Assembly (NCBI GenBank): GCA_951812995.1
Contig: CATOTD010000009.1
Span: 1 to 64,000 of the forward strand
DNA length: 64,000 bases
From: an uncultured Gammaproteobacteria bacterium
GTDB lineage: Bacteria; Pseudomonadota; Gammaproteobacteria; Eutrophobiales; Eutrophobiaceae
Direction of reading: 5' to 3'
The notes under the pieces are model-generated. The model had not been told where the DNA came from. It saw nothing but the letters and a program-made list of their open reading frames with translations, and made no database searches. A program made the position numbers and the translations under genes. Numbering within the stretch: position 1 is the stretch's first letter; the number at the start of each line of letters is the position of its first letter. This document shows, piece after piece, positions 1-64,000 of this stretch.

Positions 1-91
1 TTTCCCTTCCAGCTTCAACATTATAGGCAATGATAAGTTGCCATTAAGCCTCGGACCCGATAAACAAACCCTGCCTTGAGAAGACCAGGGG

Positions 92-283
92 GAGACCTTT
101 GCACAAAACACCTTATTGCTCGCTTTGCCCTAGTACCTTGGCTTGAGGCGTGGTCGGACCGGGTTGGGCGAGGCTGAGTGTGACGTGGGTTGAGTCGAGT
201 CAAGTGGGGTCGGGCTGAGTGTGGTGTGGGTTGAGGCGGGTCAAGTGGGGTCGGGTCGGGTGTCGCTTTAGTGCAAAGGTCTC
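92..283. repeat. MITE-like element with 13-bp perfect inverted repeats and a GT-rich core
   Basis: GAGACCTTTGCAC at 92-104 is repeated in exact inverted orientation (GTGCAAAGGTCTC) at 271-283. Between them, roughly 140-265, lies a low-complexity G/T-rich stretch made of imperfect direct repeats of a gggt(t/c)gag/tcaagtggggtcggg type. No credible gene lies inside. Short terminal repeats around a non-coding core fit a miniature inverted-repeat element, and the terminal sequence resembles ends of some IS5-family elements as I remember them. No target duplication is obvious. The element ends 13 bases before the coq7 stop codon. Confidence 0.55.
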
Positions 284-296
284 ATGCTGTATAAAG

Positions 297-971
297 TTAT
301 ATCCGATAGGCTGTTTTGGTCATGATCTTTGCAGTAATAGCCATCAGGCGTTCCACTTGTTTTGGCAGTTTATTGGCACCGACAGCCTCAGCCGTTGTGG
401 CATGATGTAACTCATCCTCACGCATTTGTTCAAGTATGGCGCGACTACGATGGTCATGTTCAGCCAATTGCTTTAGGTGCCCATCGAGATGTCTCACCAC
501 CTGATGTTCAGTTTCTGCCAGGAAAGCTAAATTCCATTTGTCGCCGCAACACCCGGCAATAATGCCCATACTGAATGCACCCATATACCAGACAGGCACG
601 AGGTAACTCGTATGATCGTCCAGCTCTTGTAGCCGCGCCTCACACCAATCGAGATGATCAATTTCTTCATCAGCAGATTGTTGCAACTTTTCTTTGAGCG
701 CGTCGTCTTTGGCGGTTAATGTCTGCGCCTTATACAGTGCTTGAGCCGCAATCTCACCGGCATGATTAACACGCATCAAACCAGATAAATGTCTTTTTTC
801 ATGCTCGCAAAGATCATCCCTAGCACAAGCGGCCGCTGGATAAGGCCTTTTTTTACGCTGGGGTTTGCGCTGGTAGATATCGCTCAAGGCATTATCCACA
901 AACATAATGCAACGATCTAATGTGTTGTATTGTCTTGATTTCATTGTTTTTTCAATTTCCTTAGCGCTCAC
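297..971 (-). CDS. coq7: Coq7-type demethoxyubiquinone hydroxylase
   Basis: This is a di-iron monooxygenase that hydroxylates the demethoxyubiquinone ring, a late step of ubiquinone biosynthesis at the inner membrane. The 224-residue product shows the family's ferritin-like ligand pattern: MRVNHAGEIAAQALY, then DEEIDHLDWCEARL (ExxH), AETEHQVV and REDELHH (ExxH). The annotated start gives nine extra residues; an in-frame ATG at residue 10 (MKSRQYNTLDR) aligns better with the usual N-terminus, so the true start may be at 944. The gene stands alone, divergent from rplM. Gammaproteobacteria use either Coq7 or the flavoprotein UbiF for this step, so this genome probably lacks ubiF (inference). Confidence 0.93.
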   Translation of the reverse strand: MSAKEIEKTMKSRQYNTLDRCIMFVDNALSDIYQRKPQRKKRPYPAAACARDDLCEHEKRHLSGLMRVNHAGEIAAQALYKAQTLTAKDDALKEKLQQSADEEIDHLDWCEARLQELDDHTSYLVPVWYMGAFSMGIIAGCCGDKWNLAFLAETEHQVVRHLDGHLKQLAEHDHRSRAILEQMREDELHHATTAEAVGANKLPKQVERLMAITAKIMTKTAYRI

Positions 972-1058
972 ATAAATATATATTCTAATACATTACCCCA
1001 AACAAAAGATCGTTAAACCAAACGCAATATATAGGATGAAAATATCACCCTTAATGAT

Positions 1059-1087
1059 TTGACAGATCACAGGTCAATCCGTACTAT
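1059..1087 (+). promoter_or_regulatory. sigma70 promoter of rplM-rpsI
   Basis: TTGACA (1059-1064), a 17-base spacer and TACTAT (1082-1087) form a near-consensus promoter. The rplM ATG is 45 bases after the -10 element, with an AGGA ribosome binding site at 1121-1124. No other comparable match is seen in the intergenic region. Confidence 0.75.
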
Positions 1088-1132
1088 TGCCCTCTTTTTT
1101 TACTTGGCTCATCCGATTATTCAGGAATTCGC

Positions 1133-1561
1133 ATGAAAACCTTCTCTGCAACACCTGCTGATATCAAGCGCGACTGGTTCGTCGTTGATGCTACAGGCAA
1201 AACTTTAGGTCGTTTAGCGACTACAATCGCAAGTCGCCTGCGTGGCAAGCATAAAGCTGAATATACACCGCATATAGACATGGGCGACTATATCATCGTC
1301 ATCAATGCAAAATATATACATGTCTCTGGAAAAAAGCGAACAGACAAACTATATCACCATCACACAGGCTTCCCGGGTGGTATAAAATCAACCAGTTTTG
1401 AGAAATTGATTGCCCAGAAGCCAGAAAAAATAATCGAAATCGCTGTAAAAGGTATGTTGCCCAAAGGGCCATTAGGTCGTGACATGTTTCGCAAACTGAA
1501 AGTTTACCCTGATACAAAACATCAGCATGCAGCACAACAACCCCAGATACTGGAGATCTAG
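1133..1561 (+). CDS. rplM: 50S ribosomal protein L13
   Basis: The protein is a large-subunit ribosomal protein of 142 residues, the same length as E. coli L13. Family features visible include the N-terminal [43 protein letters not shown] and the C-terminal [22 protein letters not shown]. It is the first gene of the conserved rplM-rpsI operon; the rpsI start lies five bases beyond its TAG stop, so the two are likely translated in a coupled way. Confidence 0.98.
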
Positions 1562-1565
1562 AGAT

Positions 1566-1958
1566 ATGTCAGGACAAGTTTATTACCGTACTGGAAGACG
1601 CAAGAGCGCAGTGGCAAGGGTATTCTTAAAACGTGGTACGGGATTGATTACTATCAATAATCGAACACTTAGCCAATATTTTGGACGTGAAACAGGCCAG
1701 ATGATTGTGCGTCAACCATTGGAAACCATTGCAATGTTAGATCAATTTGATTTCAATATTACTGTTAAAGGCGGTGGTATTTCTGGTCAAGCGGGTGCGA
1801 TACGCCATGGTATTACCCGCGCGTTGATGGCATATGACGACACATTGCGCAGACCTTTACGAAAAGCGGGTTTTGTCACCCGTGATGCGCGTGAAGTTGA
1901 ACGTAAAAAAGTTGGCCTACACAAGGCTCGTAAGCGTCCTCAGTATTCCAAACGTTAA
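1566..1958 (+). CDS. rpsI: 30S ribosomal protein S9
   Basis: The product is small-subunit protein S9, 130 residues from the ATG at 1566, equal to the E. coli length. A longer reading from 1527 would overlap rplM and adds non-conserved residues. Diagnostic stretches are [19 protein letters not shown] near the N-terminus, [19 protein letters not shown] in the middle and the basic C-terminus [17 protein letters not shown], whose last arginine contacts P-site tRNA in known ribosomes. It is the second gene of the rplM-rpsI operon. Confidence 0.98.
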
Positions 1959-2049
1959 TACCGATTAGTTTAAGTCTCCCTCCTCTTTACCTAACGGTTG
2001 CGCACGCGCCAGTAAAGTGGGCCAATATTTGTCACCAACGGGTGTTGAA

Positions 2050-3426
2050 TCATACATAATACTCGGCGGTATAACGCCAGGCTTGGGTAGGTGATTCAGA
2101 TTGTTTTATGCCCGCTTTGCGTTTCAATTCGTCTAAAAATTGTCTCTTATTTTGTATTGACTCCCATACGACAGGCAAAAAAGTCGCTCTGGCACTATTC
2201 TTTTGAATGATTAAACCATCAATATTGGGACGCAATTGATTAAGTAAATCATCTTCGCCGTTAAAAGCGAGCGGTATAGCGGGGGTCAATATCGACAAAC
2301 TGATCTCGATTTGTTTGTATTCATCAGCCGTGAGCGGTTTAAAGCGCGGATCAGAGAATGCAGCAGCATAGGCATATTGTGCCACAGCCTCTATCAGAGG
2401 TGCGTGTGCTTCGGTGATGCCAATGCAACCCCGCAATTTGGCATGCAGTTTTAAGGTAATGAATACAGCATATTGTTTTCTAAGTCGTGCATTGTAGTTT
2501 TCAAGTTTAGGCTTATAAGCACGGCCCTTCTCAAGACCGTGCACAATGCTTTTATTGATGACATCAAAGACTATCGTCTTATCTTCATTATTCAGTATTG
2601 AGTCATCAGAATTAGTAAACAACGCATAAGCACCATAGCCAACAACACGATCTTTTGTGCCCGCCGTGTCACCCGAGTTACGCAGATCAAGTTTTTGTAT
2701 ACGCATCTTTTTTTCCTGCGCGATTTTTAACAAACCGCGTATGGGCATACAGCCACAGGCTTGATCCGGACCGATTGCCGCATACTCAAAGTTTTCGATC
2801 AGACGACTCGTGTCGTTGTCTTTTTTGAGTGCTGTCTCATAATCTAAGTAGTGGCTGAGATCAGAGCTGATCACAATCAAGGTTTCGTCGCCTTCCCAGA
2901 GATCGTTCAGCAGCGTGGCGACTTGTTCGACGTGAGCCGCACCGAGCAATAAAGGCACGAGCGTGAAGTCATCAAGCACCTTTTGTAAAAAAGGGAGCTG
3001 TACTTCAAGGCTATGTTCTAGTTCATGCGCAGCATCCGAAAAATGCACATCAGGATAATTTTCCAACTGGTTTATTAATTTTGTGTCTATGGCAATATTG
3101 CCGAGCGGAGTGGCAAAATGTGTATTTGATGGCAGGGCTATGCCCTTGACGTAAACGCGATGAGCTGGACCCAATAACACAACGCGTGTAATTTGATTTT
3201 TGAATAATGCAATATGTGAATAGACACTGGCTGCGATTTGACCTGAATAAATAAAGCCAGCATGAGGCGCAATAATTGCCTTAGGTGGTTTAACAGCAGA
3301 TACTTTTTTATGCAGAAAATCATCCAGCAATTTACGCAACTGGTTTGTTTTTTTTGGATAGAAGCTACCCGCAACCGCAGGTGCTCTGATAGAAAGTCGG
3401 CGTTGCTGTAACGTGCTTGTAGTCAT
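2050..3426 (-). CDS. AmmeMemoRadiSam system protein: MEMO1 domain fused to AMMECR1 domain
   Basis: A 458-residue protein joins two families that are often separate genes. Residues ~14-270 are a MEMO1-like domain (RAPAVAGSFYP, IIAPHAGFIYSGQIAASVYSHI, VVLLGPAHRVY, VISSDLSHYLDYETA, PDQACGCMPI), a non-haem-iron-dioxygenase-like fold. Residues ~285-458 are an AMMECR1 domain with the signature LRGCIG near residue 332. The two families plus a radical SAM enzyme form the AmmeMemoRadiSam set, whose biochemical role is unknown to me. The radical SAM partner is divergent 85 bp away, so shared regulation from the intergenic region is plausible. Confidence 0.92.
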   Translation of the reverse strand: MTTSTLQQRRLSIRAPAVAGSFYPKKTNQLRKLLDDFLHKKVSAVKPPKAIIAPHAGFIYSGQIAASVYSHIALFKNQITRVVLLGPAHRVYVKGIALPSNTHFATPLGNIAIDTKLINQLENYPDVHFSDAAHELEHSLEVQLPFLQKVLDDFTLVPLLLGAAHVEQVATLLNDLWEGDETLIVISSDLSHYLDYETALKKDNDTSRLIENFEYAAIGPDQACGCMPIRGLLKIAQEKKMRIQKLDLRNSGDTAGTKDRVVGYGAYALFTNSDDSILNNEDKTIVFDVINKSIVHGLEKGRAYKPKLENYNARLRKQYAVFITLKLHAKLRGCIGITEAHAPLIEAVAQYAYAAAFSDPRFKPLTADEYKQIEISLSILTPAIPLAFNGEDDLLNQLRPNIDGLIIQKNSARATFLPVVWESIQNKRQFLDELKRKAGIKQSESPTQAWRYTAEYYV

Positions 3427-3511
3427 AATGATTCAAGTCAAGGTTTTGTTGTTGAGATTATAGGACTAATATTATTGGAACGTCATCGAAAAAGAAAGAT
3501 TACGACATTAC

Positions 3512-4597
3512 ATGGAAACAATCGTTAAAACCAAATATTGGCACGCATTAAAAGATGGCCGAATACAGTGTGATATTTGCCCGCGGGAATGTAAATTAAA
3601 GAATGGTCAGCGCGGACTTTGTTTTGTCCGCGCCTGTGAAGAGGATCAAATCGTTTTGACGACTTATGGCCGTTCCAGTGGTTTTTGTATTGATCCGATT
3701 GAAAAAAAACCACTCAATCATTTTTATCCTGGCAGTGCGGTTCTTTCCTTTGGTACGGCGGGTTGTAATCTAGCCTGCAAATTCTGTCAAAATTGGGATA
3801 TTAGTAAATCACGGCAAATGGATACACTGGCTGATATGGCAAGCCCTGAGGCTATTGCCACAGCCGCAAAAGCATCTAACTGTCGTAGTATCGCTTTTAC
3901 TTATAATGATCCGGTTGTCTTTCATGAATATGCGATTGATGTTGCGCTGGCTTGTCGTCATCTCGATATAAAAACGGTTGCTGTCTCTGCAGGTTATGTG
4001 TGCCCGCAGCCACGGGCGGAGTTTTATCGTTATATAGATGCGGTCAATATTGATCTGAAGGCATTTACAGAAGATTTCTATCGTCGCATTACAGGTAGCC
4101 ATCTTGGTGCTGTATTGGAAACACTGTCTTACCTTAAACACGAAACTGATGTCTGGTTGGAGATAACAAATTTAGTCATTCCTGGTGAAAATGATTCTGA
4201 TAAGGAGATTAATCAAATGACTGAATGGATCATGTCTGCCTTAGGCCCGGACGTACCATTGCATTTTTCAGCATTTCACCCAGACTGGAAAATGCGCGAT
4301 AAACCCCGAACTGCTTTAAAAACGCTACAACGGGCAAGATCGATTGCCATAATAAATGGATTGAATTACGTCTATACGGGTAATGTTCATGATAGATCAG
4401 GCGATACGACATTTTGTCATGAATGTGGTGAAGAATTAATTGTGCGTGATTGGTATGAAATTAAAGAATGGACGCTTAATGGGCAGGGGCAATGCGCAAG
4501 GTGTCACGCAATGTGTGCGGGCATCTTTGCCGCCGAACAAGGTGATTGGGGTTCAAAACGGGTGCCTGTAAAGTTGGGTCACGCCTGTGAGTCGTGA
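3512..4597 (+). CDS. AmmeMemoRadiSam system radical SAM enzyme
   Basis: This 361-residue radical SAM protein resembles pyruvate-formate-lyase activating enzymes. The [4Fe-4S]/SAM motif CxxxCxxC is visible as CNLACKFCQNW near residues 90-100. An N-terminal cysteine group (CDICPRECKLKNGQRGLC) and a C-terminal one (CHECGEEL, CARCHAMCAG) could bind additional metal. The sequence TAGCNLACKFCQNWDIS and the adjacency to the MEMO1-AMMECR1 fusion place it in the AmmeMemoRadiSam family rather than with a true formate-lyase activase; no pyruvate formate-lyase gene is nearby. Its substrate cannot be told from the sequence. Confidence 0.92.
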   Translation: METIVKTKYWHALKDGRIQCDICPRECKLKNGQRGLCFVRACEEDQIVLTTYGRSSGFCIDPIEKKPLNHFYPGSAVLSFGTAGCNLACKFCQNWDISKSRQMDTLADMASPEAIATAAKASNCRSIAFTYNDPVVFHEYAIDVALACRHLDIKTVAVSAGYVCPQPRAEFYRYIDAVNIDLKAFTEDFYRRITGSHLGAVLETLSYLKHETDVWLEITNLVIPGENDSDKEINQMTEWIMSALGPDVPLHFSAFHPDWKMRDKPRTALKTLQRARSIAIINGLNYVYTGNVHDRSGDTTFCHECGEELIVRDWYEIKEWTLNGQGQCARCHAMCAGIFAAEQGDWGSKRVPVKLGHACES

Positions 4598-4618
4598 TTA
4601 AATCAGTTGCATAAAGTC

Positions 4619-4647
4619 TTGAAAATGTTTCGGTAGCCCTGTACTAT
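4619..4647 (+). promoter_or_regulatory. sigma70 promoter of tRNA-fMet and the rimP-nusA-infB operon
   Basis: TTGAAA (4619-4624), 17 bases, then TACTAT (4642-4647). It is followed at once by the GC-rich discriminator GCGCGACC, the pattern associated with stringent (ppGpp) control of stable RNA genes. The tRNA starts 14 bases after the -10 element. Confidence 0.78.
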
Positions 4648-4660
4648 GCGCGACCTCTGA

Positions 4661-4737
4661 TGCGGGGTGGAGCAGTCTGGCAGCTCGTCGGGCTCATAAC
4701 CCGAAGGTCGCAGGTTCAAATCCTGCCCCCGCTACCA
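4661..4737 (+). tRNA. metY: initiator tRNA-fMet (CAU)
   Basis: The 77-base tRNA includes an encoded CCA. It has the initiator hallmarks: three G-C pairs closing the anticodon stem (GGG-CTCATAA-CCC) and an unpaired first acceptor position. Here position 1/72 is U/U, whereas E. coli has C/A. Its location just upstream of rimP-nusA-infB matches metY in E. coli, and it is probably processed from the same primary transcript. Confidence 0.97.
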
Positions 4738-4766
4738 TCGTTAGAAACAATTCTGGTTAGTTGCAG

Positions 4767-4794
4767 GATCGATCTTATACAAAGATGAGCGATC
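4767..4794 (+). other. hairpin in the tRNA-rimP spacer
   Basis: GATCGATCTT (4767-4776) can pair with AAGAT (4782-4786) plus CGATC (4790-4794), leaving a three-base bulge and a five-base loop. No T-tract follows, so it is not a terminator. It might be a processing site separating the tRNA from the mRNA. A TATAAT at 4859-4864 could be a secondary -10 element for rimP, but no good -35 is visible. Confidence 0.3.
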
Positions 4795-4890
4795 TGCCGT
4801 AGCAAACTATGGATACGATTAAGCGCTGGTCCTTGTGGCAGAGCGGATATAAATTGGCTATAATCATCGCACGATTTTATAGTTTTTAAG

Positions 4891-4914
4891 AAGTGGGCCT
4901 TGTGCCCATTTTTT
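4891..4914 (+). terminator. terminator-like leader hairpin before rimP
   Basis: AAGTGGGC (4891-4898) pairs with GCCCATTT (4904-4911) around the loop CTTGT, and a run of T follows. The hairpin ends only 12 bases before the rimP ATG. Such intrinsic-terminator-shaped leaders are known upstream of rimP in other gammaproteobacteria and are thought to attenuate the operon. NusA, encoded next, is a plausible feedback factor (inference). Confidence 0.6.
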
Positions 4915-4926
4915 GTTTCTGACTTT

Positions 4927-5382
4927 ATGTACAGACAAAATCAGTCATTGCTCAATTTATTTAGACCAGCGGTAAAAGCTTTAGGGTTTGAGTTATTGGG
5001 TATTGATTTAAACCAGAACGCCCAGCGTTCTATATTGCGGATATATATAGATAAGGATGCTGGTATAACATTAGATGATTGTGTATTAGTGAGTCGGCAG
5101 TTAACGGGTTTGCTTGATGTGGAAGATCCAATACCAGGTCATTATGAATTGGAAGTTTCATCCCCGGGTTTGGACCGGCCACTCTTCACGGCCGAACAGC
5201 TTGGGAAGTGCGTCGGCAAAACTATCAAGTTGCGTCTGTATGAGAAACAGGCGGGTCGAAGACAATATATTGGTTTATTGATCTCGGTTGAAGAAGATTT
5301 GATTCGCATTCACTGTGATGCTGAAGACATTGAAGTACCGCTACACTTGATTGATACAGCACGATTAGTGCCACAGTTTTAA
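4927..5382 (+). CDS. rimP: ribosome maturation factor RimP
   Basis: RimP assists 30S subunit maturation. Starting at the ATG at 4927 (MYRQNQSLLNLFRPAVKALGFELLGIDL) the product is 151 residues, the family's normal size. An upstream in-frame start at 4900 would lie inside the leader hairpin and is less likely. Conserved features are LRIYIDKDAGITLDDCVLVSRQL and the motif YELEVSSPGLDRPL at residues ~75-90. It is the first protein gene of the rimP-nusA-infB-rbfA-truB-rpsO-pnp cluster. Confidence 0.95.
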   Translation: MYRQNQSLLNLFRPAVKALGFELLGIDLNQNAQRSILRIYIDKDAGITLDDCVLVSRQLTGLLDVEDPIPGHYELEVSSPGLDRPLFTAEQLGKCVGKTIKLRLYEKQAGRRQYIGLLISVEEDLIRIHCDAEDIEVPLHLIDTARLVPQF

Positions 5383-5400
5383 ATTTTAACGGCAGGATAA

Positions 5401-6933
5401 ATGAATAAAGAAATATTAATGGTTGTTGATGTTGTTTGTAATGAAAAGGGTGTTGCTAAAGACATCATTTTTGAAGCAATAGAAGCGGCGCTTGCAAGTG
5501 CAACTAAAAAACGTAATCGTGAAGACATAGAGTCGCGTGTCAGCATTGATCGTGAAACAGGAGATTATAGTACATTCCGTTGTTGGGAAGTGGTTGCTGA
5601 TGAACCCGAAGCACTTGAGATGCCGACAAAACAGATCTGTTTGAATGCCGCCAAAGAGAAAAATGCGGATATTGAGGTTGGCCAATTTATAGAAGAGCCC
5701 ATGGCCTCGGTTGAGTTTGGTCGTATTGCAGCGCAAACAGCCAAGCAGGTTATTGTGCAGAAGGTTCGTGAAGCAGAACGCGCACAGGTCATCGACCTCT
5801 ATCGAGATCGTGTTGGCGAGATGGTGAGCGGTATCGTAAAACGTGTTGAACGCATTGGCGTTATCATGGATCTTGGCAATAATGCAGAGGCATTTGTTCC
5901 TAAAGAATATCTGATCCCGCGTGAATCTGTACGGCAGGGCGATCGTATTCGTGCTTATCTACAAGAGGTGAAACCGGACCTTACCCGCGGGCCACAATTA
6001 TTTTTAAGTCGTGCCGCACCCGAACTTCTGATTGAATTATTCAGAATTGAAGTACCAGAAATCAATGAAGGCATGATAGATATAATCAATGGTGCACGCG
6101 ACCCAGGTGCGCGTGCCAAGATAGCGGTTAAAGCAAATGACCCGCGTATTGATCCGATTGGTGCTTGTGTTGGTTTGCGTGGTTCAAGAGTGCAGGCCGT
6201 TTCTAATGAGTTGAGTGGCGAACGGGTTGATATCATTCTTTGGGATGAGAATCCGGCACAATTTGTTATTAACGCAATGGCCCCGGCAGAAGTAGCCTCG
6301 ATCATCGTTGATGAAGATACACGCATAATGGAGGTGGCTGTCGATGAAGAAAACTTAGCCCAGGCGATTGGTCGTGGTGGTCAAAACGTTAAACTTGCAA
6401 GTGAGCTGACGGGATGGGACATCAATGTAATATCCGTTGCCGAAGCCGATGAAAAGAGTGAAGCTGAAGCCGAATCATTATCGGCTATGTTCATGGAGCA
6501 GCTTGGTGTTGATGAAGAAGTCGCCATAATTTTAGTACAAGAAGGGTTTTTAAGCATTGAAGAAGTTGCTTATGTGCCAGAAAAAGAGATGCTGGCTATT
6601 GAAGAGTTTGATGATGATTTAGTCAATGAATTACGTGAACGTGCCAAAGACATTATGCTGACGCACGCGATTGCCAATGAAGAGAAACTAAGTGGTGCCA
6701 AGCCCGATGATGATTTACTGTCTATGGCAGATATGGACAAGACCCTAGCTTATAAACTGGCAAGTAATGGTGTGATCAGCATGGAAGATTTAGCGGAACA
6801 GTCTGTTGATGAGTTAATGGATATGACGGACATCGAGAAAGAACGTGCTGGACAATTAATCATGACAGCACGCATACCCTGGTTTAGAACCGAAGAGTCT
6901 AATAATGAAGCAGATAGTGAGGGTACCGATTAA
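5401..6933 (+). CDS. nusA: transcription termination/antitermination factor NusA
   Basis: NusA binds RNA polymerase and modulates pausing, termination and antitermination. The 510-residue product has the full domain order: an N-terminal polymerase-binding domain (1-130), an S1 domain (~137-200, [21 protein letters not shown]), two KH domains (~230-345, with [10 protein letters not shown] and [17 protein letters not shown]) and two C-terminal acidic helix-hairpin-helix repeats (~365-500) as in gammaproteobacteria. Its TAA stop overlaps the infB ATG by one base (TAATG), which indicates translational coupling. Confidence 0.98.
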
Positions 6934-9491
6934 TGCCTGAAGTGACTATCAGTGAGTTCGCCGCTGAGGTAGGCATATCAGTTGGAGATCTCCAACAGCA
7001 ACTAGCTGCAGCGGGTCTTTCCAAAAAGCAGGGCACCGAGGTCATCACCAATTCTGAAAAGTCGGTGTTATTGGCATTTTTGCGCAAACAACATGGTAAG
7101 GATAAGAATGCCGAACCGCATAAAATTACACTACGGCGTAAGACCGTCAGCGAATTGCAAGTGCCTATTGCTACTCAGGGTAGCAGGACAAAACCCCGTG
7201 CAAAAACAGTCAATATTGAATTTCGAAAAAAACGCACTTACGCCAAACAGAGTGATGTTGCTGAAATCTTAAAACAGGAAGAAGAGGCGGCCAAGCTGAT
7301 TGAAGAGCAGGCCGCTGCAATCGCTAAGTCTCAAGCTGAGGCGAAAACAGAAGCCATCGCGGTGCAAGACGAGCGTGTTGCTGTCGAACAAACAGTAGCA
7401 GATGCCGCCGATCATGCTCCAGCATCAATGCCCGAGGAGACGACTGCCAAAGCAACAAACATTGTAGCAGACGCAACACAGACCGACACAATCGAAACCA
7501 GTGTCGCAATTAAGCCCGAAGTCACAAACCCAACAACACCAACGATTGCGCAAGAAGCGGTCAAGCCGCCCAGCAAAGATAAAGATAAGGATCATAAACA
7601 AAAAGCGCGTCATGGGCGGCAGGAATTACATGTTGCCAGCAAAGGTTCAGGTCGGCGACGTAAAAAAACACGACACGCGCCGATAATACGGCAATCAGCG
7701 GATAATCAACATGGTTTTGAAAAACCGACAGCGCCTATCATCAAGGAAGTTGATATTCCAGAGAGTATAACGGTGGCTGAATTGGCGCAGCGGATGTCAG
7801 TAAAAGGATCTGAAGTTGTAAAAGTCATGATGGGTATGGGCAGCATGGCGACGATTAACCAAACCATCGATCAAGAAACAGCCGGTATTGTCGTTGAAGA
7901 AATGGGGCATAAACCCCGGTTTCAGAAAGAAAATGCTTTGGAAGAAGAGATGCTCCGGGCCACGCGGCAAGGTGGCGAACAAATTACGCGCGCACCAGTC
8001 GTGACTATCATGGGGCATGTCGATCATGGTAAGACATCATTACTTGATTACATTCGTCGCACGAAGGTCGCCACTGGTGAAGCCGGCGGCATTACCCAGC
8101 ATATCGGTGCCTATCGCGTTAAGACAGATAACGGTGATATTACCTTTCTTGATACCCCGGGGCATGAGGCGTTTACTGCTATGCGCGCACGGGGTGCCAG
8201 GGTGACGGATCTTGTTGTCATTGTTGTTGCCGCCGATGATGGTGTCATGCCGCAGACTGAAGAAGCCATAAAACATGCTAAAGTCGCTGATGTCCCGATC
8301 ATTATCGTCGTCAATAAAATAGATAAGGAAAACGCTGATCCTGATCGGGTAAGACAAGAATTATCGAAATTTGATGTTATTCCCGAGAGTTGGGGCGGCG
8401 ATACTATTTTTGTGAATGTCTCCGCATTGACGGGCACAGGTGTTGATGAATTATTAGAAAACATTTTATTACAGGCAGAGATACTTGAATTAAAAGCCGT
8501 TGAGACCGGTTCCGCCGTAGGTGTCGTCATTGAGTCGCGACTAGACAAAGGTCGCGGACCTATCGCCAGCATGCTTGTGCAGAGCGGCAGGCTTAAAAAA
8601 GGCGATGTTATCTTGAGTGGTCATGAGTTTGGCCGTGTCAGAGCCATGATTGATGACAGTGGCCATGAAGTGACAGTAGCTGGCCCGTCAACACCTGTGG
8701 AGGTGTTGGGTTTATCCGGTACGCCAAATGCGGGTGATGAAATGCTCGTCGTGTCAGATGAAAAGAAAGTGAGAGAAATTGCACTGTTCAGGCAGGGTAA
8801 ATATCGTGAAACGAAGATAGCCCAACAACATGACATGAAACTCGAAAATGTGATGAACCAAATGCAAGAAGGTGAAGTTGCTTCACTCAATCTGCTGATT
8901 AAAGCTGATGTGCAAGGTTCAGCAGAAGCTTTGGTTGATGCCTTAACGCGACTCAGTAATGACGAAGTAAAGGTCACTATTATCAGTAGTGGTGTTGGCG
9001 GCATTACCGAATCTGATATCAATCTGGCCATGGCGGCGGGCGGTGTTGTGATAGGATTTAACGTGCGGGCAGATGCCAGTGCCCGTAGAATGGTCGATGC
9101 AGAAGGTATCGATCTGCGTTATTACAGCATTATTTATGATGTTATCAATGATGTTAAAGCGGCACTTAGCGGCATGTTGTCACCAGAAATCAGAGAACAA
9201 ATTACCGGTGTTGCGGAAGTGCGCGAAGTATTTCGGTCGCCAAAGTTTGGCGATATTGCAGGGTGTATGGTGATGACAGGTCGTGTTAATCGCAATAATC
9301 CTATCCGCGTGTTACGCGATAACGTTGTTATTTATGAAGGTGCGCTTGAATCATTGCGGCGTTTTAAGGATGATGTCAATGAAGTAAAGTCAGGTACTGA
9401 TTGCGGCATAGGCGTAAAAAATTATAGCGATGTACAACCGGGTGATCAGATCGAAGTGTTCGAACGCATTAGTGTTGAACGTAAACTCTGA
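6933..9491 (+). CDS. infB: translation initiation factor IF-2
   Basis: This GTPase places fMet-tRNA on the 30S subunit. The 852-residue product has IF2_N motifs at the start ([25 protein letters not shown]) and again near residue 270 ([26 protein letters not shown]). A charged, low-complexity linker lies between them. The G domain begins at ~355 with G1 [10 protein letters not shown]3 DTPGHEAF and G4 NKID, followed by domains II-IV to the C-terminus. Its stop codon is 10 bases before the rbfA start. The initiator tRNA it delivers is encoded by the first gene of the same cluster. Confidence 0.98.
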
Positions 9492-9501
9492 TTATAAGAT
9501 C

Positions 9502-9873
9502 GTGCCAAAAGAATTTGGGCGTAATCAACGCGTAGCCCAGGTTATAAAAAAAGAACTCTCCGTTCTTATGCAACGCGAATTCCCTTTAAATAAGTTTGGC
9601 ATGATCACGCTGATCGATGTTGATCTGAGTCCGGATTTAAAAAATGCCACTGTCTATTTCAGTGCCTTTAGCAGCGCGGAATCAAATGCAAAGCTGGTGC
9701 TGGCGATGGATGCACATGCGGCTCAATTTCGCCATGAGTTAGCGCGTCTTCTAACAACGCGGAGTATCCCGGTATTGCGTTTTAAATACGATGTATCAAT
9801 GGCGCGGGCACAGCGACTGACTGATCTCCTCAACGGGGTAAACACGCATGATAAGAAGGCCACTGATCAATAG
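9502..9873 (+). CDS. rbfA: 30S ribosome-binding factor RbfA
   Basis: RbfA is a KH-fold cold-shock factor for 16S rRNA 5'-end maturation. I place the start at the GTG at 9502, because the family begins with a K-E-F-(G/S)-R-x-x-R-V-A motif, here VPKEFGRNQRVAQ. An upstream in-frame ATG at 9430 would sit inside infB and encode non-conserved sequence. The resulting 123 residues match the usual length. PVLRFKYDVSMARAQRLTDLL at the C-terminal end is typical. The last 26 bases overlap truB. Confidence 0.93.
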   Translation: MPKEFGRNQRVAQVIKKELSVLMQREFPLNKFGMITLIDVDLSPDLKNATVYFSAFSSAESNAKLVLAMDAHAAQFRHELARLLTTRSIPVLRFKYDVSMARAQRLTDLLNGVNTHDKKATDQ

Positions 9874-10786
9874 TCAAAGAAAAAAACGGGGCAGAGATAT
9901 CCATGGCATTTTGCTATTGGATAAACCCGCAGGAATGAGTTCCAACAGCGCATTACAGCATGTGAAGCGCTTGTTCAATGCGAAAAAAGCAGGGCACACA
10001 GGCAATCTTGATGTACCAGCAACAGGCTTATTGCCAATATGTTTAGGTGAAGCAACCAAAGTATCGGCTTATTTACTAGATTCCAGTAAAACCTATCGTG
10101 CTCTTTGCCGGTTAGGCATCACAACGACAACAGGCGATGCGGATGGTGATATCCTTGCCGAGAAACCGATCCCTAAACTATCTAAAGATGATGTCAAGCA
10201 GGCCTGTATGCAATTTCTCGGTGAAACAGAGCAGGTCCCACCTATGTATTCAGCCCTTAAATATAAGGGGCAACGTTTATATGAACTTGCTTACAAGGGT
10301 ATTGAAGTCGAACGCAAGGCGAGAAAAATTACAATACATCGAATTGAATTGCTCAATTTTGATAACGAAACGTTTGAGATAGCGATCTATTGCACAAAAG
10401 GAACCTATATAAGAACCCTGGCAGAGAGTATCGGTCATGAATTGGGCTGTGGGGCGCATGTATTAACCTTACGCAGACTCGGTGTCGGTCCGTTTAATGA
10501 GTCACAGATGGTAACGCCGACGCAATTGCAAGCAGCGGCTGCCGCGGGTGTTGCACAACTAGACACGCTGTTACTACCCATGGATACGGCGTTGCTTGAT
10601 CTCCCGGAGATTTATTTGACTGACGATATGGCTTTTTACCTATGTCGGGGACTAGCGGTCATGGTGTCAGGCTTACCCAAGTCGGGTCGATTGAGGCTAT
10701 ATGATAGTACAGCCCGGTTTCTGGGTCTGGGTGAGGTCGCAAAAAATGGATTTTTAGCTCCTAAGCGATTGATTAATTTATCATAA
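9848..10786 (+). CDS. truB: tRNA pseudouridine-55 synthase TruB
   Basis: TruB isomerises U55 in the T-loop of tRNAs. The catalytic aspartate lies in GHTGNLDVPATGLLPICLGEATK (family consensus GHTGSLDPxATG), with two substitutions beside it (N for S, V for P). Other marks are DKPAGMSSNSALQ near residue 25 and KGTYIRTLAESIGHELGCGAHV near 190. The length of 312 residues is normal, and the start overlaps rbfA, as is common in this operon. Confidence 0.96.
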   Translation: MIRRPLINSQRKKRGRDIHGILLLDKPAGMSSNSALQHVKRLFNAKKAGHTGNLDVPATGLLPICLGEATKVSAYLLDSSKTYRALCRLGITTTTGDADGDILAEKPIPKLSKDDVKQACMQFLGETEQVPPMYSALKYKGQRLYELAYKGIEVERKARKITIHRIELLNFDNETFEIAIYCTKGTYIRTLAESIGHELGCGAHVLTLRRLGVGPFNESQMVTPTQLQAAAAAGVAQLDTLLLPMDTALLDLPEIYLTDDMAFYLCRGLAVMVSGLPKSGRLRLYDSTARFLGLGEVAKNGFLAPKRLINLS

Positions 10787-10827
10787 ATACGAATAACAGG
10801 ATGATCGCAAACAAATTGATGTTTCGC

Positions 10828-10856
10828 TTGTTACACAGGATATGCGCGGGTACAAT
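10828..10856 (+). promoter_or_regulatory. sigma70 promoter of rpsO
   Basis: TTGTTA (10828-10833), exactly 17 bases, then TACAAT (10851-10856), 42 bases upstream of the rpsO ATG. An internal promoter at this point is also known in the E. coli cluster. Confidence 0.7.
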
Positions 10857-10898
10857 ACGCGCAAATTTTGATCCGTTAGGTTTGCGGGAGTATTTGAA

Positions 10899-11168
10899 AT
10901 GGTAATGAGTTGTGAGCAGAAAGCAGAAGTAATGAAAGATTATCGGCGTGATACAAAGGACACTGGGTCGCCTGAAGTACAGGTTGCATTGTTGACATCC
11001 CGCATTACTGATCTGTCAGGACATTTCAAAGAACACAGTAAGGATCATCATTCAAGGCAAGGCCTGTTGCGCATGATTAATCGGCGGCGTAAATTGCTTG
11101 ATTATCTAAGGGGCAAGGATCTCAATCGCTATCGCGATTTAATTGGCCGTCTTGGTCTTCGTAAATAA
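10899..11168 (+). CDS. rpsO: 30S ribosomal protein S15
   Basis: S15 is a primary 16S rRNA-binding protein. The 89-residue product matches the usual length and carries [46 protein letters not shown] and the C-terminal RLGLRK. A second in-frame ATG at 10905 is a possible start. A rho-independent terminator separates it from pnp, as in E. coli, where S15 autoregulates through its leader; I did not verify a pseudoknot here. Confidence 0.98.
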
Positions 11169-11205
11169 TATTTTTGGCATTTGCCATTGAAGAAGTGCTA
11201 TCAAT

Positions 11206-11227
11206 AAACCCGCGGCTGCGGGTTTTT
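11206..11227 (+). terminator. rho-independent terminator after rpsO
   Basis: AACCCGC (11207-11213) and GCGGGTT (11218-11224) form a perfect 7-bp stem around the loop GGCT, followed by a T-run. It lies 38 bases after the rpsO stop. Confidence 0.85.
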
Positions 11228-11291
11228 AACGTTTTTATAATTTCAAAATCATCTTTTAATCAAACAAACATTTCGTGTTAGGGAAAAATCC

Positions 11292-13394
11292 ATGAGCGTG
11301 GTAACTAAAGAATTTCAATTCGGTAATCAAAAAGTTGTATTAGAGACAGGCAGAATCGCCAGACAGGCATCGGGTGCTGTCATGGTCAGCATGGGAGATA
11401 CGGTATTGCTCGTCACCTGTGTTGCAAAAAAGGAAGCCAAAGAAGGGCAGAGTTTTTTTCCATTAACCGTTGATTATCAGGAAAAGACCTATGCCGCAGG
11501 TAAAATCCCCGGGGGATTTTTTAAACGGGAGGGCCGTCCATCCGAGAAAGAAACATTAACCAGTCGCTTGATCGACCGACCGCTCAGGCCGCTTTTTCCG
11601 AAGGGTTTTAAGAATGAAATTCAAATCATTGCAACAGTCATGTCGCTTGATCCAACTGTTGATCCAGATATTCCGGCTATTATCGGTGCCTCGGCCGCAG
11701 TGAGTCTTTCCGGTGCCCCCTGCAACGGACCTATTGGTGCCGCTCGGGTGGGTTATAAAGACGGCGCGTACATACTAAACCCTGCATTTGCAGATCTGGA
11801 ATCTTCTCAATTGGAGTTGATTGTTGCAGGTACCAATACCTCTGTCCTCATGGTTGAGTCGGAAGCAAAGCAGTTATCAGAAGAAGTAATGCTCGGTGCC
11901 GTCATGTTTGGTCATGCGCAATTTCAGGTTGTTATCGAAAATATAAAAGCCCTGACTACGGAGGCAAACACAAAACCCTGGGATTGGACGGCCAAGGATG
12001 AAGACGCAGTGCTGAACCATGAGATCCAATCACGCGCGGGTGATTTGGTGCGCGAAGCCTATAGTATTCAAGACAAACTTGAACGCAAGGAACGTCTGAG
12101 TGAAATTAAAAACGAAGTGATTGCAGCCATCGCCGAAGGTGATGATGCGCAATGGTCGGCCGCTACGATTGTGGGTGCAATTGAAACACTGGAAAGCCAT
12201 ATTGTCCGTAGCAGTATATTGGCCGGTGAAAATCGTATCGATGGACGTGATTCAAAAACAATTCGACCTATCGCTGTCGAGACAGGCGTACTACCACGTA
12301 CGCATGGCTCGGCATTATTTACGCGTGGTGAAACACAGGCGATGGTGGTTGTGACCTTAGGGACACAACGCGATGCACAAATTATTGATGCGATTGAAGG
12401 TTCTCGGAAAGAGCCGTTTATGTTCCATTACAATTTTCCGCCATTCTGTGTGAATGAAACGGGGCGTGTGGGTACACCGAAACGTCGTGAGATTGGTCAT
12501 GGTCGTTTAGCCAAACGCGGTATTTTGGGTGTAATGCCTGATATGGACGAATTTCCCTATTCCATTCGCGTTGTTTCTGAAATTACAGAGTCGAATGGTT
12601 CAAGCTCTATGGCATCGGTTTGCGGCAGTAGCCTGGCATTAATGGATGCCGGTGTTGAACTCGAAGCGCCAGTTGCGGGTATTGCCATGGGTTTAATCAA
12701 GGAAGCAGATAAATTTGTTGTGTTGTCTGACATTATGGGTGATGAGGATCATCTGGGTGATATGGATTTCAAGGTTGCAGGTTCTGATAAAGGGATTACC
12801 GCATTGCAAATGGATATCAAAATTGACGGCATTACCAAAGAGATCATGGAAGTCGCGCTACATCAGGCAAAGGCAGGACGTATTCATATTTTGGAAAAGA
12901 TGAATGCAGTATTATCTATCCATAACAAGGAAATGTCTGAATTTGCGCCACGTATTACGACTCTCAAGATCCACCCGGACAAGATTCGTGATGTGATTGG
13001 TAAAGGTGGTACAACCATCCGTGCTATCACTGAAGAGACTGGGGCAACGATTGATATTGACGATGACGGCACTGTCAAGATCGCCGCAACAGATAAAGCG
13101 GCAGGCGATGCAGCTTTGAGGCGAGTAAAACAGATTACGGCTGATATTGAAGTGGGTAAGATCTACGAAGGCAAAGTGGCTAAATTGATGGATTTTGGTG
13201 CCTTTGTGAATATTTTACCGGGTAAAGATGGACTGGTTCATATCTCACAGATCTGTGAAGAGCGCGTTGAGAATGTCACTGATAAACTTAGCGAAGGCGA
13301 TAGGGTGCAAGTCAAGGTGCTTGAGATAGACCGGCAAGGGCGTGTTCGTTTGAGTATGAAGGCGGTACATGAAGGGACTGAGGCGATGCCTTAA
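11292..13394 (+). CDS. pnp: polynucleotide phosphorylase
   Basis: PNPase is a phosphorolytic 3'-5' exoribonuclease and degradosome component. The 700-residue product has two RNase PH domains (~10-230 and ~310-540; conserved [26 protein letters not shown] and the active-site region [27 protein letters not shown]), a KH domain (~555-615, [20 protein letters not shown]) and an S1 domain (~622-690, [20 protein letters not shown]). It ends the translation/RNA-decay cluster. No clear terminator is visible in the next 57 bases before the convergent gene. Confidence 0.98.
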
Positions 13395-13451
13395 TTTTGT
13401 CTGTTGTATTTGTTTCAGAGCGCGTGACTCATATTACCTAAAAAGGTTTGA

Positions 13452-13937
13452 TCAATGTAGCTGACTATTTGGGGTGTGTTGGGCAAATTGACCAATTTGC
13501 CACTCGGAACATGCAATACTTTGCGTCAGGAGCGAATAAAACATATAAATCAATGTATCATTCAAATTTAAGGTAATGCCTTGATTGGTCTCTGATTGCA
13601 GTTCAAGTATTAAATTGCCATGCTCACTAACACCCGTATTGATACGAAAAGCCAATACACCCTGACCACCTAATGGATAGTTTTTGGGTATTTCGTTAGC
13701 ATAGGGTTTATCGAAGGCACCTGTAGCATAGAGATTTCGGGTTTCTTTTTTCATACTCAATGATGTCGTTCCACCGCGTTTTTCGATCTCCTTGTCGAGA
13801 ATATCTAATAGCAATTTTGTAAAGCGGCGGGTTAACCAGATTAAATACTCATTATTATTTTTTGTTGAAGTACGGATGAGTATCCGGTCTTCCTTGTTTG
13901 AATATTGCATATTGATTTGATGAAGTTGATCTGACAT
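13452..13937 (-). CDS. conserved hypothetical protein
   Basis: I do not recognise a named family. From the ATG at 13937 (MSDQLHQINMQYSNKEDRILIRTSTKNN) the product is 161 residues with no signal peptide or membrane segment. The stretch EDRILIRTST...EYLIWLTRRFTKLLLDIL looks like the well-conserved core of a soluble gammaproteobacterial protein of unknown function. A longer in-frame reading from 14111 would overlap the EF-hand gene by 44 bases and adds atypical residues, so the shorter start is preferred. An AGG lies 6 bases upstream of it. The gene converges on pnp. Confidence 0.6.
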   Translation of the reverse strand: MSDQLHQINMQYSNKEDRILIRTSTKNNNEYLIWLTRRFTKLLLDILDKEIEKRGGTTSLSMKKETRNLYATGAFDKPYANEIPKNYPLGGQGVLAFRINTGVSEHGNLILELQSETNQGITLNLNDTLIYMFYSLLTQSIACSEWQIGQFAQHTPNSQLH

Positions 13938-14067
13938 ATATGGCCTATTGATTACCCTGTTTGCATAAGCATAACTTTGTTTATATCTTATTACGTCTAG
14001 TCTGACTTTCCATTGCCAATAGCGTTGGTCAATAGCGTTGTTAGAAAAATTTTTGAGGGAAATTAAA

Positions 14068-14289
14068 CTATTTATTTTCGCCCCACCAGGCCATGAACTC
14101 AGCAAAGTCAATCAGGTTATTATGGTCCGTATCAATTTTATTAAACCCTTCTTGCAATCGCGCATGATCAAGATTAAATCCAATATCTTTGACCAATGCA
14201 GAGAATTCAGAAAAATCTAACACGCCATTTTTTTTACTATCAAAACCATTAAAATATGCCCGCATGGTTTCATTTTCCTGCTCATTCAT
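14068..14289 (-). CDS. small protein with two EF-hand calcium-binding loops
   Basis: This 73-residue protein consists almost wholly of an EF-hand pair. Loop 1 is DSKKNGVLDFSE (residues ~17-28) and loop 2 is DTDHNNLIDFAE (~53-64), both with Asp at position 1, Asn at 5, Asp at 9 and Glu at 12. It has no signal peptide, so it is probably cytoplasmic. An AGAGGA ribosome binding site precedes the ATG. It may be a calcium sensor or buffer; no partner can be inferred from the neighbours. Confidence 0.8.
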   Translation of the reverse strand: MNEQENETMRAYFNGFDSKKNGVLDFSEFSALVKDIGFNLDHARLQEGFNKIDTDHNNLIDFAEFMAWWGENK

Positions 14290-14373
14290 ATTGCATCCTC
14301 TTTATAAATTAAAACGGTAGTATTTGTTTAGATTTTTTTTCGCTACCATGAACATTGAATACTCATGTTGAAA

Positions 14374-14449
14374 TGGTGCCGGAAAGAGGACTCGAACCTC
14401 CGACCAATAACTTACGAAGCTACTGCTCTACCAACTGAGCTACTCCGGC
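14374..14449 (-). tRNA. tRNA-Thr (CGU)
   Basis: The 76-base tRNA on the minus strand begins GCCGGAGTAGCTCAGTTGG and ends with an encoded CCA. The acceptor stem is GCCGGAG/TTCCGGC, the anticodon loop TTCGTAA gives anticodon CGU (codon ACG), and the T-arm is GGAGG TTCGAGT CCTCT. It lies 28 bases downstream of the Fur-family gene on the same strand and may be cotranscribed with it. Confidence 0.96.
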
Positions 14450-14477
14450 ATATATTTAAGCGTTTACAAAGAAAAAA

Positions 14478-14888
14478 TTATGTCGAATTTCTTATTCGCA
14501 CAATGACATCAACACCAGATTGTATTGTATTTTCAGGTAATGGTGTACTTGAATCCAATTTCATATCTGTCGCTTCAAAATCGTACAGTTCACCCGTATT
14601 TTCATTGTAATAATGATAATGATGAGACGTATTTGAATCGTAGAAAATCTTTGCCGGGTCGATAACGACTTTTTTCACCAGGACTTTATCAACAAACAGG
14701 TTTAATGTGTTGTATACAGTCGCCTTTGACACATAGGCCTCATTGCCATTTACCAGGTACAGGACTTGTTCGGCGAAAAGGTGCTGTGGTTTATTGAGGA
14801 TTGCATGCGCTATATCGCACCGTTGCTGCGTAGGCTTGATATTACACGCACGTAATTTTGCCTTGATTGCGTCTTGTGTTTCAGTCAT
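14478..14888 (-). CDS. Fur-family transcriptional repressor, Irr-like without CxxC
   Basis: The 136-residue protein has the Fur winged-helix N-terminus (TQQRCDIAHAILNKPQHLFAEQVL...VSKATVYNTLNLF) and a shortened dimerisation domain containing SHHYHYYNENTGELYDFE. The metal-site histidines are present but the zinc-binding CxxC pairs of classic Fur and PerR are absent. That pattern recalls Irr-type regulators, although I cannot assign the inducer (iron, haem or peroxide). It lies 75 bp upstream of the thiO stop codon region on the same strand, and no regulated target is evident in the window. Confidence 0.85.
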   Translation of the reverse strand: MTETQDAIKAKLRACNIKPTQQRCDIAHAILNKPQHLFAEQVLYLVNGNEAYVSKATVYNTLNLFVDKVLVKKVVIDPAKIFYDSNTSHHYHYYNENTGELYDFEATDMKLDSSTPLPENTIQSGVDVIVRIRNST

Positions 14889-14963
14889 GCTGGTTTTTCT
14901 CGAAACCCACTATATTTCATTGGCAAGCAATGATTAATGCAGAATCCCCACGGCACCCAAAAT

Positions 14964-16061
14964 TTATCCAATTTTAGCAGATTTTTCATATTTGCTAATA
15001 GCAAATCTTTCAATATCCATAAAGGATGCATGTCCAGAAAGCATATCAGCCAACAATGTCGCAGAGGCAGGTGCTTGTAAAATGCCTTTCCTGAAATGCC
15101 CGGCATTCAAATAAATATTCTTGAAATTTGGCACAACACCAATAAACGGTTTCTCAGTATTTGATAATGGCCGCAAACCCGCCCAGTGTTTTACCAGCGT
15201 TGCCGTTTTTAACGCTGGCCATACCGATATGGCCCAGGCCAATAGCTTTTCTCTCGCGTGCATTGTTGTTTGTTTGTTAAATCCAATCGCCTCCATCGTG
15301 CTACCTACGAGCACATGGCCATCACGCCTTGGGATCAGGTAATGATCGCCATCAAGAATAATGGACTTCAAGATATGTTTATCTGGTTTTAGACAAATCA
15401 TCTGGCCATGTATCGGCTTGATTTCAATATGCCCGATAATATTTTTAAGGATTAATGTACTCCAGGCACCCGCCGTAATTATCACCGCATCGGCCGCTAG
15501 TTTGCCGTTGCAAAACGTCACATGGTCAAAGCGGCCTTGTTTTATTGCCAGATCCGTTATCGGTGTATTTTCAAAAGTGGAAACCGACAACTGCCGCAGG
15601 TTTTTACGCAAGGCCTGTAATAATCGCGGGGGTCTGATCTGCGCTATTTCTGGTAGTAAGATGGCCTGCTCTGGAAGCACTAATGCAAGCCCGGGGTACT
15701 TAAAATCCATGCGAATTTTTATACATTTATGCTGTGCCCATGATGTTATAGCGTCAATATGGGCGGCATCGATGATTACTAATCCAGATCTGACATATTC
15801 AGGGTCAATCCCCGTTGCAACACTCAATGCGCGGACATACGCTGGATAGCACGTTTTGCCATGCTCTGACAACTCCGCTGAAGCGGAATTTTCCGACCAC
15901 GGGCGCATAGAAGACAATATGCCGCCTGCGGCCCAACTCGCTTCCTGGCCGGATTTTCCTTTATCAATAAGGGCCACATTTGCGCCGCGAACAGCCAATT
16001 CCCGAGCCGTGCTCATCCCGATAATGCCGCCGCCTATGATGATAAAATCAAATTTAGTCAT
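14964..16061 (-). CDS. thiO: glycine oxidase ThiO
   Basis: This FAD-dependent amine oxidase of the DAO family converts glycine to iminoglycine for thiazole synthesis in the thiamine pathway. The 365-residue product starts with a Rossmann motif (IIIGGGIIGMSTARELAVRGANVALIDKG, GxGxxG near residues 10-15). It ends with the family's WAGLRPLSNTEKPFIGVVP...LNAGHFRKGILQAPASATLLADML. No thiG or thiS is adjacent, so assignment to thiamine synthesis rests on homology only. It is divergent from the pilin operon, with a 154-bp gap. Confidence 0.88.
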   Translation of the reverse strand: MTKFDFIIIGGGIIGMSTARELAVRGANVALIDKGKSGQEASWAAGGILSSMRPWSENSASAELSEHGKTCYPAYVRALSVATGIDPEYVRSGLVIIDAAHIDAITSWAQHKCIKIRMDFKYPGLALVLPEQAILLPEIAQIRPPRLLQALRKNLRQLSVSTFENTPITDLAIKQGRFDHVTFCNGKLAADAVIITAGAWSTLILKNIIGHIEIKPIHGQMICLKPDKHILKSIILDGDHYLIPRRDGHVLVGSTMEAIGFNKQTTMHAREKLLAWAISVWPALKTATLVKHWAGLRPLSNTEKPFIGVVPNFKNIYLNAGHFRKGILQAPASATLLADMLSGHASFMDIERFAISKYEKSAKIG

Positions 16062-16215
16062 TGTTAATATGAAAGTGTGATGCCGTTCACAGTATATTTA
16101 TTCATTTGCAATAGTTTAACCGCTCATCGGCCAGTTATTACCACTTGTCATTATTGTATGGGCAATATTGACGTTCGAGTGCTATAACTTACCACTAGGC
16201 TAACAGGGCGTTAGG

Positions 16216-16785
16216 ATGTTATTGAAAATGAATTATCAATCTGGATTTACCATAATGGAGCTCATGATAGGTGTTGTCTTGGCTGGGGTCTTAATGGTCA
16301 TTGCCATACCCGGCTTTAATAGACTACAACAAAATAATTGTATGACCGTACATGCAAACACACTTGTTACCAGCTTGCAACTCGCCCGCAGCATAGCCAT
16401 TACAAAAAATGCCGAGGTCACGCTCACGGCAAGCAATACTGATGCAAATAATGAATGGGGTGCGGGATGGAGAATCACGTTAAATGAAGACAGAAATGGC
16501 AATGGCAGCCTGGATGCAAGAGAAGATTATAATGGTGATGGGGCACTTGATACCACAGCTACCGTCAGAGACGTAACATTAACCGGGTGTCTTTTAACCA
16601 CCATTGATGAAGTATCATCTCCTGCTCCTGTTACTAGAAGGATATTCAGTTATGCACCCAATGGGTTTATAGATGAACCGGGTGTGTTTAATATCTGTGA
16701 TGATCGTACTGGAGAGATCGGGCGGCAGTTAACGGTTAATCCCGTGGGTCGACCGAGTATAAATTCAAGGTTTACATGCACATGA
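16216..16785 (+). CDS. fimT: minor type IV pilin, GspH/FimT family
   Basis: The 189-residue pseudopilin has a prepilin peptidase site: a short leader ending in G, then FTIMELMIGVVLAGVLMVIAI with Glu at mature position 5, cut and N-methylated by PilD. LQLARSIAITKNAEVTL is characteristic of FimT/FimU proteins. Starts at 16216 or 16228 are both possible; the second gives a leader of only six residues. It is the first gene of an operon with pilV, pilW, pilX and pilY1, whose products form the priming complex at the pilus tip. It overlaps pilV by 10 bases. Confidence 0.92.
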   Translation: MLLKMNYQSGFTIMELMIGVVLAGVLMVIAIPGFNRLQQNNCMTVHANTLVTSLQLARSIAITKNAEVTLTASNTDANNEWGAGWRITLNEDRNGNGSLDAREDYNGDGALDTTATVRDVTLTGCLLTTIDEVSSPAPVTRRIFSYAPNGFIDEPGVFNICDDRTGEIGRQLTVNPVGRPSINSRFTCT

Positions 16786-17237
16786 CCACGCAACCGCGCC
16801 CGCATGAGTCCGCAAAAAAAAGCCGTGGTTTTACACTGCTTGAAGTCCTTGTTGCAATGTTAATACTCGCTATTGGCGTATTGGGCATCGGGGCTTTGCA
16901 ATTAAAAGGTCTGCGCTACAGTACTGATTCCGCATTTCGCAGTCAGATCAGTGTACTGGCTTATAGCATCTCTGATCGAATGCGCATGAATCGCCGCAAC
17001 GCGGCAGATTATGCGAGTACGCATACAGTCGCAACAACCGCGCCAGCAGGTTGTAATCAAGCAATGGCGGCCGATGCGGTAAATGATCTGATCTGTTGGC
17101 GCACCCAGGTGTTTAATGCGTTGCCGCCAGGTAGCAGGGCGAATATCGCACAAAACGGTAATCTCTATACCGTGACCCTGGCATGGACTGACCGTGAAAA
17201 TAATGTGCACTCAGTGGAATATACATTTCAGCCATGA
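16776..17237 (+). CDS. pilV: type IV pilus minor pilin PilV
   Basis: The 153-residue minor pilin has the prepilin motif SRG|FTLLEVLVAMLILAIGVLGIGALQLKGLRYS, typical of PilV, including the LGIGALQLKGL extension. The globular part has four cysteines in total (for example CNQA and ICWRTQ), which could form a disulfide. The start overlaps fimT and the end overlaps pilW by four bases, so the genes are translationally coupled. Confidence 0.93.
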   Translation: MHMTTQPRPHESAKKSRGFTLLEVLVAMLILAIGVLGIGALQLKGLRYSTDSAFRSQISVLAYSISDRMRMNRRNAADYASTHTVATTAPAGCNQAMAADAVNDLICWRTQVFNALPPGSRANIAQNGNLYTVTLAWTDRENNVHSVEYTFQP

Positions 17238-18298
17238 ACATTAAATCACACAAAACGCACAAACAGACCGGTCAAGCACTGATCGAGATATTGGTGGCCA
17301 TCACCATTTCCATGTTTCTCATGATCGGGATTGTTACGTTGTTTACGAATAACAAGCGTGTTTACAACGAACAGGATGAACTGGCGCGTATCCAGGAAAA
17401 CGGGCGTTTTGCAATGGAGTTGTTGATTAAGGATATACGTATGGCCGGTTATCTTGGCTGTCATAATAAACCGGCAAATGTTTTTAATCACTTAGCGGGC
17501 GTGAACACGGATGAGCCGTTTGATTTCACAAATGCTGTAGAAGGTTTTGAGCAAGGTACTGCAACATGGCAGCCTTCTGGGTCGACTGATCAAATAACTA
17601 CTACTCCTCCTCCTCTTATTGCTCTCGTCGCCAATACGGATGCTATTACCATACGTTACCTGTCGCCAACGGGATTCAAGTTGCGGCCTCCCATATTAGT
17701 ATCGGCTAGCGATATTCAAATCTATACCGCACCAAACGACAGATTCTCTGCAGGAGATATTATTGCCATCTCAGATTGTAATACCACTGATATTGAACAG
17801 TTGAGTGCTACTTCTAGCGGAGGCTTATTGGGATCTCGGACAACGACAGGCGAAAGGCCAGGTAATGCGTCTTCTTTCATGCAGATCGGAACGAGAAACT
17901 ATGAGGCGAGTGCTGAAATTGCACGGTTTGTTGGGAGGCGTTATTTTATCGGTAATGGCGCAAAGGGCCCGGCCTTATTCATGAAAGAAAATGCCAACGT
18001 GGCCGTAGAATTGATCGAGGGTGTTGACAATATGCAAATCCTCTACGGCGTAGATACAAATGACGATGGTGTTGCCAATAGCTTTGTTGAAGCGGATGAT
18101 GCCGTCATCACTGACTGGAATAACGTTGTCAGTGTGCGTATCGCCATTCTCGTCAGGAGTCCGGATGAGAATTTTAGCAGACCCCCCGATAATAATACCT
18201 ACACATTACTTGGCACGGGTATCCCAGCCGCGGGCGATCAGCGCCGGCGACGGGTATTTAATGCCGATATTGTTATACGTAATCGCGTTGAGCGTTGA
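17234..18298 (+). CDS. pilW: type IV pilus minor pilin PilW
   Basis: The 354-residue protein has the PilW hallmark QENGRFAMELLIKDIRMAGYLGC after its N-terminal helix. The processing site reads TG|QALIEILVAITISMFLMIGI: Gly at -1 and Glu at +5 are kept, but Gln replaces the usual Phe at +1. That can be tolerated by PilD but is unusual. The C-terminal part ends RRRRVFNADIVIRNRVER, as in other PilW proteins. It overlaps pilV by four bases. Confidence 0.92.
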   Translation: MNIKSHKTHKQTGQALIEILVAITISMFLMIGIVTLFTNNKRVYNEQDELARIQENGRFAMELLIKDIRMAGYLGCHNKPANVFNHLAGVNTDEPFDFTNAVEGFEQGTATWQPSGSTDQITTTPPPLIALVANTDAITIRYLSPTGFKLRPPILVSASDIQIYTAPNDRFSAGDIIAISDCNTTDIEQLSATSSGGLLGSRTTTGERPGNASSFMQIGTRNYEASAEIARFVGRRYFIGNGAKGPALFMKENANVAVELIEGVDNMQILYGVDTNDDGVANSFVEADDAVITDWNNVVSVRIAILVRSPDENFSRPPDNNTYTLLGTGIPAAGDQRRRRVFNADIVIRNRVER

Positions 18299-18309
18299 GG
18301 AGATTGATA

Positions 18310-18795
18310 ATGCACACTATTTCGCCACAAAAAAACCCGCAATCAGGTGCCGTTCTAATCACGTCGCTAGTCATGTTAGTAATATTAACACTACTTGGCT
18401 TATCAACCATCAGCACCAGCACCCTGGAAGAAAAAATGGCAGCCAACTCACAGGAAATGAATCGCGCCTTTCAAACGGCTGAAACAGGCCTGCAAATGGT
18501 CATGGCTGATGCTGCAGCATTTAGCACGTCAAATACCGTTAATGATAACAGCACGCCGAATGACGATACCGATGATATTTATCAATATCAAATAACCGAC
18601 GATAGCTTTAGCAGTTATGGTGCTGAAACTATCTACCGCTCAGAGTTCAAGCAAAGAACACCCCCCTCGCGTGAGTCTGGTTGGGATATCGGCCAATATG
18701 CTTTTTATTATTTCGATCTTTCGGCAACAGGCAGTACGCCAAGTGGTGCCTATAGTGAAGTCCATAGCGGTGTTTACCAGATTGGCCCTAAGTAA
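18310..18795 (+). CDS. pilX: type IV pilus assembly protein PilX
   Basis: The start is set at the ATG at 18310 because GAGGAG at 18297-18302 lies at the right distance; an upstream in-frame codon at 18295 would overlap pilW. The 161-residue product carries the PilX motif QSGAVLITSLVMLVILTLLGLSTISTSTLEEKMAANSQEMNRAFQTAETGLQ. As usual for PilX, the residue after the processing glycine is Ala rather than Phe. It lies between pilW and pilY1, and these genes are normally needed together. Confidence 0.92.
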   Translation: MHTISPQKNPQSGAVLITSLVMLVILTLLGLSTISTSTLEEKMAANSQEMNRAFQTAETGLQMVMADAAAFSTSNTVNDNSTPNDDTDDIYQYQITDDSFSSYGAETIYRSEFKQRTPPSRESGWDIGQYAFYYFDLSATGSTPSGAYSEVHSGVYQIGPK

Positions 18796-18849
18796 TTATA
18801 AAACAGGCAACCTTATGAAATTTGAATCAATACTCAGGAGATTGTTCCG

Positions 18850-21800
18850 ATGAAATACAAATACTCTTCTCTTCTCAGCGTCTGCATGATGACATTCCTG
18901 ACCGGGTTTTATGCACCTGCCCATGCCGATGATACTGAAATTTATCTAGGTGCTGCGGCAAATGCCGCTAACATCAAAAATAATATTTTATTCATTCTCG
19001 ATACCTCATTTAGCATGCAGGCCGCTGTCTTGGTCGACAAAAATAATGACGGCACCCTTGATCCGAATGACCCGGACGAAAATCTAGGCAGTCGCATTTC
19101 AATACTAAAAAATGCTATGGACACCTTGATAACGGGTCTGCCGCCTACGAATGTGGGTTACATGCGCATGAATGGTACTGAAGCCCCTGGAAGAGGCGGT
19201 GCAAGCCGCACATGTAATGCTGCACAGATTGCCTTGGGTGCCACCCAGTACTATAGGAATAGAATCAGCACTACTAATACTGGTGGTGTCTCTTGGGGTA
19301 GCAAGTGTTATCTGCCTATCGGTGGTCACGTCATGTTCCCTGTGACCGACATTGAGTCGCCTGCCAGCGATGCCTTGACATTCAGCCTGGTTGCACCCAT
19401 CAAAGCCTCTGCAGACGATGCCGTGCAAGTCGGATCAACCGTCATCGACGACGAGAACCTTGAACTTGGGTACCAATCGTGCCCTACAGGTGCAATACAA
19501 GACCTAACGGCACGCATTACCAGCGCCGACAACGATGCTGACGAGACCTCAGCACGCGTGGTCAGGACCACTGCTAACCGTATCGAGCTAGGCCAACGAT
19601 CAAGCGGTTTTCGTTTTCAAAATATCGATATTGATCCTGCCGATTCTATTCTCAGTGCCTCCATCATATTTACTAGCAGGGCACGTAGTATTGCTCCACT
19701 TGACTTAGAAATCAGCGGCGGTCGCAGTGCTGATAGTAGTAGTACCTTCGCTACCAAGAATATCTCTAGCCGAGGTAAAACCACCGCTACAATAGACTGG
19801 GTCGACGTGCCTGAGACTGTTAATAATCAGAAACTGACCACCCCTGATTTGTCGGCGGTCGTCCGGGAAATAATCGAAGAAAAAACCATCGGCGGCACGG
19901 CCGCCTGGACTGCGAATGACGCAATGGTTTTCCTACTCGACGGCGACCCGAGCATTGTTGAAGGCCGACGCATTTACAATTACAGGGGTGATGCCAGCAA
20001 AGCGGCGGAGCTAAGAATCAAGTATTGTGATGAGAGCGTAAGGACGAGTAGCGTACCTCCACTTGCAACGGAACGAACCTGGATTGGCTTACGTTTTCAG
20101 GATGTCGGCTTGCCACAAGGTGTCGAGGTCACATCGGCCACCATTGATTTTACGGCCAGTTATTCCGGCAACAACGCGAATAACAATGGAGGTCCAGATG
20201 ATAGGATCGCAATTCTTGGAGAAGACACGGATGATGCGGCACCTTTTGTCACAGGGACACCATTTGGCACTCGTACAAAAGTAGGACGGGTGTTGTGGAC
20301 CGGTACTGACATGGGTACCTGGGTAGAAGGGGGCACCTATACAACGCCTAATCTCTCAGACATTGTTGAGTCTATCGCCGAACGCCCTGGATGGTGTGGC
20401 GGCAACGACATGGCTTTTTTTCTACGGGGTGGTAGAAACGAGATCAGACGCTTGGCCAAGAGTTGGGATAACGATCCTGCCAATGCACCGGCACTGCGTA
20501 TTACTTACCAGCCTACTTATAAGGTTGGCGCTACTGGTTGTAATATACGCAGCTTTGAGATACCCATCATACAAAGCGATCATGATGCACAAACCAACTC
20601 GAATACGACCATGGTCACGACACTCAATAACAAATTGCAATTGGCAGCAACCGACAATCGTACCATCGGTCTGATCTTTAAATTACCCGTTAAAAAAGAT
20701 GCAGATATTATGGATGCCAGATTGGAATTTATTGCCAATAGCAATAATGCAAGTGGTGTGGGTATTTCAAAAATGTTGATCAAAGCCGAAGTCAGTGATA
20801 ATGCGGCAGTCTTTGAAAACACAGATGGCAATCTTAGCCCCAGTACGCGCCCCCGCATCAGTACGCAAATTCCGTGGTCACAAGGCCCGGCAGCTGCTAA
20901 TGCGACTTTTGCCAGTGCCGATGTGGCACCTTTGATAAGTGCAGTCACGTCAAGAGTAGGTTGGGTAAAAGATAATAAGATGGCCTTTCTTATAGAAGAT
21001 GATCCGGGTGGTACGGCCATCCGTCGGCAGGCTAAATCGTTTGATGACAATCCTGTAAATGCACCTACTCTGCACATTACCGTGAAAGAGACCCGCGGTA
21101 TACAGACACCGAAGACCGTGCGTGAGCGCTTATTAGAGATTAATAACACGTTTAACGTAAGTACCCTGCTCGGCTGGACACCCAGTACTGAGACCTTATA
21201 TGAGGCATCACTGTATTGGCGGGGTAAAGGTGTCTTGTTTGGCAAGAAACGCGGTTTGGCCAATCTGCCGAACCCAACGCATGGTGTTGATTATACTCTC
21301 AAGGCGGAACGCGCGAATACTAGCCACCCTGGTTCCTACACGGGCGGCACCTATAAGGACGATTATGACACGACGGACGCGCGCGGTGGTGGTACCGACT
21401 GCCAATTTAAAAACACACGAGATTGTATGCATGACGTTATCGAGGGCTCACCGACCTATATCAGTCCGCTAAATACGGGACTTGCGTGTGCGAAGAATTA
21501 TCAGATATTCCTCACAGATGGTGCCCCCACATCTGTTGCAGAAAGCACAATACGTACGATCATAAACGATTTCGCTGACATTGGCTCCTGCTCAGTAGAT
21601 CCAGCGGTTAATGCCAGTACGCAAAAGGGTTCTTGTGCTGTTGAGATGGTTAAGAGCCTGTATGATAATGACCTCAACACTACTGCCACTGGCAAGCAAA
21701 ATGTGGAAACGTACACGATTGCTTTTAATCTGCAAAGTAACACGGCTAAAAATTGGTTAAAACAGTTGGCAACGGCGGGTGGTGGGGAAGCCTATACGGC

Positions 21801-24168
21801 CAATACTACAGCTCAACTGTTGGCTGTATTTAATAAAATCTTGAATACGGCCATTGAAAAGCCAACCTCTTTCGTCTCACCTGCCATTGCGGCTAATTCT
21901 TTTAATCGGTTATTCAGTCGCGATGAGGTTTACTTCGGCATGTTCCAACCTAAAATTGACAGACGTTGGGACGGTAATATTAAAAAATACCGTGTTTGTA
22001 CAGATACTACTACTGGTTGCCAGCTGGGCGATATCCTACAAGCAGACGGTACCTTGGCTGTCGTCAAAGGTAGCACTGACGTTAAGGAAGAAGGATTATT
22101 TAAGACTGATGCAGTCAGTATCTGGAGCCAACGCCAAAGCATTACACCCGGGGATGATGTCGGTCGCGAAGTTTCCCCGAATCTACTGAATAACTTTGCC
22201 AAAGTGGGTGGAGCAGGGGGTGCCTTGAGCGATTATAGAAGCCGTATAATCTATACCGATAAAAAGGATGACGGCGTTGGCGGTGATAAACAGGCTAGCA
22301 GAAATGAATCGTTGCATACCAATGGCTTCATATTTAAGCACGATACCTGGAACGCAGCTGCCTTGCGCCCAACCCGCGAAGCCGTCTGCCCCACGCCAGA
22401 GACGGACGTTGATGATCCTAACAATAAAAGACAATGTATTGATTACATGCTTTGGGTCTTAGGCAGGGACGTGTTGGATAAAGACAAGGATGGCGACACA
22501 ACCGATACGCGCTGGAGTTTTAATGACGTTCTGCATTCAAGCCCGGTATCCGTGACTTATGGTAAAGACACTAATGATAAGTTTATTGATAAAATTCTTG
22601 CGGGTACCAACGATGGCGGCCTGCGCTTTATTAATGGCGAGACGGGCGAGGAAGAATGGATATTCATGCCCAACATACTACTTAAAAACCAGGCCTCGCT
22701 TTACAAAAATGGGGTAGGCCAGCATGTCTATGGTCTGGATGCCTCCCCTGTTTTGCGTATCAAGGATAAAAATAATGATGGCACCATTGATCCGGCCGAT
22801 GGTGATTTTGTGCATGTCTATATCGGTATGCGCCGAGGCGGCAATAAAATGTATGCCCTTGATATATCACCACCAGGGCGTTTGACGACAAATGCTAAAG
22901 GGAATATCACGCCGAATATCACGCCCAAGTTCTTATGGATGATTGATGGTGATGCCCCTGCCCCGACCATTTTCGATCGATTGGGACAAACCTGGTCTGA
23001 TCCAGTGTTGTCCACCATTGCCGTGGATAATATACCGACCGACGTGCTGATATTTGGTGGCGGTTATGATGGCAGGTTAGATACGTCTTATGGTGCTAAT
23101 AAGTTTGACCCGAATAAGGGCAACGCTATTTATATTGTCAATGCGGGTACGGGCGAGAAGATCATGGATATCAGCGGTGACAGTCCTGGCATTACGGCCG
23201 ACATTCTAGTTCGCCATATGTATCACGCCATTCCATCTAAGCTTACTGTCATCGATTCTGACGGTGATGGCCTAGATGACCGGATCTACGTCGGTGATAT
23301 GGGGGGTAATGTCTGGCGTGTTGACCTTGGCGGCGACATCAAGGTGGGTAACCCCGGTCAATCAACCGTTGGCCGCCTTGCCAGCGTCACGGATAATGGC
23401 ATCAATGGTGATAACAGAACAAATGATGGTGTTTATGATGAGCCCGCTACGCAGCGTCGCTTCTTCGTGCCACCCTCTGTTGTACAAGTTGCAAATGATA
23501 AATACTCTAATGTTGCAGATTATGACTATGTGCTTATTCCATCTGGAAATCGTGCCAGCCCGTTAGAGACAGTCGTTAACAATCGTTTCTATGCCTTTAG
23601 AGATAGAACGATTGGTAAAATGGCTCGTAGTAACACTGGTCAGGCGAGAAATTATCCTAGAGCATCAGGCCGCCCTATCAGAGATGACGGTATCAGGGAG
23701 ATGATTGATATCAGCAACGTCGTCAACTCGGGCGCGGGTCTTGACTCGGCTGTTAATGCGCATAAACGAGCACTCGGTTGGTTTCTGGATCTTAATAAGG
23801 ATGGTGAAAAAGGACTGACAACACCGGTTTCTGTTGCTGGCACAGTCTTTTTCCCAACCTATATCCCGGAAAAAGCCGCATCAAGTAGCGATGCTTGTGA
23901 TGCGCGTGAGGGTTCTAGTCGCGTGTTTGCTTTGGATATCGTGTCTGCAGGGTCGTCGTCCATTGATTGGGATGGCGATGACGTTACACAGCATGATGCT
24001 GATGATGTCGTACAAGAGCTTGGGGCAGGCATACCCTCTGAGGCCGTGCCAATATTCACACCAGAAGGTGTGACCTTGCTTATCGGTACGGGCGGCGGTG
24101 CACAAAATCTAGGGAAAATTTCTGATCTACCTCGATTCCGCACCTATTGGTATAAAGAAGAAAGCTAA
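18850..24168 (+). CDS. pilY1: PilY1-type pilus tip adhesin with three extra beta-domains
   Basis: PilY1 is an exported calcium-binding protein needed for pilus extension, adhesion and surface sensing. The signal peptide ends near residue 26 (APAHA|DD). A von Willebrand A-like region begins at ~45 with the MIDAS motif DTSFSM and is completed near 888 by LTDGAPTS. Between them lie three tandem ~150-residue beta-domains (~237-397, 407-557, 591-754), each ending in an A-x-x-L-x-I-x-Y/V pattern. The C-terminal propeller (~1230-1750) has the family's calcium loop DSDGDGLDDRIYVGDMGGNV near 1470; DKNNDGTIDPAD and DKDKDGDTTD are further loops. At 1,772 residues it is much longer than the ~1,160 of Pseudomonas PilY1, mainly because of the inserted domains. 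Confidence 0.93.
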   Translation: MKYKYSSLLSVCMMTFLTGFYAPAHADDTEIYLGAAANAANIKNNILFILDTSFSMQAAVLVDKNNDGTLDPNDPDENLGSRISILKNAMDTLITGLPPTNVGYMRMNGTEAPGRGGASRTCNAAQIALGATQYYRNRISTTNTGGVSWGSKCYLPIGGHVMFPVTDIESPASDALTFSLVAPIKASADDAVQVGSTVIDDENLELGYQSCPTGAIQDLTARITSADNDADETSARVVRTTANRIELGQRSSGFRFQNIDIDPADSILSASIIFTSRARSIAPLDLEISGGRSADSSSTFATKNISSRGKTTATIDWVDVPETVNNQKLTTPDLSAVVREIIEEKTIGGTAAWTANDAMVFLLDGDPSIVEGRRIYNYRGDASKAAELRIKYCDESVRTSSVPPLATERTWIGLRFQDVGLPQGVEVTSATIDFTASYSGNNANNNGGPDDRIAILGEDTDDAAPFVTGTPFGTRTKVGRVLWTGTDMGTWVEGGTYTTPNLSDIVESIAERPGWCGGNDMAFFLRGGRNEIRRLAKSWDNDPANAPALRITYQPTYKVGATGCNIRSFEIPIIQSDHDAQTNSNTTMVTTLNNKLQLAATDNRTIGLIFKLPVKKDADIMDARLEFIANSNNASGVGISKMLIKAEVSDNAAVFENTDGNLSPSTRPRISTQIPWSQGPAAANATFASADVAPLISAVTSRVGWVKDNKMAFLIEDDPGGTAIRRQAKSFDDNPVNAPTLHITVKETRGIQTPKTVRERLLEINNTFNVSTLLGWTPSTETLYEASLYWRGKGVLFGKKRGLANLPNPTHGVDYTLKAERANTSHPGSYTGGTYKDDYDTTDARGGGTDCQFKNTRDCMHDVIEGSPTYISPLNTGLACAKNYQIFLTDGAPTSVAESTIRTIINDFADIGSCSVDPAVNASTQKGSCAVEMVKSLYDNDLNTTATGKQNVETYTIAFNLQSNTAKNWLKQLATAGGGEAYTANTTAQLLAVFNKILNTAIEKPTSFVSPAIAANSFNRLFSRDEVYFGMFQPKIDRRWDGNIKKYRVCTDTTTGCQLGDILQADGTLAVVKGSTDVKEEGLFKTDAVSIWSQRQSITPGDDVGREVSPNLLNNFAKVGGAGGALSDYRSRIIYTDKKDDGVGGDKQASRNESLHTNGFIFKHDTWNAAALRPTREAVCPTPETDVDDPNNKRQCIDYMLWVLGRDVLDKDKDGDTTDTRWSFNDVLHSSPVSVTYGKDTNDKFIDKILAGTNDGGLRFINGETGEEEWIFMPNILLKNQASLYKNGVGQHVYGLDASPVLRIKDKNNDGTIDPADGDFVHVYIGMRRGGNKMYALDISPPGRLTTNAKGNITPNITPKFLWMIDGDAPAPTIFDRLGQTWSDPVLSTIAVDNIPTDVLIFGGGYDGRLDTSYGANKFDPNKGNAIYIVNAGTGEKIMDISGDSPGITADILVRHMYHAIPSKLTVIDSDGDGLDDRIYVGDMGGNVWRVDLGGDIKVGNPGQSTVGRLASVTDNGINGDNRTNDGVYDEPATQRRFFVPPSVVQVANDKYSNVADYDYVLIPSGNRASPLETVVNNRFYAFRDRTIGKMARSNTGQARNYPRASGRPIRDDGIREMIDISNVVNSGAGLDSAVNAHKRALGWFLDLNKDGEKGLTTPVSVAGTVFFPTYIPEKAASSSDACDAREGSSRVFALDIVSAGSSSIDWDGDDVTQHDADDVVQELGAGIPSEAVPIFTPEGVTLLIGTGGGAQNLGKISDLPRFRTYWYKEES

Positions 24169-24272
24169 ATGCAAGTCGCCGCATGGCACTCAAAGTTGTG
24201 TTTAAGAACAGGGTCGGCGATGCAACGCTGGCCGCTAATGAATGTTTTAACTGATTATTAGCGGCATAATGC

Positions 24273-24278
24273 TATAAT
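24273..24278 (+). promoter_or_regulatory. possible -10 element of pilE
   Basis: A perfect TATAAT lies 25 bases before the pilE ATG. No convincing -35 hexamer sits at the right distance. The fit to a sigma54 site upstream (TGGCAC at about 24184) is poor because the -12 GC is missing and the spacing is off by one. Confidence 0.4.
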
Positions 24279-24303
24279 GCGCCAATATTTACAGGTGGTC
24301 ACG

Positions 24304-24768
24304 ATGCATATTAATAAGCAATTTATTTCAAATACACCAAAAGCTAAGGCACGCGGTTTTACGCTAATGGAATTAATGATAGTCGTTGCCATAATCGGGG
24401 TAATCGCATCTATAGCAATTCCGAGTTATACACAATACGTCATCCGCGCCAATCGGGCTGAAGGTCGGGCCTTCTTATTGGATGCCGCTGCAAGACAGGA
24501 GCGATTTTATTCTGATAACAATCGATATACTAAATTTCCACAAAGCTTCATGTCAGAGCCTGCCAATTGTACTATGGCTAACATACAGTCTGAAACATGC
24601 AGCTACACCTTAGCAGTCCGGTTATTCAATGATGGTCAACGATTCACGCTTAGGGCTATACCAGAATCATTCACCGATGCTGATTGCGGAAGGCTTATTC
24701 TAAGGCAGGACGGCACTAAAGGTAGAACAGGAACAAAAAAAAGTATAGCTGTTTGCTGGGGTAAGTAA
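24304..24768 (+). CDS. pilE: type IV pilin, PilE family
   Basis: From the ATG at 24304 (with AGGTGG upstream) the prepilin is 154 residues. The 23-residue leader ends KARG, then mature FTLMELMIVVAIIGVIASIAIPSYTQYVIRANRAEGRAFLLDAAARQERFYSDNNRYTKF, a classic PilE signature. Two cysteines (ESCSY-type region near residue 108 and VCWGK at the C-terminus) resemble the C-terminal disulfide of pilins. It follows pilY1 by 135 bp and may have its own promoter. It is probably a minor pilin of the same machine; whether it is the major subunit cannot be told. Confidence 0.9.
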   Translation: MHINKQFISNTPKAKARGFTLMELMIVVAIIGVIASIAIPSYTQYVIRANRAEGRAFLLDAAARQERFYSDNNRYTKFPQSFMSEPANCTMANIQSETCSYTLAVRLFNDGQRFTLRAIPESFTDADCGRLILRQDGTKGRTGTKKSIAVCWGK

Positions 24769-24803
24769 CATCCAATAACACTTGTTTTCAGCATATAATA
24801 CTT

Positions 24804-25652
24804 ATGCGCAATCTTGGTATTTTGCTTATTATTTCATGCTTATCAAGCATTTCTGCTTGTGGTAGTCATGCCAATGACAATCGGGCGTTACCATCACAAG
24901 AAATAAATGCCAGCAAGGAATCTATCGCGCCTGCTGTATTAGAAGATACCCCTGTTATCGATGCAGAAAAACGCTTGTCTACATCGACCGCAATCGATGC
25001 TGCCGGGCCTTCCCAGACAATAAACTACGATCTACTGCATAAAAAGATTGCCTATGGCAAAGCCTTTCTCGCGGATGTTCGCCAGGCACTAACAAACACT
25101 GATACCGCTGCCATAACGAATACTATCCATGCCCTCTATGCAATGCGCGGGCACCGTGGTGTTTATAATCTTTTATTTGATATGTGGCAGCTCAACAAAA
25201 AAAAATATCCAGAGCTCGCATGGGAACAAATATCAAGTCCACCGGCCCGCATTGCGCTTGCAAGTACAATCAATCGAGTCCAGATTATCAATACGGATGA
25301 ATATAAAAATTATATTCGATCATTCAAACACGATGGGCATGAATTTCATCGCGCCCAGGTTGCTATTGCGCTCGGCTTCAATGGATCTCCTGATGATGTT
25401 GAGTATATAAAAACACTGGCCGCTGGTACAAACCACTATGTTGCCCAGAGTGCTATTACAGCACTGGCTATCATGGGTGGGGACTTTGCTCGAAATGCAA
25501 TGATAGAGTTATTTTATATTCATGGAAATACACCGCGCGGGAAACTGTTGGAGACACTCTTGTCACAGGCGTATGACTGGATTCCGCCTACAACAGATGA
25601 TGTAGAAAAAGCAGGCGATCCTGTGATAAAAACCGACAAGTTGCCTGATTAA
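24804..25652 (+). CDS. putative lipoprotein with HEAT-like helical repeats
   Basis: The 282-residue protein begins with a lipoprotein signal peptide, MRNLGILLIISCLSSISAC, with the lipobox SISAC at residues 15-19. After a low-complexity linker (~20-70) the rest is predicted helical. Residues ~185-250 look like armadillo/HEAT-type repeats (FHRAQVAIALGFNG, YVAQSAITALAIMGGDFARNAMIELF). I do not recognise a named family. Its place directly after pilE suggests, but does not show, an accessory role in pilus function or the envelope. Confidence 0.7.
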   Translation: MRNLGILLIISCLSSISACGSHANDNRALPSQEINASKESIAPAVLEDTPVIDAEKRLSTSTAIDAAGPSQTINYDLLHKKIAYGKAFLADVRQALTNTDTAAITNTIHALYAMRGHRGVYNLLFDMWQLNKKKYPELAWEQISSPPARIALASTINRVQIINTDEYKNYIRSFKHDGHEFHRAQVAIALGFNGSPDDVEYIKTLAAGTNHYVAQSAITALAIMGGDFARNAMIELFYIHGNTPRGKLLETLLSQAYDWIPPTTDDVEKAGDPVIKTDKLPD

Positions 25653-25654
25653 CT

Positions 25655-25853
25655 GAGATAGTCCCAAAAACTGTGTAACTGCTTATCATTGATTATTGCC
25701 CCGAAGGGGCTGAGGATAAGCACATGAAACCCGAAGCAATTAAATCACTGGCACGTGAAACTGCCAGGGGCATCAAAACCGAAGAATACCTGCATACGTT
25801 CCGTCAGGCATTGACTAGGGTAACGGGTAACCATTGAGGCAGCGCTAGATGCT
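25655..25853 (+). mobile_element. IS256-family remnant: terminal sequence and 5' end of the transposase
   Basis: The remnant starts with the terminal GAGATAGTCCCAAAA (25655-25669) and keeps the first ~34 codons of a transposase from the ATG at 25724 (MKPEAIKSLARETARGIKTEE). A 7-base duplication of GGGTAAC near 25820 breaks the frame and the sequence stops matching at about 25853. A second copy of the same element, in the opposite orientation, lies at 36262-36764. The rest of this copy is lost, cut off exactly next to the GTTAGGC core site of the neighbouring cassette-like unit. Confidence 0.75.
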
Positions 25854-25856
25854 TTT

Positions 25857-25863
25857 GTTAGGC
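25857..25863 (-). other. integron attC-like R'' core site (GCCTAAC on the minus strand)
   Basis: Read on the minus strand, GCCTAAC directly abuts the TAA stop codon (25866-25864) of the decayed gene, the usual layout of the 5' half of an attC recombination site. The second half is missing: IS256-derived sequence begins a few bases further on. Confidence 0.45.
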
Positions 25864-26927
25864 TTATTTTGCCTCATTTATACTGGCTTCTATTAATCCA
25901 CCACTATCGAGAAGGCATGATATTTTATATTTTATTTCCAGATTAAAGCTATTTTTTGCTGTAAAGGTGCTTGTTACTCGTGTTCTACCATTTGGCGTTT
26001 CATAAACAGATAAATCCATAATTCTTGAAAAATCCACTGTGCTTGGGTGCGTTACATTTGATTTTGTATAGCTTTCGCAAAAATCTGTTGCTCTTGATTT
26101 ACTGATATGTTTTTTTTCTCTGAATTTCTTATCTTTTTCAACATCTGATTTAGAGAAAAACACATTGAATACTTTATGTCCTTTGCCGCATGTTACAAAG
26201 AACACAGGATTACTGTTGGTTCCTTGACTGCCTGATATGTAAGCAGATGAAGGATCGATGTTTTTACATCGTGAGTTTTCCCTATGGATTTTATTAACAC
26301 CCGCAATGATAATGTTTTTGTATGAGCGTGTTTTTTTATCAAAAGAGAAATCTGCTTCTGTAAATACCTCTGTTCCAGATGAGTCTACTTTTTTACTCCG
26401 AAGGAATTTGCTTGCAACCCAGCCACGATGGGACTGGCTAAGATAATATGGATCAGTTACGCGGATTTTTGACCATTTGCCCTGTGAACATTCTTCATAG
26501 ACAGTGACTGAGTTATCAATGGTTATGTAATGAGTTGTTTTTAATATGCGTGTGGCTTTTTGATTTACGATTTTACCAAAGTTTGTTCCAGGCCTGTTCT
26601 TACATTTATTTCTGAACCATTAATTTTATATATTTTGCCAGTTTTTGTGGATGCGCTTCCACATGATTGGATGTTTGCTACAAATTCTGCCGCTTGTTTT
26701 GATGCTTCTGGCTTTTCATCATCACCGCCCGTGCATTTGACGAGGCCCCAAGCGAGGAGACCCAGGAGTCCCAAAAGAATGGCAATCGAAATAATTCAGC
26801 CTACAAGCAACCTCTTATCCGATATACCAGGATATTCAACACTGCAATGTGGGCACGCCTTGGCACTTGTTGAAACTTCCTTTCCACACTCTTTGCACTT
26901 CGTCATTGCCATTTCTTTAGCTCTCAT
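25864..26927 (-). pseudogene. decayed zinc-ribbon / membrane / SH3b-domain protein gene
   Basis: One gene is recognisable across two lesions. From the ATG at 26927 it encodes a zinc ribbon (KCKECGKEVSTSAKACPHC), then an in-frame TGA at 26798-26796, then in the same frame a membrane segment (SIAILLGLLGLLAWGLV). The start of a bacterial SH3 domain follows (INGSEINVRT...). Near 26583 the frame shifts by one base, and the SH3 domain continues (FGKIVNQKATRIL...KWSKIRVTDPYY...RGWVASKFL) into a ~170-residue C-terminal region ending at 25864. The intact form would be about 350 residues, a tail-facing membrane protein. Function is unknown. Core-site motifs at both ends suggest an integron cassette. 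Confidence 0.7.
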
Positions 26928-26933
26928 TTTTAC

Positions 26934-26940
26934 GCCTAAC
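26934..26940 (-). other. integron-like core site GTTAGGC upstream of the cassette gene
   Basis: On the minus strand GTTAGGC lies six bases before the ATG of the decayed gene. In integron arrays each cassette begins at such a GTTRRRY core site a few bases before its start codon. The matching attC arms further upstream are not clearly preserved, and no intI gene is present in the window. Confidence 0.45.
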
Positions 26941-27009
26941 ATTTATTATAAGGCAAATTTACCCTACTATTTGATCTTGCATTATGAAGCTAATCAGGCC
27001 TTAAAATAA

Positions 27010-27687
27010 GTGGTTTTAATGAAGAGTTATAACCGAATCTGGTGTCTGAATAAATTTGAAGTATGCGGCGTGCCTTGCTGGAATCGGTTTTGTCTAGCAA
27101 TCGAAAGTAGCAAGAGGAGCACGCCACCCATGGCAAACAATACTGTGATTGATCTGGGTACACCAGAGGGCATTGACCCGTTGACTGAATTGCTACGTAG
27201 CGGTGCCAAACAGCTGATAACAGAAGCGATTCAGGCGGAGTTGGCCGAGTTGATGGCAAGTTTTGATAATCAGAAAACGAGTGAAGGCAGACAGCGTGTT
27301 GTGCGCAATGGCTATCACCCAGAACGAGAAGTATTGACCGGTGTTGGCAAAGTACCAGTGTCGGTGCCAAAGATCCGTAGCCGAGAAGGCGAGCCTGAGA
27401 GCTTCCAATCGTTAATAGTGCCTCCTTACATCCGGCGCACAGCGACCCTGGACGCGGCGATTCCCTGGCTTTATTTGCAGGGTGTTTCGAGTGGTCAGAT
27501 GCAGAGCGCCCTGGAAGTGATTGTCGGGCCTGATGCCAAGGGCTTATCCGCCAATGCAGTTGGTCGCCTGAAACGTCAGTGGGAATCAGAGTACAAAACC
27601 TGGAGTACACGTTCAGTGACTGACGAATGGGTCTATATCTGGGCTGATGGCATCTACAGTGGTCTTCGAGGTGACGATGGTTTGTAC
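27010..27687 (+). pseudogene. truncated IS256-family transposase
   Basis: The transposase starts at the ATG at 27130 (MANNTVIDLGTPEGIDPLTELL). It keeps the N-terminal DNA-binding half and the segment with the first catalytic aspartate (DEWVYIWADGIYSGLRGDD). It is then cut at 27687 by the inverted repeat of the next element, leaving about 186 of the usual ~400 residues; the second Asp and the Glu are missing. This is a different IS256 subgroup from the remnants at 25655 and 36262, judging by its N-terminus. The left end of the element lies somewhere near 27000 but is not resolved. Confidence 0.85.
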
Positions 27688-27744
27688 GGGGACATCTGAA
27701 TTGATCATTCGGGACATCTGAATTGATTACTCTTTTTTAGGTAC

Positions 27745-27765
27745 TTATCCATAGAGTTATACACA
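27745..27765 (+). other. two DnaA-box-like nonamers
   Basis: TTATCCATA (27745-27753) and TTATACACA (27757-27765) lie three bases apart at the left end of the gene-free element. The second equals the R2 box of E. coli oriC; the first differs from TTATCCACA at one position. Confidence 0.35.
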
Positions 27766-28185
27766 GATAGGGCTGATATTTGGTTGATTTTGGTGGTCAT
27801 TTTTTGGGTCTTTTTTAGGCCTTTTTAAGGGTATTTAAGTGCCCCTTAATCATCCCTTAATTTGGGGTTAAATCAAGCCCAATATTTGGGTCGATTTTGG
27901 CGGCCTTTTTGAGGGTGATTTTTGTCCTGATTTTAAGGCTTATGGATTGCCTAAAAATGACGGTATCCCCGTCTCAATTTCATCAACCGGATAGTTGTTA
28001 TTTCCGGTGTAGTTTTCCTGCAAGGTGCCGGTGTCCGGCACTGGATTTTCAGTATAAATGGGGTCGGTCGTTTTTGATAAATCAGGGCAAGATATGTATG
28101 TTTGATAATTTGCATTGTCTGGTTACTTTTTAACCACAGCCTTGAAACATCCAATCGCCCCAAAAATGTTCCCACCTTTACAAAG

Positions 28186-28194
28186 TTATCCACA
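28186..28194 (+). other. consensus DnaA box TTATCCACA
   Basis: This is a perfect match to the DnaA nonamer, inside the same gene-free element and on the same strand as the two at 27745-27765. No dnaA, dnaN or plasmid rep gene is nearby. Confidence 0.35.
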
Positions 28195-28690
28195 GGCAAT
28201 ATCCCTGATTTTCTGTTGTTTCTATGCTTTTTAATCAATAAAAACAATGATTTATTAAAGTGGTGCGCTTTATTAGGTTAATTATTAACCACCGCACCGC
28301 TTTAAACGCCCTTTTTATACATTTTAGAGCGCTATTAAACGCATAAAGTGCTTACTTTTCAATAACTTAAATGCGCCTAAAGATGCTCCGCCGCGATGAT
28401 CAATTCAGTTGTCCCTGAACCCGCAAAAATCGGCTATTTTTTAAATCCGCACTACTTTGTACCCACCTTTTTCGCACTTAGCACAGGCTTAAGTGCTTGA
28501 TTATACGGCCTTATTCGCTGATTAAGCTAACAGTGATCAATTCAGTTGTCTCGCGGCGGCTTAAATCGACTATTTTCGCCCTTCGTTGCGGCTTCTATCG
28601 GCTTCTTAAACCCTTGCTATAAAAGCCTTTCCATTCCATCCCATGTCACCTCATTCCGCCTCATTCCACATGATCAATTCACATGTCCCC

Positions 28691-29799
28691 CCACAGCGGA
28701 AGTTGTAGCTCAGGTTGGCCATGGTCATGCGGGCCTTCGCACGGTTTTGGCCGATTGAGCGGATGGTCAGAGCCATGGGCCCTTTCTCGTAGCCGAACAC
28801 AGGCGCGGATGGCGGAGCGTGTCGCGTTGCCCCGACGAATATGCCTGGCCATGGGTTTGCCGCGTGGCTTCTTGCGATGGATATGTGAGCGGTACCCTTG
28901 CGCCTTCAGCCAAGCCTCATTCCTGGCCGAGCGGTACCTGGTATCGGCCCAAACCGCCTTCGAGCTGTTTGTCTCGTCCAGAACCGAGGAGCGTTCATGC
29001 CCGTCGTAGCGAGCCGCATTCGTGCCAGTCTCACCCCGGATGAAGCGCCATTTGCGGTCTATGGACACGTGGTTCTTATAGCCGAAGTGCGGAACCGAAA
29101 TATCGACAAGGCCAGTATCCTCCTCACCCTCCTTGGTCGTCTTGGCCTTTGAATACTTGACCGTCCAACGCGCATCGGTGTCTTTCTGCGCTGCCTTGGA
29201 CAGATCATCGGGCCAGATGTCAGACGCGGCCTCACCTGCCTTGGCGCGCGCTTTCTCTGCTTTCGTCATCCGCTGGCGCGGGGCAAAGACCAACGTGACA
29301 TCCACAATCTGACCGCCGGTCGGTTTGTACCCCCGCGCGCACAGCTGAGCTTCAAACGCGGCAAACAGGGCCTTGAAGACACCCGCCTGGGTCAGCTTCT
29401 CTCTGAAAAGCCAGATCGTCTTCTGATCAGGTGTCGGCTCCCCGATTTGAAATCCCAGGAACCGTAGCCAACTGAAACGGTCACGAATGAGAAACTCCAT
29501 CCGCTCATCGCTCAGATTGTGCATCAAGGCCAAGACCAGCACCTTGAACATCACAACGGCATCATAGGGCGGACGACCACCTTTGGGACGTTCCCCATAG
29601 CCAAGCGCTTCAACAAGAACTGGGCGAAACACTTCGAAATCAACGTGCCGCTCCAAAACCTCAAGCGGATCTCCCATCGCCGAAAGCCGCGCCAAATGAT
29701 CCGTCAAGTCAAACAATCCAGGTGCGGGCATAAACAAAATCCTCCCACATCAAGTGAATCAGATCGTACCACAAAATGCACGGTTTTTAGAGGCTTCCA
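28691..29799 (-). mobile_element. IS5-family element, copy 1 (3' end truncated), defective transposase
   Basis: The transposase runs on the minus strand from the ATG at 29731 (MPAPGLFDLTDHLARL). The DDE region shows the first Asp in GGQIVDVTLVFAP and the second in KAVWADTRYRS. After SAIRA the sequence should continue R-V-E-H-V-F-G, but an ~11-base deletion removes the catalytic Glu and shifts the frame. The original C-terminus (VFGYEKGPMALTIRSIGQTRAKA...) is still readable one frame over. The far end is cut off by the 1,003-bp element. The preserved right end is TTTTTAGAGGCTTCCA at 29799. It is about 95% identical to copy 2 at 36765-38065 and is GC-richer than its surroundings. Confidence 0.85.
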
Positions 29800-29800
29800 G

Positions 29801-29954
29801 CTGGGTCGCACCTGTGTTTGGAGCACAGCGCAATTTACGCCGCAAAGCGGTTCCTTGCATTGGCATTACGCGCACAAACATGCATATCGGTTTGATGAAT
29901 TTAAGGTACAACATGAGGCGTTTATGCTTTCTGGCACGGGTCAGTGCGTCTTGA
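29801..29954 (+). pseudogene. C-terminal remnant of another IS5-family transposase
   Basis: The plus-strand frame from 29805 to the TGA at 29952 reads PVFGAQRNLRRKAVPCIG, then GLMNLRYNMRRLCFLAR. This is the end of an IS5-type transposase (family pattern V-F-G-x-Q, IGIxRA...K-I-G-L-x-N-L-x-Y-N). The 5' part was lost where IS5 copy 1 inserted, so elements are nested here. It is unrelated in detail to copies 1 and 2. Confidence 0.65.
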
Positions 29955-30036
29955 AAACGAAGTAAAGCCGAGAACAGGGCTGTACGGACACTACCGGCTT
30001 TTTGGATCAAATTGGTTATTTTTTTAACCTCTCTGA

Positions 30037-30543
30037 GCCAATAAACTGGAAAGTGATTGCATTAATAGAGGTTGCCTTAATATATTAGCCAGAACGTATA
30101 AGTTTCCAATAATCGTATCGACTCATCCGCGAACACAAAAACGGTTAAATAAAATTGATGATATAGGAGTAAATAGTCTGATTAGATTTATCAAACCTTT
30201 TGGTTTTGTAGATTATATAAAATTACAGATTGATTCGTACTGTGTGATCTCAGATAGTGGGACTATTATGGAAGAAGCGGCATTATTGAACTTTCCTGCA
30301 ATCACTATTCGAGATGAACATGAAAGACCAGAAGGTTTTGATTCAGGAACACTGGTTATGACTGGTTTAAAGCAAGAACGGGTACAAGATGGTATAAAGA
30401 TAATTAAGAGTCAGCGAAAAGAACTCGAAAAAAATATAGGAGTGGTAACTGATTATGAAGCGGGGTCCGTATCAAAAAAAGCAGTCAGGATTGTTTTAAG
30501 CTATATTGATTACGTAAATAAAAATGTTTGGCACTCTCCATAA
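30037..30543 (+). pseudogene. C-terminal fragment of a UDP-N-acetylglucosamine 2-epimerase (WecB/FnlC-like)
   Basis: The open frame begins after a TGA at 30034 and has no proper start. It encodes about 168 residues: NILARTYKFPIIVSTHPRTQKRL, then RFIKPFGFVDYIKLQIDSYC and VISDSGTIMEEAALLNFPA followed by IRDEHERPEGFDSG. The motifs STHPRT, SDSGxxxEE and ERPEG are those of the UDP-GlcNAc 2-epimerase family, used for surface-polysaccharide sugars. The N-terminal half is missing, displaced by IS5-family sequence, and the 3' flank is the IS5 element at 30579. The fragment is AT-rich. It is a relic of a polysaccharide locus. Confidence 0.8.
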
Positions 30544-30578
30544 TTTTTTATAATAAATTTTGGGAATTATATACTTAA

Positions 30579-31556
30579 GGAACATCTGATTAATTAAGGA
30601 TTTTCAAGCAAGTGGGCATCACTGTGCTCGATAGTAGCGAGCATTGAACGTCTTGCTCATTACTCTCTTTCATTTCTCTTGTCCCGGCCTACTGTTTTCA
30701 GCTATCGCCCCTATTCCAGGCGTACTAAGCCACTGATAGCCGTAATAATTGTTTCTTTGATAGCATAAGATTAATCAGGGCACAGTGGGCAAACAGGTGG
30801 TTCGCATTCTTGCCTGGCCCTTTGAATCTGACTTTGGTAAATCCATATTGTCGCTGCATGATATGAAAGACATGCTCAACCTTGGCACGGACTTTGGATT
30901 TGTGCCGGTTTTTAGCCTTGTCCTGTTCGGTCAGTTTGCGGTGACGTGAGCCTTTGACCTGGGTGTAGTCTTTTGCCTTGGGGTCATTATCCTTGAGTAC
31001 GGATTGCTGACCCGCATAGGCACTATCTCCCCAAAGACGGGTCTCTTCTCCATGCAGTAGGTCTCCAAGTACCTGTGAGTCGTGGACATTGGCTGGTGTG
31101 GCAACAACAGAGTGTATCAGTTTGGTTTTGCTATCCACACCGATGTGCGCCTTCATGCCAAAGTACCATGGCTTGCCTTGTTTGGTCTGATGCATATCAA
31201 GATCACGGGTTTTGCTTTTGTTCTTGGTGGCGGTAGGCGCATTGATGATGGTCGCATCAACAATAGTGCCTTTGGATACTTTCATGCCGTTTTCCTCCAG
31301 ATAGACGGCAACAGCATCAAACAGGGCAACTCCGAGGTTGTTCTCCTCCAGCAGATGACGGAATTTACAGCGGGTGGTTGCATCTGGCACGGGTTCCATG
31401 CCCACCGGACGGCGACCAGCAGGGGTTGGGGTAATGAGGCTCAATTACTGCAGTCAGCGCTTGCCAGGGAATGAGCTGATTCATCTCTTCGAGAAATATC
31501 TCTTTGCGTGTCTGCTTGCGGTATTATCGCATATTATGGCATTAATCAGAGGTTCC
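30579..31556 (-). mobile_element. IS5-family element with internally deleted transposase
   Basis: Terminal repeats GGAACATCTGATTAAT (30579-30594) and, inverted, ATTAATCAGAGGTTCC (31541-31556) bound a 978-bp element. The transposase on the minus strand (stop at 30725) keeps all DDE residues: IVDATIINAP, LWGDSAYAGQ and VRAKVEHVF. The N-terminal part, however, joins GRRPVGME directly to PVPDATT, losing ~40 residues, and a one-base insertion near 31430 separates [23 protein letters not shown] from the rest. It is therefore inactive. The bases outside the ends are TTAA on the left and TTAG on the right, both YTAR-like but not identical. Confidence 0.88.
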
Positions 31557-33344
31557 TTAGTTATTGACGAAAGCCATCACCACGCCACAAGTAATATATC
31601 AAGAGATTTAATCAAAGACATTGGGCCAAAACTAACGATAGAGGTTTCCGCAACACCAGACATGGAAAACCCTGACGAGATTGTTTCTGTGACCTTGGAA
31701 GATGTAAAACTGGAAGGAATGATCAAAAAATCAGTCATTCTCAATCCAAACTTTAAAAATGTTTTATCCGGCAATAGTCTAAAAACAAAACTTGTTGATG
31801 GGACAGATGCAATGGTGTTAGAAGAAGCGCTAAAGAAACGAGAAGAAATTGCAAAAGCGTACAAAGAAGCGGATATTGAGATAAACCCTCTTTTACTTAT
31901 TCAATTACCCGACCGTAAAACACAAGCAGAAGATCAAGTCAAAAATAATGTTGTGTTGATTTTGAAAGATAAATACGGAATGACAACGGAAAACGGCAGA
32001 CTGGCGATCTATTTATCAGGAGAAAAAGAAAATCTTGAGAATATCGCTAAGAATAATCATGAAACCGAAGTTTCGCTTTTTAAGCAGGCAATCGCTTTAG
32101 GATGGGATTGTCCTCGTGCTCAAGTCTTAGTGCTTTTCAGAGACTGGAAAAGTCTCACATTTTCGGTCCAAACAGTTGGGCGAATTATGCGTATGCCCGA
32201 GCCCGACACAGGACACTACGCACAGGATATTTTGAATTACGGATTTGTGTTTACAAACCTTGCCGATATTGAAATCAAGGAAGACATGGCAAGAAAATAT
32301 GTAACGATTTATACCAGCCAAAGAATAGAAAGCTACAAACCAATTAAGTTAAAATCTGTTTATCGCTTGCGACAACGAGAAAAGACTCGTTTAAGCCCAA
32401 AATTTATCAATATCTTTTTAGATGAGGCTAAAAAATACGACCTCGAAAAGAAAATTGAAACCAAAGGGCAAAAACTAGAACAGTCTTTAATTTCTGATTA
32501 TAAGGCAGAAGACGTTGATAAATTGGCAAATAAAGAAATCAAGGGCGAAGCCAAAATCAATACCGAAAATGAAGCTGATTTACAAAAGCTCTATGACTTT
32601 TTTGTAAAAAATAATTTATCGCCTTTTTATCCCGAAGATCGCTCAATCGGCAGACTGAAAGAAGCAATTTATTACTTTTTTAGAATGCGTCTTGGTATGG
32701 CATATACCAACCGCTTTGCTGAAATCATAAATATTGTATTAAGTCCGAAAAATAGCCGACATTTCATCAATGTCATTGATAGCACCAAAGAAAAATACAT
32801 TGCTGAAACTCAAAAACGAGAAGCGGAACTACAAAAATCAGCCGACTGGGAATTGCCAGAAATTTTGAACTATTGCGGAAACTTCACAGAGTTAAAAACA
32901 GAATTATCAGCGATGCAGCCGTTTTATTATGATAACAAATGGAAAACCGAAGAAGCGTTTATCAAATTCCTTGAAAAATCAGATCAAATTGAATGGTGGT
33001 TTAAGAACGGCGACCGAGACGCAACATTTTTTGCCGTGCCCTATGAAGAAAACGGAGAACGGAAGCCGTTTTATGTAGATTTTATCGTAAAGTTTAAAGA
33101 CGGAAAAATTGGTTTGTTTGATCCGAAAAACGGAAACACAATCACAGACGCAAGAGCAAAAGTAGACGGCTTGCGATCCTACATAAAAGCGAATCATAAA
33201 AAGAACCTATTCGGCGGCATTGTCGCCAATAAAAATTCTCAAAACTTCAAAGCCCGCTGGATGGTATATACTGGTGCTGGTGCCGACCTAATTCCAAACC
33301 AATGGAAAAATTGGGGACTCCTCCAGGATGTTATTGAAAACTAA
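31557..33344 (+). pseudogene. type III restriction endonuclease Res subunit, N-terminally truncated
   Basis: The remaining ~595 residues carry the DEAH-box helicase motif II (VIDESHHHAT, right at the IS junction), motif III (VSATP) and motif VI (QTVGRIMRMP). Near the C-terminus lies a PD-(D/E)xK nuclease (FYVDFIVKFKDGKIGLFDPKNG, catalytic D...DxK). Res works with a Mod methyltransferase to cut unmethylated DNA; no mod gene is in the window, and the Walker A part of Res is gone, so the system is dead here. The sequence is AT-rich with many AAA/GAA codons, unlike the chromosome genes, and was probably acquired horizontally. The intact protein would be roughly 900-1000 residues. Confidence 0.88.
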
Positions 33345-33346
33345 AA

Positions 33347-33493
33347 ATGAATAAAAAAGAACAAGAACGATTAGGTTGATTTATCAAACAAGCGACCTCA
33401 TCTGGTGCCAGCAAGCAAAAGATGCCAGCTAACCCGCCACCAAAGCGTGAATTAGCAAGACGTTATAAGTGGGTGGATTTAGTAAAAAAGTAG
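33347..33493 (+). pseudogene. small gene with an in-frame TGA, next to the restriction fragment
   Basis: The ATG two bases after the Res stop opens a 48-residue frame. It reads MNKKEQERLG, a TGA, then FIKQATSSGASKQKMPANPP and ELARRYKWVDLVKK. The TGA may stand in for a TGG tryptophan codon. The product is basic and of unknown function. It is either a decayed gene or chance sequence; the tight spacing to the Res gene favours a former operon partner. Confidence 0.4.
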
Positions 33494-33870
33494 CCAATAT
33501 GTTGATTCTGGGGTCAATAAGTATATCATTCCCTAATTTTTATCTAATCCTTTTTTTAGTGCTAACAGCGTTTCTAGTTCAGCACTCGGTATACTCTGTA
33601 ATTGTTGTACATCTGACGGAATAATGTATGCCATTTTTAACAATGCTAAGTAAAGTGTAGGCGTGTACCTTAATCATCTTTAGTGATAAATCTATTGGAA
33701 TATCATTAATATATCGCAAGCCATTTCCATGCGCCAGACAAGGTATCAGTTCAGTTAAAAGGTCTAGCCATTTTTTCAGAATGATGCGTTTGTTATTGCA
33801 CTTAATCTTTTTTTTAATTATGGTGCATTGCACAAAAATACCAACATTCAATATCAATAATGAAACTGGC
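33494..33870. other. intergenic region with no supported gene
   Basis: This AT-rich stretch lies between the restriction remnants and glcB. Short minus-strand frames exist, for example one ending IPSAELETLLALKKGLDKN at about 33540 and another reading DLLTELIPCLAHGNGLRY near 33720. They are in different frames and neither is a complete gene; they may be one decayed gene. No promoter for glcB was identified with confidence. Confidence 0.4.
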
Positions 33871-36063
33871 ATGAACAAGAAAATAGACACCACGCACTAC
33901 CTTAAATTTGGCGAACTTGATATTGCAGAAGCCCTCTATGCTTTTGTAAAAGAAGAAGTTGTCCCTGAAACCCGGGTTGATAATAATCATTTCTGGCATT
34001 CATTGGCCGACATTGTCCGTGATTTGGCACCAAGAAACGCCGCCTTATTAGCATTTCGCGACGAACTGCAAGCAAAGATTGACGACTGGCATGTCGCACA
34101 TCGTGCCGAGAAGCATGATCCCGCTGCCTACCGACAATTTTTAAAAGACATCGGTTATTTGGTTGAGGATGTCAATGATTTCAATATAACGACAGAAAGT
34201 GTCGATGCTGAAATTGCGACGATCCCGGGGCCGCAATTAGTTGTACCGTTAGACAATGCGCGTTATGTCTTAAACGCCGTCAACGCACGCTGGGGTAGCT
34301 TGTATGATGCACTGTATGCGACCGATGCAGTGCCAGAATCTGACGGTTGTCGTAATATAAAAAAATACAATCCGATTCGTGGCGATAAGGTCATTGCGAT
34401 TGCACGGAACTTTCTTGATCGTCACTTTGCACTGGAACGCGACACCCATAAACATGTTGTCCAGTATTTCATCAAGGACAATCAGTTAGCCGTGCGTATG
34501 GGCGATGGCACTGAAACGACATTATTAAAGCCACAACAATTTATAGGTTATACGGGTGCGCCTGAACGCCCTGATGAAATTCTTCTCTGTCATCATGATC
34601 TGCACGTAGAAATTCGTTTAGGTGATGGATATTTCATTGGCCGTGCCGATCATGCCAATATTTATGATATTCACATGGAAGCGGCAATTACGACAATAAT
34701 GGACTGCGAAGATTCAGTTGCTTCTGTCGATACCGAAGACAAATTATGTGTCTATCGCAACTGGCTGGGTTTAATGAAAGGCACGCTGGCGCGCGTGATT
34801 GAGAAAGAGGGCGCAACCATAGAACGCACTATGGCGACGGATAGGCATTATACGGGCGTAAATAATGAATGCGTCACCAGGCATGGGCGCAGTTTAATGT
34901 TGGTGCGCAATGTGGGTATGCACTTACTTACCGATGCTGTTTTATGGCAAGGCAAGCCTATCCCTGAAACCATATTGGATTTAATGATTACAGCATTATC
35001 TGCCAAGCACGACATGCTCGGAAATACACAATATCGCAATAGCCGCACCGGTTCGATCTATGTCATTAAACCGAAGATGCACGGACCAGAAGAAGCCGCG
35101 CTGGCAAATGAATTATTTGATCGTGTTGAAGATGCTTTGGGATTGAAACGGCATACGCTGAAGATGGGGATCATGGACGAAGAACGCCGCACATCCGTTA
35201 ATCTCAAGGCCTGTATCCATGCGGCAAAAGAACGTCTGATTTTTATCAATACCGGCTTTTTAGATCGAACGGGTGATGATATACACACAAACATGAAAGC
35301 CGGGCCGATCATCCCCAAGGATGAGCTGAAGCAAGCAAAATGGCTAAAGGCGTATGAGGCTGCAAATGTACAGATTGGACTTGCATGCGGCCTGAAAGAT
35401 CATGCTCAAATAGGTAAAGGCATGTGGGCTATGCCTGAAAAAATGAATGACATGATGCAGAGCAAGATTCAACACCTGAAAGCGGGCGCAAGTACGTCAT
35501 GGGTACCCTCACCTGTTGCCGCAGTATTGCATGCCATTCATTATCATCGTTTGAATGTTGGAAGCCGCCAGCGGGCGCTGATGACTGCAGACAGAATTTC
35601 GGTTGATGATATTTTAACTATTCCGCTACTGGACAAGGATCGTAAGCTGACGGCGAATGAAATTCGACATGCGCTGGAAAATAATGCACAAGGCATACTC
35701 GGCTATGTTTCGCGTTGGGTGGGACAAGGTGTGGGCTGTTCAAAAGTAGCCGATATCAATGACATCAAACTGATGGAAGACTGTGCGACATTACGAATTT
35801 CAAGTCAACACATAGCCAATTGGTTAGCGCATGGCATCGTTACCACAGAAGAAGTACATGTAGCAATGCAGCGCATGGCGGTGATAGTCGATCGTCAAAA
35901 TCGGGATGACCAAAATTATGCGCCGATGTCTAAGGACTTTTCCAAGAGCATCCCTTTTCTGACCGCCCTTGATCTGGTCTTGAAAGGTTGTAAGCAAGCC
36001 AACGGTTACACTGAATTTATTTTGTACCAACGCAGACAAGAACAAAAAATATTAGCGCAATAA
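33871..36063 (+). CDS. glcB: malate synthase G
   Basis: Malate synthase G condenses glyoxylate with acetyl-CoA to form malate in the glyoxylate and glycolate pathways. The start is placed at the ATG at 33871 (MNKKIDTTHYLKFGELDIAEALY), giving 730 residues against 723 in E. coli GlcB; an upstream in-frame ATG would add 30 hydrophobic, non-conserved residues. Conserved stretches include MDCEDSVASVDTEDK, NEC-VTRHGRSLMLVRNVG, RTGSIYVIKPKMHGPEE, GIMDEERRTSVNLKACI and VSRWVGQGVGCSKVADI. It is intact although it sits between mobile-element remnants. No isocitrate lyase or glycolate oxidase gene is in the window. Confidence 0.96.
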   Translation: MNKKIDTTHYLKFGELDIAEALYAFVKEEVVPETRVDNNHFWHSLADIVRDLAPRNAALLAFRDELQAKIDDWHVAHRAEKHDPAAYRQFLKDIGYLVEDVNDFNITTESVDAEIATIPGPQLVVPLDNARYVLNAVNARWGSLYDALYATDAVPESDGCRNIKKYNPIRGDKVIAIARNFLDRHFALERDTHKHVVQYFIKDNQLAVRMGDGTETTLLKPQQFIGYTGAPERPDEILLCHHDLHVEIRLGDGYFIGRADHANIYDIHMEAAITTIMDCEDSVASVDTEDKLCVYRNWLGLMKGTLARVIEKEGATIERTMATDRHYTGVNNECVTRHGRSLMLVRNVGMHLLTDAVLWQGKPIPETILDLMITALSAKHDMLGNTQYRNSRTGSIYVIKPKMHGPEEAALANELFDRVEDALGLKRHTLKMGIMDEERRTSVNLKACIHAAKERLIFINTGFLDRTGDDIHTNMKAGPIIPKDELKQAKWLKAYEAANVQIGLACGLKDHAQIGKGMWAMPEKMNDMMQSKIQHLKAGASTSWVPSPVAAVLHAIHYHRLNVGSRQRALMTADRISVDDILTIPLLDKDRKLTANEIRHALENNAQGILGYVSRWVGQGVGCSKVADINDIKLMEDCATLRISSQHIANWLAHGIVTTEEVHVAMQRMAVIVDRQNRDDQNYAPMSKDFSKSIPFLTALDLVLKGCKQANGYTEFILYQRRQEQKILAQ

Positions 36064-36093
36064 CACCTGTTTTGTCAATAATCACATTGCCGC

Positions 36094-36261
36094 CTAATGT
36101 TGAAAATGTTTCTGCATAACTGCTTCAAAAAAACCTTGACCAAACTCTTCAACACGCATCTGTTTTGTGCTTTCCCCCCGCTTATTAACGACAAACTGTT
36201 CTTTCTTGATCGCGTAACAACCAGATTTAGGGGAAAGCCAAATCAGAAAGTGCGAAAGAAA
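36094..36261 (-). pseudogene. possible C-terminal fragment of an unidentified gene
   Basis: A minus-strand frame ends at 36094 with a plausible protein C-terminus (CYAIKKEQFVVNKRGESTK, QMRVEEFGQGFFEAVMQKHF). Its upstream part runs into IS256-derived sequence at about 36262, so no start is available. I do not recognise it. It may be the tail of a gene interrupted by the insertion, or a chance frame. Confidence 0.25.
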
Positions 36262-36764
36262 ATTGACACTACCATTGCCACGCAATCACCTTTGCTGTCA
36301 CGCGCGAGAGCAGACTGGTTGAGACCGCCACGCCCTACATTTCCTGAAACAGCGCGACAATGTCACAGGTGGTATTGCCTTTGGCATAGAGACTGAGAAT
36401 CTTGTCATCCATACCGGTGTAGCGAGATGGGTGCTTCTTGACCAGTGCTGGCACCAAGCTACCCTTTCTGTCGCGGGGTGTTTCCAGCTCGAATGCGCCC
36501 TCTTCAGTGCGTAGCATTTTATGACTGCGACCATTGCGGCTATTGGATTTTCCTGCCTACTCATGTCTGGCATAGCCAAGGTGTTCATCAAGCTCGGCAT
36601 TCAGTGCTGCCTCAATGGTTACCCTGGTCAATGCCTGACGGAACGTATACAGGTCTTCTTCGGTTTTGATGCCCCTGGCAGTTTCACGTGCCAGTGATTT
36701 GATTGCTTCGGGTTGCATGTGCTTATCCTCAGCCCCTTCAGGGCAATAATCAATGATAAGCAGT
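36262..36764 (-). mobile_element. IS256-family remnant, second copy, with decayed transposase
   Basis: The transposase starts at the ATG at 36718 (MQPEAIKSLARETARGIKTEE) and continues through VTIEAALNAELDEHLGYARHE. A TAG and frameshifts follow, then LRTEEGAFELETPRDRKGS, HPSRYTGMDDKILSLYAKG and FQEM, a second TAG, then GVAVSTSLLSRVTAKVIAWQW, where homology stops. About 150 of ~400 codons remain. It is the same element as at 25655-25853 but in the opposite orientation. Its terminal sequence was separated from it by IS5 copy 2 and lies at 38068-38082. Confidence 0.8.
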
Positions 36765-38065
36765 TGGAGACCTCGAACAACGCTGATTCTGGATGGGTTT
36801 TGACGCGAGCACCAGTCGTTGTCACCCGCATAGTGGGTGTGAAGGTCAAGATCGGTGGTATTTGAGGCTGTGTTGCGCTGTTTGGGACTGCCAGGGCGGG
36901 TATTTCCGGAATTTGGGCGGAGTCAGGCTGTGGCCTGTCGTCGCTCGTGGAAGATGAGACGGCGGAAGTTGTAGCTCAGGTTGGCCATGGTCATGCGGGC
37001 CTTCGCACGGGTTTGGCCGATTGAGCGGATGGTCAGAGCCATGGGCCCTTTCTCGTAGCCGAACACATGCGCGGATGGCGGAGCGTGTCGCGTTGCCCTG
37101 GCGAATATGCCTGGCCATGGGTTTGCCGCGTGGCTTCTTGCGATGGATATGTGAGCGGTACCCTTGCGCCTTCAGCCAAGCCTCATTCCTGGCCGAGCGG
37201 TACCCGGTATCGGCCCAAACAGCCTTCGAGCTGTTTGTCTCGTCCAGAACCGAGGAGCGTTCATGCCCGTCGTAGCGAGCCGCATTCGTGCCAGTCTCAC
37301 CCCGGATGAAGCGCCATTTGCGGTCAATGGACACGTGGTTCTTGTAACCAAAGTGCGGAACCGAAATATCGACAAGGCCAGTATCCTCCTCACCCTCCTT
37401 GGTCGTCTTGGCCTTTGAATACTTGACCGTCCAACGCGCATCGGTGTCTTTCTGCGCTGCCTTGGACAGATCATCGGGCCAGATGTCAGATGCGGCCTCA
37501 CCTGCCTTGGCGCGCGCTTTCTCTTCTTTCGTCATCCGCTGGCGCGGGGCAAAGACCAACGTGGCATCCATAATCTGACCGCCGGTCGGTTTGTATCCCC
37601 GCGCGCAGAGCTGAGCTTCAAACGCGGCAAACAGGGCCTTGAAGACACCCGCCTGGGTCAGCTTCTCTCTGAAAAGCCAGATCGTCTTCTGATCAGGTGT
37701 CGGCTCCCCGATTTGAAATCCTAGGAACCGTAGCCAACTGAAACGGTCACGAATGAGAAACTCCATCCGCTCATCGCTCAGATCGTGCATTGAGGCCAAC
37801 ACCAGCACCTTGAACATCACAACGGCATCATAGGGCGGGCGACCACCTTTGGGACGTTCCCCATAGCCAAGCGTTGCCACCAAAACGGGACGGAGCGCTT
37901 CGAAATTCACATGACAGTCCAGAGCTTCAAGCGGATATCCCATCGCCGAAAGCCGCGCCAAATGATCTGTCAAATCAAACAATCTAGGTGCGTGCATAAA
38001 CAAAATCCTCCCACATCAAGTGAATCAGACCGTACCACAAAATGTACGGTTTTTAGAGGCTTCCA
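36765..38065 (-). mobile_element. IS5-family element, copy 2 (full length), defective transposase
   Basis: Imperfect ends TGGAGACCTCGAA (36765-36777) and, inverted, TTAGAGGCTTCCA (38053-38065) bound a ~1.30-kb element. The transposase runs from the ATG at 37997 (MHAPRLFDLTDHLARL). The first Asp is in GGQIMDATLVFAP and the second in KAVWADTGYRS. The same ~11-base deletion as in copy 1, near 37070, removes the R-V-E of RVEHVFG and shifts the frame. Reading one frame over restores FGYEKGPMALTIRSIGQTRAKA to a natural stop at 36923. It is inserted inside the second IS256 remnant, between its leader and its terminal repeat. Confidence 0.85.
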
Positions 38066-38067
38066 GC

Positions 38068-38082
38068 TTTTGGGACTATCTC
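38068..38082 (-). repeat. IS256 terminal sequence separated from its element
   Basis: TTTTGGGACTATCTC is the exact inverse of GAGATAGTCCCAAAA at 25655-25669. It is the outer end of the IS256 remnant at 36262-36764, split off by IS5 copy 2. The next 148 bases, to the ugd stop codon, show no feature. Confidence 0.65.
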
Positions 38083-38230
38083 CCAAGACCCCTAGGGCGG
38101 CCAGCGTTGCCTCAGTGCCAGTCACGGTATTTATTTGAATGCGGTCTCGCCTTGACCTGAGTTAAAGTCGCGTATTGATAATGTCCTGATGATCAACAAC
38201 GATAATCTTTATGGTGTTGCAAACAAAGAC

Positions 38231-39541
38231 CTAAGTTGGACGGCCGATAGACTGATAAGTTAAACCAGCCGCCGCCATTTGCGCTGGATCATACACATTG
38301 CGCAAGTCAACCAAAACTTTCCCGCCCATCTGCTCGGCAAATAACTGCGGTGTCAATGCACGAAATTCGTTCCACTCTGTAACGACAACTGCGCCATCAA
38401 CACCGCTAAGGCACTCTTGGGCTGAAGAAGCGTAGCGCACAGCCTTTGGCAATAGGGGTTTTGCCTCATCCATTGCGACCGGATCATAAGCGGTGATGTC
38501 TGCGCCGTATTCAATGAGTTTTGTGATGATTTTAATCGCCGGACTTTCCCGCATATCATCTGTTTCCGGCTTGAAAGAAAGGCCGAGAACAGCAATTTTT
38601 CGACCCTTTACATCACCTGCGAACGCCGCTTTGACGCGCTCAGCCATTGCCTGTTTGCGTGCCTGATTATAGGCGACCACTGCGTCCACAATGGATACAG
38701 GTGCTGCAAAGTGTTCAGCCGTTTTTACAAGGGCAAGCGTGTCTTTGGGAAAGCATGAACCGCCATAGCCGGGCCCGGGATGCAAAAACTTGCTGCCAAT
38801 CCGATTGTCCAGACCCATGCCCTTGGCCACATCGTGGACATTGGCCCCAACCTTTTCGCACAAATCCGCCATCTGGTTGATGTACGATATCTTCACTGCT
38901 AAAAACGCATTGGCGGCATACTTTATCAGTTCAGCCGTTTCCAGGTCGGTAAAAAAAACCGGCTTTTCGATCAGATAAACCGGCTGATAGAGACATTCCA
39001 TCACCTGTTTGGCGCGTTCGGTCTGCACGCCAACCACCACACGGTCAGGCCGCATAAAATCATTGATCGCAGACCCCTCACGCAGGAATTCTGGATTTGA
39101 GGCGATGTCAAAATCTGCCTCGGGGTTAGCAACCCGAATAACCTGCTCAATTTTTTTGCCTGTGCCCACCGGAACCGTCGATTTGGTCACCACCACGCTA
39201 TAGCCTGACAGATTCTTGGCGACATCTTCAGCTGCGGCAAACACAAAGCTCAAGTCCGCATGCCCGTCGCCACGACGCGCTGGTGTGCCAACGGCAATGA
39301 ACACCGCATCTGCGCCTTGAACAGAGGTCTCCAGGTTCGTGGTGAACTTCAGGCGACCGGCTGTGTGATTGCGCTTTACCAGATCCGCTAGTCCTGGCTC
39401 GTAAATCGGAATTACGCCGTGTTCAAGAGCGACGATTTTTGTCGCATTCTTGTCCACACATGTAACGGTAAACCCGAATTCAGAAAAACAGGCACCAGAC
39501 ACAAGCCCCACATAACCGGTACCAATGACAACGATATTCAT
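38231..39541 (-). CDS. ugd: UDP-glucose 6-dehydrogenase
   Basis: This enzyme oxidises UDP-glucose to UDP-glucuronate with two NAD+, feeding surface polysaccharide synthesis. The 436-residue protein has the N-terminal Rossmann motif MNIVVIGTGYVGLVSGACFSE, VGTPARRGDG and STVPVGTGKKIE. The catalytic cysteine lies in PGPGYGGSCFPKDT near residue 260, and the C-terminal NAD/substrate domain includes LGLSFKPETDDMRESP. It starts 13 bp after the stop codon of the giant repeat gene, with AAAGAGG as ribosome binding site, so both are probably on one transcript. Its base composition is GC-richer than the pilin and nus regions. Confidence 0.95.
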   Translation of the reverse strand: MNIVVIGTGYVGLVSGACFSEFGFTVTCVDKNATKIVALEHGVIPIYEPGLADLVKRNHTAGRLKFTTNLETSVQGADAVFIAVGTPARRGDGHADLSFVFAAAEDVAKNLSGYSVVVTKSTVPVGTGKKIEQVIRVANPEADFDIASNPEFLREGSAINDFMRPDRVVVGVQTERAKQVMECLYQPVYLIEKPVFFTDLETAELIKYAANAFLAVKISYINQMADLCEKVGANVHDVAKGMGLDNRIGSKFLHPGPGYGGSCFPKDTLALVKTAEHFAAPVSIVDAVVAYNQARKQAMAERVKAAFAGDVKGRKIAVLGLSFKPETDDMRESPAIKIITKLIEYGADITAYDPVAMDEAKPLLPKAVRYASSAQECLSGVDGAVVVTEWNEFRALTPQLFAEQMGGKVLVDLRNVYDPAQMAAAGLTYQSIGRPT

Positions 39542-39554
39542 AACGCCTCTTTAT

Positions 39555-42500
39555 TTATACCACCGCATAGTGGAAGTCGTTGGCGCTTAGGTCAGCCTTT
39601 AATACACCGGCAATAGCGATATAGTTGTTGGCATCGAAATCGATCGACGCGGCTACCCCAGTTGAGCCCCCAAAATCATAATTACTGATTTTATTCTTGA
39701 GTTTGTTAAAGTCGGTCAAATCAGCAATGGCGGATAAGTCTATTTTATCGATGCCGGGCCTAAAATCGTTTATTAGATCAGGGCCGTCGGTGTTGTCAAA
39801 AACAAAAATATCAACACCCGAACCACCTTCTAATATGTCATTGTCCGCGCCGCCGTCAAGGGTGTCATCACCTATGCCGCCATACAACTCATCATTCCCG
39901 GCACCGCCCTTTAGTGTGTCATTGCCGATGTTACCATGCAAAATATCATTATCGGCACCGCCCCTTAGCTTGTCATCACCTATGTCGCCATACAGCAAAT
40001 CAACCCCGACCCCGCCCCTTAGATCGTCATTGCCGAGGCCGCCATCCAGCAAATCATGCCCATCATCGCCGTTGAGCGTGTCATTCTCGTCATTGCCGTA
40101 GAGCCGGTCGTTTCCATCACCGCCATTGAGCGTGTCATCACCATCGTGGCCATACAAATTGTCATTACCCCCTAGGCCATTGAGCTCGTCATTACCGGCC
40201 CCACCGGCTATAGCGTTGACATCGTCATCGCCAGTCAGTACGTCATCATGGCTGGAGCCGCTAATGTACTCAATGTTGCGCAATACATCACCTTCGGCAT
40301 CGCCGCCTGTCTCTGGCTGATCGTCAGACAGATCAACCCTCACCCCGTGTCGAGATGAATAATAGCTGACCTGATCATCATTGCCATCGCCGCCATCCAG
40401 CGTATCGGCACCAGACAGGCCGCGCAAGAGATTCTTGCCATCATCGCCGGTCAGCACATCATCAAACCAGGAACCGATAATATATTCTATGTTTTGAAGC
40501 GTATCGCCCTCGGCATCGCCGCCCGTGCCTTTACCCGTTGCCAGATTAACCACAACCCCCACTGGCGAGGCGATGTAAGACACCCAGTCAACTCCATCCC
40601 CGCCATTTAACAAGTCGGCATCAGCCCCACCGTAAAGCCGGTCATCCCCCTGATTGCCGAACAACTGATCACGCCCCGCCCCACCATATAAGCGATCATT
40701 GCCACCCTCGCCGTTTAAGGTATCGTCACCATAAGTACCAAACAGTTCATCGGCACCATCTGTACCGTTTATCACATTCGCTGGCAAGGCATAGGTCTCG
40801 ATCAAGGCAATCTCATAATCCCAGGCGCGGCCGGTTGGGTCGGCCAGTCGCAGGCGATACGTGCCATCAACCGGCACGCTAAAGCTGGTTGAGACAAACC
40901 CATCAAACCCATATTTGCTGGCCGCCGCAGCCGGCCCGTTGGGTACTGCATGTAACACAAGCGGCAGCTCGGTCTTACCATCTGGTGCCGTCAGCCGCGC
41001 ATCAAGCCGCTGATAAAGACCGGTGGCGGTATAGTTGGGTAATATATTGCTGGAGGCAATTACCTCTGGCAAGCCATCAGCAGCAGCCGGGGTGAATTTA
41101 TAGCGCAGGGTATAGGTCATACCCGCTTTTAGATTCCTAAGACGCAATACCGCTGTTTCAAAGGATGCCAGATCAAATGACTTCGCCGCGGCCGTCAAGG
41201 CCGGGGTAGTCTCACCGCTAGGCTTGGCGCGGGTGATATGAAACCGGTAAGCCCCGGTTTTATCGCCTGCTCGGCCTGAATCAACAAGCGTTGCCGAGGC
41301 GCGGACATACACCGTCTGCGCTTCGTTTAGGGTAAAAGTAATCGCCGCATCGCGCTTGCCAAGCAACACCGGTGCTGTGGTCAAATAATGATCATCATTG
41401 ATAAAGGTCTGGCCGGTGGCAGGCACATAAATATCCAGGCGCGGGTCGAGGAGATCGGCATTGAGGGCACCAAGTGCTTGCAGGATCAGCTTATAGGTCC
41501 CCGCATCCAGGGCCAGCTTATACCAGTCCACATCAACCGCATCGGCCTTGTCTGGCGTACCAGGCTTTGCATCAATCACGCCATCCATCTGATCCAGTTC
41601 CTGGAACGTCAGCGCCCGCTCGGGGCTTTGCTCAACTGCTGTGCGGCTGTCTGGTAAATCATTTTGCACCGCAACCACAAGCGCATAATCATTTACTGCC
41701 TCTAAAAAGTCGTTTAAGTCGAATGTTTTATAGGTCTTGCCGTTGTTTGTGACCGTATTGGTATTATCAGTCACCAGCAGTTTTTGTAGTTCGTTTATAG
41801 TCAGCCGCCGACCGATTTTTTTCTCAGCCAGTTGTTGGGCCAACACAACCGCGCCGGTAATAATCGGGGCGGCGAAAGAGGTGCCGTTGTTTGTATAAAA
41901 GTCGCCGTTTTGTGAGGCCATGTACAGATCCTCACCTGGGGCGAAAATCACATAGTCATCACGCTGGGTAAAATCGGCCAGATCACCATCTTTACTCAGT
42001 GCGCCGACCGCTATTGTGTTTGGATCAACCGCATAATGAGAGGTTTTTTCCTTTTCAGCGGTTGTCAGACCTTCGGCCGCTTTTACCTTTTTATTATAAT
42101 GGTTGCCAGCACCCGCCACTACCGTCACACCTAACCGTGCCAACACCTGAAACTCATCGACTAATTGAGAGGTGTTTTTATCTGCAAACACATTCTCACG
42201 AATTCTTCCAATGGGGCCAATCGAAAAATTCACCGCCACGATATTTAATACCGCCGCATTTTGTATCACCCAGGCCAGTGCCTTTGCACTATCAGTCGAG
42301 GACGAAGCTCCACTTTTATCACTAACTTTCAAGGAGATAATATTCACATCCGGTGCCAAACCGTCCTGGAACCGGCCCGGGGCTGCTTGCCCAGCGATGA
42401 TGGAGGCAATCGGACCGCCATGGTTGGCTTCGTCTTGAATGTCCTTCTTCCCATCAATTAAATTATGCCCCAACACCAGGCGCGACCCATACAGGCCATG

Positions 42501-45500
42501 GTCGATATCCACGCCGGAGTCTATGATCACAACAGTGTAGCCACCGCCTTTTAAATCCGGAAAATTGCCGCGGGCCTCGGCTAGATTGATCTGATCCTGA
42601 AAATTGTCAGATACCCACAGCGGTTTGGCTATGGCTTGCTGTGCGCTGTCTTGCGTAGCGGCCGAATTGGCGGCACCAGTTTCAGGATCTGGCCTGGGAG
42701 AATAGGAATAGGTGCCGGCTTTACTCTGCCAATGAGCACTCAATAAACCCCTATCGGGCCCGGCCGTAAACCGCCAATTATTTGCATCTGGATCGACCCA
42801 ACTGCTCGCCGGACTTATATTCACCGATGGTTCACGCTGGTCGGTTATCCCGATGGTGATGTCTTTTGTGGCGGTCTGTCCGCTGGCATCCGATACGGTG
42901 ATGGATAAGGAAAACTCGGTCTGTTCCTCATAATCGGGGGTAAGACCGTTTTGGAAGGTGATTTCGCCCGTGCTCGAATCGATGGTAAATAACGTAGCAT
43001 CGTCGCCGCCGAGTGTCCAGGTGAGTGCACCTTGGGCATATTGTGTCTGGCCGGTATAGACGGGGAGGGTTGCGCCATACTGGATACCTTCATTCAGACG
43101 GTCCGCATTAGCAGATGAGCTGATGATAAGTGCCAATGAATCGATGACCGGGAGGGTGACATCTTGTTGCGCCGTCTGTACGCGGTTAGCCCCGCCAGGC
43201 ACCGTCTCGGTCACGGTGGCGACAACGGTGAATTGATAGCTTTTCTTATCGTCATACTCAACGGTGCTATCATGCTTGAACGTCACCCGACCGGCATCGT
43301 CTATGTCAAACAGCCCCGCATCACCCCCGGTCAGGCTGTAGGTCAATACGCCCACATCGCCCGTCGCCTGTGCCGTATAGACGACATCGCCCACATTACT
43401 GGCATCACTGGCCTTATATTCCTTACCATCTTGCAGATCGACTATCACAGGTGGCTGCAACACCGGGGCCTCATCATTGATATCCACCACTGCAACCGTG
43501 ACGCTCTGCTGCGCCAACACCTGGGTGTCAACAACATATTCAATGGTGTAGCGGTAGTTGGTGGTGCCACTTTCATAATCGGGATTCGGGGTTGCAGGGT
43601 CTAATACTTTCCACGTCACCGCCCCTGAAGTTGCATCAATATCAAACAGGCCTGCCTGATCATTGTTATTGGGTTTCAGGCGGAAAACCCCATCATTGGG
43701 GAACGGGAAGTTGCCCTGGCTGATGATACCCATCCCTCGCAACGGGGTGCTTACCTGTGGATTGGTCGCTATGTTGGTATTTTCCATCACGTCAATGCGC
43801 ACGTTGCTATTGGTAAAGCCAGCCGCTTGCCCACCCGGGTTATAGCGGGTCAATTTGGCAGGTTTGCCTGCAATATCAAAATCACCCAAGATCGGGGCAG
43901 TCGTGGTGCCGGCCAACACCGCCAGCACGTGGCTACCATCACTGGTGCCATAGAAGATAATCTGGTTATTGGGCACGTCTATGTCATACCAGACTTCATT
44001 CAAGGTTGTGACCAGCTTGTCCGCCGTGCCGCCCACGCCCCAATCGGTGATCAAATCCGCATTGGCAATGGTGGTGGCGATAGATGACAGCACAAAGACA
44101 TCCCGACCGGCCCCGCCGGTCAAGGTATCACGCACCGCGTCCACCCCACCATCCAGACGGTTAACACCCGAGTCACCGGTCAAATGATCGCGGTAAACAG
44201 AGCCGATGAGGTTTTCAATATTGCTTAACACATCGCCTGCGGCAAAGCCGCCGACATTTTTGCTATTATCGCCCAAGTCAACGGTAACGCCCGTATCGGA
44301 GTCGGTATAACTCACGGTATCCACACCACCCGCGCCGTCAATGGTATTGGCATCACGATTGGAAATAAAGGTCTCGTCGTCCGCTTCCCCCACAACGGAG
44401 CTGGTGTTCGTGTTGTCAACGGTGATGGTATGGGTAGTGGGATCGGAGTCTTTGCCTTCACTATCACGCAGTACCACTTCGAATACGCGATCACCATTAC
44501 TGGCGTTGTCCGCATCGGTGTTGCGATAGCGTAAGGCATGGATAATCGCCTCGACCTCAATGGTCGTTAAGGAGCCGCCGGTCTTGGTCAACGTGATGGT
44601 GGCGTTGGCACTATTCCAGGCAAGATTGAGGTCGCTGATACCGGCGATAGTCACGTTGTTAGCGTTGGTATTGACCGCACCACCGATGGACAGCACGCCC
44701 GTGCCATAGGCTAGTTGCTCGTTGTTACGATCCAGGCCAGTGGTGGTAATGGTGATGCGGGTGATAGTCGCTGGCATTGATAACTCAATGATCTGTATGC
44801 CGGCCTCAAAACTCGGTGCCACGAAACCGTATAGCTTACCTGCGATCACCGCCGTGGTGATGGCGGTGGCAGCAAACAACGCGATGTTGGCATTGTCGGT
44901 AATGGTAGCCACTGCCATGGGCGCATACGGGTTGGATAGTGCAATCATCTGTACCCCGTTATCCTCTTCGGCGGTGACCAATGCGTAGGGCTTACCATCT
45001 ATCACCACCGTGGTGATGGCCACAACCCCATCCAATGCAGTAAATGGGCTACTCGCATCCTGGTTGTTATCGACAATCGCGGCGACCGCCGTTGGATTAT
45101 ACGGGTCGGAGATGTCGATAATCTGTACCCCGTCATCGTCTTTGGCGGCGATCAGCGCGTAGGTCTTGCCATCGATCACCACCGTGGTAATAGCGGTGGC
45201 ACCATCAAGTGTGGTGTAGGGGCTATTGGCATCCTGGTTGTCATCGACAATAACAGCCACGGCTAATGGTGCGCTCGGCGTGGATATATCAATAATCTGC
45301 ACCGCATCATCAGTTTCGGCTGCAATCAGCGCGTAGGTCTTGCCACCGATCACCACCGTGGTAATGTCACTGGCACCAGCCAATGCGGTGAATCGGGCAC
45401 CCTTGCTGATGGCGGCGGTGGCAGTCGGGCTACCTGGGTTACTGATGTCGATAATCTGCACCCCGTCATTAAAGTAGGCGGCGATGAGTGCGTAGGTCTT

Positions 45501-48500
45501 GCCTTTGATCACCACCGTCGTGATGGCGGTGGCACCATCAAGTGCGGTACTTGCCGTATTGGCAATCGATGCGGTGGCCTTGGGATCGGTTGGATCGGTA
45601 ATGTCGATAATCTGTACCCCATCACCAGAACGGGCGGCCACCAAGGCGTAGGTGTTACCGGCAATGACCACCGTGGTGATAGATTGCGGGTCACCGAGTT
45701 TTTCAAAAACCTGCTTGGCACTATCGCTACCTCCATTGTAGATACTGGTTATTTGCAACGGTTTGCCAGGGTCTGTGACATCAAGTATCTGTATGTTGCC
45801 ACTGCCAAAAAAGCCACCGACACTGGCCAGCACGTAGGTCTTGCCATTGATCACCACTGTCGTGATCGCAATCGGGCCGCTGGCAAACCGGCCCAGGTTA
45901 AAGGTGTTGCCAAGGTCATCTTGATCGTTCGCTCTGATGGCGCGGGTCGCAAGTAAGGTGATGGCTTGATGGTCATCGGCACGCACGCCGCTGGACAAGG
46001 CAACACCGGCTTCCAATCTCAAGGTACCGGCGGGCGTGCTGATGGTGCGGCTGGTGGTATCGGCCGCGTTCAAGTCCAGGATGGGTTTGGTGTCAAAATA
46101 GACAAAATCATTGGGGTTTGTTAAATCTGTTTTTTTGACCCCGGTCAGCGTGATGGTATGACCCGGGCTGGTGGTAATGACCGCGTTATTGCCCACATCC
46201 TTGGTTGCAGCCAGTACGGCTTGATGGTTGGTAAAACCAACAATGGCGGACAGATCGATTTTATCCGTGCCGCTTACAAAACCGGTGATGGTGTCTGTAC
46301 CGTGACCAGCGGCAAAGACAAAGGTATTTGTACCTGTACCCCCATCAAGCGTGTCATTGCCCGCACCGCCGATAAGCCGGTCATCGCCCGTACCGCCGAC
46401 GAGCCGATCATCACCTGCACCACCGGTAAGCCGGTCACCACCGCCACGGCCTTCGATGACATTATCCTGATCATCACCGCTTAAGCGGTCGTTATAAGCT
46501 GAGCCGATGATGTTTTCGATATTGTCCAGGACATCGCCTGCGGCAAAGCTACCGGCATTTTGGGTATTATCGCCCAAGTGTACCGTGACCGCAGCCGTGG
46601 CACCGGTATAGTCTATGGTATCGACACCGCCCTTGCCGTCAATAATGTCGGGGGTGTTGCTTGCAACAAAAGACTGGGGGGTGTTATTGCCTGGTTGCGC
46701 GCGGCTATCGACCGTGACGCTATATACCGCCGCCGTGGAGGCCAGCCCGTCAACATCGGTGAGTACGATCGAGAACGTGCGCTCGCCATTGTTGGCGCGA
46801 CCGGCATCGGCATTACGATAACGCAAGACACCGAGTATGACCTCAACCGCGATGGTTGTTAAGTTGCCGCCAGTCTTGGTCAGTGTGATGGTGGCGGTGG
46901 CACTATCCCAGGCAAGATTGAGGCCACTGACACCGGCGATAGTCACGTTGTTAGCGTTGGTATCGGTCGCCTCGCCGATGGACAGGAACTCACCAGCCCC
47001 ACTGCCATAGGCTAGTTGCTCGTTGCTACGATCCAGGCCCGTGGTGGTGATGGTGATGCGGGCGATGGTCGCCGGTAGTAGCTCGATGATCTGTACCCCG
47101 AGATCACCACGAGCGGCGTTAATGCTATAGAGCCGCCCGTCAATTATCGCGGTGGTGGTGGCAAATGCGTCATCAAGCTCGGTGTAGGGGCTATTCATAT
47201 CCTGATTGTCATCGACAATGGCAGCCACGGCTTTGGGTGCGGCAGGATCGCTGATGTCAATTATCTGTACCCCATCATCCCGGCCCGCCACGACCAGGGC
47301 GTAGGTCTTGTCCGCCACAACCACGGTACTGATGTCGCGGGCACCATCAAGTGTGGTGTAGGGGCTATTGTCATCTTTATTGTCATCGACAATAGCGGCT
47401 GTGGCCTTGGGATCATCCGGATCGGAGATGTCGATAATCTGTACCCCATCACTACGGGTCGAGACGACCAGGGCGTAGGTCTTACCGGCAATGACCACCG
47501 TGGTGATGGCGGCGGCACCATTTAGCACGCTGTATCTATTACCATCACTATCTGTGTTGTCATGGGTGATGGCGGTGACGTGTTGCGGGACGGCCGGGGT
47601 CGATATGTCAATAATCTGTATCCCGTTGCTATCGGCGGTCACCAGGGCGTAAGTCGCATCGCCGATGACCACCGTGGTGATGGCGTTTGTGTCAGTCAGG
47701 CTGGTAAATCCATTCACCCCACCGGTAATCGTGGCCGTGAAGGTCGAGCTTGTGGGCGTGGTGATGTCGATAATCTGTACCCCGTTATCATCACGAGCGG
47801 CGATGAGCGCGTAGGTGTTGACACCGATGCCCACCGTGGTGATGGCAACAGCACCGTCCAGTGCGGTACCCGCCGTATCAGAGATCGATGCCGTGGCCTT
47901 GGGATCAGTGGGATCGGTGATCTCAATAATCTGTACCCCGTTATCCTCACGGGCGGCGATGAGCGCGTAGGTCTTGCCGCCGATAACCACCGTGGTCATC
48001 GATCTTGGATCGTCCAATTCATCAAACCTGCCCATGGCACTGTCGGTGCTTTCATCGGCAATGCTTGTCACCTGTCGCGGGTTGTTTGGCGCAGTAACAT
48101 CGATAATCTGCACGCTATCGTCATCGCCGCGCACGGCCACCAGCGCGTAGACTCTGTTGTTAATCACCACGGTAGTAACGGCCGCCGGGTTACTAGATTC
48201 AGCACCCAATTCAAAGGCTTGACCGGTACCATCATCATCACCATCGTTTATGGCTGCGGTGGCAACGGGCGCGAGCGTCTGATGGTCAGCGGCTGTGGCA
48301 TCGGCGGCCAAGGCAATGCCATTGCTAAGCATCGCCGTATTGATAAGACTGCGGGTTGCAGTAAGCGCAAGCGTTGGCTCACTACCATAATAGATAAAAT
48401 CAGTGTTTTTTAAATCTGCTTTTTTGACCCCGGTCAGTGTGATGGTATGACCCACACTGGTGGTGATCACTGCGTTACCACTGCCATCATCAGCCGTTGC

Positions 48501-51500
48501 ATCTCGCACGGCGGTAATGCTGGTAAAACCGACAATGGCGGATAAGTCTATTTTATCCGTGCCGCTTACAAAGCTGGTGATGGTATCCGCGCCGTGACCA
48601 GCGGTAAAGACAAAAATATCAGCACCCGCACCGCCCGTTAAGACATTGTCATTCGCATCACTAACTAATCTGCCATTTGCCGCATCATTATCGCGGGTGT
48701 TTACGCGATGGGTATTACTGACGGGGATGGCCGCACTATTGGTCGCGGCATCATGACCTGCAGCATCTTGGATAGTGCCGCCACTTAAAGCGATATTGGC
48801 ATTGACAACAATACCATCAGTATCGGTGTCGTCATTGGCGACAGTATAACGAAAGACCAGCGTGGTGGCGGTAGAGAGACCGGCTACATAGCTGGCCGTG
48901 CGGGTGTTGCCGCCAACCTCAACCTCAATAGTCGGTGTACCAGTGATAACCACCGCCTCATCATAGGTTACCGTGATGTCGATGTGATTACCGGTGACGT
49001 AGGTGTTATCAGGACCAGCAGAGTTCACCGTGGTGCTTTGTATGGTCGGGGCCTCGGTGTCTATGGTGATGGGGTTGGCATTGCTACCCACAACTGATTG
49101 ATTGCCCGCCACATCGGTTTGGCGGACTTGTATGGTATTGGCGCTATAGACACCGTCTGCAAGCGTGATGGTGTTGCTGCCTACAGTGCCCGCCGTCCAG
49201 TTGCTGCCGCTGTCTGTTGAGTACCTCCACGCGGCACCCGCTTCAAGACCGGTGACCGTGATGGTCGGGTTGTTGCTGATGTTGTCGCTGGTATTGGTAC
49301 CTGTGTCGATAAAGGCGATACCAGGGGGCAAGGCCTCGGTGTCTATGGTGATGGGGTTGGCATTGCTACCCACAACTGATTGATTGCCCGCCACATCGGT
49401 CTGGCGGACTTGTATGGTATTGGTGCTATAGGTGCCGTCTGCAAGGGTAATGGTGTTGCTGCCTACAGTGCCCGCTATCCAGTTGCTGCCGCTGTCTGTT
49501 GAGTACCTCCACGCGGCACCCGCTTCAAGACCCGTGACCGTGATGGTCGGGTTGTTGCTGATGTTGTCGCTGGTATTGGTGCCTGTGTCGGTAAAGGCGA
49601 TACCAGGGGGCAAGGCCTCGGTGTCTATGGTGATGGGGTTGGCATTGCTACCCACAACTGATTGATTACCCGCCACATCGGTCTGGCGGACTTGTATGGT
49701 ATTGGTGCTATAGGTGCCGTCTGCAAGGGTAATGGTGTTGCTGCCTACAGTGCCCGCTATCCAGTTGCTACCGCTGTCTGTTGAGTACCTCCACGCGGCA
49801 CCCGCTTCAAGACCGGTAACCGTGATGGTCGGGTTGTTGCTGATGTTGTCGCTGGTATTGGTACCTGTGTCGATAAAGGTGATACCAGGGGGCAAGGCCT
49901 CGGTGTCTATGGTGATGGGGTTGGCATTGCTACCCACAACTGATTGATTACCCGCCACATCGGTCTGGCGGACTTGTATGGTATTGGTGCTATAGGTGCC
50001 GTCTGCAAGGGTAATGGTGTTGCTGCCTACAGTGCCCGCTATCCAGTTGCTACCGCTGTCTGTTGAGTACCTCCACGCGGCACCCGCTTCAAGACCGGTA
50101 ACCGTGATGGTCGGGTTGTTGCTGATGTTGTCGCTGGTATTGGTACCTGTGTCGATAAAGGCGATACCAGGGGGCAAGGCCTCGGTGTCTATGGTGATGG
50201 GGTTGGCATTGCTACCCACAACTGATTGATTGCCCGCCACATCGGTCTGGCGGACTTGTATGGTATTGGTGCTATAGGTGCCGTCTGCAAGGGTAATGGT
50301 GTTGCTGCCTACAGTGCCCGCTATCCAGTTGCTGCCGCTGTCTGTTGAGTACGTCCACGCGGCACCCGCTTCAAGACCGGTGACCGTGATGGTCGGGTTG
50401 TTGCTGATGTTGTCGCTGGTATTGGTGCCTGTGTCGGTAAAGGCGATACCAGGGGGCAAGGCCTCGGTGTCTATGGTGATGGGGTTGGCATTGCTGCCCA
50501 CAACTGATTGATTGCCCGCCACATCGGTTTGGCGGACTTGTATGGTATTGGCGCTATAGACACCGTCTGCAAGCGTGATGGTGTTGCTGCCTACAGTGCC
50601 CGCCGTCCAGTTGCTGCCGCTGTCTGTTGAGTACGTCCACGCGGCACCCGCTTCAAGACCCGTGACCGTGATGGTCGGGTTGTTGCTGATGTTGTCGCTG
50701 GTATTGGTGCCTGTGTCGGTAAAGGCGATACCAGGGGGCAAGGCCTCGGTGTCTATGGTGATGGGGTTGGCATTGCTACCCACAACTGATTGATTACCCG
50801 CCACATCGGTCTGGCGGACTTGTATGGTATTGGTGCTATAGGTGCCGTCTGCAAGGGTAATGGTGTTGCTGCCTACAGTGCCCGCTATCCAGTTGCTACC
50901 GCTGTCTGTTGAGTACCTCCACGCGGCACCCGCTTCAAGACCGGTAACCGTGATGGTCGGGTTGTTGCTGATGTTGTCGCTGGTATTGGTACCTGTGTCG
51001 ATAAAGGCGATACCAGGGGGCAAGGCCTCGGTGTCTATGGTGATGGGGTTGGCATTGCTACCCACAACTGATTGATTGCCCGCCACATCGGTCTGGCGGA
51101 CTTGTATGGTATTGGTGCTATAGGTGCCGTCTGCAAGGGTAATGGTGTTGCTGCCTACAGTGCCCGCTATCCAGTTGCTACCGCTGTCTGTTGAGTACCT
51201 CCACGCGGCACCCGCTTCAAGACCGGTGACCGTGATGGTCGGGTTGTTGCTGATGTTGTCGCTGGTATTGGTACCTGTGTCGATAAAGGCGATACCAGGG
51301 GGCAAGGCCTCGGTGTCTATGGTGATGGGGTTGGCATTGCTACCCACAACTGATTGATTGCCCGCCACATCGGTCTGGCGGACTTGTATGGTATTGGTGC
51401 TATAGGTGCCGTCTGCAAGGGTAATGGTGTTGCTGCCTACAGTGCCCGCTATCCAGTTGCTGCCGCTGTCTGTTGAGTACCTCCACGCGGCACCCGCTTC

Positions 51501-54500
51501 AAGACCGGTAACCGTGATGGTCGGGTTGTTGCTGATGTTGTCGCTGGTATTGGTACCTGTGTCGATAAAGGTGATACCAGGGGGCAAGGCCTCGGTGTCT
51601 ATGGTGATGGGGTTGGCATTGCTACCCACAACTGATTGATTACCCGCCACATCGGTCTGGCGGACTTGTATGGTATTGGTGCTATAGGTGCCGTCTGCAA
51701 GGGTAATGGTGTTGCTGCCTACAGTGCCCGCTATCCAGTTGCTACCGCTGTCTGTTGAGTACCTCCACGCGGCACCCGCTTCAAGACCGGTAACCGTGAT
51801 GGTCGGGTTGTTGCTGATGTTGTCGCTGGTATTGGTACCTGTGTCGATAAAGGCGATACCAGGGGGCAAGGCCTCGGTGTCTATGGTGATGGGGTTGGCA
51901 TTGCTGCCCACAACTGATTGATTGCCCGCCACATCGGTTTGGCGGACTTGTATGGTATTGGCGCTATAGACACCGTCTGCAAGCGTGATGGTGTTGCTGC
52001 CTACAGTGCCCGCCGTCCAGTTGCTGCCGCTGTCTGTTGAGTACGTCCACGCGGCACCCGCTTCAAGACCGGTGACCGTGATGGTCGGGTTGTTGCTGAT
52101 GTTGTCGCTGGTATTGGTGCCTGTGTCGGTAAAGGCGATACCAGGGGGCAAGGCCTCGGTGTCTATGGTGATGGGGTTGGCATTGCTGCCCACAACTGAT
52201 TGATTGCCCGCCACATCGGTTTGGCGGACTTGTATGGTATTGGCGCTATAGACACCGTCTGCAAGCGTGATGGTGTTGCTGCCTACAGTGCCCGCCGTCC
52301 AGTTGCTGCCGCTGTCTGTTGAGTACGTCCACGCGGCACCCGCTTCAAGACCCGTGACCGTGATGGTCGGGTTGTTGCTGATGTTGTCGCTGGTATTGGT
52401 ACCTGTGTCGATAAAGGTGATACCAGGGGGCAAGGCCTCGGTGTCTATGGTGATGGGGTTGGCATTGCTACCCACAACTGATTGATTGCCCGCCACATCG
52501 GTCTGGCGGACTTGTATGGTATTGGCGCTATAGACACCGTCTGCAAGGGTAATGGTGTTGCTGCCTACAGTGCCCGCTATCCAGTTGCTACCGCTGTCTG
52601 TTGAGTACCTCCACGCGGCACCCGCTTCAAGACCGGTAACCGTGATGGTCGGGTTGTTGCTGATGTTGTCGCTGGTATTGGTACCTGTGTCGGTAAAGGC
52701 GATACCAGGGGGCAAGGCCTCGGTGTCTATGGTGATGGGGTTGGCATTGCTACCCACAACTGATTGATTGCCCGCCACATCGGTCTGGCGGACTTGTATG
52801 GTATTGGCGCTATAGACACCGTCTGCAAGGGTAATGGTGTTGCTGCCTACAGTGCCCGCTATCCAGTTGCTACCGCTGTCTGTTGAGTACCTCCACGCGG
52901 CACCCGCTTCAAGACCGGTAACCGTGATGGTCGGGTTGTTGCTGATGTTGTCGCTGGTATTGGTACCTGTGTCGATAAAGGTGATACCAGGGGGCAAGGC
53001 CTCGGTGTCTATGGTGATGGGGTTGGCATTGCTACCCACAACTGATTGATTGCCCGCCACATCGGTCTGGCGGACTTGTATGGTATTGGTGCTATAGGTG
53101 CCGTCTGCAAGGGTAATGGTGTTGCTGCCTACAGTGCCCGCTATCCAGTTGCTACCGCTGTCTGTTGAGTACCTCCACGCGGCACCCGCTGCAAGACCGG
53201 TAACCGTGATGGTCGGGTTGTTGCTGATGTTGTCGCTGGTATTGGTACCTGTGTCGATAAAGGTGATACCAGGGGGCAAGGCCTCGGTGTCTATGGTAAT
53301 GGGGTTGGCATTGCTACCCACAACTGATTGATTGCCCGCCACATCGGTCTGGCGGACTTGTATGGTATTGGCGCTATAGACACCGTCTGCAAGGGTAATG
53401 GTGTTGCTGCCTACAGTGCCCGCTATCCAGTTGCTACCGCTGTCTGTTGAGTACCTCCACGCGGCACCCGCTTCAAGACCGGTAACCGTGATGGTCGGGT
53501 TGTTGCTGATGTTGTCGCTGGTATTGGTACCTGTGTCGGTAAAGGCGATACCAGGGGGCAAGGCCTCGGTGTCTATGGTCAAGGTAAAGGTGGCACTGAG
53601 ATCGCCAGCCGCGACCACGATACTCGTGCCTGGGCTTAATTGCACCACGCGGGCGGTCAAAACCGCATCCCCATCGGCAAGCGCAGGAAGGGTGTACGTC
53701 CAGTTGGTGCCGACCACGTTCGCCGTGCCGAGCAATACGCCGTTGTTGTAAACTTGTACGACTTCATTGGCGTTCAAGCCCGGGTTGATCGTGCCGCTTA
53801 AGGTCGGGGTGGTATCGTCCGTTACCCCGTTGTTGGTCAAGGCATCTGTCTTGCTGCCAACATCGTCTGTGGCCAAGGTAATGGTGGTGCGTGTCGCCAA
53901 TGGCAGTACGGAGCCGTCAACCGTTTTGCCTGCATCAACGGCCACCGCTTGGTAGTTTAAGGTGGCATTGTTACCGGCCGTGTCGGTGATGGTCGTGCCC
54001 AGGGGTAGCGTGATGCTACCCGCCTCAATCTCAATGCCATTGCCATCGGTATCGCCGAGTTGGACAACATAACGAAAGACCAAAGTGGTCGAACTAGATA
54101 GCACACTCACATAACTGGCCAGCTTGGGAGCACCGCCGCCGATGTCTATGCTGACCGTCGGCGTGCCAGTTACCGTGACCGCTTCATTAAAGGTTAGCGT
54201 GATGTCTATGGGGTCACCAACTCGATAGGTGCTACCGTCATGGCGAACTCCATCGGCTATGGGTGGGTTGTTGATGGTCGGCAGACCGGTAATGGCCGGG
54301 GCCTCGGTGTCTATGGTGATGGGGTTGGCATTGCTACCCACAACTGATTGATTGCCCGCCACATCGGTCTGGCGGACTTGTATGGTATTGGTGCTATAGG
54401 TGCCGTCTGCAAGGGTAATGGTGTTGCTGCCTACAGTGCCCGCTATCCAGTTGCTGCCGCTGTCTGTTGAGTACCTCCACGCGGCACCCGCTTCAAGACC

Positions 54501-57500
54501 GGTAACCGTGATGGTCGGGTTGTTGCTGATGTTGTCGCTGGTATTGGTACCTGTGTCGATAAAGGTGATACCAGGGGGCAAGGCCTCGGTGTCTATGGTG
54601 ATGGGGTTGGCATTGCTACCCACAACTGATTGATTACCCGCCACATCGGTCTGGCGGACTTGTATGGTATTGGTGCTATAGGTGCCGTCTGCAAGGGTAA
54701 TGGTGTTGCTGCCTACAGTGCCCGCTATCCAGTTGCTACCGCTGTCTGTTGAGTACCTCCACGCGGCACCCGCTTCAAGACCGGTAACCGTGATGGTCGG
54801 GTTGTTGCTGATGTTGTCGCTGGTATTGGTACCTGTGTCGATAAAGGTGATACCAGGGGGCAAGGCCTCGGTGTCTATGGTGATGGGGTTGGCATTGCTA
54901 CCCACAACTGATTGATTACCCGCCACATCGGTCTGGCGGACTTGTATGGTATTGGTGCTATAGGTGCCGTCTGCAAGGGTAATGGTGTTGCTGCCTACAG
55001 TGCCCGCTATCCAGTTGCTACCGCTGTCTGTTGAGTACCTCCACGCGGCACCCGCTTCAAGACCGGTAACCGTGATGGTCGGGTTGTTGCTGATGTTGTC
55101 GCTGGTATTGGTACCTGTGTCGATAAAGGCGATACCAGGGGGCAAGGCCTCGGTGTCTATGGTGATGGGGTTGGCATTGCTACCCACAACTGATTGATTA
55201 CCCGCCACATCGGTCTGGCGGACTTGTATGGTATTGGTGCTATAGGTGCCGTCTGCAAGGGTAATGGTGTTGCTGCCTACAGTGCCCGCTATCCAGTTGC
55301 TACCGCTGTCTGTTGAGTACCTCCACGCGGCACCCGCTTCAAGACCGGTAACCGTGATGGTCGGGTTGTTGCTGATGTTGTCGCTGGTATTGGTACCTGT
55401 GTCGATAAAGGTGATACCAGGGGGCAAGGCCTCGGTGTCTATGGTGATGGGGTTGGCATTGCTACCCACAACTGATTGATTACCCGCCACATCGGTCTGG
55501 CGGACTTGTATGGTATTGGTGCTATAGGTGCCGTCTGCAAGGGTAATGGTGTTGCTGCCTACAGTGCCCGCTATCCAGTTGCTACCGCTGTCTGTTGAGT
55601 ACCTCCACGCGGCACCCGCTTCAAGACCGGTAACCGTGATGGTCGGGTTGTTGCTGATGTTGTCGCTGGTATTGGTACCTGTGTCGATAAAGGCGATACC
55701 AGGGGGCAAGGCCTCGGTGTCTATGGTGATGGGGTTGGCATTGCTACCCACAACTGATTGATTGCCCGCCACATCGGTCTGGCGGACTTGTATGGTATTG
55801 GTGCTATAGGTGCCGTCTGCAAGGGTAATGGTGTTGCTGCCTACAGTGCCCGCTATCCAGTTGCTGCCGCTGTCTGTTGAGTACGTCCACGCGGCACCCG
55901 CTTCAAGACCGGTGACCGTGATGGTCGGGTTGTTGCTGATGTTGTCGCTGGTATTGGTGCCTGTGTCGGTAAAGGCGATACCAGGGGGCAAGGCCTCGGT
56001 GTCTATGGTGATGGGGTTGGCATTGCTGCCCACAACTGATTGATTGCCCGCCACATCGGTTTGGCGGACTTGTATGGTATTGGCGCTATAGACACCGTCT
56101 GCAAGCGTGATGGTGTTGCTGCCTACAGTGCCCGCCGTCCAGTTGCTGCCGCTGTCTGTTGAGTACGTCCACGCGGCACCCGCTTCAAGACCCGTGACCG
56201 TGATGGTCGGGTTGTTGCTGATGTTGTCGCTGGTATTGGTGCCTGTGTCGGTAAAGGCGATACCAGGGGGCAAGGCCTCGGTGTCTATGGTGATGGGGTT
56301 GGCATTGCTACCCACAACTGATTGATTACCCGCCACATCGGTCTGGCGGACTTGTATGGTATTGGTGCTATAGGTGCCGTCTGCAAGGGTAATGGTGTTG
56401 CTGCCTACAGTGCCCGCTATCCAGTTGCTACCGCTGTCTGTTGAGTACCTCCACGCGGCACCCGCTTCAAGACCGGTAACCGTGATGGTCGGGTTGTTGC
56501 TGATGTTGTCGCTGGTATTGGTACCTGTGTCGATAAAGGCGATACCAGGGGGCAAGGCCTCGGTGTCTATGGTGATGGGGTTGGCATTGCTACCCACAAC
56601 TGATTGATTGCCCGCCACATCGGTCTGGCGGACTTGTATGGTATTGGTGCTATAGGTGCCGTCTGCAAGGGTAATGGTGTTGCTGCCTACAGTGCCCGCT
56701 ATCCAGTTGCTACCGCTGTCTGTTGAGTACCTCCACGCGGCACCCGCTTCAAGACCGGTGACCGTGATGGTCGGGTTGTTGCTGATGTTGTCGCTGGTAT
56801 TGGTACCTGTGTCGATAAAGGCGATACCAGGGGGCAAGGCCTCGGTGTCTATGGTGATGGGGTTGGCATTGCTACCCACAACTGATTGATTGCCCGCCAC
56901 ATCGGTCTGGCGGACTTGTATGGTATTGGTGCTATAGGTGCCGTCTGCAAGGGTAATGGTGTTGCTGCCTACAGTGCCCGCTATCCAGTTGCTGCCGCTG
57001 TCTGTTGAGTACCTCCACGCGGCACCCGCTTCAAGACCGGTAACCGTGATGGTCGGGTTGTTGCTGATGTTGTCGCTGGTATTGGTACCTGTGTCGATAA
57101 AGGTGATACCAGGGGGCAAGGCCTCGGTGTCTATGGTGATGGGGTTGGCATTGCTACCCACAACTGATTGATTACCCGCCACATCGGTCTGGCGGACTTG
57201 TATGGTATTGGTGCTATAGGTGCCGTCTGCAAGGGTAATGGTGTTGCTGCCTACAGTGCCCGCTATCCAGTTGCTACCGCTGTCTGTTGAGTACCTCCAC
57301 GCGGCACCCGCTTCAAGACCGGTAACCGTGATGGTCGGGTTGTTGCTGATGTTGTCGCTGGTATTGGTACCTGTGTCGATAAAGGCGATACCAGGGGGCA
57401 AGGCCTCGGTGTCTATGGTGATGGGGTTGGCATTGCTGCCCACAACTGATTGATTGCCCGCCACATCGGTTTGGCGGACTTGTATGGTATTGGCGCTATA

Positions 57501-60500
57501 GACACCGTCTGCAAGCGTGATGGTGTTGCTGCCTACAGTGCCCGCCGTCCAGTTGCTGCCGCTGTCTGTTGAGTACGTCCACGCGGCACCCGCTTCAAGA
57601 CCGGTGACCGTGATGGTCGGGTTGTTGCTGATGTTGTCGCTGGTATTGGTGCCTGTGTCGGTAAAGGCGATACCAGGGGGCAAGGCCTCGGTGTCTATGG
57701 TGATGGGGTTGGCATTGCTGCCCACAACTGATTGATTGCCCGCCACATCGGTTTGGCGGACTTGTATGGTATTGGCGCTATAGACACCGTCTGCAAGCGT
57801 GATGGTGTTGCTGCCTACAGTGCCCGCCGTCCAGTTGCTGCCGCTGTCTGTTGAGTACGTCCACGCGGCACCCGCTTCAAGACCCGTGACCGTGATGGTC
57901 GGGTTGTTGCTGATGTTGTCGCTGGTATTGGTGCCTGTGTCGGTAAAGGCGATACCAGGGGGCAAGGCCTCGGTGTCTATGGTGATGGGGTTGGCATTGC
58001 TACCCACAACTGATTGATTACCCGCCACATCGGTCTGGCGGACTTGTATGGTATTGGTGCTATAGGTGCCGTCTGCAAGGGTAATGGTGTTGCTGCCTAC
58101 AGTGCCCGCTATCCAGTTGCTACCGCTGTCTGTTGAGTACCTCCACGCGGCACCCGCTTCAAGACCGGTAACCGTGATGGTCGGGTTGTTGCTGATGTTG
58201 TCGCTGGTATTGGTACCTGTGTCGATAAAGGCGATACCAGGGGGCAAGGCCTCGGTGTCTATGGTGATGGGGTTGGCATTGCTACCCACAACTGATTGAT
58301 TGCCCGCCACATCGGTCTGGCGGACTTGTATGGTATTGGTGCTATAGGTGCCGTCTGCAAGGGTAATGGTGTTGCTGCCTACAGTGCCCGCTATCCAGTT
58401 GCTACCGCTGTCTGTTGAGTACCTCCACGCGGCACCCGCTTCAAGACCGGTGACCGTGATGGTCGGGTTGTTGCTGATGTTGTCGCTGGTATTGGTACCT
58501 GTGTCGATAAAGGCGATACCAGGGGGCAAGGCCTCGGTGTCTATGGTGATGGGGTTGGCATTGCTACCCACAACTGATTGATTGCCCGCCACATCGGTCT
58601 GGCGGACTTGTATGGTATTGGTGCTATAGGTGCCGTCTGCAAGGGTAATGGTGTTGCTGCCTACAGTGCCCGCTATCCAGTTGCTACCGCTGTCTGTTGA
58701 GTACGTCCACGCGGCACCCGCTTCAAGACCGGTAACCGTGATGGTCGGGTTGTTGCTGATGTTGTCGCTGGTATTGGTACCTGTGTCGATAAAGGCGATA
58801 CCAGGGGGCAAGGCCTCGGTGTCTATGGTGATGGGGTTGGCATTGCTACCCACAACTGATTGATTGCCCGCCACATCGGTCTGGCGGACTTGTATGGTAT
58901 TGGTGCTATAGGTGCCGTCTGCAAGGGTAATGGTGTTGCTGCCTACAGTGCCCGCTATCCAGTTGCTACCGCTGTCTGTTGAGTACCTCCACGCGGCACC
59001 CGCTTCAAGACCGGTAACCGTGATGGTCGGGTTGTTGCTGATGTTGTCGCTGGTATTGGTACCTGTGTCGATAAAGGTGATACCAGGGGGCAAGGCCTCG
59101 GTGTCTATGGTGATGGGGTTGGCATTGCTACCCACAACTGATTGATTACCCGCCACATCGGTCTGGCGGACTTGTATGGTATTGGTGCTATAGGTGCCGT
59201 CTGCAAGGGTAATGGTGTTGCTGCCTACAGTGCCCGCTATCCAGTTGCTACCGCTGTCTGTTGAGTACCTCCACGCGGCACCCGCTTCAAGACCGGTAAC
59301 CGTGATGGTCGGGTTGTTGCTGATGTTGTCGCTGGTATTGGTACCTGTGTCGATAAAGGCGATACCAGGGGGCAAGGCCTCGGTGTCTATGGTGATGGGG
59401 TTGGCATTGCTACCCACAACTGATTGATTACCCGCCACATCGGTCTGGCGGACTTGTATGGTATTGGTGCTATAGGTGCCGTCTGCAAGGGTAATGGTGT
59501 TGCTGCCTACAGTGCCCGCTATCCAGTTGCTACCGCTGTCTGTTGAGTACCTCCACGCGGCACCCGCTTCAAGACCGGTAACCGTGATGGTCGGGTTGTT
59601 GCTGATGTTGTCGCTGGTATTGGTACCTGTGTCGATAAAGGTGATACCAGGGGGCAAGGCCTCGGTGTCTATGGTGATGGGGTTGGCATTGCTACCCACA
59701 ACTGATTGATTACCCGCCACATCGGTCTGGCGGACTTGTATGGTATTGGTGCTATAGGTGCCGTCTGCAAGGGTAATGGTGTTGCTGCCTACAGTGCCCG
59801 CTATCCAGTTGCTACCGCTGTCTGTTGAGTACCTCCACGCGGCACCCGCTTCAAGACCGGTAACCGTGATGGTCGGGTTGTTGCTGATGTTGTCGCTGGT
59901 ATTGGTACCTGTGTCGATAAAGGCGATACCAGGGGGCAAGGCCTCGGTGTCTATGGTCAAGGTAAAGGTGGCACTGAGATCGCCAGCCGCGACCACGATA
60001 CTCATGCCCGGGCTTAATTGCACCACGCGGGCGGTTAAGAGTGCATCTCCCTCGGCCAAGGTGGGCAAGGTATATGTCCAGTTGGTGCCGACTACGTTCG
60101 CCGTGCCAAGCAATACGCCGTTGTTGTAAACCTGTACGACTTCATTGGCGTTCAAGCCTGGGTTGATCGTGCCGCTTAAGGTCGGGGTGGTATCGTCCGT
60201 TACCCCGTTGTCGGCCAAGTCATCTGTCTTGCTGCCAACATCGTCTGTGGCCAAGGTAATGGTGGTGCGTGTCGCCAGTGGCAGTACGGAGCCGTCAACC
60301 GTTTTGCCTGCATCAACGGCCACCGCTTGGTAGTTTAAGGTGGCATTGTTACCGGCCGTGTCGGTGATGGTCGCACCTGGGGGTAGCGTGATGCTACCCG
60401 CCTCAATCTCAATGCCATTGCCATCGGTATCGCCGAGTTGGACAACATAACGAAAGACCAAAGTGGTCGAACTAGATAGCACACTCACATAACTGGCCAG

Positions 60501-63500
60501 CTTGGGAGCACCGCCGCCGATGTCTATGCTGACCGTCGGCGTGCCAGTTACCGTGACCGCTTCATTAAAGGTTAGCGTGATGTCTATGGGGTCACCAACT
60601 CGATAGGTGCTACCGTCATGGCGAACTCCATCGGCTATGGGTGGGTTGTTGATGGTCGGCAGACCGGTAATGGCCGGGGCCTCGGTGTCTATGGTGATGG
60701 GGTTGGCATTGCTACCCACAACTGATTGATTGCCCGCCACATCGGTCTGGCGGACTTGTATGGTATTGGTGCTATAGGTGCCGTCTGCAAGGGTAATGGT
60801 GTTGCTGCCTACAGTGCCCGCTATCCAGTTGCTACCGCTGTCTGTTGAGTACGTCCACGCGGCACCCGCTTCAAGACCGGTAACCGTGATGGTCGGGTTG
60901 TTGCTGATGTTGTCGCTGGTATTGGTACCTGTGTCGATAAAGGCGATACCAGGGGGCAAGGCCTCGGTGTCTATGGTGATGGGGTTGGCATTGCTACCCA
61001 CAACTGATTGATTGCCCGCCACATCGGTCTGGCGGACTTGTATGGTATTGGTGCTATAGGTGCCGTCTGCAAGGGTAATGGTGTTGCTGCCTACAGTGCC
61101 CGCTATCCAGTTGCTACCGCTGTCTGTTGAGTACCTCCACGCGGCACCCGCTTCAAGACCGGTAACCGTGATGGTCGGGTTGTTGCTGATGTTGTCGCTG
61201 GTATTGGTACCTGTGTCGATAAAGGTGATACCAGGGGGCAAGGCCTCGGTGTCTATGGTGATGGGGTTGGCATTGCTACCCACAACTGATTGATTACCCG
61301 CCACATCGGTCTGGCGGACTTGTATGGTATTGGTGCTATAGGTGCCGTCTGCAAGGGTAATGGTGTTGCTGCCTACAGTGCCCGCTATCCAGTTGCTACC
61401 GCTGTCTGTTGAGTACCTCCACGCGGCACCCGCTTCAAGACCGGTAACCGTGATGGTCGGGTTGTTGCTGATGTTGTCGCTGGTATTGGTACCTGTGTCG
61501 ATAAAGGTGATACCAGGGGGCAAGGCCTCGGTGTCTATGGTGATGGGGTTGGCATTGCTACCCACAACTGATTGATTACCCGCCACATCGGTCTGGCGGA
61601 CTTGTATGGTATTGGTGCTATAGGTGCCGTCTGCAAGGGTAATGGTGTTGCTGCCTACAGTGCCCGCTATCCAGTTGCTACCGCTGTCTGTTGAGTACCT
61701 CCACGCGGCACCCGCTTCAAGACCGGTAACCGTGATGGTCGGGTTGTTGCTGATGTTGTCGCTGGTATTGGTACCTGTGTCGATAAAGGTGATACCAGGG
61801 GGCAAGGCCTCGGTGTCTATGGTGATGGGGTTGGCATTGCTACCCACAACTGATTGATTACCCGCCACATCGGTCTGGCGGACTTGTATGGTATTGGTGC
61901 TATAGGTGCCGTCTGCAAGGGTAATGGTGTTGCTGCCTACAGTGCCCGCTATCCAGTTGCTACCGCTGTCTGTTGAGTACCTCCACGCGGCACCCGCTTC
62001 AAGACCGGTAACCGTGATGGTCGGGTTGTTGCTGATGTTGTCGCTGGTATTGGTACCTGTGTCGATAAAGGCGATACCAGGGGGCAAGGCCTCGGTGTCT
62101 ATGGTGATGGGGTTGGCATTGCTACCCACAACTGATTGATTGCCCGCCACATCGGTCTGGCGGACTTGTATGGTATTGGTGCTATAGGTGCCGTCTGCAA
62201 GGGTAATGGTGTTGCTGCCTACAGTGCCCGCTATCCAGTTGCTGCCGCTGTCTGTTGAGTACGTCCACGCGGCACCCGCTTCAAGACCGGTGACCGTGAT
62301 GGTCGGGTTGTTGCTGATGTTGTCGCTGGTATTGGTGCCTGTGTCGGTAAAGGCGATACCAGGGGGCAAGGCCTCGGTGTCTATGGTGATGGGGTTGGCA
62401 TTGCTGCCCACAACTGATTGATTGCCCGCCACATCGGTTTGGCGGACTTGTATGGTATTGGCGCTATAGACACCGTCTGCAAGCGTGATGGTGTTGCTGC
62501 CTACAGTGCCCGCCGTCCAGTTGCTGCCGCTGTCTGTTGAGTACGTCCACGCGGCACCCGCTTCAAGACCCGTGACCGTGATGGTCGGGTTGTTGCTGAT
62601 GTTGTCGCTGGTATTGGTGCCTGTGTCGGTAAAGGCGATACCAGGGGGCAAGGCCTCGGTGTCTATGGTGATGGGGTTGGCATTGCTACCCACAACTGAT
62701 TGATTACCCGCCACATCGGTCTGGCGGACTTGTATGGTATTGGTGCTATAGGTGCCGTCTGCAAGGGTAATGGTGTTGCTGCCTACAGTGCCCGCTATCC
62801 AGTTGCTACCGCTGTCTGTTGAGTACCTCCACGCGGCACCCGCTTCAAGACCGGTAACCGTGATGGTCGGGTTGTTGCTGATGTTGTCGCTGGTATTGGT
62901 ACCTGTGTCGATAAAGGCGATACCAGGGGGCAAGGCCTCGGTGTCTATGGTGATGGGGTTGGCATTGCTACCCACAACTGATTGATTGCCCGCCACATCG
63001 GTCTGGCGGACTTGTATGGTATTGGTGCTATAGGTGCCGTCTGCAAGGGTAATGGTGTTGCTGCCTACAGTGCCCGCTATCCAGTTGCTACCGCTGTCTG
63101 TTGAGTACCTCCACGCGGCACCCGCTTCAAGACCGGTAACCGTGATGGTCGGGTTGTTGCTGATGTTGTCGCTGGTATTGGTACCTGTGTCGATAAAGGT
63201 GATACCAGGGGGCAAGGCCTCGGTGTCTATGGTGATGGGGTTGGCATTGCTACCCACAACTGATTGATTACCCGCCACATCGGTCTGGCGGACTTGTATG
63301 GTATTGGTGCTATAGGTGCCGTCTGCAAGGGTAATGGTGTTGCTGCCTACAGTGCCCGCTATCCAGTTGCTACCGCTGTCTGTTGAGTACCTCCACGCGG
63401 CACCCGCTTCAAGACCGGTAACCGTGATGGTCGGGTTGTTGCTGATGTTGTCGCTGGTATTGGTACCTGTGTCGATAAAGGTGATACCAGGGGGCAAGGC

Positions 63501-64000
63501 CTCGGTGTCTATGGTGATGGGGTTGGCATTGCTACCCACAACTGATTGATTACCCGCCACATCGGTCTGGCGGACTTGTATGGTATTGGTGCTATAGGTG
63601 CCGTCTGCAAGGGTAATGGTGTTGCTGCCTACAGTGCCCGCTATCCAGTTGCTACCGCTGTCTGTTGAGTACCTCCACGCGGCACCCGCTTCAAGACCGG
63701 TAACCGTGATGGTCGGGTTGTTGCTGATGTTGTCGCTGGTATTGGTACCTGTGTCGATAAAGGTGATACCAGGGGGCAAGGCCTCGGTGTCTATGGTGAT
63801 GGGGTTGGCATTGCTACCCACAACTGATTGATTACCCGCCACATCGGTCTGGCGGACTTGTATGGTATTGGTGCTATAGGTGCCGTCTGCAAGGGTAATG
63901 GTGTTGCTGCCTACAGTGCCCGCTATCCAGTTGCTACCGCTGTCTGTTGAGTACCTCCACGCGGCACCCGCTTCAAGACCGGTAACCGTGATGGTCGGGT
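39555..64000 (-). CDS. giant secreted RTX protein with Ig-like repeats and a subtilisin-like protease domain (partial; start outside the window)
   Basis: The frame is open from the window edge to the TAA at 39555, at least 8,148 codons. Domains in order: 94-residue Ig-like repeats in three blocks (64000-49051) with two 246-residue spacers; a related Ig-like segment (~49050-48700); module 1 (48670-~46490) and module 2 (~46340-44100), each a secretion-signal-like/RTX part plus LVIVD-type propeller repeats (x-G-V-Q-I-I-D-I-x-x-P); cadherin-like domains (~43800-42760); a peptidase S8 domain (~42560-41790); a pre-peptidase C-terminal-like domain (~41560-41210); then many GGxGxDxLx RTX nonapeptides (~40780-39830). 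The S8 domain has Asp in VVIIDSGVDIDHG, His in EANHGGPIASIIAG and Ser in NGTSFAAPIITG. The C-terminus (IDLSAI...ADLSANDFHYAVV) resembles type I secretion signals. It is probably a cell-surface or released adhesin with protease activity. No type I transporter genes are in the window. Confidence 0.9.
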   Translation of the reverse strand, partial: PTITVTGLEAGAAWRYSTDSGSNWIAGTVGSNTITLADGTYSTNTIQVRQTDVAGNQSVVGSNANPITIDTEALPPGITFIDTGTNTSDNISNNPTITVTGLEAGAAWRYSTDSGSNWIAGTVGSNTITLADGTYSTNTIQVRQTDVAGNQSVVGSNANPITIDTEALPPGITFIDTGTNTSDNISNNPTITVTGLEAGAAWRYSTDSGSNWIAGTVGSNTITLADGTYSTNTIQVRQTDVAGNQSVVGSNANPITIDTEALPPGITFIDTGTNTSDNISNNPTITVTGLEAGAAWRYSTDSGSNWIAGTVGSNTITLADGTYSTNTIQVRQTDVAGNQSVVGSNANPITIDTEALPPGIAFIDTGTNTSDNISNNPTITVTGLEAGAAWRYSTDSGSNWIAGTVGSNTITLADGTYSTNTIQVRQTDVAGNQSVVGSNANPITIDTEALPPGIAFTDTGTNTSDNISNNPTITVTGLEAGAAWTYSTDSGSNWTAGTVGSNTITLADGVYSANTIQVRQTDVAGNQSVVGSNANPITIDTEALPPGIAFTDTGTNTSDNISNNPTITVTGLEAGAAWTYSTDSGSNWIAGTVGSNTITLADGTYSTNTIQVRQTDVAGNQSVVGSNANPITIDTEALPPGIAFIDTGTNTSDNISNNPTITVTGLEAGAAWRYSTDSGSNWIAGTVGSNTITLADGTYSTNTIQVRQTDVAGNQSVVGSNANPITIDTEALPPGITFIDTGTNTSDNISNNPTITVTGLEAGAAWRYSTDSGSNWIAGTVGSNTITLADGTYSTNTIQVRQTDVAGNQSVVGSNANPITIDTEALPPGITFIDTGTNTSDNISNNPTITVTGLEAGAAWRYSTDSGSNWIAGTVGSNTITLADGTYSTNTIQVRQTDVAGNQSVVGSNANPITIDTEALPPGITFIDTGTNTSDNISNNPTITVTGLEAGAAWRYSTDSGSNWIAGTVGSNTITLADGTYSTNTIQVRQTDVAGNQSVVGSNANPITIDTEALPPGIAFIDTGTNTSDNISNNPTITVTGLEAGAAWTYSTDSGSNWIAGTVGSNTITLADGTYSTNTIQVRQTDVAGNQSVVGSNANPITIDTEAPAITGLPTINNPPIADGVRHDGSTYRVGDPIDITLTFNEAVTVTGTPTVSIDIGGGAPKLASYVSVLSSSTTLVFRYVVQLGDTDGNGIEIEAGSITLPPGATITDTAGNNATLNYQAVAVDAGKTVDGSVLPLATRTTITLATDDVGSKTDDLADNGVTDDTTPTLSGTINPGLNANEVVQVYNNGVLLGTANVVGTNWTYTLPTLAEGDALLTARVVQLSPGMSIVVAAGDLSATFTLTIDTEALPPGIAFIDTGTNTSDNISNNPTITVTGLEAGAAWRYSTDSGSNWIAGTVGSNTITLADGTYSTNTIQVRQTDVAGNQSVVGSNANPITIDTEALPPGITFIDTGTNTSDNISNNPTITVTGLEAGAAWRYSTDSGSNWIAGTVGSNTITLADGTYSTNTIQVRQTDVAGNQSVVGSNANPITIDTEALPPGIAFIDTGTNTSDNISNNPTITVTGLEAGAAWRYSTDSGSNWIAGTVGSNTITLADGTYSTNTIQVRQTDVAGNQSVVGSNANPITIDTEALPPGITFIDTGTNTSDNISNNPTITVTGLEAGAAWRYSTDSGSNWIAGTVGSNTITLADGTYSTNTIQVRQTDVAGNQSVVGSNANPITIDTEALPPGIAFIDTGTNTSDNISNNPTITVTGLEAGAAWTYSTDSGSNWIAGTVGSNTITLADGTYSTNTIQVRQTDVAGNQSVVGSNANPITIDTEALPPGIAFIDTGTNTSDNISNNPTITVTGLEAGAAWRYSTDSGSNWIAGTVGSNTITLADGTYSTNTIQVRQTDVAGNQSVVGSNANPITIDTEALPPGIAFIDTGTNTSDNISNNPTITVTGLEAGAAWRYSTDSGSNWIAGTVGSNTITLADGTYSTNTIQVRQTDVAGNQSVVGSNANPITIDTEALPPGIAFTDTGTNTSDNISNNPTITVTGLEAGAAWTYSTDSGSNWTAGTVGSNTITLADGVYSANTIQVRQTDVAGNQSVVGSNANPITIDTEALPPGIAFTDTGTNTSDNISNNPTITVTGLEAGAAWTYSTDSGSNWTAGTVGSNTITLADGVYSANTIQVRQTDVAGNQSVVGSNANPITIDTEALPPGIAFIDTGTNTSDNISNNPTITVTGLEAGAAWRYSTDSGSNWIAGTVGSNTITLADGTYSTNTIQVRQTDVAGNQSVVGSNANPITIDTEALPPGITFIDTGTNTSDNISNNPTITVTGLEAGAAWRYSTDSGSNWIAGTVGSNTITLADGTYSTNTIQVRQTDVAGNQSVVGSNANPITIDTEALPPGIAFIDTGTNTSDNISNNPTITVTGLEAGAAWRYSTDSGSNWIAGTVGSNTITLADGTYSTNTIQVRQTDVAGNQSVVGSNANPITIDTEALPPGIAFIDTGTNTSDNISNNPTITVTGLEAGAAWRYSTDSGSNWIAGTVGSNTITLADGTYSTNTIQVRQTDVAGNQSVVGSNANPITIDTEALPPGIAFTDTGTNTSDNISNNPTITVTGLEAGAAWTYSTDSGSNWTAGTVGSNTITLADGVYSANTIQVRQTDVAGNQSVVGSNANPITIDTEALPPGIAFTDTGTNTSDNISNNPTITVTGLEAGAAWTYSTDSGSNWIAGTVGSNTITLADGTYSTNTIQVRQTDVAGNQSVVGSNANPITIDTEALPPGIAFIDTGTNTSDNISNNPTITVTGLEAGAAWRYSTDSGSNWIAGTVGSNTITLADGTYSTNTIQVRQTDVAGNQSVVGSNANPITIDTEALPPGITFIDTGTNTSDNISNNPTITVTGLEAGAAWRYSTDSGSNWIAGTVGSNTITLADGTYSTNTIQVRQTDVAGNQSVVGSNANPITIDTEALPPGIAFIDTGTNTSDNISNNPTITVTGLEAGAAWRYSTDSGSNWIAGTVGSNTITLADGTYSTNTIQVRQTDVAGNQSVVGSNANPITIDTEALPPGITFIDTGTNTSDNISNNPTITVTGLEAGAAWRYSTDSGSNWIAGTVGSNTITLADGTYSTNTIQVRQTDVAGNQSVVGSNANPITIDTEALPPGITFIDTGTNTSDNISNNPTITVTGLEAGAAWRYSTDSGSNWIAGTVGSNTITLADGTYSTNTIQVRQTDVAGNQSVVGSNANPITIDTEAPAITGLPTINNPPIADGVRHDGSTYRVGDPIDITLTFNEAVTVTGTPTVSIDIGGGAPKLASYVSVLSSSTTLVFRYVVQLGDTDGNGIEIEAGSITLPLGTTITDTAGNNATLNYQAVAVDAGKTVDGSVLPLATRTTITLATDDVGSKTDALTNNGVTDDTTPTLSGTINPGLNANEVVQVYNNGVLLGTANVVGTNWTYTLPALADGDAVLTARVVQLSPGTSIVVAAGDLSATFTLTIDTEALPPGIAFTDTGTNTSDNISNNPTITVTGLEAGAAWRYSTDSGSNWIAGTVGSNTITLADGVYSANTIQVRQTDVAGNQSVVGSNANPITIDTEALPPGITFIDTGTNTSDNISNNPTITVTGLAAGAAWRYSTDSGSNWIAGTVGSNTITLADGTYSTNTIQVRQTDVAGNQSVVGSNANPITIDTEALPPGITFIDTGTNTSDNISNNPTITVTGLEAGAAWRYSTDSGSNWIAGTVGSNTITLADGVYSANTIQVRQTDVAGNQSVVGSNANPITIDTEALPPGIAFTDTGTNTSDNISNNPTITVTGLEAGAAWRYSTDSGSNWIAGTVGSNTITLADGVYSANTIQVRQTDVAGNQSVVGSNANPITIDTEALPPGITFIDTGTNTSDNISNNPTITVTGLEAGAAWTYSTDSGSNWTAGTVGSNTITLADGVYSANTIQVRQTDVAGNQSVVGSNANPITIDTEALPPGIAFTDTGTNTSDNISNNPTITVTGLEAGAAWTYSTDSGSNWTAGTVGSNTITLADGVYSANTIQVRQTDVAGNQSVVGSNANPITIDTEALPPGIAFIDTGTNTSDNISNNPTITVTGLEAGAAWRYSTDSGSNWIAGTVGSNTITLADGTYSTNTIQVRQTDVAGNQSVVGSNANPITIDTEALPPGITFIDTGTNTSDNISNNPTITVTGLEAGAAWRYSTDSGSNWIAGTVGSNTITLADGTYSTNTIQVRQTDVAGNQSVVGSNANPITIDTEALPPGIAFIDTGTNTSDNISNNPTITVTGLEAGAAWRYSTDSGSNWIAGTVGSNTITLADGTYSTNTIQVRQTDVAGNQSVVGSNANPITIDTEALPPGIAFIDTGTNTSDNISNNPTITVTGLEAGAAWRYSTDSGSNWIAGTVGSNTITLADGTYSTNTIQVRQTDVAGNQSVVGSNANPITIDTEALPPGIAFTDTGTNTSDNISNNPTITVTGLEAGAAWTYSTDSGSNWTAGTVGSNTITLADGVYSANTIQVRQTDVAGNQSVVGSNANPITIDTEALPPGIAFTDTGTNTSDNISNNPTITVTGLEAGAAWTYSTDSGSNWIAGTVGSNTITLADGTYSTNTIQVRQTDVAGNQSVVGSNANPITIDTEALPPGIAFIDTGTNTSDNISNNPTITVTGLEAGAAWRYSTDSGSNWIAGTVGSNTITLADGTYSTNTIQVRQTDVAGNQSVVGSNANPITIDTEALPPGITFIDTGTNTSDNISNNPTITVTGLEAGAAWRYSTDSGSNWIAGTVGSNTITLADGTYSTNTIQVRQTDVAGNQSVVGSNANPITIDTEALPPGIAFTDTGTNTSDNISNNPTITVTGLEAGAAWRYSTDSGSNWIAGTVGSNTITLADGTYSTNTIQVRQTDVAGNQSVVGSNANPITIDTEALPPGIAFIDTGTNTSDNISNNPTITVTGLEAGAAWRYSTDSGSNWTAGTVGSNTITLADGVYSANTIQVRQTDVAGNQSVVGSNANPITIDTEAPTIQSTTVNSAGPDNTYVTGNHIDITVTYDEAVVITGTPTIEVEVGGNTRTASYVAGLSTATTLVFRYTVANDDTDTDGIVVNANIALSGGTIQDAAGHDAATNSAAIPVSNTHRVNTRDNDAANGRLVSDANDNVLTGGAGADIFVFTAGHGADTITSFVSGTDKIDLSAIVGFTSITAVRDATADDGSGNAVITTSVGHTITLTGVKKADLKNTDFIYYGSEPTLALTATRSLINTAMLSNGIALAADATAADHQTLAPVATAAINDGDDDGTGQAFELGAESSNPAAVTTVVINNRVYALVAVRGDDDSVQIIDVTAPNNPRQVTSIADESTDSAMGRFDELDDPRSMTTVVIGGKTYALIAAREDNGVQIIEITDPTDPKATASISDTAGTALDGAVAITTVGIGVNTYALIAARDDNGVQIIDITTPTSSTFTATITGGVNGFTSLTDTNAITTVVIGDATYALVTADSNGIQIIDISTPAVPQHVTAITHDNTDSDGNRYSVLNGAAAITTVVIAGKTYALVVSTRSDGVQIIDISDPDDPKATAAIVDDNKDDNSPYTTLDGARDISTVVVADKTYALVVAGRDDGVQIIDISDPAAPKAVAAIVDDNQDMNSPYTELDDAFATTTAIIDGRLYSINAARGDLGVQIIELLPATIARITITTTGLDRSNEQLAYGSGAGEFLSIGEATDTNANNVTIAGVSGLNLAWDSATATITLTKTGGNLTTIAVEVILGVLRYRNADAGRANNGERTFSIVLTDVDGLASTAAVYSVTVDSRAQPGNNTPQSFVASNTPDIIDGKGGVDTIDYTGATAAVTVHLGDNTQNAGSFAAGDVLDNIENIIGSAYNDRLSGDDQDNVIEGRGGGDRLTGGAGDDRLVGGTGDDRLIGGAGNDTLDGGTGTNTFVFAAGHGTDTITGFVSGTDKIDLSAIVGFTNHQAVLAATKDVGNNAVITTSPGHTITLTGVKKTDLTNPNDFVYFDTKPILDLNAADTTSRTISTPAGTLRLEAGVALSSGVRADDHQAITLLATRAIRANDQDDLGNTFNLGRFASGPIAITTVVINGKTYVLASVGGFFGSGNIQILDVTDPGKPLQITSIYNGGSDSAKQVFEKLGDPQSITTVVIAGNTYALVAARSGDGVQIIDITDPTDPKATASIANTASTALDGATAITTVVIKGKTYALIAAYFNDGVQIIDISNPGSPTATAAISKGARFTALAGASDITTVVIGGKTYALIAAETDDAVQIIDISTPSAPLAVAVIVDDNQDANSPYTTLDGATAITTVVIDGKTYALIAAKDDDGVQIIDISDPYNPTAVAAIVDNNQDASSPFTALDGVVAITTVVIDGKPYALVTAEEDNGVQMIALSNPYAPMAVATITDNANIALFAATAITTAVIAGKLYGFVAPSFEAGIQIIELSMPATITRITITTTGLDRNNEQLAYGTGVLSIGGAVNTNANNVTIAGISDLNLAWNSANATITLTKTGGSLTTIEVEAIIHALRYRNTDADNASNGDRVFEVVLRDSEGKDSDPTTHTITVDNTNTSSVVGEADDETFISNRDANTIDGAGGVDTVSYTDSDTGVTVDLGDNSKNVGGFAAGDVLSNIENLIGSVYRDHLTGDSGVNRLDGGVDAVRDTLTGGAGRDVFVLSSIATTIANADLITDWGVGGTADKLVTTLNEVWYDIDVPNNQIIFYGTSDGSHVLAVLAGTTTAPILGDFDIAGKPAKLTRYNPGGQAAGFTNSNVRIDVMENTNIATNPQVSTPLRGMGIISQGNFPFPNDGVFRLKPNNNDQAGLFDIDATSGAVTWKVLDPATPNPDYESGTTNYRYTIEYVVDTQVLAQQSVTVAVVDINDEAPVLQPPVIVDLQDGKEYKASDASNVGDVVYTAQATGDVGVLTYSLTGGDAGLFDIDDAGRVTFKHDSTVEYDDKKSYQFTVVATVTETVPGGANRVQTAQQDVTLPVIDSLALIISSSANADRLNEGIQYGATLPVYTGQTQYAQGALTWTLGGDDATLFTIDSSTGEITFQNGLTPDYEEQTEFSLSITVSDASGQTATKDITIGITDQREPSVNISPASSWVDPDANNWRFTAGPDRGLLSAHWQSKAGTYSYSPRPDPETGAANSAATQDSAQQAIAKPLWVSDNFQDQINLAEARGNFPDLKGGGYTVVIIDSGVDIDHGLYGSRLVLGHNLIDGKKDIQDEANHGGPIASIIAGQAAPGRFQDGLAPDVNIISLKVSDKSGASSSTDSAKALAWVIQNAAVLNIVAVNFSIGPIGRIRENVFADKNTSQLVDEFQVLARLGVTVVAGAGNHYNKKVKAAEGLTTAEKEKTSHYAVDPNTIAVGALSKDGDLADFTQRDDYVIFAPGEDLYMASQNGDFYTNNGTSFAAPIITGAVVLAQQLAEKKIGRRLTINELQKLLVTDNTNTVTNNGKTYKTFDLNDFLEAVNDYALVVAVQNDLPDSRTAVEQSPERALTFQELDQMDGVIDAKPGTPDKADAVDVDWYKLALDAGTYKLILQALGALNADLLDPRLDIYVPATGQTFINDDHYLTTAPVLLGKRDAAITFTLNEAQTVYVRASATLVDSGRAGDKTGAYRFHITRAKPSGETTPALTAAAKSFDLASFETAVLRLRNLKAGMTYTLRYKFTPAAADGLPEVIASSNILPNYTATGLYQRLDARLTAPDGKTELPLVLHAVPNGPAAAASKYGFDGFVSTSFSVPVDGTYRLRLADPTGRAWDYEIALIETYALPANVINGTDGADELFGTYGDDTLNGEGGNDRLYGGAGRDQLFGNQGDDRLYGGADADLLNGGDGVDWVSYIASPVGVVVNLATGKGTGGDAEGDTLQNIEYIIGSWFDDVLTGDDGKNLLRGLSGADTLDGGDGNDDQVSYYSSRHGVRVDLSDDQPETGGDAEGDVLRNIEYISGSSHDDVLTGDDDVNAIAGGAGNDELNGLGGNDNLYGHDGDDTLNGGDGNDRLYGNDENDTLNGDDGHDLLDGGLGNDDLRGGVGVDLLYGDIGDDKLRGGADNDILHGNIGNDTLKGGAGNDELYGGIGDDTLDGGADNDILEGGSGVDIFVFDNTDGPDLINDFRPGIDKIDLSAIADLTDFNKLKNKISNYDFGGSTGVAASIDFDANNYIAIAGVLKADLSANDFHYAVV
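49051..53562 (-). repeat. tandem repeat block 1: 16 copies of a 282-bp unit
   Basis: Exactly 16 units of 282 bp encode 94-residue Ig-like repeats (key residues: N-P-I-T-I-D-T-E-A-L-P-P-G-I, then D-N-I-S-N-N-P-T-I-T-V-T-G-L). Units differ at a few fixed positions: I/T in F-(I/T)-D-T-G, T/I in G-I-(T/A)-F, R/T in A-W-(R/T)-Y, T/V in D-G-(T/V)-Y-S. Near-identity at DNA level, including synonymous sites, points to recent expansion or gene conversion. Confidence 0.95.
53563..54300 (-). repeat. 738-bp spacer between repeat blocks, copy 1
   Basis: This encodes 246 residues with two other Ig-like units (GLPTINNPPIADGVRHDG..., then TTITLATDDVGSKTDALTNN...). It is almost identical to the spacer at 59941-60678; differences include ALTNN against DLADN and LGTTI against PGATI. 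Confidence 0.93.
54301..59940 (-). repeat. tandem repeat block 2: 20 copies of the 282-bp unit
   Basis: Exactly 20 units of 282 bp lie between the two spacers. The order of unit variants over the ten units with starts near 55150-57690 repeats the order of ten units in block 1 (near 49615-52155), evidence for a multi-unit duplication. Confidence 0.95.
59941..60678 (-). repeat. 738-bp spacer between repeat blocks, copy 2
   Basis: Second copy of the 246-residue spacer, exactly 6,378 bp from the first (20 x 282 + 738), giving the array a higher-order period. Confidence 0.93.
60679..64000 (-). repeat. tandem repeat block 3: 11 full copies plus a partial one, continuing out of the window
   Basis: Eleven complete 282-bp units and about 0.8 of a twelfth reach the window edge. 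The array, and so the protein, continues beyond 64000. Confidence 0.95.

What the first reader, a model, noticed from the sequence alone, without database searches (positions are those of the whole stretch)
27688..28690. Gene-free 1-kb element with 20-bp ends, regularly spaced end repeats and DnaA-box-like sites
The element has 19/20-matching terminal inverted repeats, an extra repeat 23 bp inside the left end, and two more on the right at exact 137-bp intervals. Inside are TTATCCATA, TTATACACA and a perfect TTATCCACA on the same strand, plus AT-rich repeats. Possible readings: ends of a Tn7/IS21-like non-autonomous transposon, or a captured plasmid origin with iteron-like repeats. It carries no transposase or rep gene.
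Basis: partly seen in the sequence, partly recalled or inferred. Interest (0 to 1): 0.6.

Follow-up and report, generated by a model that had tools for sequence, protein, structure and literature searches.

The report
Gene-less jumping element, transposase unknown
The 1-kb stretch is a mobile DNA element that has lost its gene and is probably moved by an enzyme encoded elsewhere: three identical copies, inserted with 8-base duplications of their targets, sit in this genome beside older gene-carrying relatives, and nothing like it was found in any other genome searched.

Summary
The element runs 27683-28695 (1013 bp), with TGT...ACA ends about 25 bp long, a second end-repeat 22 bp inside the left end and two more on the right at 137-bp steps. 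Three identical copies and about nine diverged, longer or partial relatives lie in the same genome. Six insertion sites carry perfect 8-bp target duplications, and uninterrupted copies of two target sites exist. It is therefore a transposable element, not a captured plasmid origin. It is an internally deleted form: relatives carry an ORF of at least 265 codons under purifying selection (dN/dS mostly 0.15-0.44); the window copy keeps only the last 59 codons. The ORF matches nothing in Pfam, NCBIfam, PHROGs, PADLOC or PDB sequences, so the gene-less copies were probably moved in trans. Neither an autonomous copy nor the transposase was found, here or elsewhere. The end layout resembles Tn7/Mu/IS21-type elements, but the duplication is 8 bp, not Tn7's 5, and no Tn7 or IS21 genes were found. 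DnaA-box-like sites are enriched (about 1 in 1000 shuffles) and sit at fixed offsets in relatives; their function is inferred only. Flanks are permuted among identical copies, by recombination or misassembly. A new MITE-like family; interest moderate.

The parts
27683..28695 (+). whole element, 1013 bp, drawn left to right
   Evidence: ends set by comparing copies with different flanks; identical copies at C3:392204-393216 and C1:275356-276368
27683..27707 (+). left terminal repeat TGTACGGGGACATCTGAATTGATCA
27711..27729 (+). second left end-repeat, 22 bp further in; a degenerate counterpart in L024, absent in the other copies
28671..28695 (-). right terminal repeat TGTGGGGGGACATGTGAATTGATCA (read inward)
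28534..28552 (-). right subterminal repeat, 137 bp from the terminal one; present in most copies
28397..28415 (-). right subterminal repeat, 137 bp further in; present in the three identical copies, L023 and L025
27745..27753 (+). DnaA-box-like TTATCCATA (left pair, first)
   Evidence: same offset from the left end in all left arms once extra end-repeats are allowed for
27757..27765 (+). DnaA-box-like TTATACACA (left pair, second, 12 bp after the first)
28186..28194 (+). perfect DnaA box TTATCCACA near the right arm; counterparts in L022 and L025 (TTATCCACA) and L023 (TTATCAACA)
27800..27826 (+). three T-tracts 11 bp apart; DNA curvature is inferred, not measured
27943..28119 (-). last 59 codons of an orphan ORF that is longer in relatives; 95% identical to the L023 protein
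28115..28117 (.). internal deletion junction: about 608 bp of L023 (positions 437-1045 of that element) missing here
28120..28136 (+). small inverted repeat TGGTTACTTTTTAACCA next to the deletion junction; similar inverted repeats at the corresponding place in L023, L025 and L026
27675..27682 (+). CGATGGTT: left half of target duplication C; its partner is to the right of the copy in L032
28696..28703 (+). GCGGAAGT: right half of target duplication A; its partner is to the left of the copy in L031
27130..27682 (+). 5' part of an IS256-family transposase gene, cut by the element
   Evidence: uninterrupted copies match the joined site 120/120
28696..29737 (-). IS5-family transposase gene whose 3' end is cut by the element

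Best explanation
The element is a non-autonomous, MITE-like DNA transposon. It is an internally deleted member of a family whose longer members carry one orphan gene. A transposase encoded elsewhere (not found) probably binds the 25-bp TGT...ACA ends and their subterminal repeats, pairs the ends, and inserts them with an 8-bp staggered cut. The DnaA-box-like pair beside the left end may tune this to host replication, as has been proposed for DnaA at Tn5 ends, or may do nothing. Shown: the ends, the copies, the 8-bp duplications, uninterrupted target sites and the internal deletion. Inferred: action in trans, the roles of the subterminal repeats and DnaA sites, and the transposase type.
For: Three identical copies and about nine relatives in one genome. 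Perfect 8-bp duplications at six sites: GCGGAAGT, GCATAGAC, CGATGGTT, GGTTTCGA, AGATGAGC, CACAATGC. Gapless uninterrupted copies of sites A and C elsewhere in the genome. Joining the flanks of site B gives a 305-codon reading frame with ATP-dependent DNA ligase domains. The longer relative L023 is 1650 bp with the same arms and its own 8-bp duplication. dN/dS of the ORF is 0.15-0.44 in most comparisons. Three identical gene-less copies at three target sites imply recent movement without the ORF in cis. DnaA binding at Tn5 ends is documented (PMC3347997).
Against: No autonomous copy or matching transposase was found in the genome or in other collections. The identical copies have permuted flanks, so no single one of them shows both halves of its own duplication. 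The DnaA-like sites differ between copies about as much as the arms do (0.11-0.18 against 0.14); the changes are only confined to box positions 5, 6 and 8.
Confidence: 0.85

Rival explanations
1. Deletion derivative of a Tn7/Mu/IS21-type (rve-fold, multi-site) transposon, moved by a TnsB-, MuA- or IstA-like transposase that is now lost or unassembled. This is a narrower form of the best explanation, not an exclusive alternative.
For: TGT...ACA ends with GACA a few bases in, and several 19-20 bp repeats unevenly placed at the two ends, as described for Tn7-like ends (PMC13370975).
Against: 8-bp duplication instead of Tn7/Mu's 5 bp. The only IstB-type hit lies in a 470-aa frame taken to be DnaA. 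The rve hits examined were IS3- or IS481-type. The Mu-transpos_C search was uninformative because its controls did not ring.
Confidence: 0.3
2. Moved by a resident transposase of another family that makes 8-9 bp duplications, such as the abundant IS256-type or the IS1595-type elements.
For: IS256- and IS1595-type genes are present. One IS256 end shares the stretch CCGCATGATCAA with some right ends (noticed by eye).
Against: The IS256 copy in L024 begins GAGTTAT and ends ATAGCTC, unlike TGT...ACA, and appears to have a 9-bp duplication. The IS1595-type ends were not delimited.
Confidence: 0.12
3. A captured plasmid or phage replication origin with iteron-like repeats.
For: Three DnaA-like sites, T-tracts and repeated 20-mers.
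Against: Dispersed copies with 8-bp target duplications, repeats only at the ends and pointing inward, no rep gene in longer relatives, and no match in plasmid or phage records.
Confidence: 0.03
4. The orphan ORF is itself an unrecognised transposase, so that the longer members were the autonomous form.
For: It is the only conserved ORF seen in the family and shows purifying selection.
Against: No match to any family; a middle segment that differs strongly between members, unusual for a catalytic domain.
Confidence: 0.06

Closest known systems
Bacterial MITEs / internally deleted IS derivatives (for example MITEAba12, PMC6382973, known here from its abstract)
   Same: short, no transposase, terminal inverted repeats, target duplications, multicopy, internal deletion
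   Different: no parent IS identified; extra end-repeats inside both ends; 1 kb; longer members carry an orphan gene
Tn7-like transposons
   Same: TGT...ACA ends; several about 20-bp repeats unevenly arranged at the two ends
   Different: 8-bp rather than 5-bp duplication; no tns genes seen; no single preferred site
IS21 family
   Same: repeated motifs inside the ends; 8-bp duplications occasionally reported for the family (own knowledge, not checked)
   Different: no istA/istB pair found in the genome
Tn5/IS50 ends
   Same: DnaA-binding site at the transposon end (PMC3347997)
   Different: in Tn5 the site lies within the terminal repeat; here a pair lies about 15-35 bp inside it; different repeat and, from own knowledge, a 9-bp duplication in Tn5

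Membership tests
MITE / non-autonomous DNA transposon | terminal inverted repeats | tested here: met
MITE / non-autonomous DNA transposon | several copies with target-site duplications | tested here: met
   six perfect 8-bp duplications, uninterrupted sites
MITE / non-autonomous DNA transposon | no transposase gene in the element | tested here: met
   the ORF of relatives has no known domain
MITE / non-autonomous DNA transposon | autonomous partner with the same ends (usual, not required) | tested here: inconclusive
   none found in this genome or in the collections searched; it may be lost, unassembled or too diverged
Tn7-like transposon | 5-bp target duplication | tested here: not met
   8 bp at six sites
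Tn7-like transposon | tnsA/B/C core genes | tested here: inconclusive
   rve hits examined are IS3/IS481-type; Mu-transpos_C search had no working control
IS21 family | istA and istB | tested here: not met
   single IstB-type hit in the genome, in a 470-aa frame taken to be DnaA
Plasmid origin with iterons | replication gene beside tandem iterons | tested here: not met
   no rep gene in the element or its longer relatives; repeats are only at the ends

The most novel reading that the evidence does not exclude
A transposon family of an undescribed transposase type (TGT...ACA multi-site ends, 8-bp duplications), whose movement is tied to the host replication initiator DnaA through a fixed pair of DnaA boxes beside one end, and which spread an orphan gene with an exchangeable middle segment.
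Probability: 0.1. Interest if true: 0.6.

Novelty: new member of a known kind. Interest (0 to 1): 0.33.

Why it matters
It adds a transposon family with no known parent and an orphan gene, and it supplies defined ends for finding the transposase. If the DnaA sites matter, it would offer a further case, beside Tn5, of a transposon whose ends are read by the replication initiator. The permuted flanks also show how identical copies can mislead assembly or rearrange a genome.

Tried and rejected
End motif in 58 relatives, 369 genomes of the class, genome contigs and viral contigs: the few single hits lacked a partner repeat and look like chance. Orphan protein in 58 relatives, viral contigs, genome contigs, phages, plasmids and the order: none convincing outside the own genome. 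Element DNA in phages and plasmids: none. Rfam: none. A looser end pattern in the own genome gave no new pair of ends. The 137-bp right-hand spacing as an ancient tandem duplication: weak support only (14 of 500 shuffles as good). A single-strand fold of the right arm was only slightly better than shuffles (z -1.97). IS481-type elements as the parent: their visible start does not resemble these ends. A structure prediction of the orphan protein was not attempted, because its full-length copies come from loci outside the stated list for that tool.

Full report
Observation. Comparison with other copies sets the true ends at 27683 and 28695, five bases further out on each side, so that the terminal repeats read TGTACGGGGACATCTGAATTGATCA and TGTGGGGGGACATGTGAATTGATCA.

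Copies. The genome (G000, 3.05 Mb, 17 contigs) holds three identical 1013-bp copies (C9, C3, C1) and diverged relatives at about 75-90% identity, some longer and some cut. The clearest long relative, L023 (C6), is 1650 bp and has its own perfect duplication GGTTTCGA.

Insertion. For the three identical copies the two flanks of one copy never match each other, but they match across copies: window-left with L032-right (CGATGGTT), L031-left with window-right (GCGGAAGT), L032-left with L031-right (GCATAGAC). L021 and L022 are exchanged in the same way (AGATGAGC, CACAATGC). Joining matched flanks gives, for sites A and C, sequences found uninterrupted elsewhere in the genome without gaps, in IS5-type and IS256-type copies. 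For site B it gives one 305-codon frame with ATP-dependent DNA ligase domains, whose halves lie on contigs C1 and C3. Site D lies in an IS1595-type gene. A further insertion is probably split between the end of contig C13 and the start of C8, with an imperfect ATCACTGG/ATCATCGG pair (read by eye). Whether the permutation reflects recombination between identical copies or misassembly cannot be told here.

Internal gene. Longer relatives carry an ORF running from right to left. Its two conserved parts flank a middle segment that differs between members, and the sequence upstream of the motif YKGW also differs between copies, so the true start is unknown. dN/dS is mostly 0.15-0.44, which indicates a protein that was selected. 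It matches no family in Pfam, PHROGs, NCBIfam or PADLOC and no solved-structure sequence. The window copy has lost about 608 bp relative to L023 and keeps the last 59 codons. Because three identical gene-less copies occupy three target sites, the element moved after losing the gene, so the activity was supplied in trans (inference).

Arms. The left arm carries a pair of DnaA-box-like 9-mers at +41 and +53 in L022, L023 and L026; the same pair is shifted by 22 bp in the window copy by its extra end-repeat, and in L024 by its own extra repeat. Their variants change only box positions 5, 6 and 8. Their overall divergence is no lower than that of the arms, so the case for selection on them is modest. 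In the element, three or more such sites on one strand occur in 0.1% of shuffles. T-tracts at 11-bp steps follow.

Search for a parent. The end motif was not found as a pair in relatives, in the class sample, or in genome and viral collections. In the own genome every close match belongs to this family. The rve-domain hits examined are IS3- or IS481-type, and the only IstB-type hit lies in a 470-aa frame taken to be DnaA. The family is therefore an orphan in everything searched; the collections are samples, and short diverged ends could be missed.

Verdict. A new family of non-autonomous, MITE-like transposons, of which the window copy is a recently active, internally deleted form. It works like other DDE-type elements moved in trans, with an end layout like that of Tn7/Mu/IS21-type elements, but it cannot be filed as a member of those families. 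The transposase type is open.

Noticed in passing
window 45100-63800: A DnaA-box-like 9-mer (TTATCGACA, - strand) recurs mostly every 282 bp, marking a very long tandem repeat, possibly a giant repeat protein.
   Followed up: no
window 18850-24168: Large PilY1-like ORF followed by a pilin-like ORF (24277-24768), judged from sequence only.
   Followed up: no
L021:1684-1708 and L028:3898-3922; a similar one in L025 around 3158-3193: A palindrome AGTTGTCCGnnnnTTnCGGACAACT recurs near several of these elements; its half GGACAACTG also occurs in the right subterminal repeats.
   Followed up: partly
C3:391959-392210 and C1:276366-277046 (flanks of the copies in L031 and L032): An ATP-dependent DNA ligase gene is split by the element into halves on two contigs; no homologue was found in the 11 other genomes of the genus searched.
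   Followed up: partly
window flanks and loci L021-L028: Several copies sit inside IS256-, IS5- and IS1595-type transposase genes; two insertions (site C and L026) lie within about 10 bp of each other in homologous IS256 genes.
   Followed up: partly

What the first reader, a model, noticed from the sequence alone, without database searches (positions are those of the whole stretch)
39555..64000. A more than 8,100-residue RTX protein that carries its own subtilisin-like protease
Seen: one uninterrupted frame with 47+ Ig-like repeats, LVIVD-type propellers, cadherin-like domains, a complete Asp-His-Ser peptidase S8 domain, and a C-terminal RTX/type I secretion region. Known: giant type I-secreted adhesins usually carry Ig-like repeats and RTX but rarely a subtilase near the C-terminus. 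Inference: the protease could cut the adhesin itself or its neighbours after calcium-induced folding, releasing the long stalk or anchoring it. This architecture may be undescribed.
Basis: partly seen in the sequence, partly recalled or inferred. Interest (0 to 1): 0.75.

Follow-up and report, generated by a model that had tools for sequence, protein, structure and literature searches.

The report
Giant RTX proteins carrying a protease
One bacterial genome devotes about six percent of its DNA to a family of enormous, apparently secreted proteins with the same N-terminal domain, and three of them, including this one, carry an intact-looking subtilisin protease near the C-terminal end, which makes them candidates for proteases displayed far from the cell on long stalks.

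Summary
The frame is real and longer than reported: G000:C9:39555-71261, minus strand, 10,568 residues, 1.08 MDa; the window holds the last 8,147. Confirmed: Ig-like repeats (94-aa unit, 54 copies), two LVIVD propellers with seven blade motifs each, cadherin-like domains, a subtilisin domain (Z 34.6; Asp, His, Asn, Ser present) and C-terminal RTX repeats; a PPC-like domain is below cut-off. It is not a singleton: eight genes here (1,240 to 16,169 aa; 6.4% of the genome) share its N-terminus, and three hold the genome's only S8 matches. None of 52 other genomes of the family has a match to this N-terminus. A type I secretion operon follows one sibling. Each member has exactly two cysteines, both N-terminal; no LapG was found. 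Among the three proteases active-face loops vary most (45 of 74 positions against 14 of 56 in other loops). Best reading: a cell-anchored, tip-displayed protease with outside substrates; anchoring, activity and targets are inferred. Self-cleavage is untested. S8 with RTX repeats is known in other proteins (PMC2605481).

The parts
39555..64000 (-). C-terminal 8,147 residues of gene A (whole gene G000:C9:39555-71261, 10,568 aa)
60678..64000 (-). 94-aa Ig-like (Big_13) tandem array, first block in the window, runs out of the window
54300..59957 (-). 94-aa Ig-like tandem array, second block (20.1 copies)
49050..53579 (-). 94-aa Ig-like tandem array, third block (16.1 copies)
48357..48659 (-). internal RTX segment 1 of 3, with a KIDLSA motif as at the end of the protein
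   Evidence: motifs; boundaries by eye
46977..48344 (-). LVIVD beta-propeller 1, seven blade motifs
   Evidence: model pLDDT 68.3, pTM 0.73
46062..46709 (-). internal RTX segment 2 of 3, with a KIDLSA motif
   Evidence: boundaries by eye
44667..46049 (-). LVIVD beta-propeller 2, seven blade motifs, 57% identical to propeller 1
44007..44369 (-). internal RTX segment 3 of 3, no KIDLSA motif
   Evidence: Pfam 22.2 bits, just below the cut-off of 23; boundaries by eye
42831..43814 (-). cadherin-like domains just before the protease
   Evidence: Pfam Cadherin over cut-off; boundaries by eye
41691..42602 (-). subtilisin (peptidase S8) domain; codons of Asp 42519-42521, His 42420-42422, oxyanion Asn 42102-42104, Ser 41877-41879
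40764..41690 (-). tail after the protease: one PPC-type domain (E 6.3e-4, under Pfam's cut-off) and a second beta-rich stretch of low confidence
39558..40796 (-). C-terminal RTX calcium-binding repeats and presumed uncleaved type I secretion signal
   Evidence: repeats; signal inferred
38231..39541 (-). neighbour: UDP-glucose dehydrogenase family gene (not part of the system)
36846..38003 (-). IS transposase (DUF772 type); near-copies (96-98% in DNA) lie beside siblings B and C

Best explanation
Gene A makes a type I-secreted RTX protein that leaves the cell C-terminus first, is calcium-folded outside, and stays anchored by its N-terminal domain in or under the outer-membrane pore. The C-terminal block (cadherin-like, subtilisin, PPC-like, RTX) therefore sits at the far tip of a stalk of Ig-like domains roughly 0.3 micrometre long and cuts proteins of other cells, a host or a matrix. 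The three S8 siblings (A, B, C) are the same tip on stalks of different length and make-up, with different substrate preference. Shown: the sequence, domains, predicted S8 fold and catalytic residues, the shared ends, a T1SS operon after sibling D, the restricted distribution, the active-face variation. Inferred: export by that operon, C-terminus-first order and anchoring (from known RTX adhesins), the anchor being a disulphide-closed knob formed by the only two cysteines, proteolytic activity, outside substrates.
For: The S8 domain model matches subtilisins (Z 33-35 over 260-280 residues, rmsd 2.1-2.9; pLDDT 80-98 over most of the core), with Asp, His, Asn, Ser in A, B and C. Eight genes share the N-terminus (H by its first part); B, C, D, E, F, G and H also share one type of C-terminal end. 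T1SS genes (TolC-type, LapB/LssB-type ABC, HlyD-type) follow D directly, with E and H next upstream. Exactly two cysteines per protein, within residues 66-75, in 8 of 8 members, H read in its two parts. N-terminal Gly/Ala-rich hydrophobic stretch and weak BapA-prefix match (18.5-19.6 bits, cut-off 35). Active-face loops variable at 45 of 74 positions against 14 of 56 in other loops (Fisher p 7.7e-5) and 23 of 111 in helices and strands; dN/dS there 0.44, 0.47 and 1.17 against 0.18-0.34 in the rest. C-terminus-first export and N-terminal retention: SiiE review (PMC6272769, passages); a proposed 0.6 micrometre rod of about 120 Ig-like repeats: MpAFP (PMC4083281, passages).
Against: No experiment. 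A is not beside a T1SS, and its own last 70 residues differ from the siblings' shared end. The N-terminal domain does not reach the BapA cut-offs and has no solved relative by sequence. No I9-type pro-domain reached threshold, so how the enzyme is kept silent or matures is unknown. dN/dS over the S8 domain as a whole is 0.28-0.55, and the 1.17 was not tested against 1. Which loops face the substrate was assigned by me from strand ends of the model and recalled subtilisin topology; two of these loops are modelled at low confidence. Gene conversion blurs comparisons: the tail of A and C has dS 0.09 while their S8 has 0.63.
Confidence: 0.5

Rival explanations
1. Self-release: the tip protease cuts its own stalk or the N-terminal linkers of its siblings, replacing the missing LapG, so that the proteins are shed.
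For: No LapG family hit in the genome, with Caulobacter as a working control; no [TAP]AAG motif with a DP ahead of it in the first 260 residues of the eight members (consensus from PMC13090378, passage). The three S8 genes share a genome with five siblings that show no S8 match.
Against: A tip protease is far from the N-terminus of its own molecule. Varied active-face loops do not fit one shared cleavage site. B is 2,351 aa and still carries S8, so releasing a long stalk is not its only use.
Confidence: 0.2
2. Free exoenzyme: the whole protein is released and works as a secreted protease whose repeats bind matrix or polymers.
For: Many RTX proteases are fully released (recalled). PPC and cadherin-like domains also occur in secreted enzymes (recalled).
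Against: The conserved N-terminal domain with the sole two cysteines in 8 of 8 members, and its Gly/Ala-rich hydrophobic stretch, look like an anchor.
Confidence: 0.15
3. The S8 domain is a binding or structural module without activity.
For: No activity data; no I9 pro-domain reached threshold.
Against: All four catalytic residues are kept in three copies, B and C being 78% and 76% identical to A over the S8 core; dN/dS 0.18-0.34 outside the active-face loops.
Confidence: 0.07
4. Assembly artefact: repeat number or the joining of N- and C-terminal parts is wrong.
For: The longest exact repeat in gene A is 2,809 nt, more than a short read spans; the read type is not known to me.
Against: No stop in 31.7 kb; repeats are not all identical (18 distinct DNA units among 54); siblings B and C, without this array, have the same N-terminus and protease block.
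Confidence: 0.05

Closest known systems
Subtilisins with hemolysin-type repeats (P. putida NP_747027.1; Photorhabdus NP_927988.1; PMC2605481, passages)
   Same: S8 protease joined to RTX-type repeats
   Different: listed there with a P-domain; no Ig, propeller or cadherin arrays in those rows
Subt-PPC-PPC proteases (4 proteins in PMC2605481, passage)
   Same: S8 followed by PPC-type domain (one seen here, below cut-off)
   Different: no RTX or stalk named in that row
Giant adhesin-like proteins of a Ca. Thiodiazotropha symbiont (PMC11171427, passages)
   Same: giant proteins with RTX-like, cadherin-like, Ig domains and a peptidase near type I secretion genes
   Different: peptidase named there is M36 metallopeptidase, not S8; choice-of-anchor K, no LVIVD named in the passages
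Giant Ig-repeat RTX adhesins: MpAFP/MpIBP, SiiE, LapA
   Same: long arrays of Ig-like or similar repeats, type I secretion, calcium (LapA details recalled)
   Different: the distal part is a binding region in MpAFP (passages); [quoted passage not shown] LapA uses a LapG-cut retention module (PMC13090378, passages), not found here
BapA-type biofilm proteins
   Same: prefix-like N-terminus followed by Ig repeats
   Different: prefix match below curated cut-offs
CdrA cysteine hook (two-partner secretion)
   Same: cysteines thought to hold a large adhesin in its pore (PMC11898600, one passage)
   Different: CdrA's hook is at the C-terminus and in another secretion type; here a proposal only

Membership tests
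Peptidase S8 (subtilisin) | Asp-His-Ser with oxyanion Asn in family motifs | tested here: met
   all four in A, B, C; Pfam over cut-off
Peptidase S8 (subtilisin) | subtilisin fold | tested here: met
   predicted model, (Z 34.6, rmsd 2.7, 279 aligned)
Peptidase S8 (subtilisin) | proteolytic activity | not testable with these tools
   needs the protein
RTX proteins | Gly/Asp-rich nonapeptide calcium-binding repeats | tested here: met
   HemolysinCabind 7.4e-50
RTX proteins | export by a type I system | tested here: inconclusive
   two LssB-type ABC genes in the genome, one in an operon after sibling D, none beside A
Giant Ig-repeat RTX adhesins | tandem Ig-like extender repeats | tested here: met
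Giant Ig-repeat RTX adhesins | adhesion to a target | not testable with these tools
   needs the protein or cells
LapA-type adhesins | LapG protease and DP...[TAP]AAG cleavage site in the retention module | tested here: not met
   no LapG hit; no [TAP]AAG with DP ahead in residues 1-260
BapA-type adhesins | BapA prefix-like domain over cut-off | tested here: not met
   Pfam 14.0-15.7 bits of 27, NCBIfam 18.5-19.6 of 35
BapA-type adhesins | surface retention and biofilm role | not testable with these tools
   needs cells

The most novel reading that the evidence does not exclude
A lineage-restricted, horizontally gained arsenal of interchangeable giant fibres, served by one type I exporter and held by a new kind of anchor (a two-cysteine disulphide knob at the N-terminus in place of the LapG-type retention module), in which stalks and tips are swapped by recombination and the protease tips diversify in substrate preference.
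Probability: 0.25. Interest if true: 0.8.

Novelty: new variant of a known kind. Interest (0 to 1): 0.6.

Why it matters
If right, bacteria can hold a protease at the end of a stalk hundreds of nanometres long, and one lineage devotes about 6% of its genome to such proteins. It links two questions that are usually apart: how giant type I-secreted proteins are held without the Lap system, and how they act on targets beyond binding. The shared ends with changing middles also give a natural series for testing how stalk and tip work together.

Tried and rejected
Simple insertion of A at an otherwise conserved site: not supported. The Sel1 and MltF-type genes on one side lie near each other in 9 of 9 congeners whose stretch I fetched (of 11 congeners, G008 and G010 had no high match and were not fetched); by the coordinates they are next to each other in 6, with a gap of 1.6-3.6 kb in G001, G003 and G004. 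On the other side, 8 congeners that I compared share a set of other genes, and the UDP-glucose dehydrogenase gene was not matched in the 9 stretches. So a rearrangement is as likely as an insertion.

Close relatives by name: genome-contig scans with A alone and with A1 confirmed none (192 and 74 pattern matches); viral contigs with A1 none of 58. No RuBisCO match in the host genome, so no support for a thioautotroph.

Positive selection on the protease: not claimed; dN/dS is 0.28-0.55 over the whole domain.

S8 in giant frames as a rarity: in a phylum sample 138 of 299 genomes, the host included, had S8 at E 1e-12 or better; among the match rows printed the longest open frame I saw was 1,669 aa, but the rows are the best-scoring part only, the host's own three were not among them, and more were not listed. 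So this is a hint, not a count.

Plasmid searches with the N-terminus (1 record, 31% identity over 47%), the protease region (54 records, all under 60% identity, none covering 80%), the IS and malate synthase did not name the host.

Full report
What is there. The frame reported at 39555-64000 is real, and the window cuts it. In the host genome (G000, 3.05 Mb, 17 contigs, completeness 99.14%, contamination 1.53%) it runs from C9:71261 to C9:39555 on the minus strand with an ATG start and no stop inside: 10,568 residues, 1.08 MDa, pI 4.05. The window holds the last 8,147 residues. I call it gene A.

Anatomy of A, N to C. Residues 1-190: a conserved domain with a weak BapA-prefix match (18.5 bits, NCBIfam cut-off 35), then a Gly/Ala-rich hydrophobic stretch near 195-222 and a Big_6-type domain (by eye). 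Then mixed Ig-like domains (Big_13 over cut-off). From about residue 1,590 to 7,400 the 94-aa Ig-like unit: 54 copies starting TIDTEALPP, 18 distinct DNA versions, pairwise DNA identity 94-100%, broken by three 246-aa inserts, two of them in the window. Big_13 hits two tandem units at 9.7e-10. Then twice: a short RTX segment with a KIDLSA motif as in the end of the protein, followed by an LVIVD propeller with seven blade motifs. The propeller model (pLDDT 68.3, pTM 0.73; two sequences in the alignment) matches beta-propellers, best the LGI1 EPTP domain at TM 0.79 to the target and 0.59 to the model. Then a third RTX segment, cadherin-like domains (over cut-off), the subtilisin domain, a PPC-type domain (below cut-off, E 6.3e-4), a second beta-rich stretch of low confidence, and C-terminal RTX repeats.

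The protease. The alignment for folding had the A region and 24 viral-contig S8 relatives. The S8 core is predicted at 80-98 pLDDT over most of its length, with loops at 54-76; the parts before and after are mostly low. Foldseek and VIA-align 2 list subtilisins and kin at the top (best Z 34.6, rmsd 2.7, 279 aligned). Asp 9581, His 9614, Asn 9720 and Ser 9795 are present and have counterparts in B and C. No I9 pro-domain reached threshold.

A family, not a singleton. The genome has three S8 matches at E 0.001 or better, all in three genes of one kind: A, B (C2:775541-782596, 2,351 aa) and C (C2:797974-809943, 3,989 aa). Their first 470 residues are 77-84% and their S8-to-RTX parts 79-83% identical. 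The middles differ: B and C have cadherin-like arrays (B by Pfam; C by eye and motif only) and no copy of the 94-aa unit or the blade motif. A profile of the N-terminus finds more: D (1,240 aa), E (16,169) and H (463 plus 11,747 in two frames; matched over profile positions 2-225 only) on C14, F (14,730) and G (3,511) on C3, and a broken fragment on C6. A further RTX piece (722 aa) lies at C14:140386. The eight sum to 64,768 aa, 6.4% of the genome. E, F, G and H carry 10, 8, 2 and 13 clusters of the blade motif. B, C, D, E, F, G and H end alike; A ends differently.

Exporter. Directly after D on C14 lie a TolC-type gene (126.7 bits, below that model's 225), an LssB/LapB-type ABC gene (594 bits, below the 693 cut-off) and an HlyD-type gene (273.5, over its 208.7). 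A second LssB-type ABC gene (767 bits, over cut-off) lies on C2, with an HlyD-like gene by eye. That the C14 operon exports A is inference.

Anchor. Each of the eight proteins has exactly two cysteines, at residues 68 and 75 (66 and 71 in D), and none elsewhere, even in 16,169 residues; H is read in its two parts. In type I export the N-terminus leaves last; SiiE is described as secreted starting with its C-terminus and retained within the secretion system, the N-terminal moiety being crucial for retention and release (PMC6272769, passages). A cysteine pair that closes in the periplasm could act as a stopper; CdrA is thought to use a cysteine hook in another secretion type (PMC11898600, one passage). 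This is a proposal. No LapG was found (Caulobacter rings in the control), and no [TAP]AAG motif with a DP ahead lies in the first 260 residues.

Origin. The N-terminal profile matches, at E 0.001, 0 of 52 other genomes of the same family, 11 of them of the same genus (33 of the 53 are at least 90% complete and at most 5% contaminated, and fragmented genomes can lose giant genes). In a class sample 6 of 368 others have partial hits, most of them weak, best in G145 (E 2.2e-31), a 1.45 Mb genome in which an ABC-like and a TolC-like gene, by eye, lie beside one hit. LssB-type ABC genes at E 1e-120 are in 0 of 11 congeners (a strict limit). The full protease region is in none of 57 relatives; 9 of 57 have weak partial hits, and in the class sample 9 of 368 others match part of it at E 1e-10 or better, best 1e-19. 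GC3 of A-G and H's long part is 0.54-0.65 and of the C14 exporter genes 0.55-0.61, against 0.37-0.53 in 11 other genes that I chose from the window and C2; the IS has 0.63. IS copies 96-98% alike in DNA lie near A and beside B and C. Gain from outside followed by growth inside this lineage fits. Contamination is unlikely because the genes lie on four contigs of 179-812 kb, and A, B and C have ordinary genes nearby.

How the proteases differ. Between A, B and C, loops on the face of the active site vary at 45 of 74 positions, other loops at 14 of 56 (p 7.7e-5), helices and strands at 23 of 111. dN/dS on that face is 0.47 (A-B), 0.44 (A-C), 1.17 (B-C), in the rest 0.24, 0.18, 0.34. I assigned faces from strand ends of the model and recalled topology; two active-face loops are modelled poorly. 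Loops are freer to change, but the other loops serve as control. Silent changes show a mosaic: A and C differ at dS 0.09 in the tail and 0.63 in S8, so parts seem homogenised by recombination.

How it most likely works. Secreted C-terminus first, folded by calcium, held by the N-terminus, so that the protease block is at the tip. With about 4.5 nm per Ig-like repeat (45-46 angstrom in two RTX adhesins, PMC7493085, passage) the 54 units alone give about 0.25 micrometre, the whole perhaps 0.3 or more. Targets are likely outside. The propellers and cadherin-like domains may bind them. Which targets is open: a host of this bacterium, other microbes or matrix.

Known and new. S8 with RTX repeats and S8-PPC-PPC are in a 2008 survey (PMC2605481, passages). 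Giant Ig-repeat RTX adhesins are well known (PMC4083281, PMC6272769, PMC7493085, passages). Adhesin-like giants with RTX-like, cadherin-like, Ig and M36 metallopeptidase domains are reported in a Ca. Thiodiazotropha symbiont (PMC11171427, passages), the nearest printed parallel that I saw for a peptidase within a giant adhesin. I found no printed account of the S8 giant form or of eight such genes in one genome (searches; open-licence papers only, no preprints, so the bioRxiv study on giant genes that PMC11171427 cites was not seen). Verdict: a new variant of a known kind, in a striking genome-wide setting.

Noticed in passing
G000:C14:54175-102681 (-), G000:C3:153125-197314 (-): Siblings E (16,169 aa) and F (14,730 aa) are larger than A and hold many modules of LVIVD propeller, RTX repeats and KIDLSA-type ends (10 and 8 blade clusters), as if secreted proteins had been chained end to end.
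   Followed up: partly
G000:C14:102892-139523 (-): Sibling H reads as 463 aa and 11,747 aa in two different frames meeting near 138134: a frame change, real or from assembly.
   Followed up: no
G145:C1:1053979-1058340 (L078:3979-8340) and L077: A 1.45 Mb single-contig genome of another family has an N-terminus of this type before Ig-like repeats, and another hit beside TolC-like and ABC-like genes (by eye).
   Followed up: partly
window 28693-29802, 25677-25843, 36601-38231; L005-L006, L007, L008-L009: Several copies and pieces of one DUF772-type IS, 95-98% alike over the long matches, beside A, B and C and elsewhere.
   Followed up: partly
G000:C2:650447-652528: Second LssB-type type I ABC gene with an HlyD-like gene, near transposase-like pieces (by eye); no large RTX frame seen in the 19 kb fetched.
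   Followed up: no
window 18850-24168: 1,772-aa protein with a PilY1-type propeller after a run of small genes, probably type IV pilus.
   Followed up: no
L079-L158: 80 IMG/VR loci (of 81 confirmed) encode S8 relatives of the domain, 20-53% identity over the best segment.
   Followed up: no
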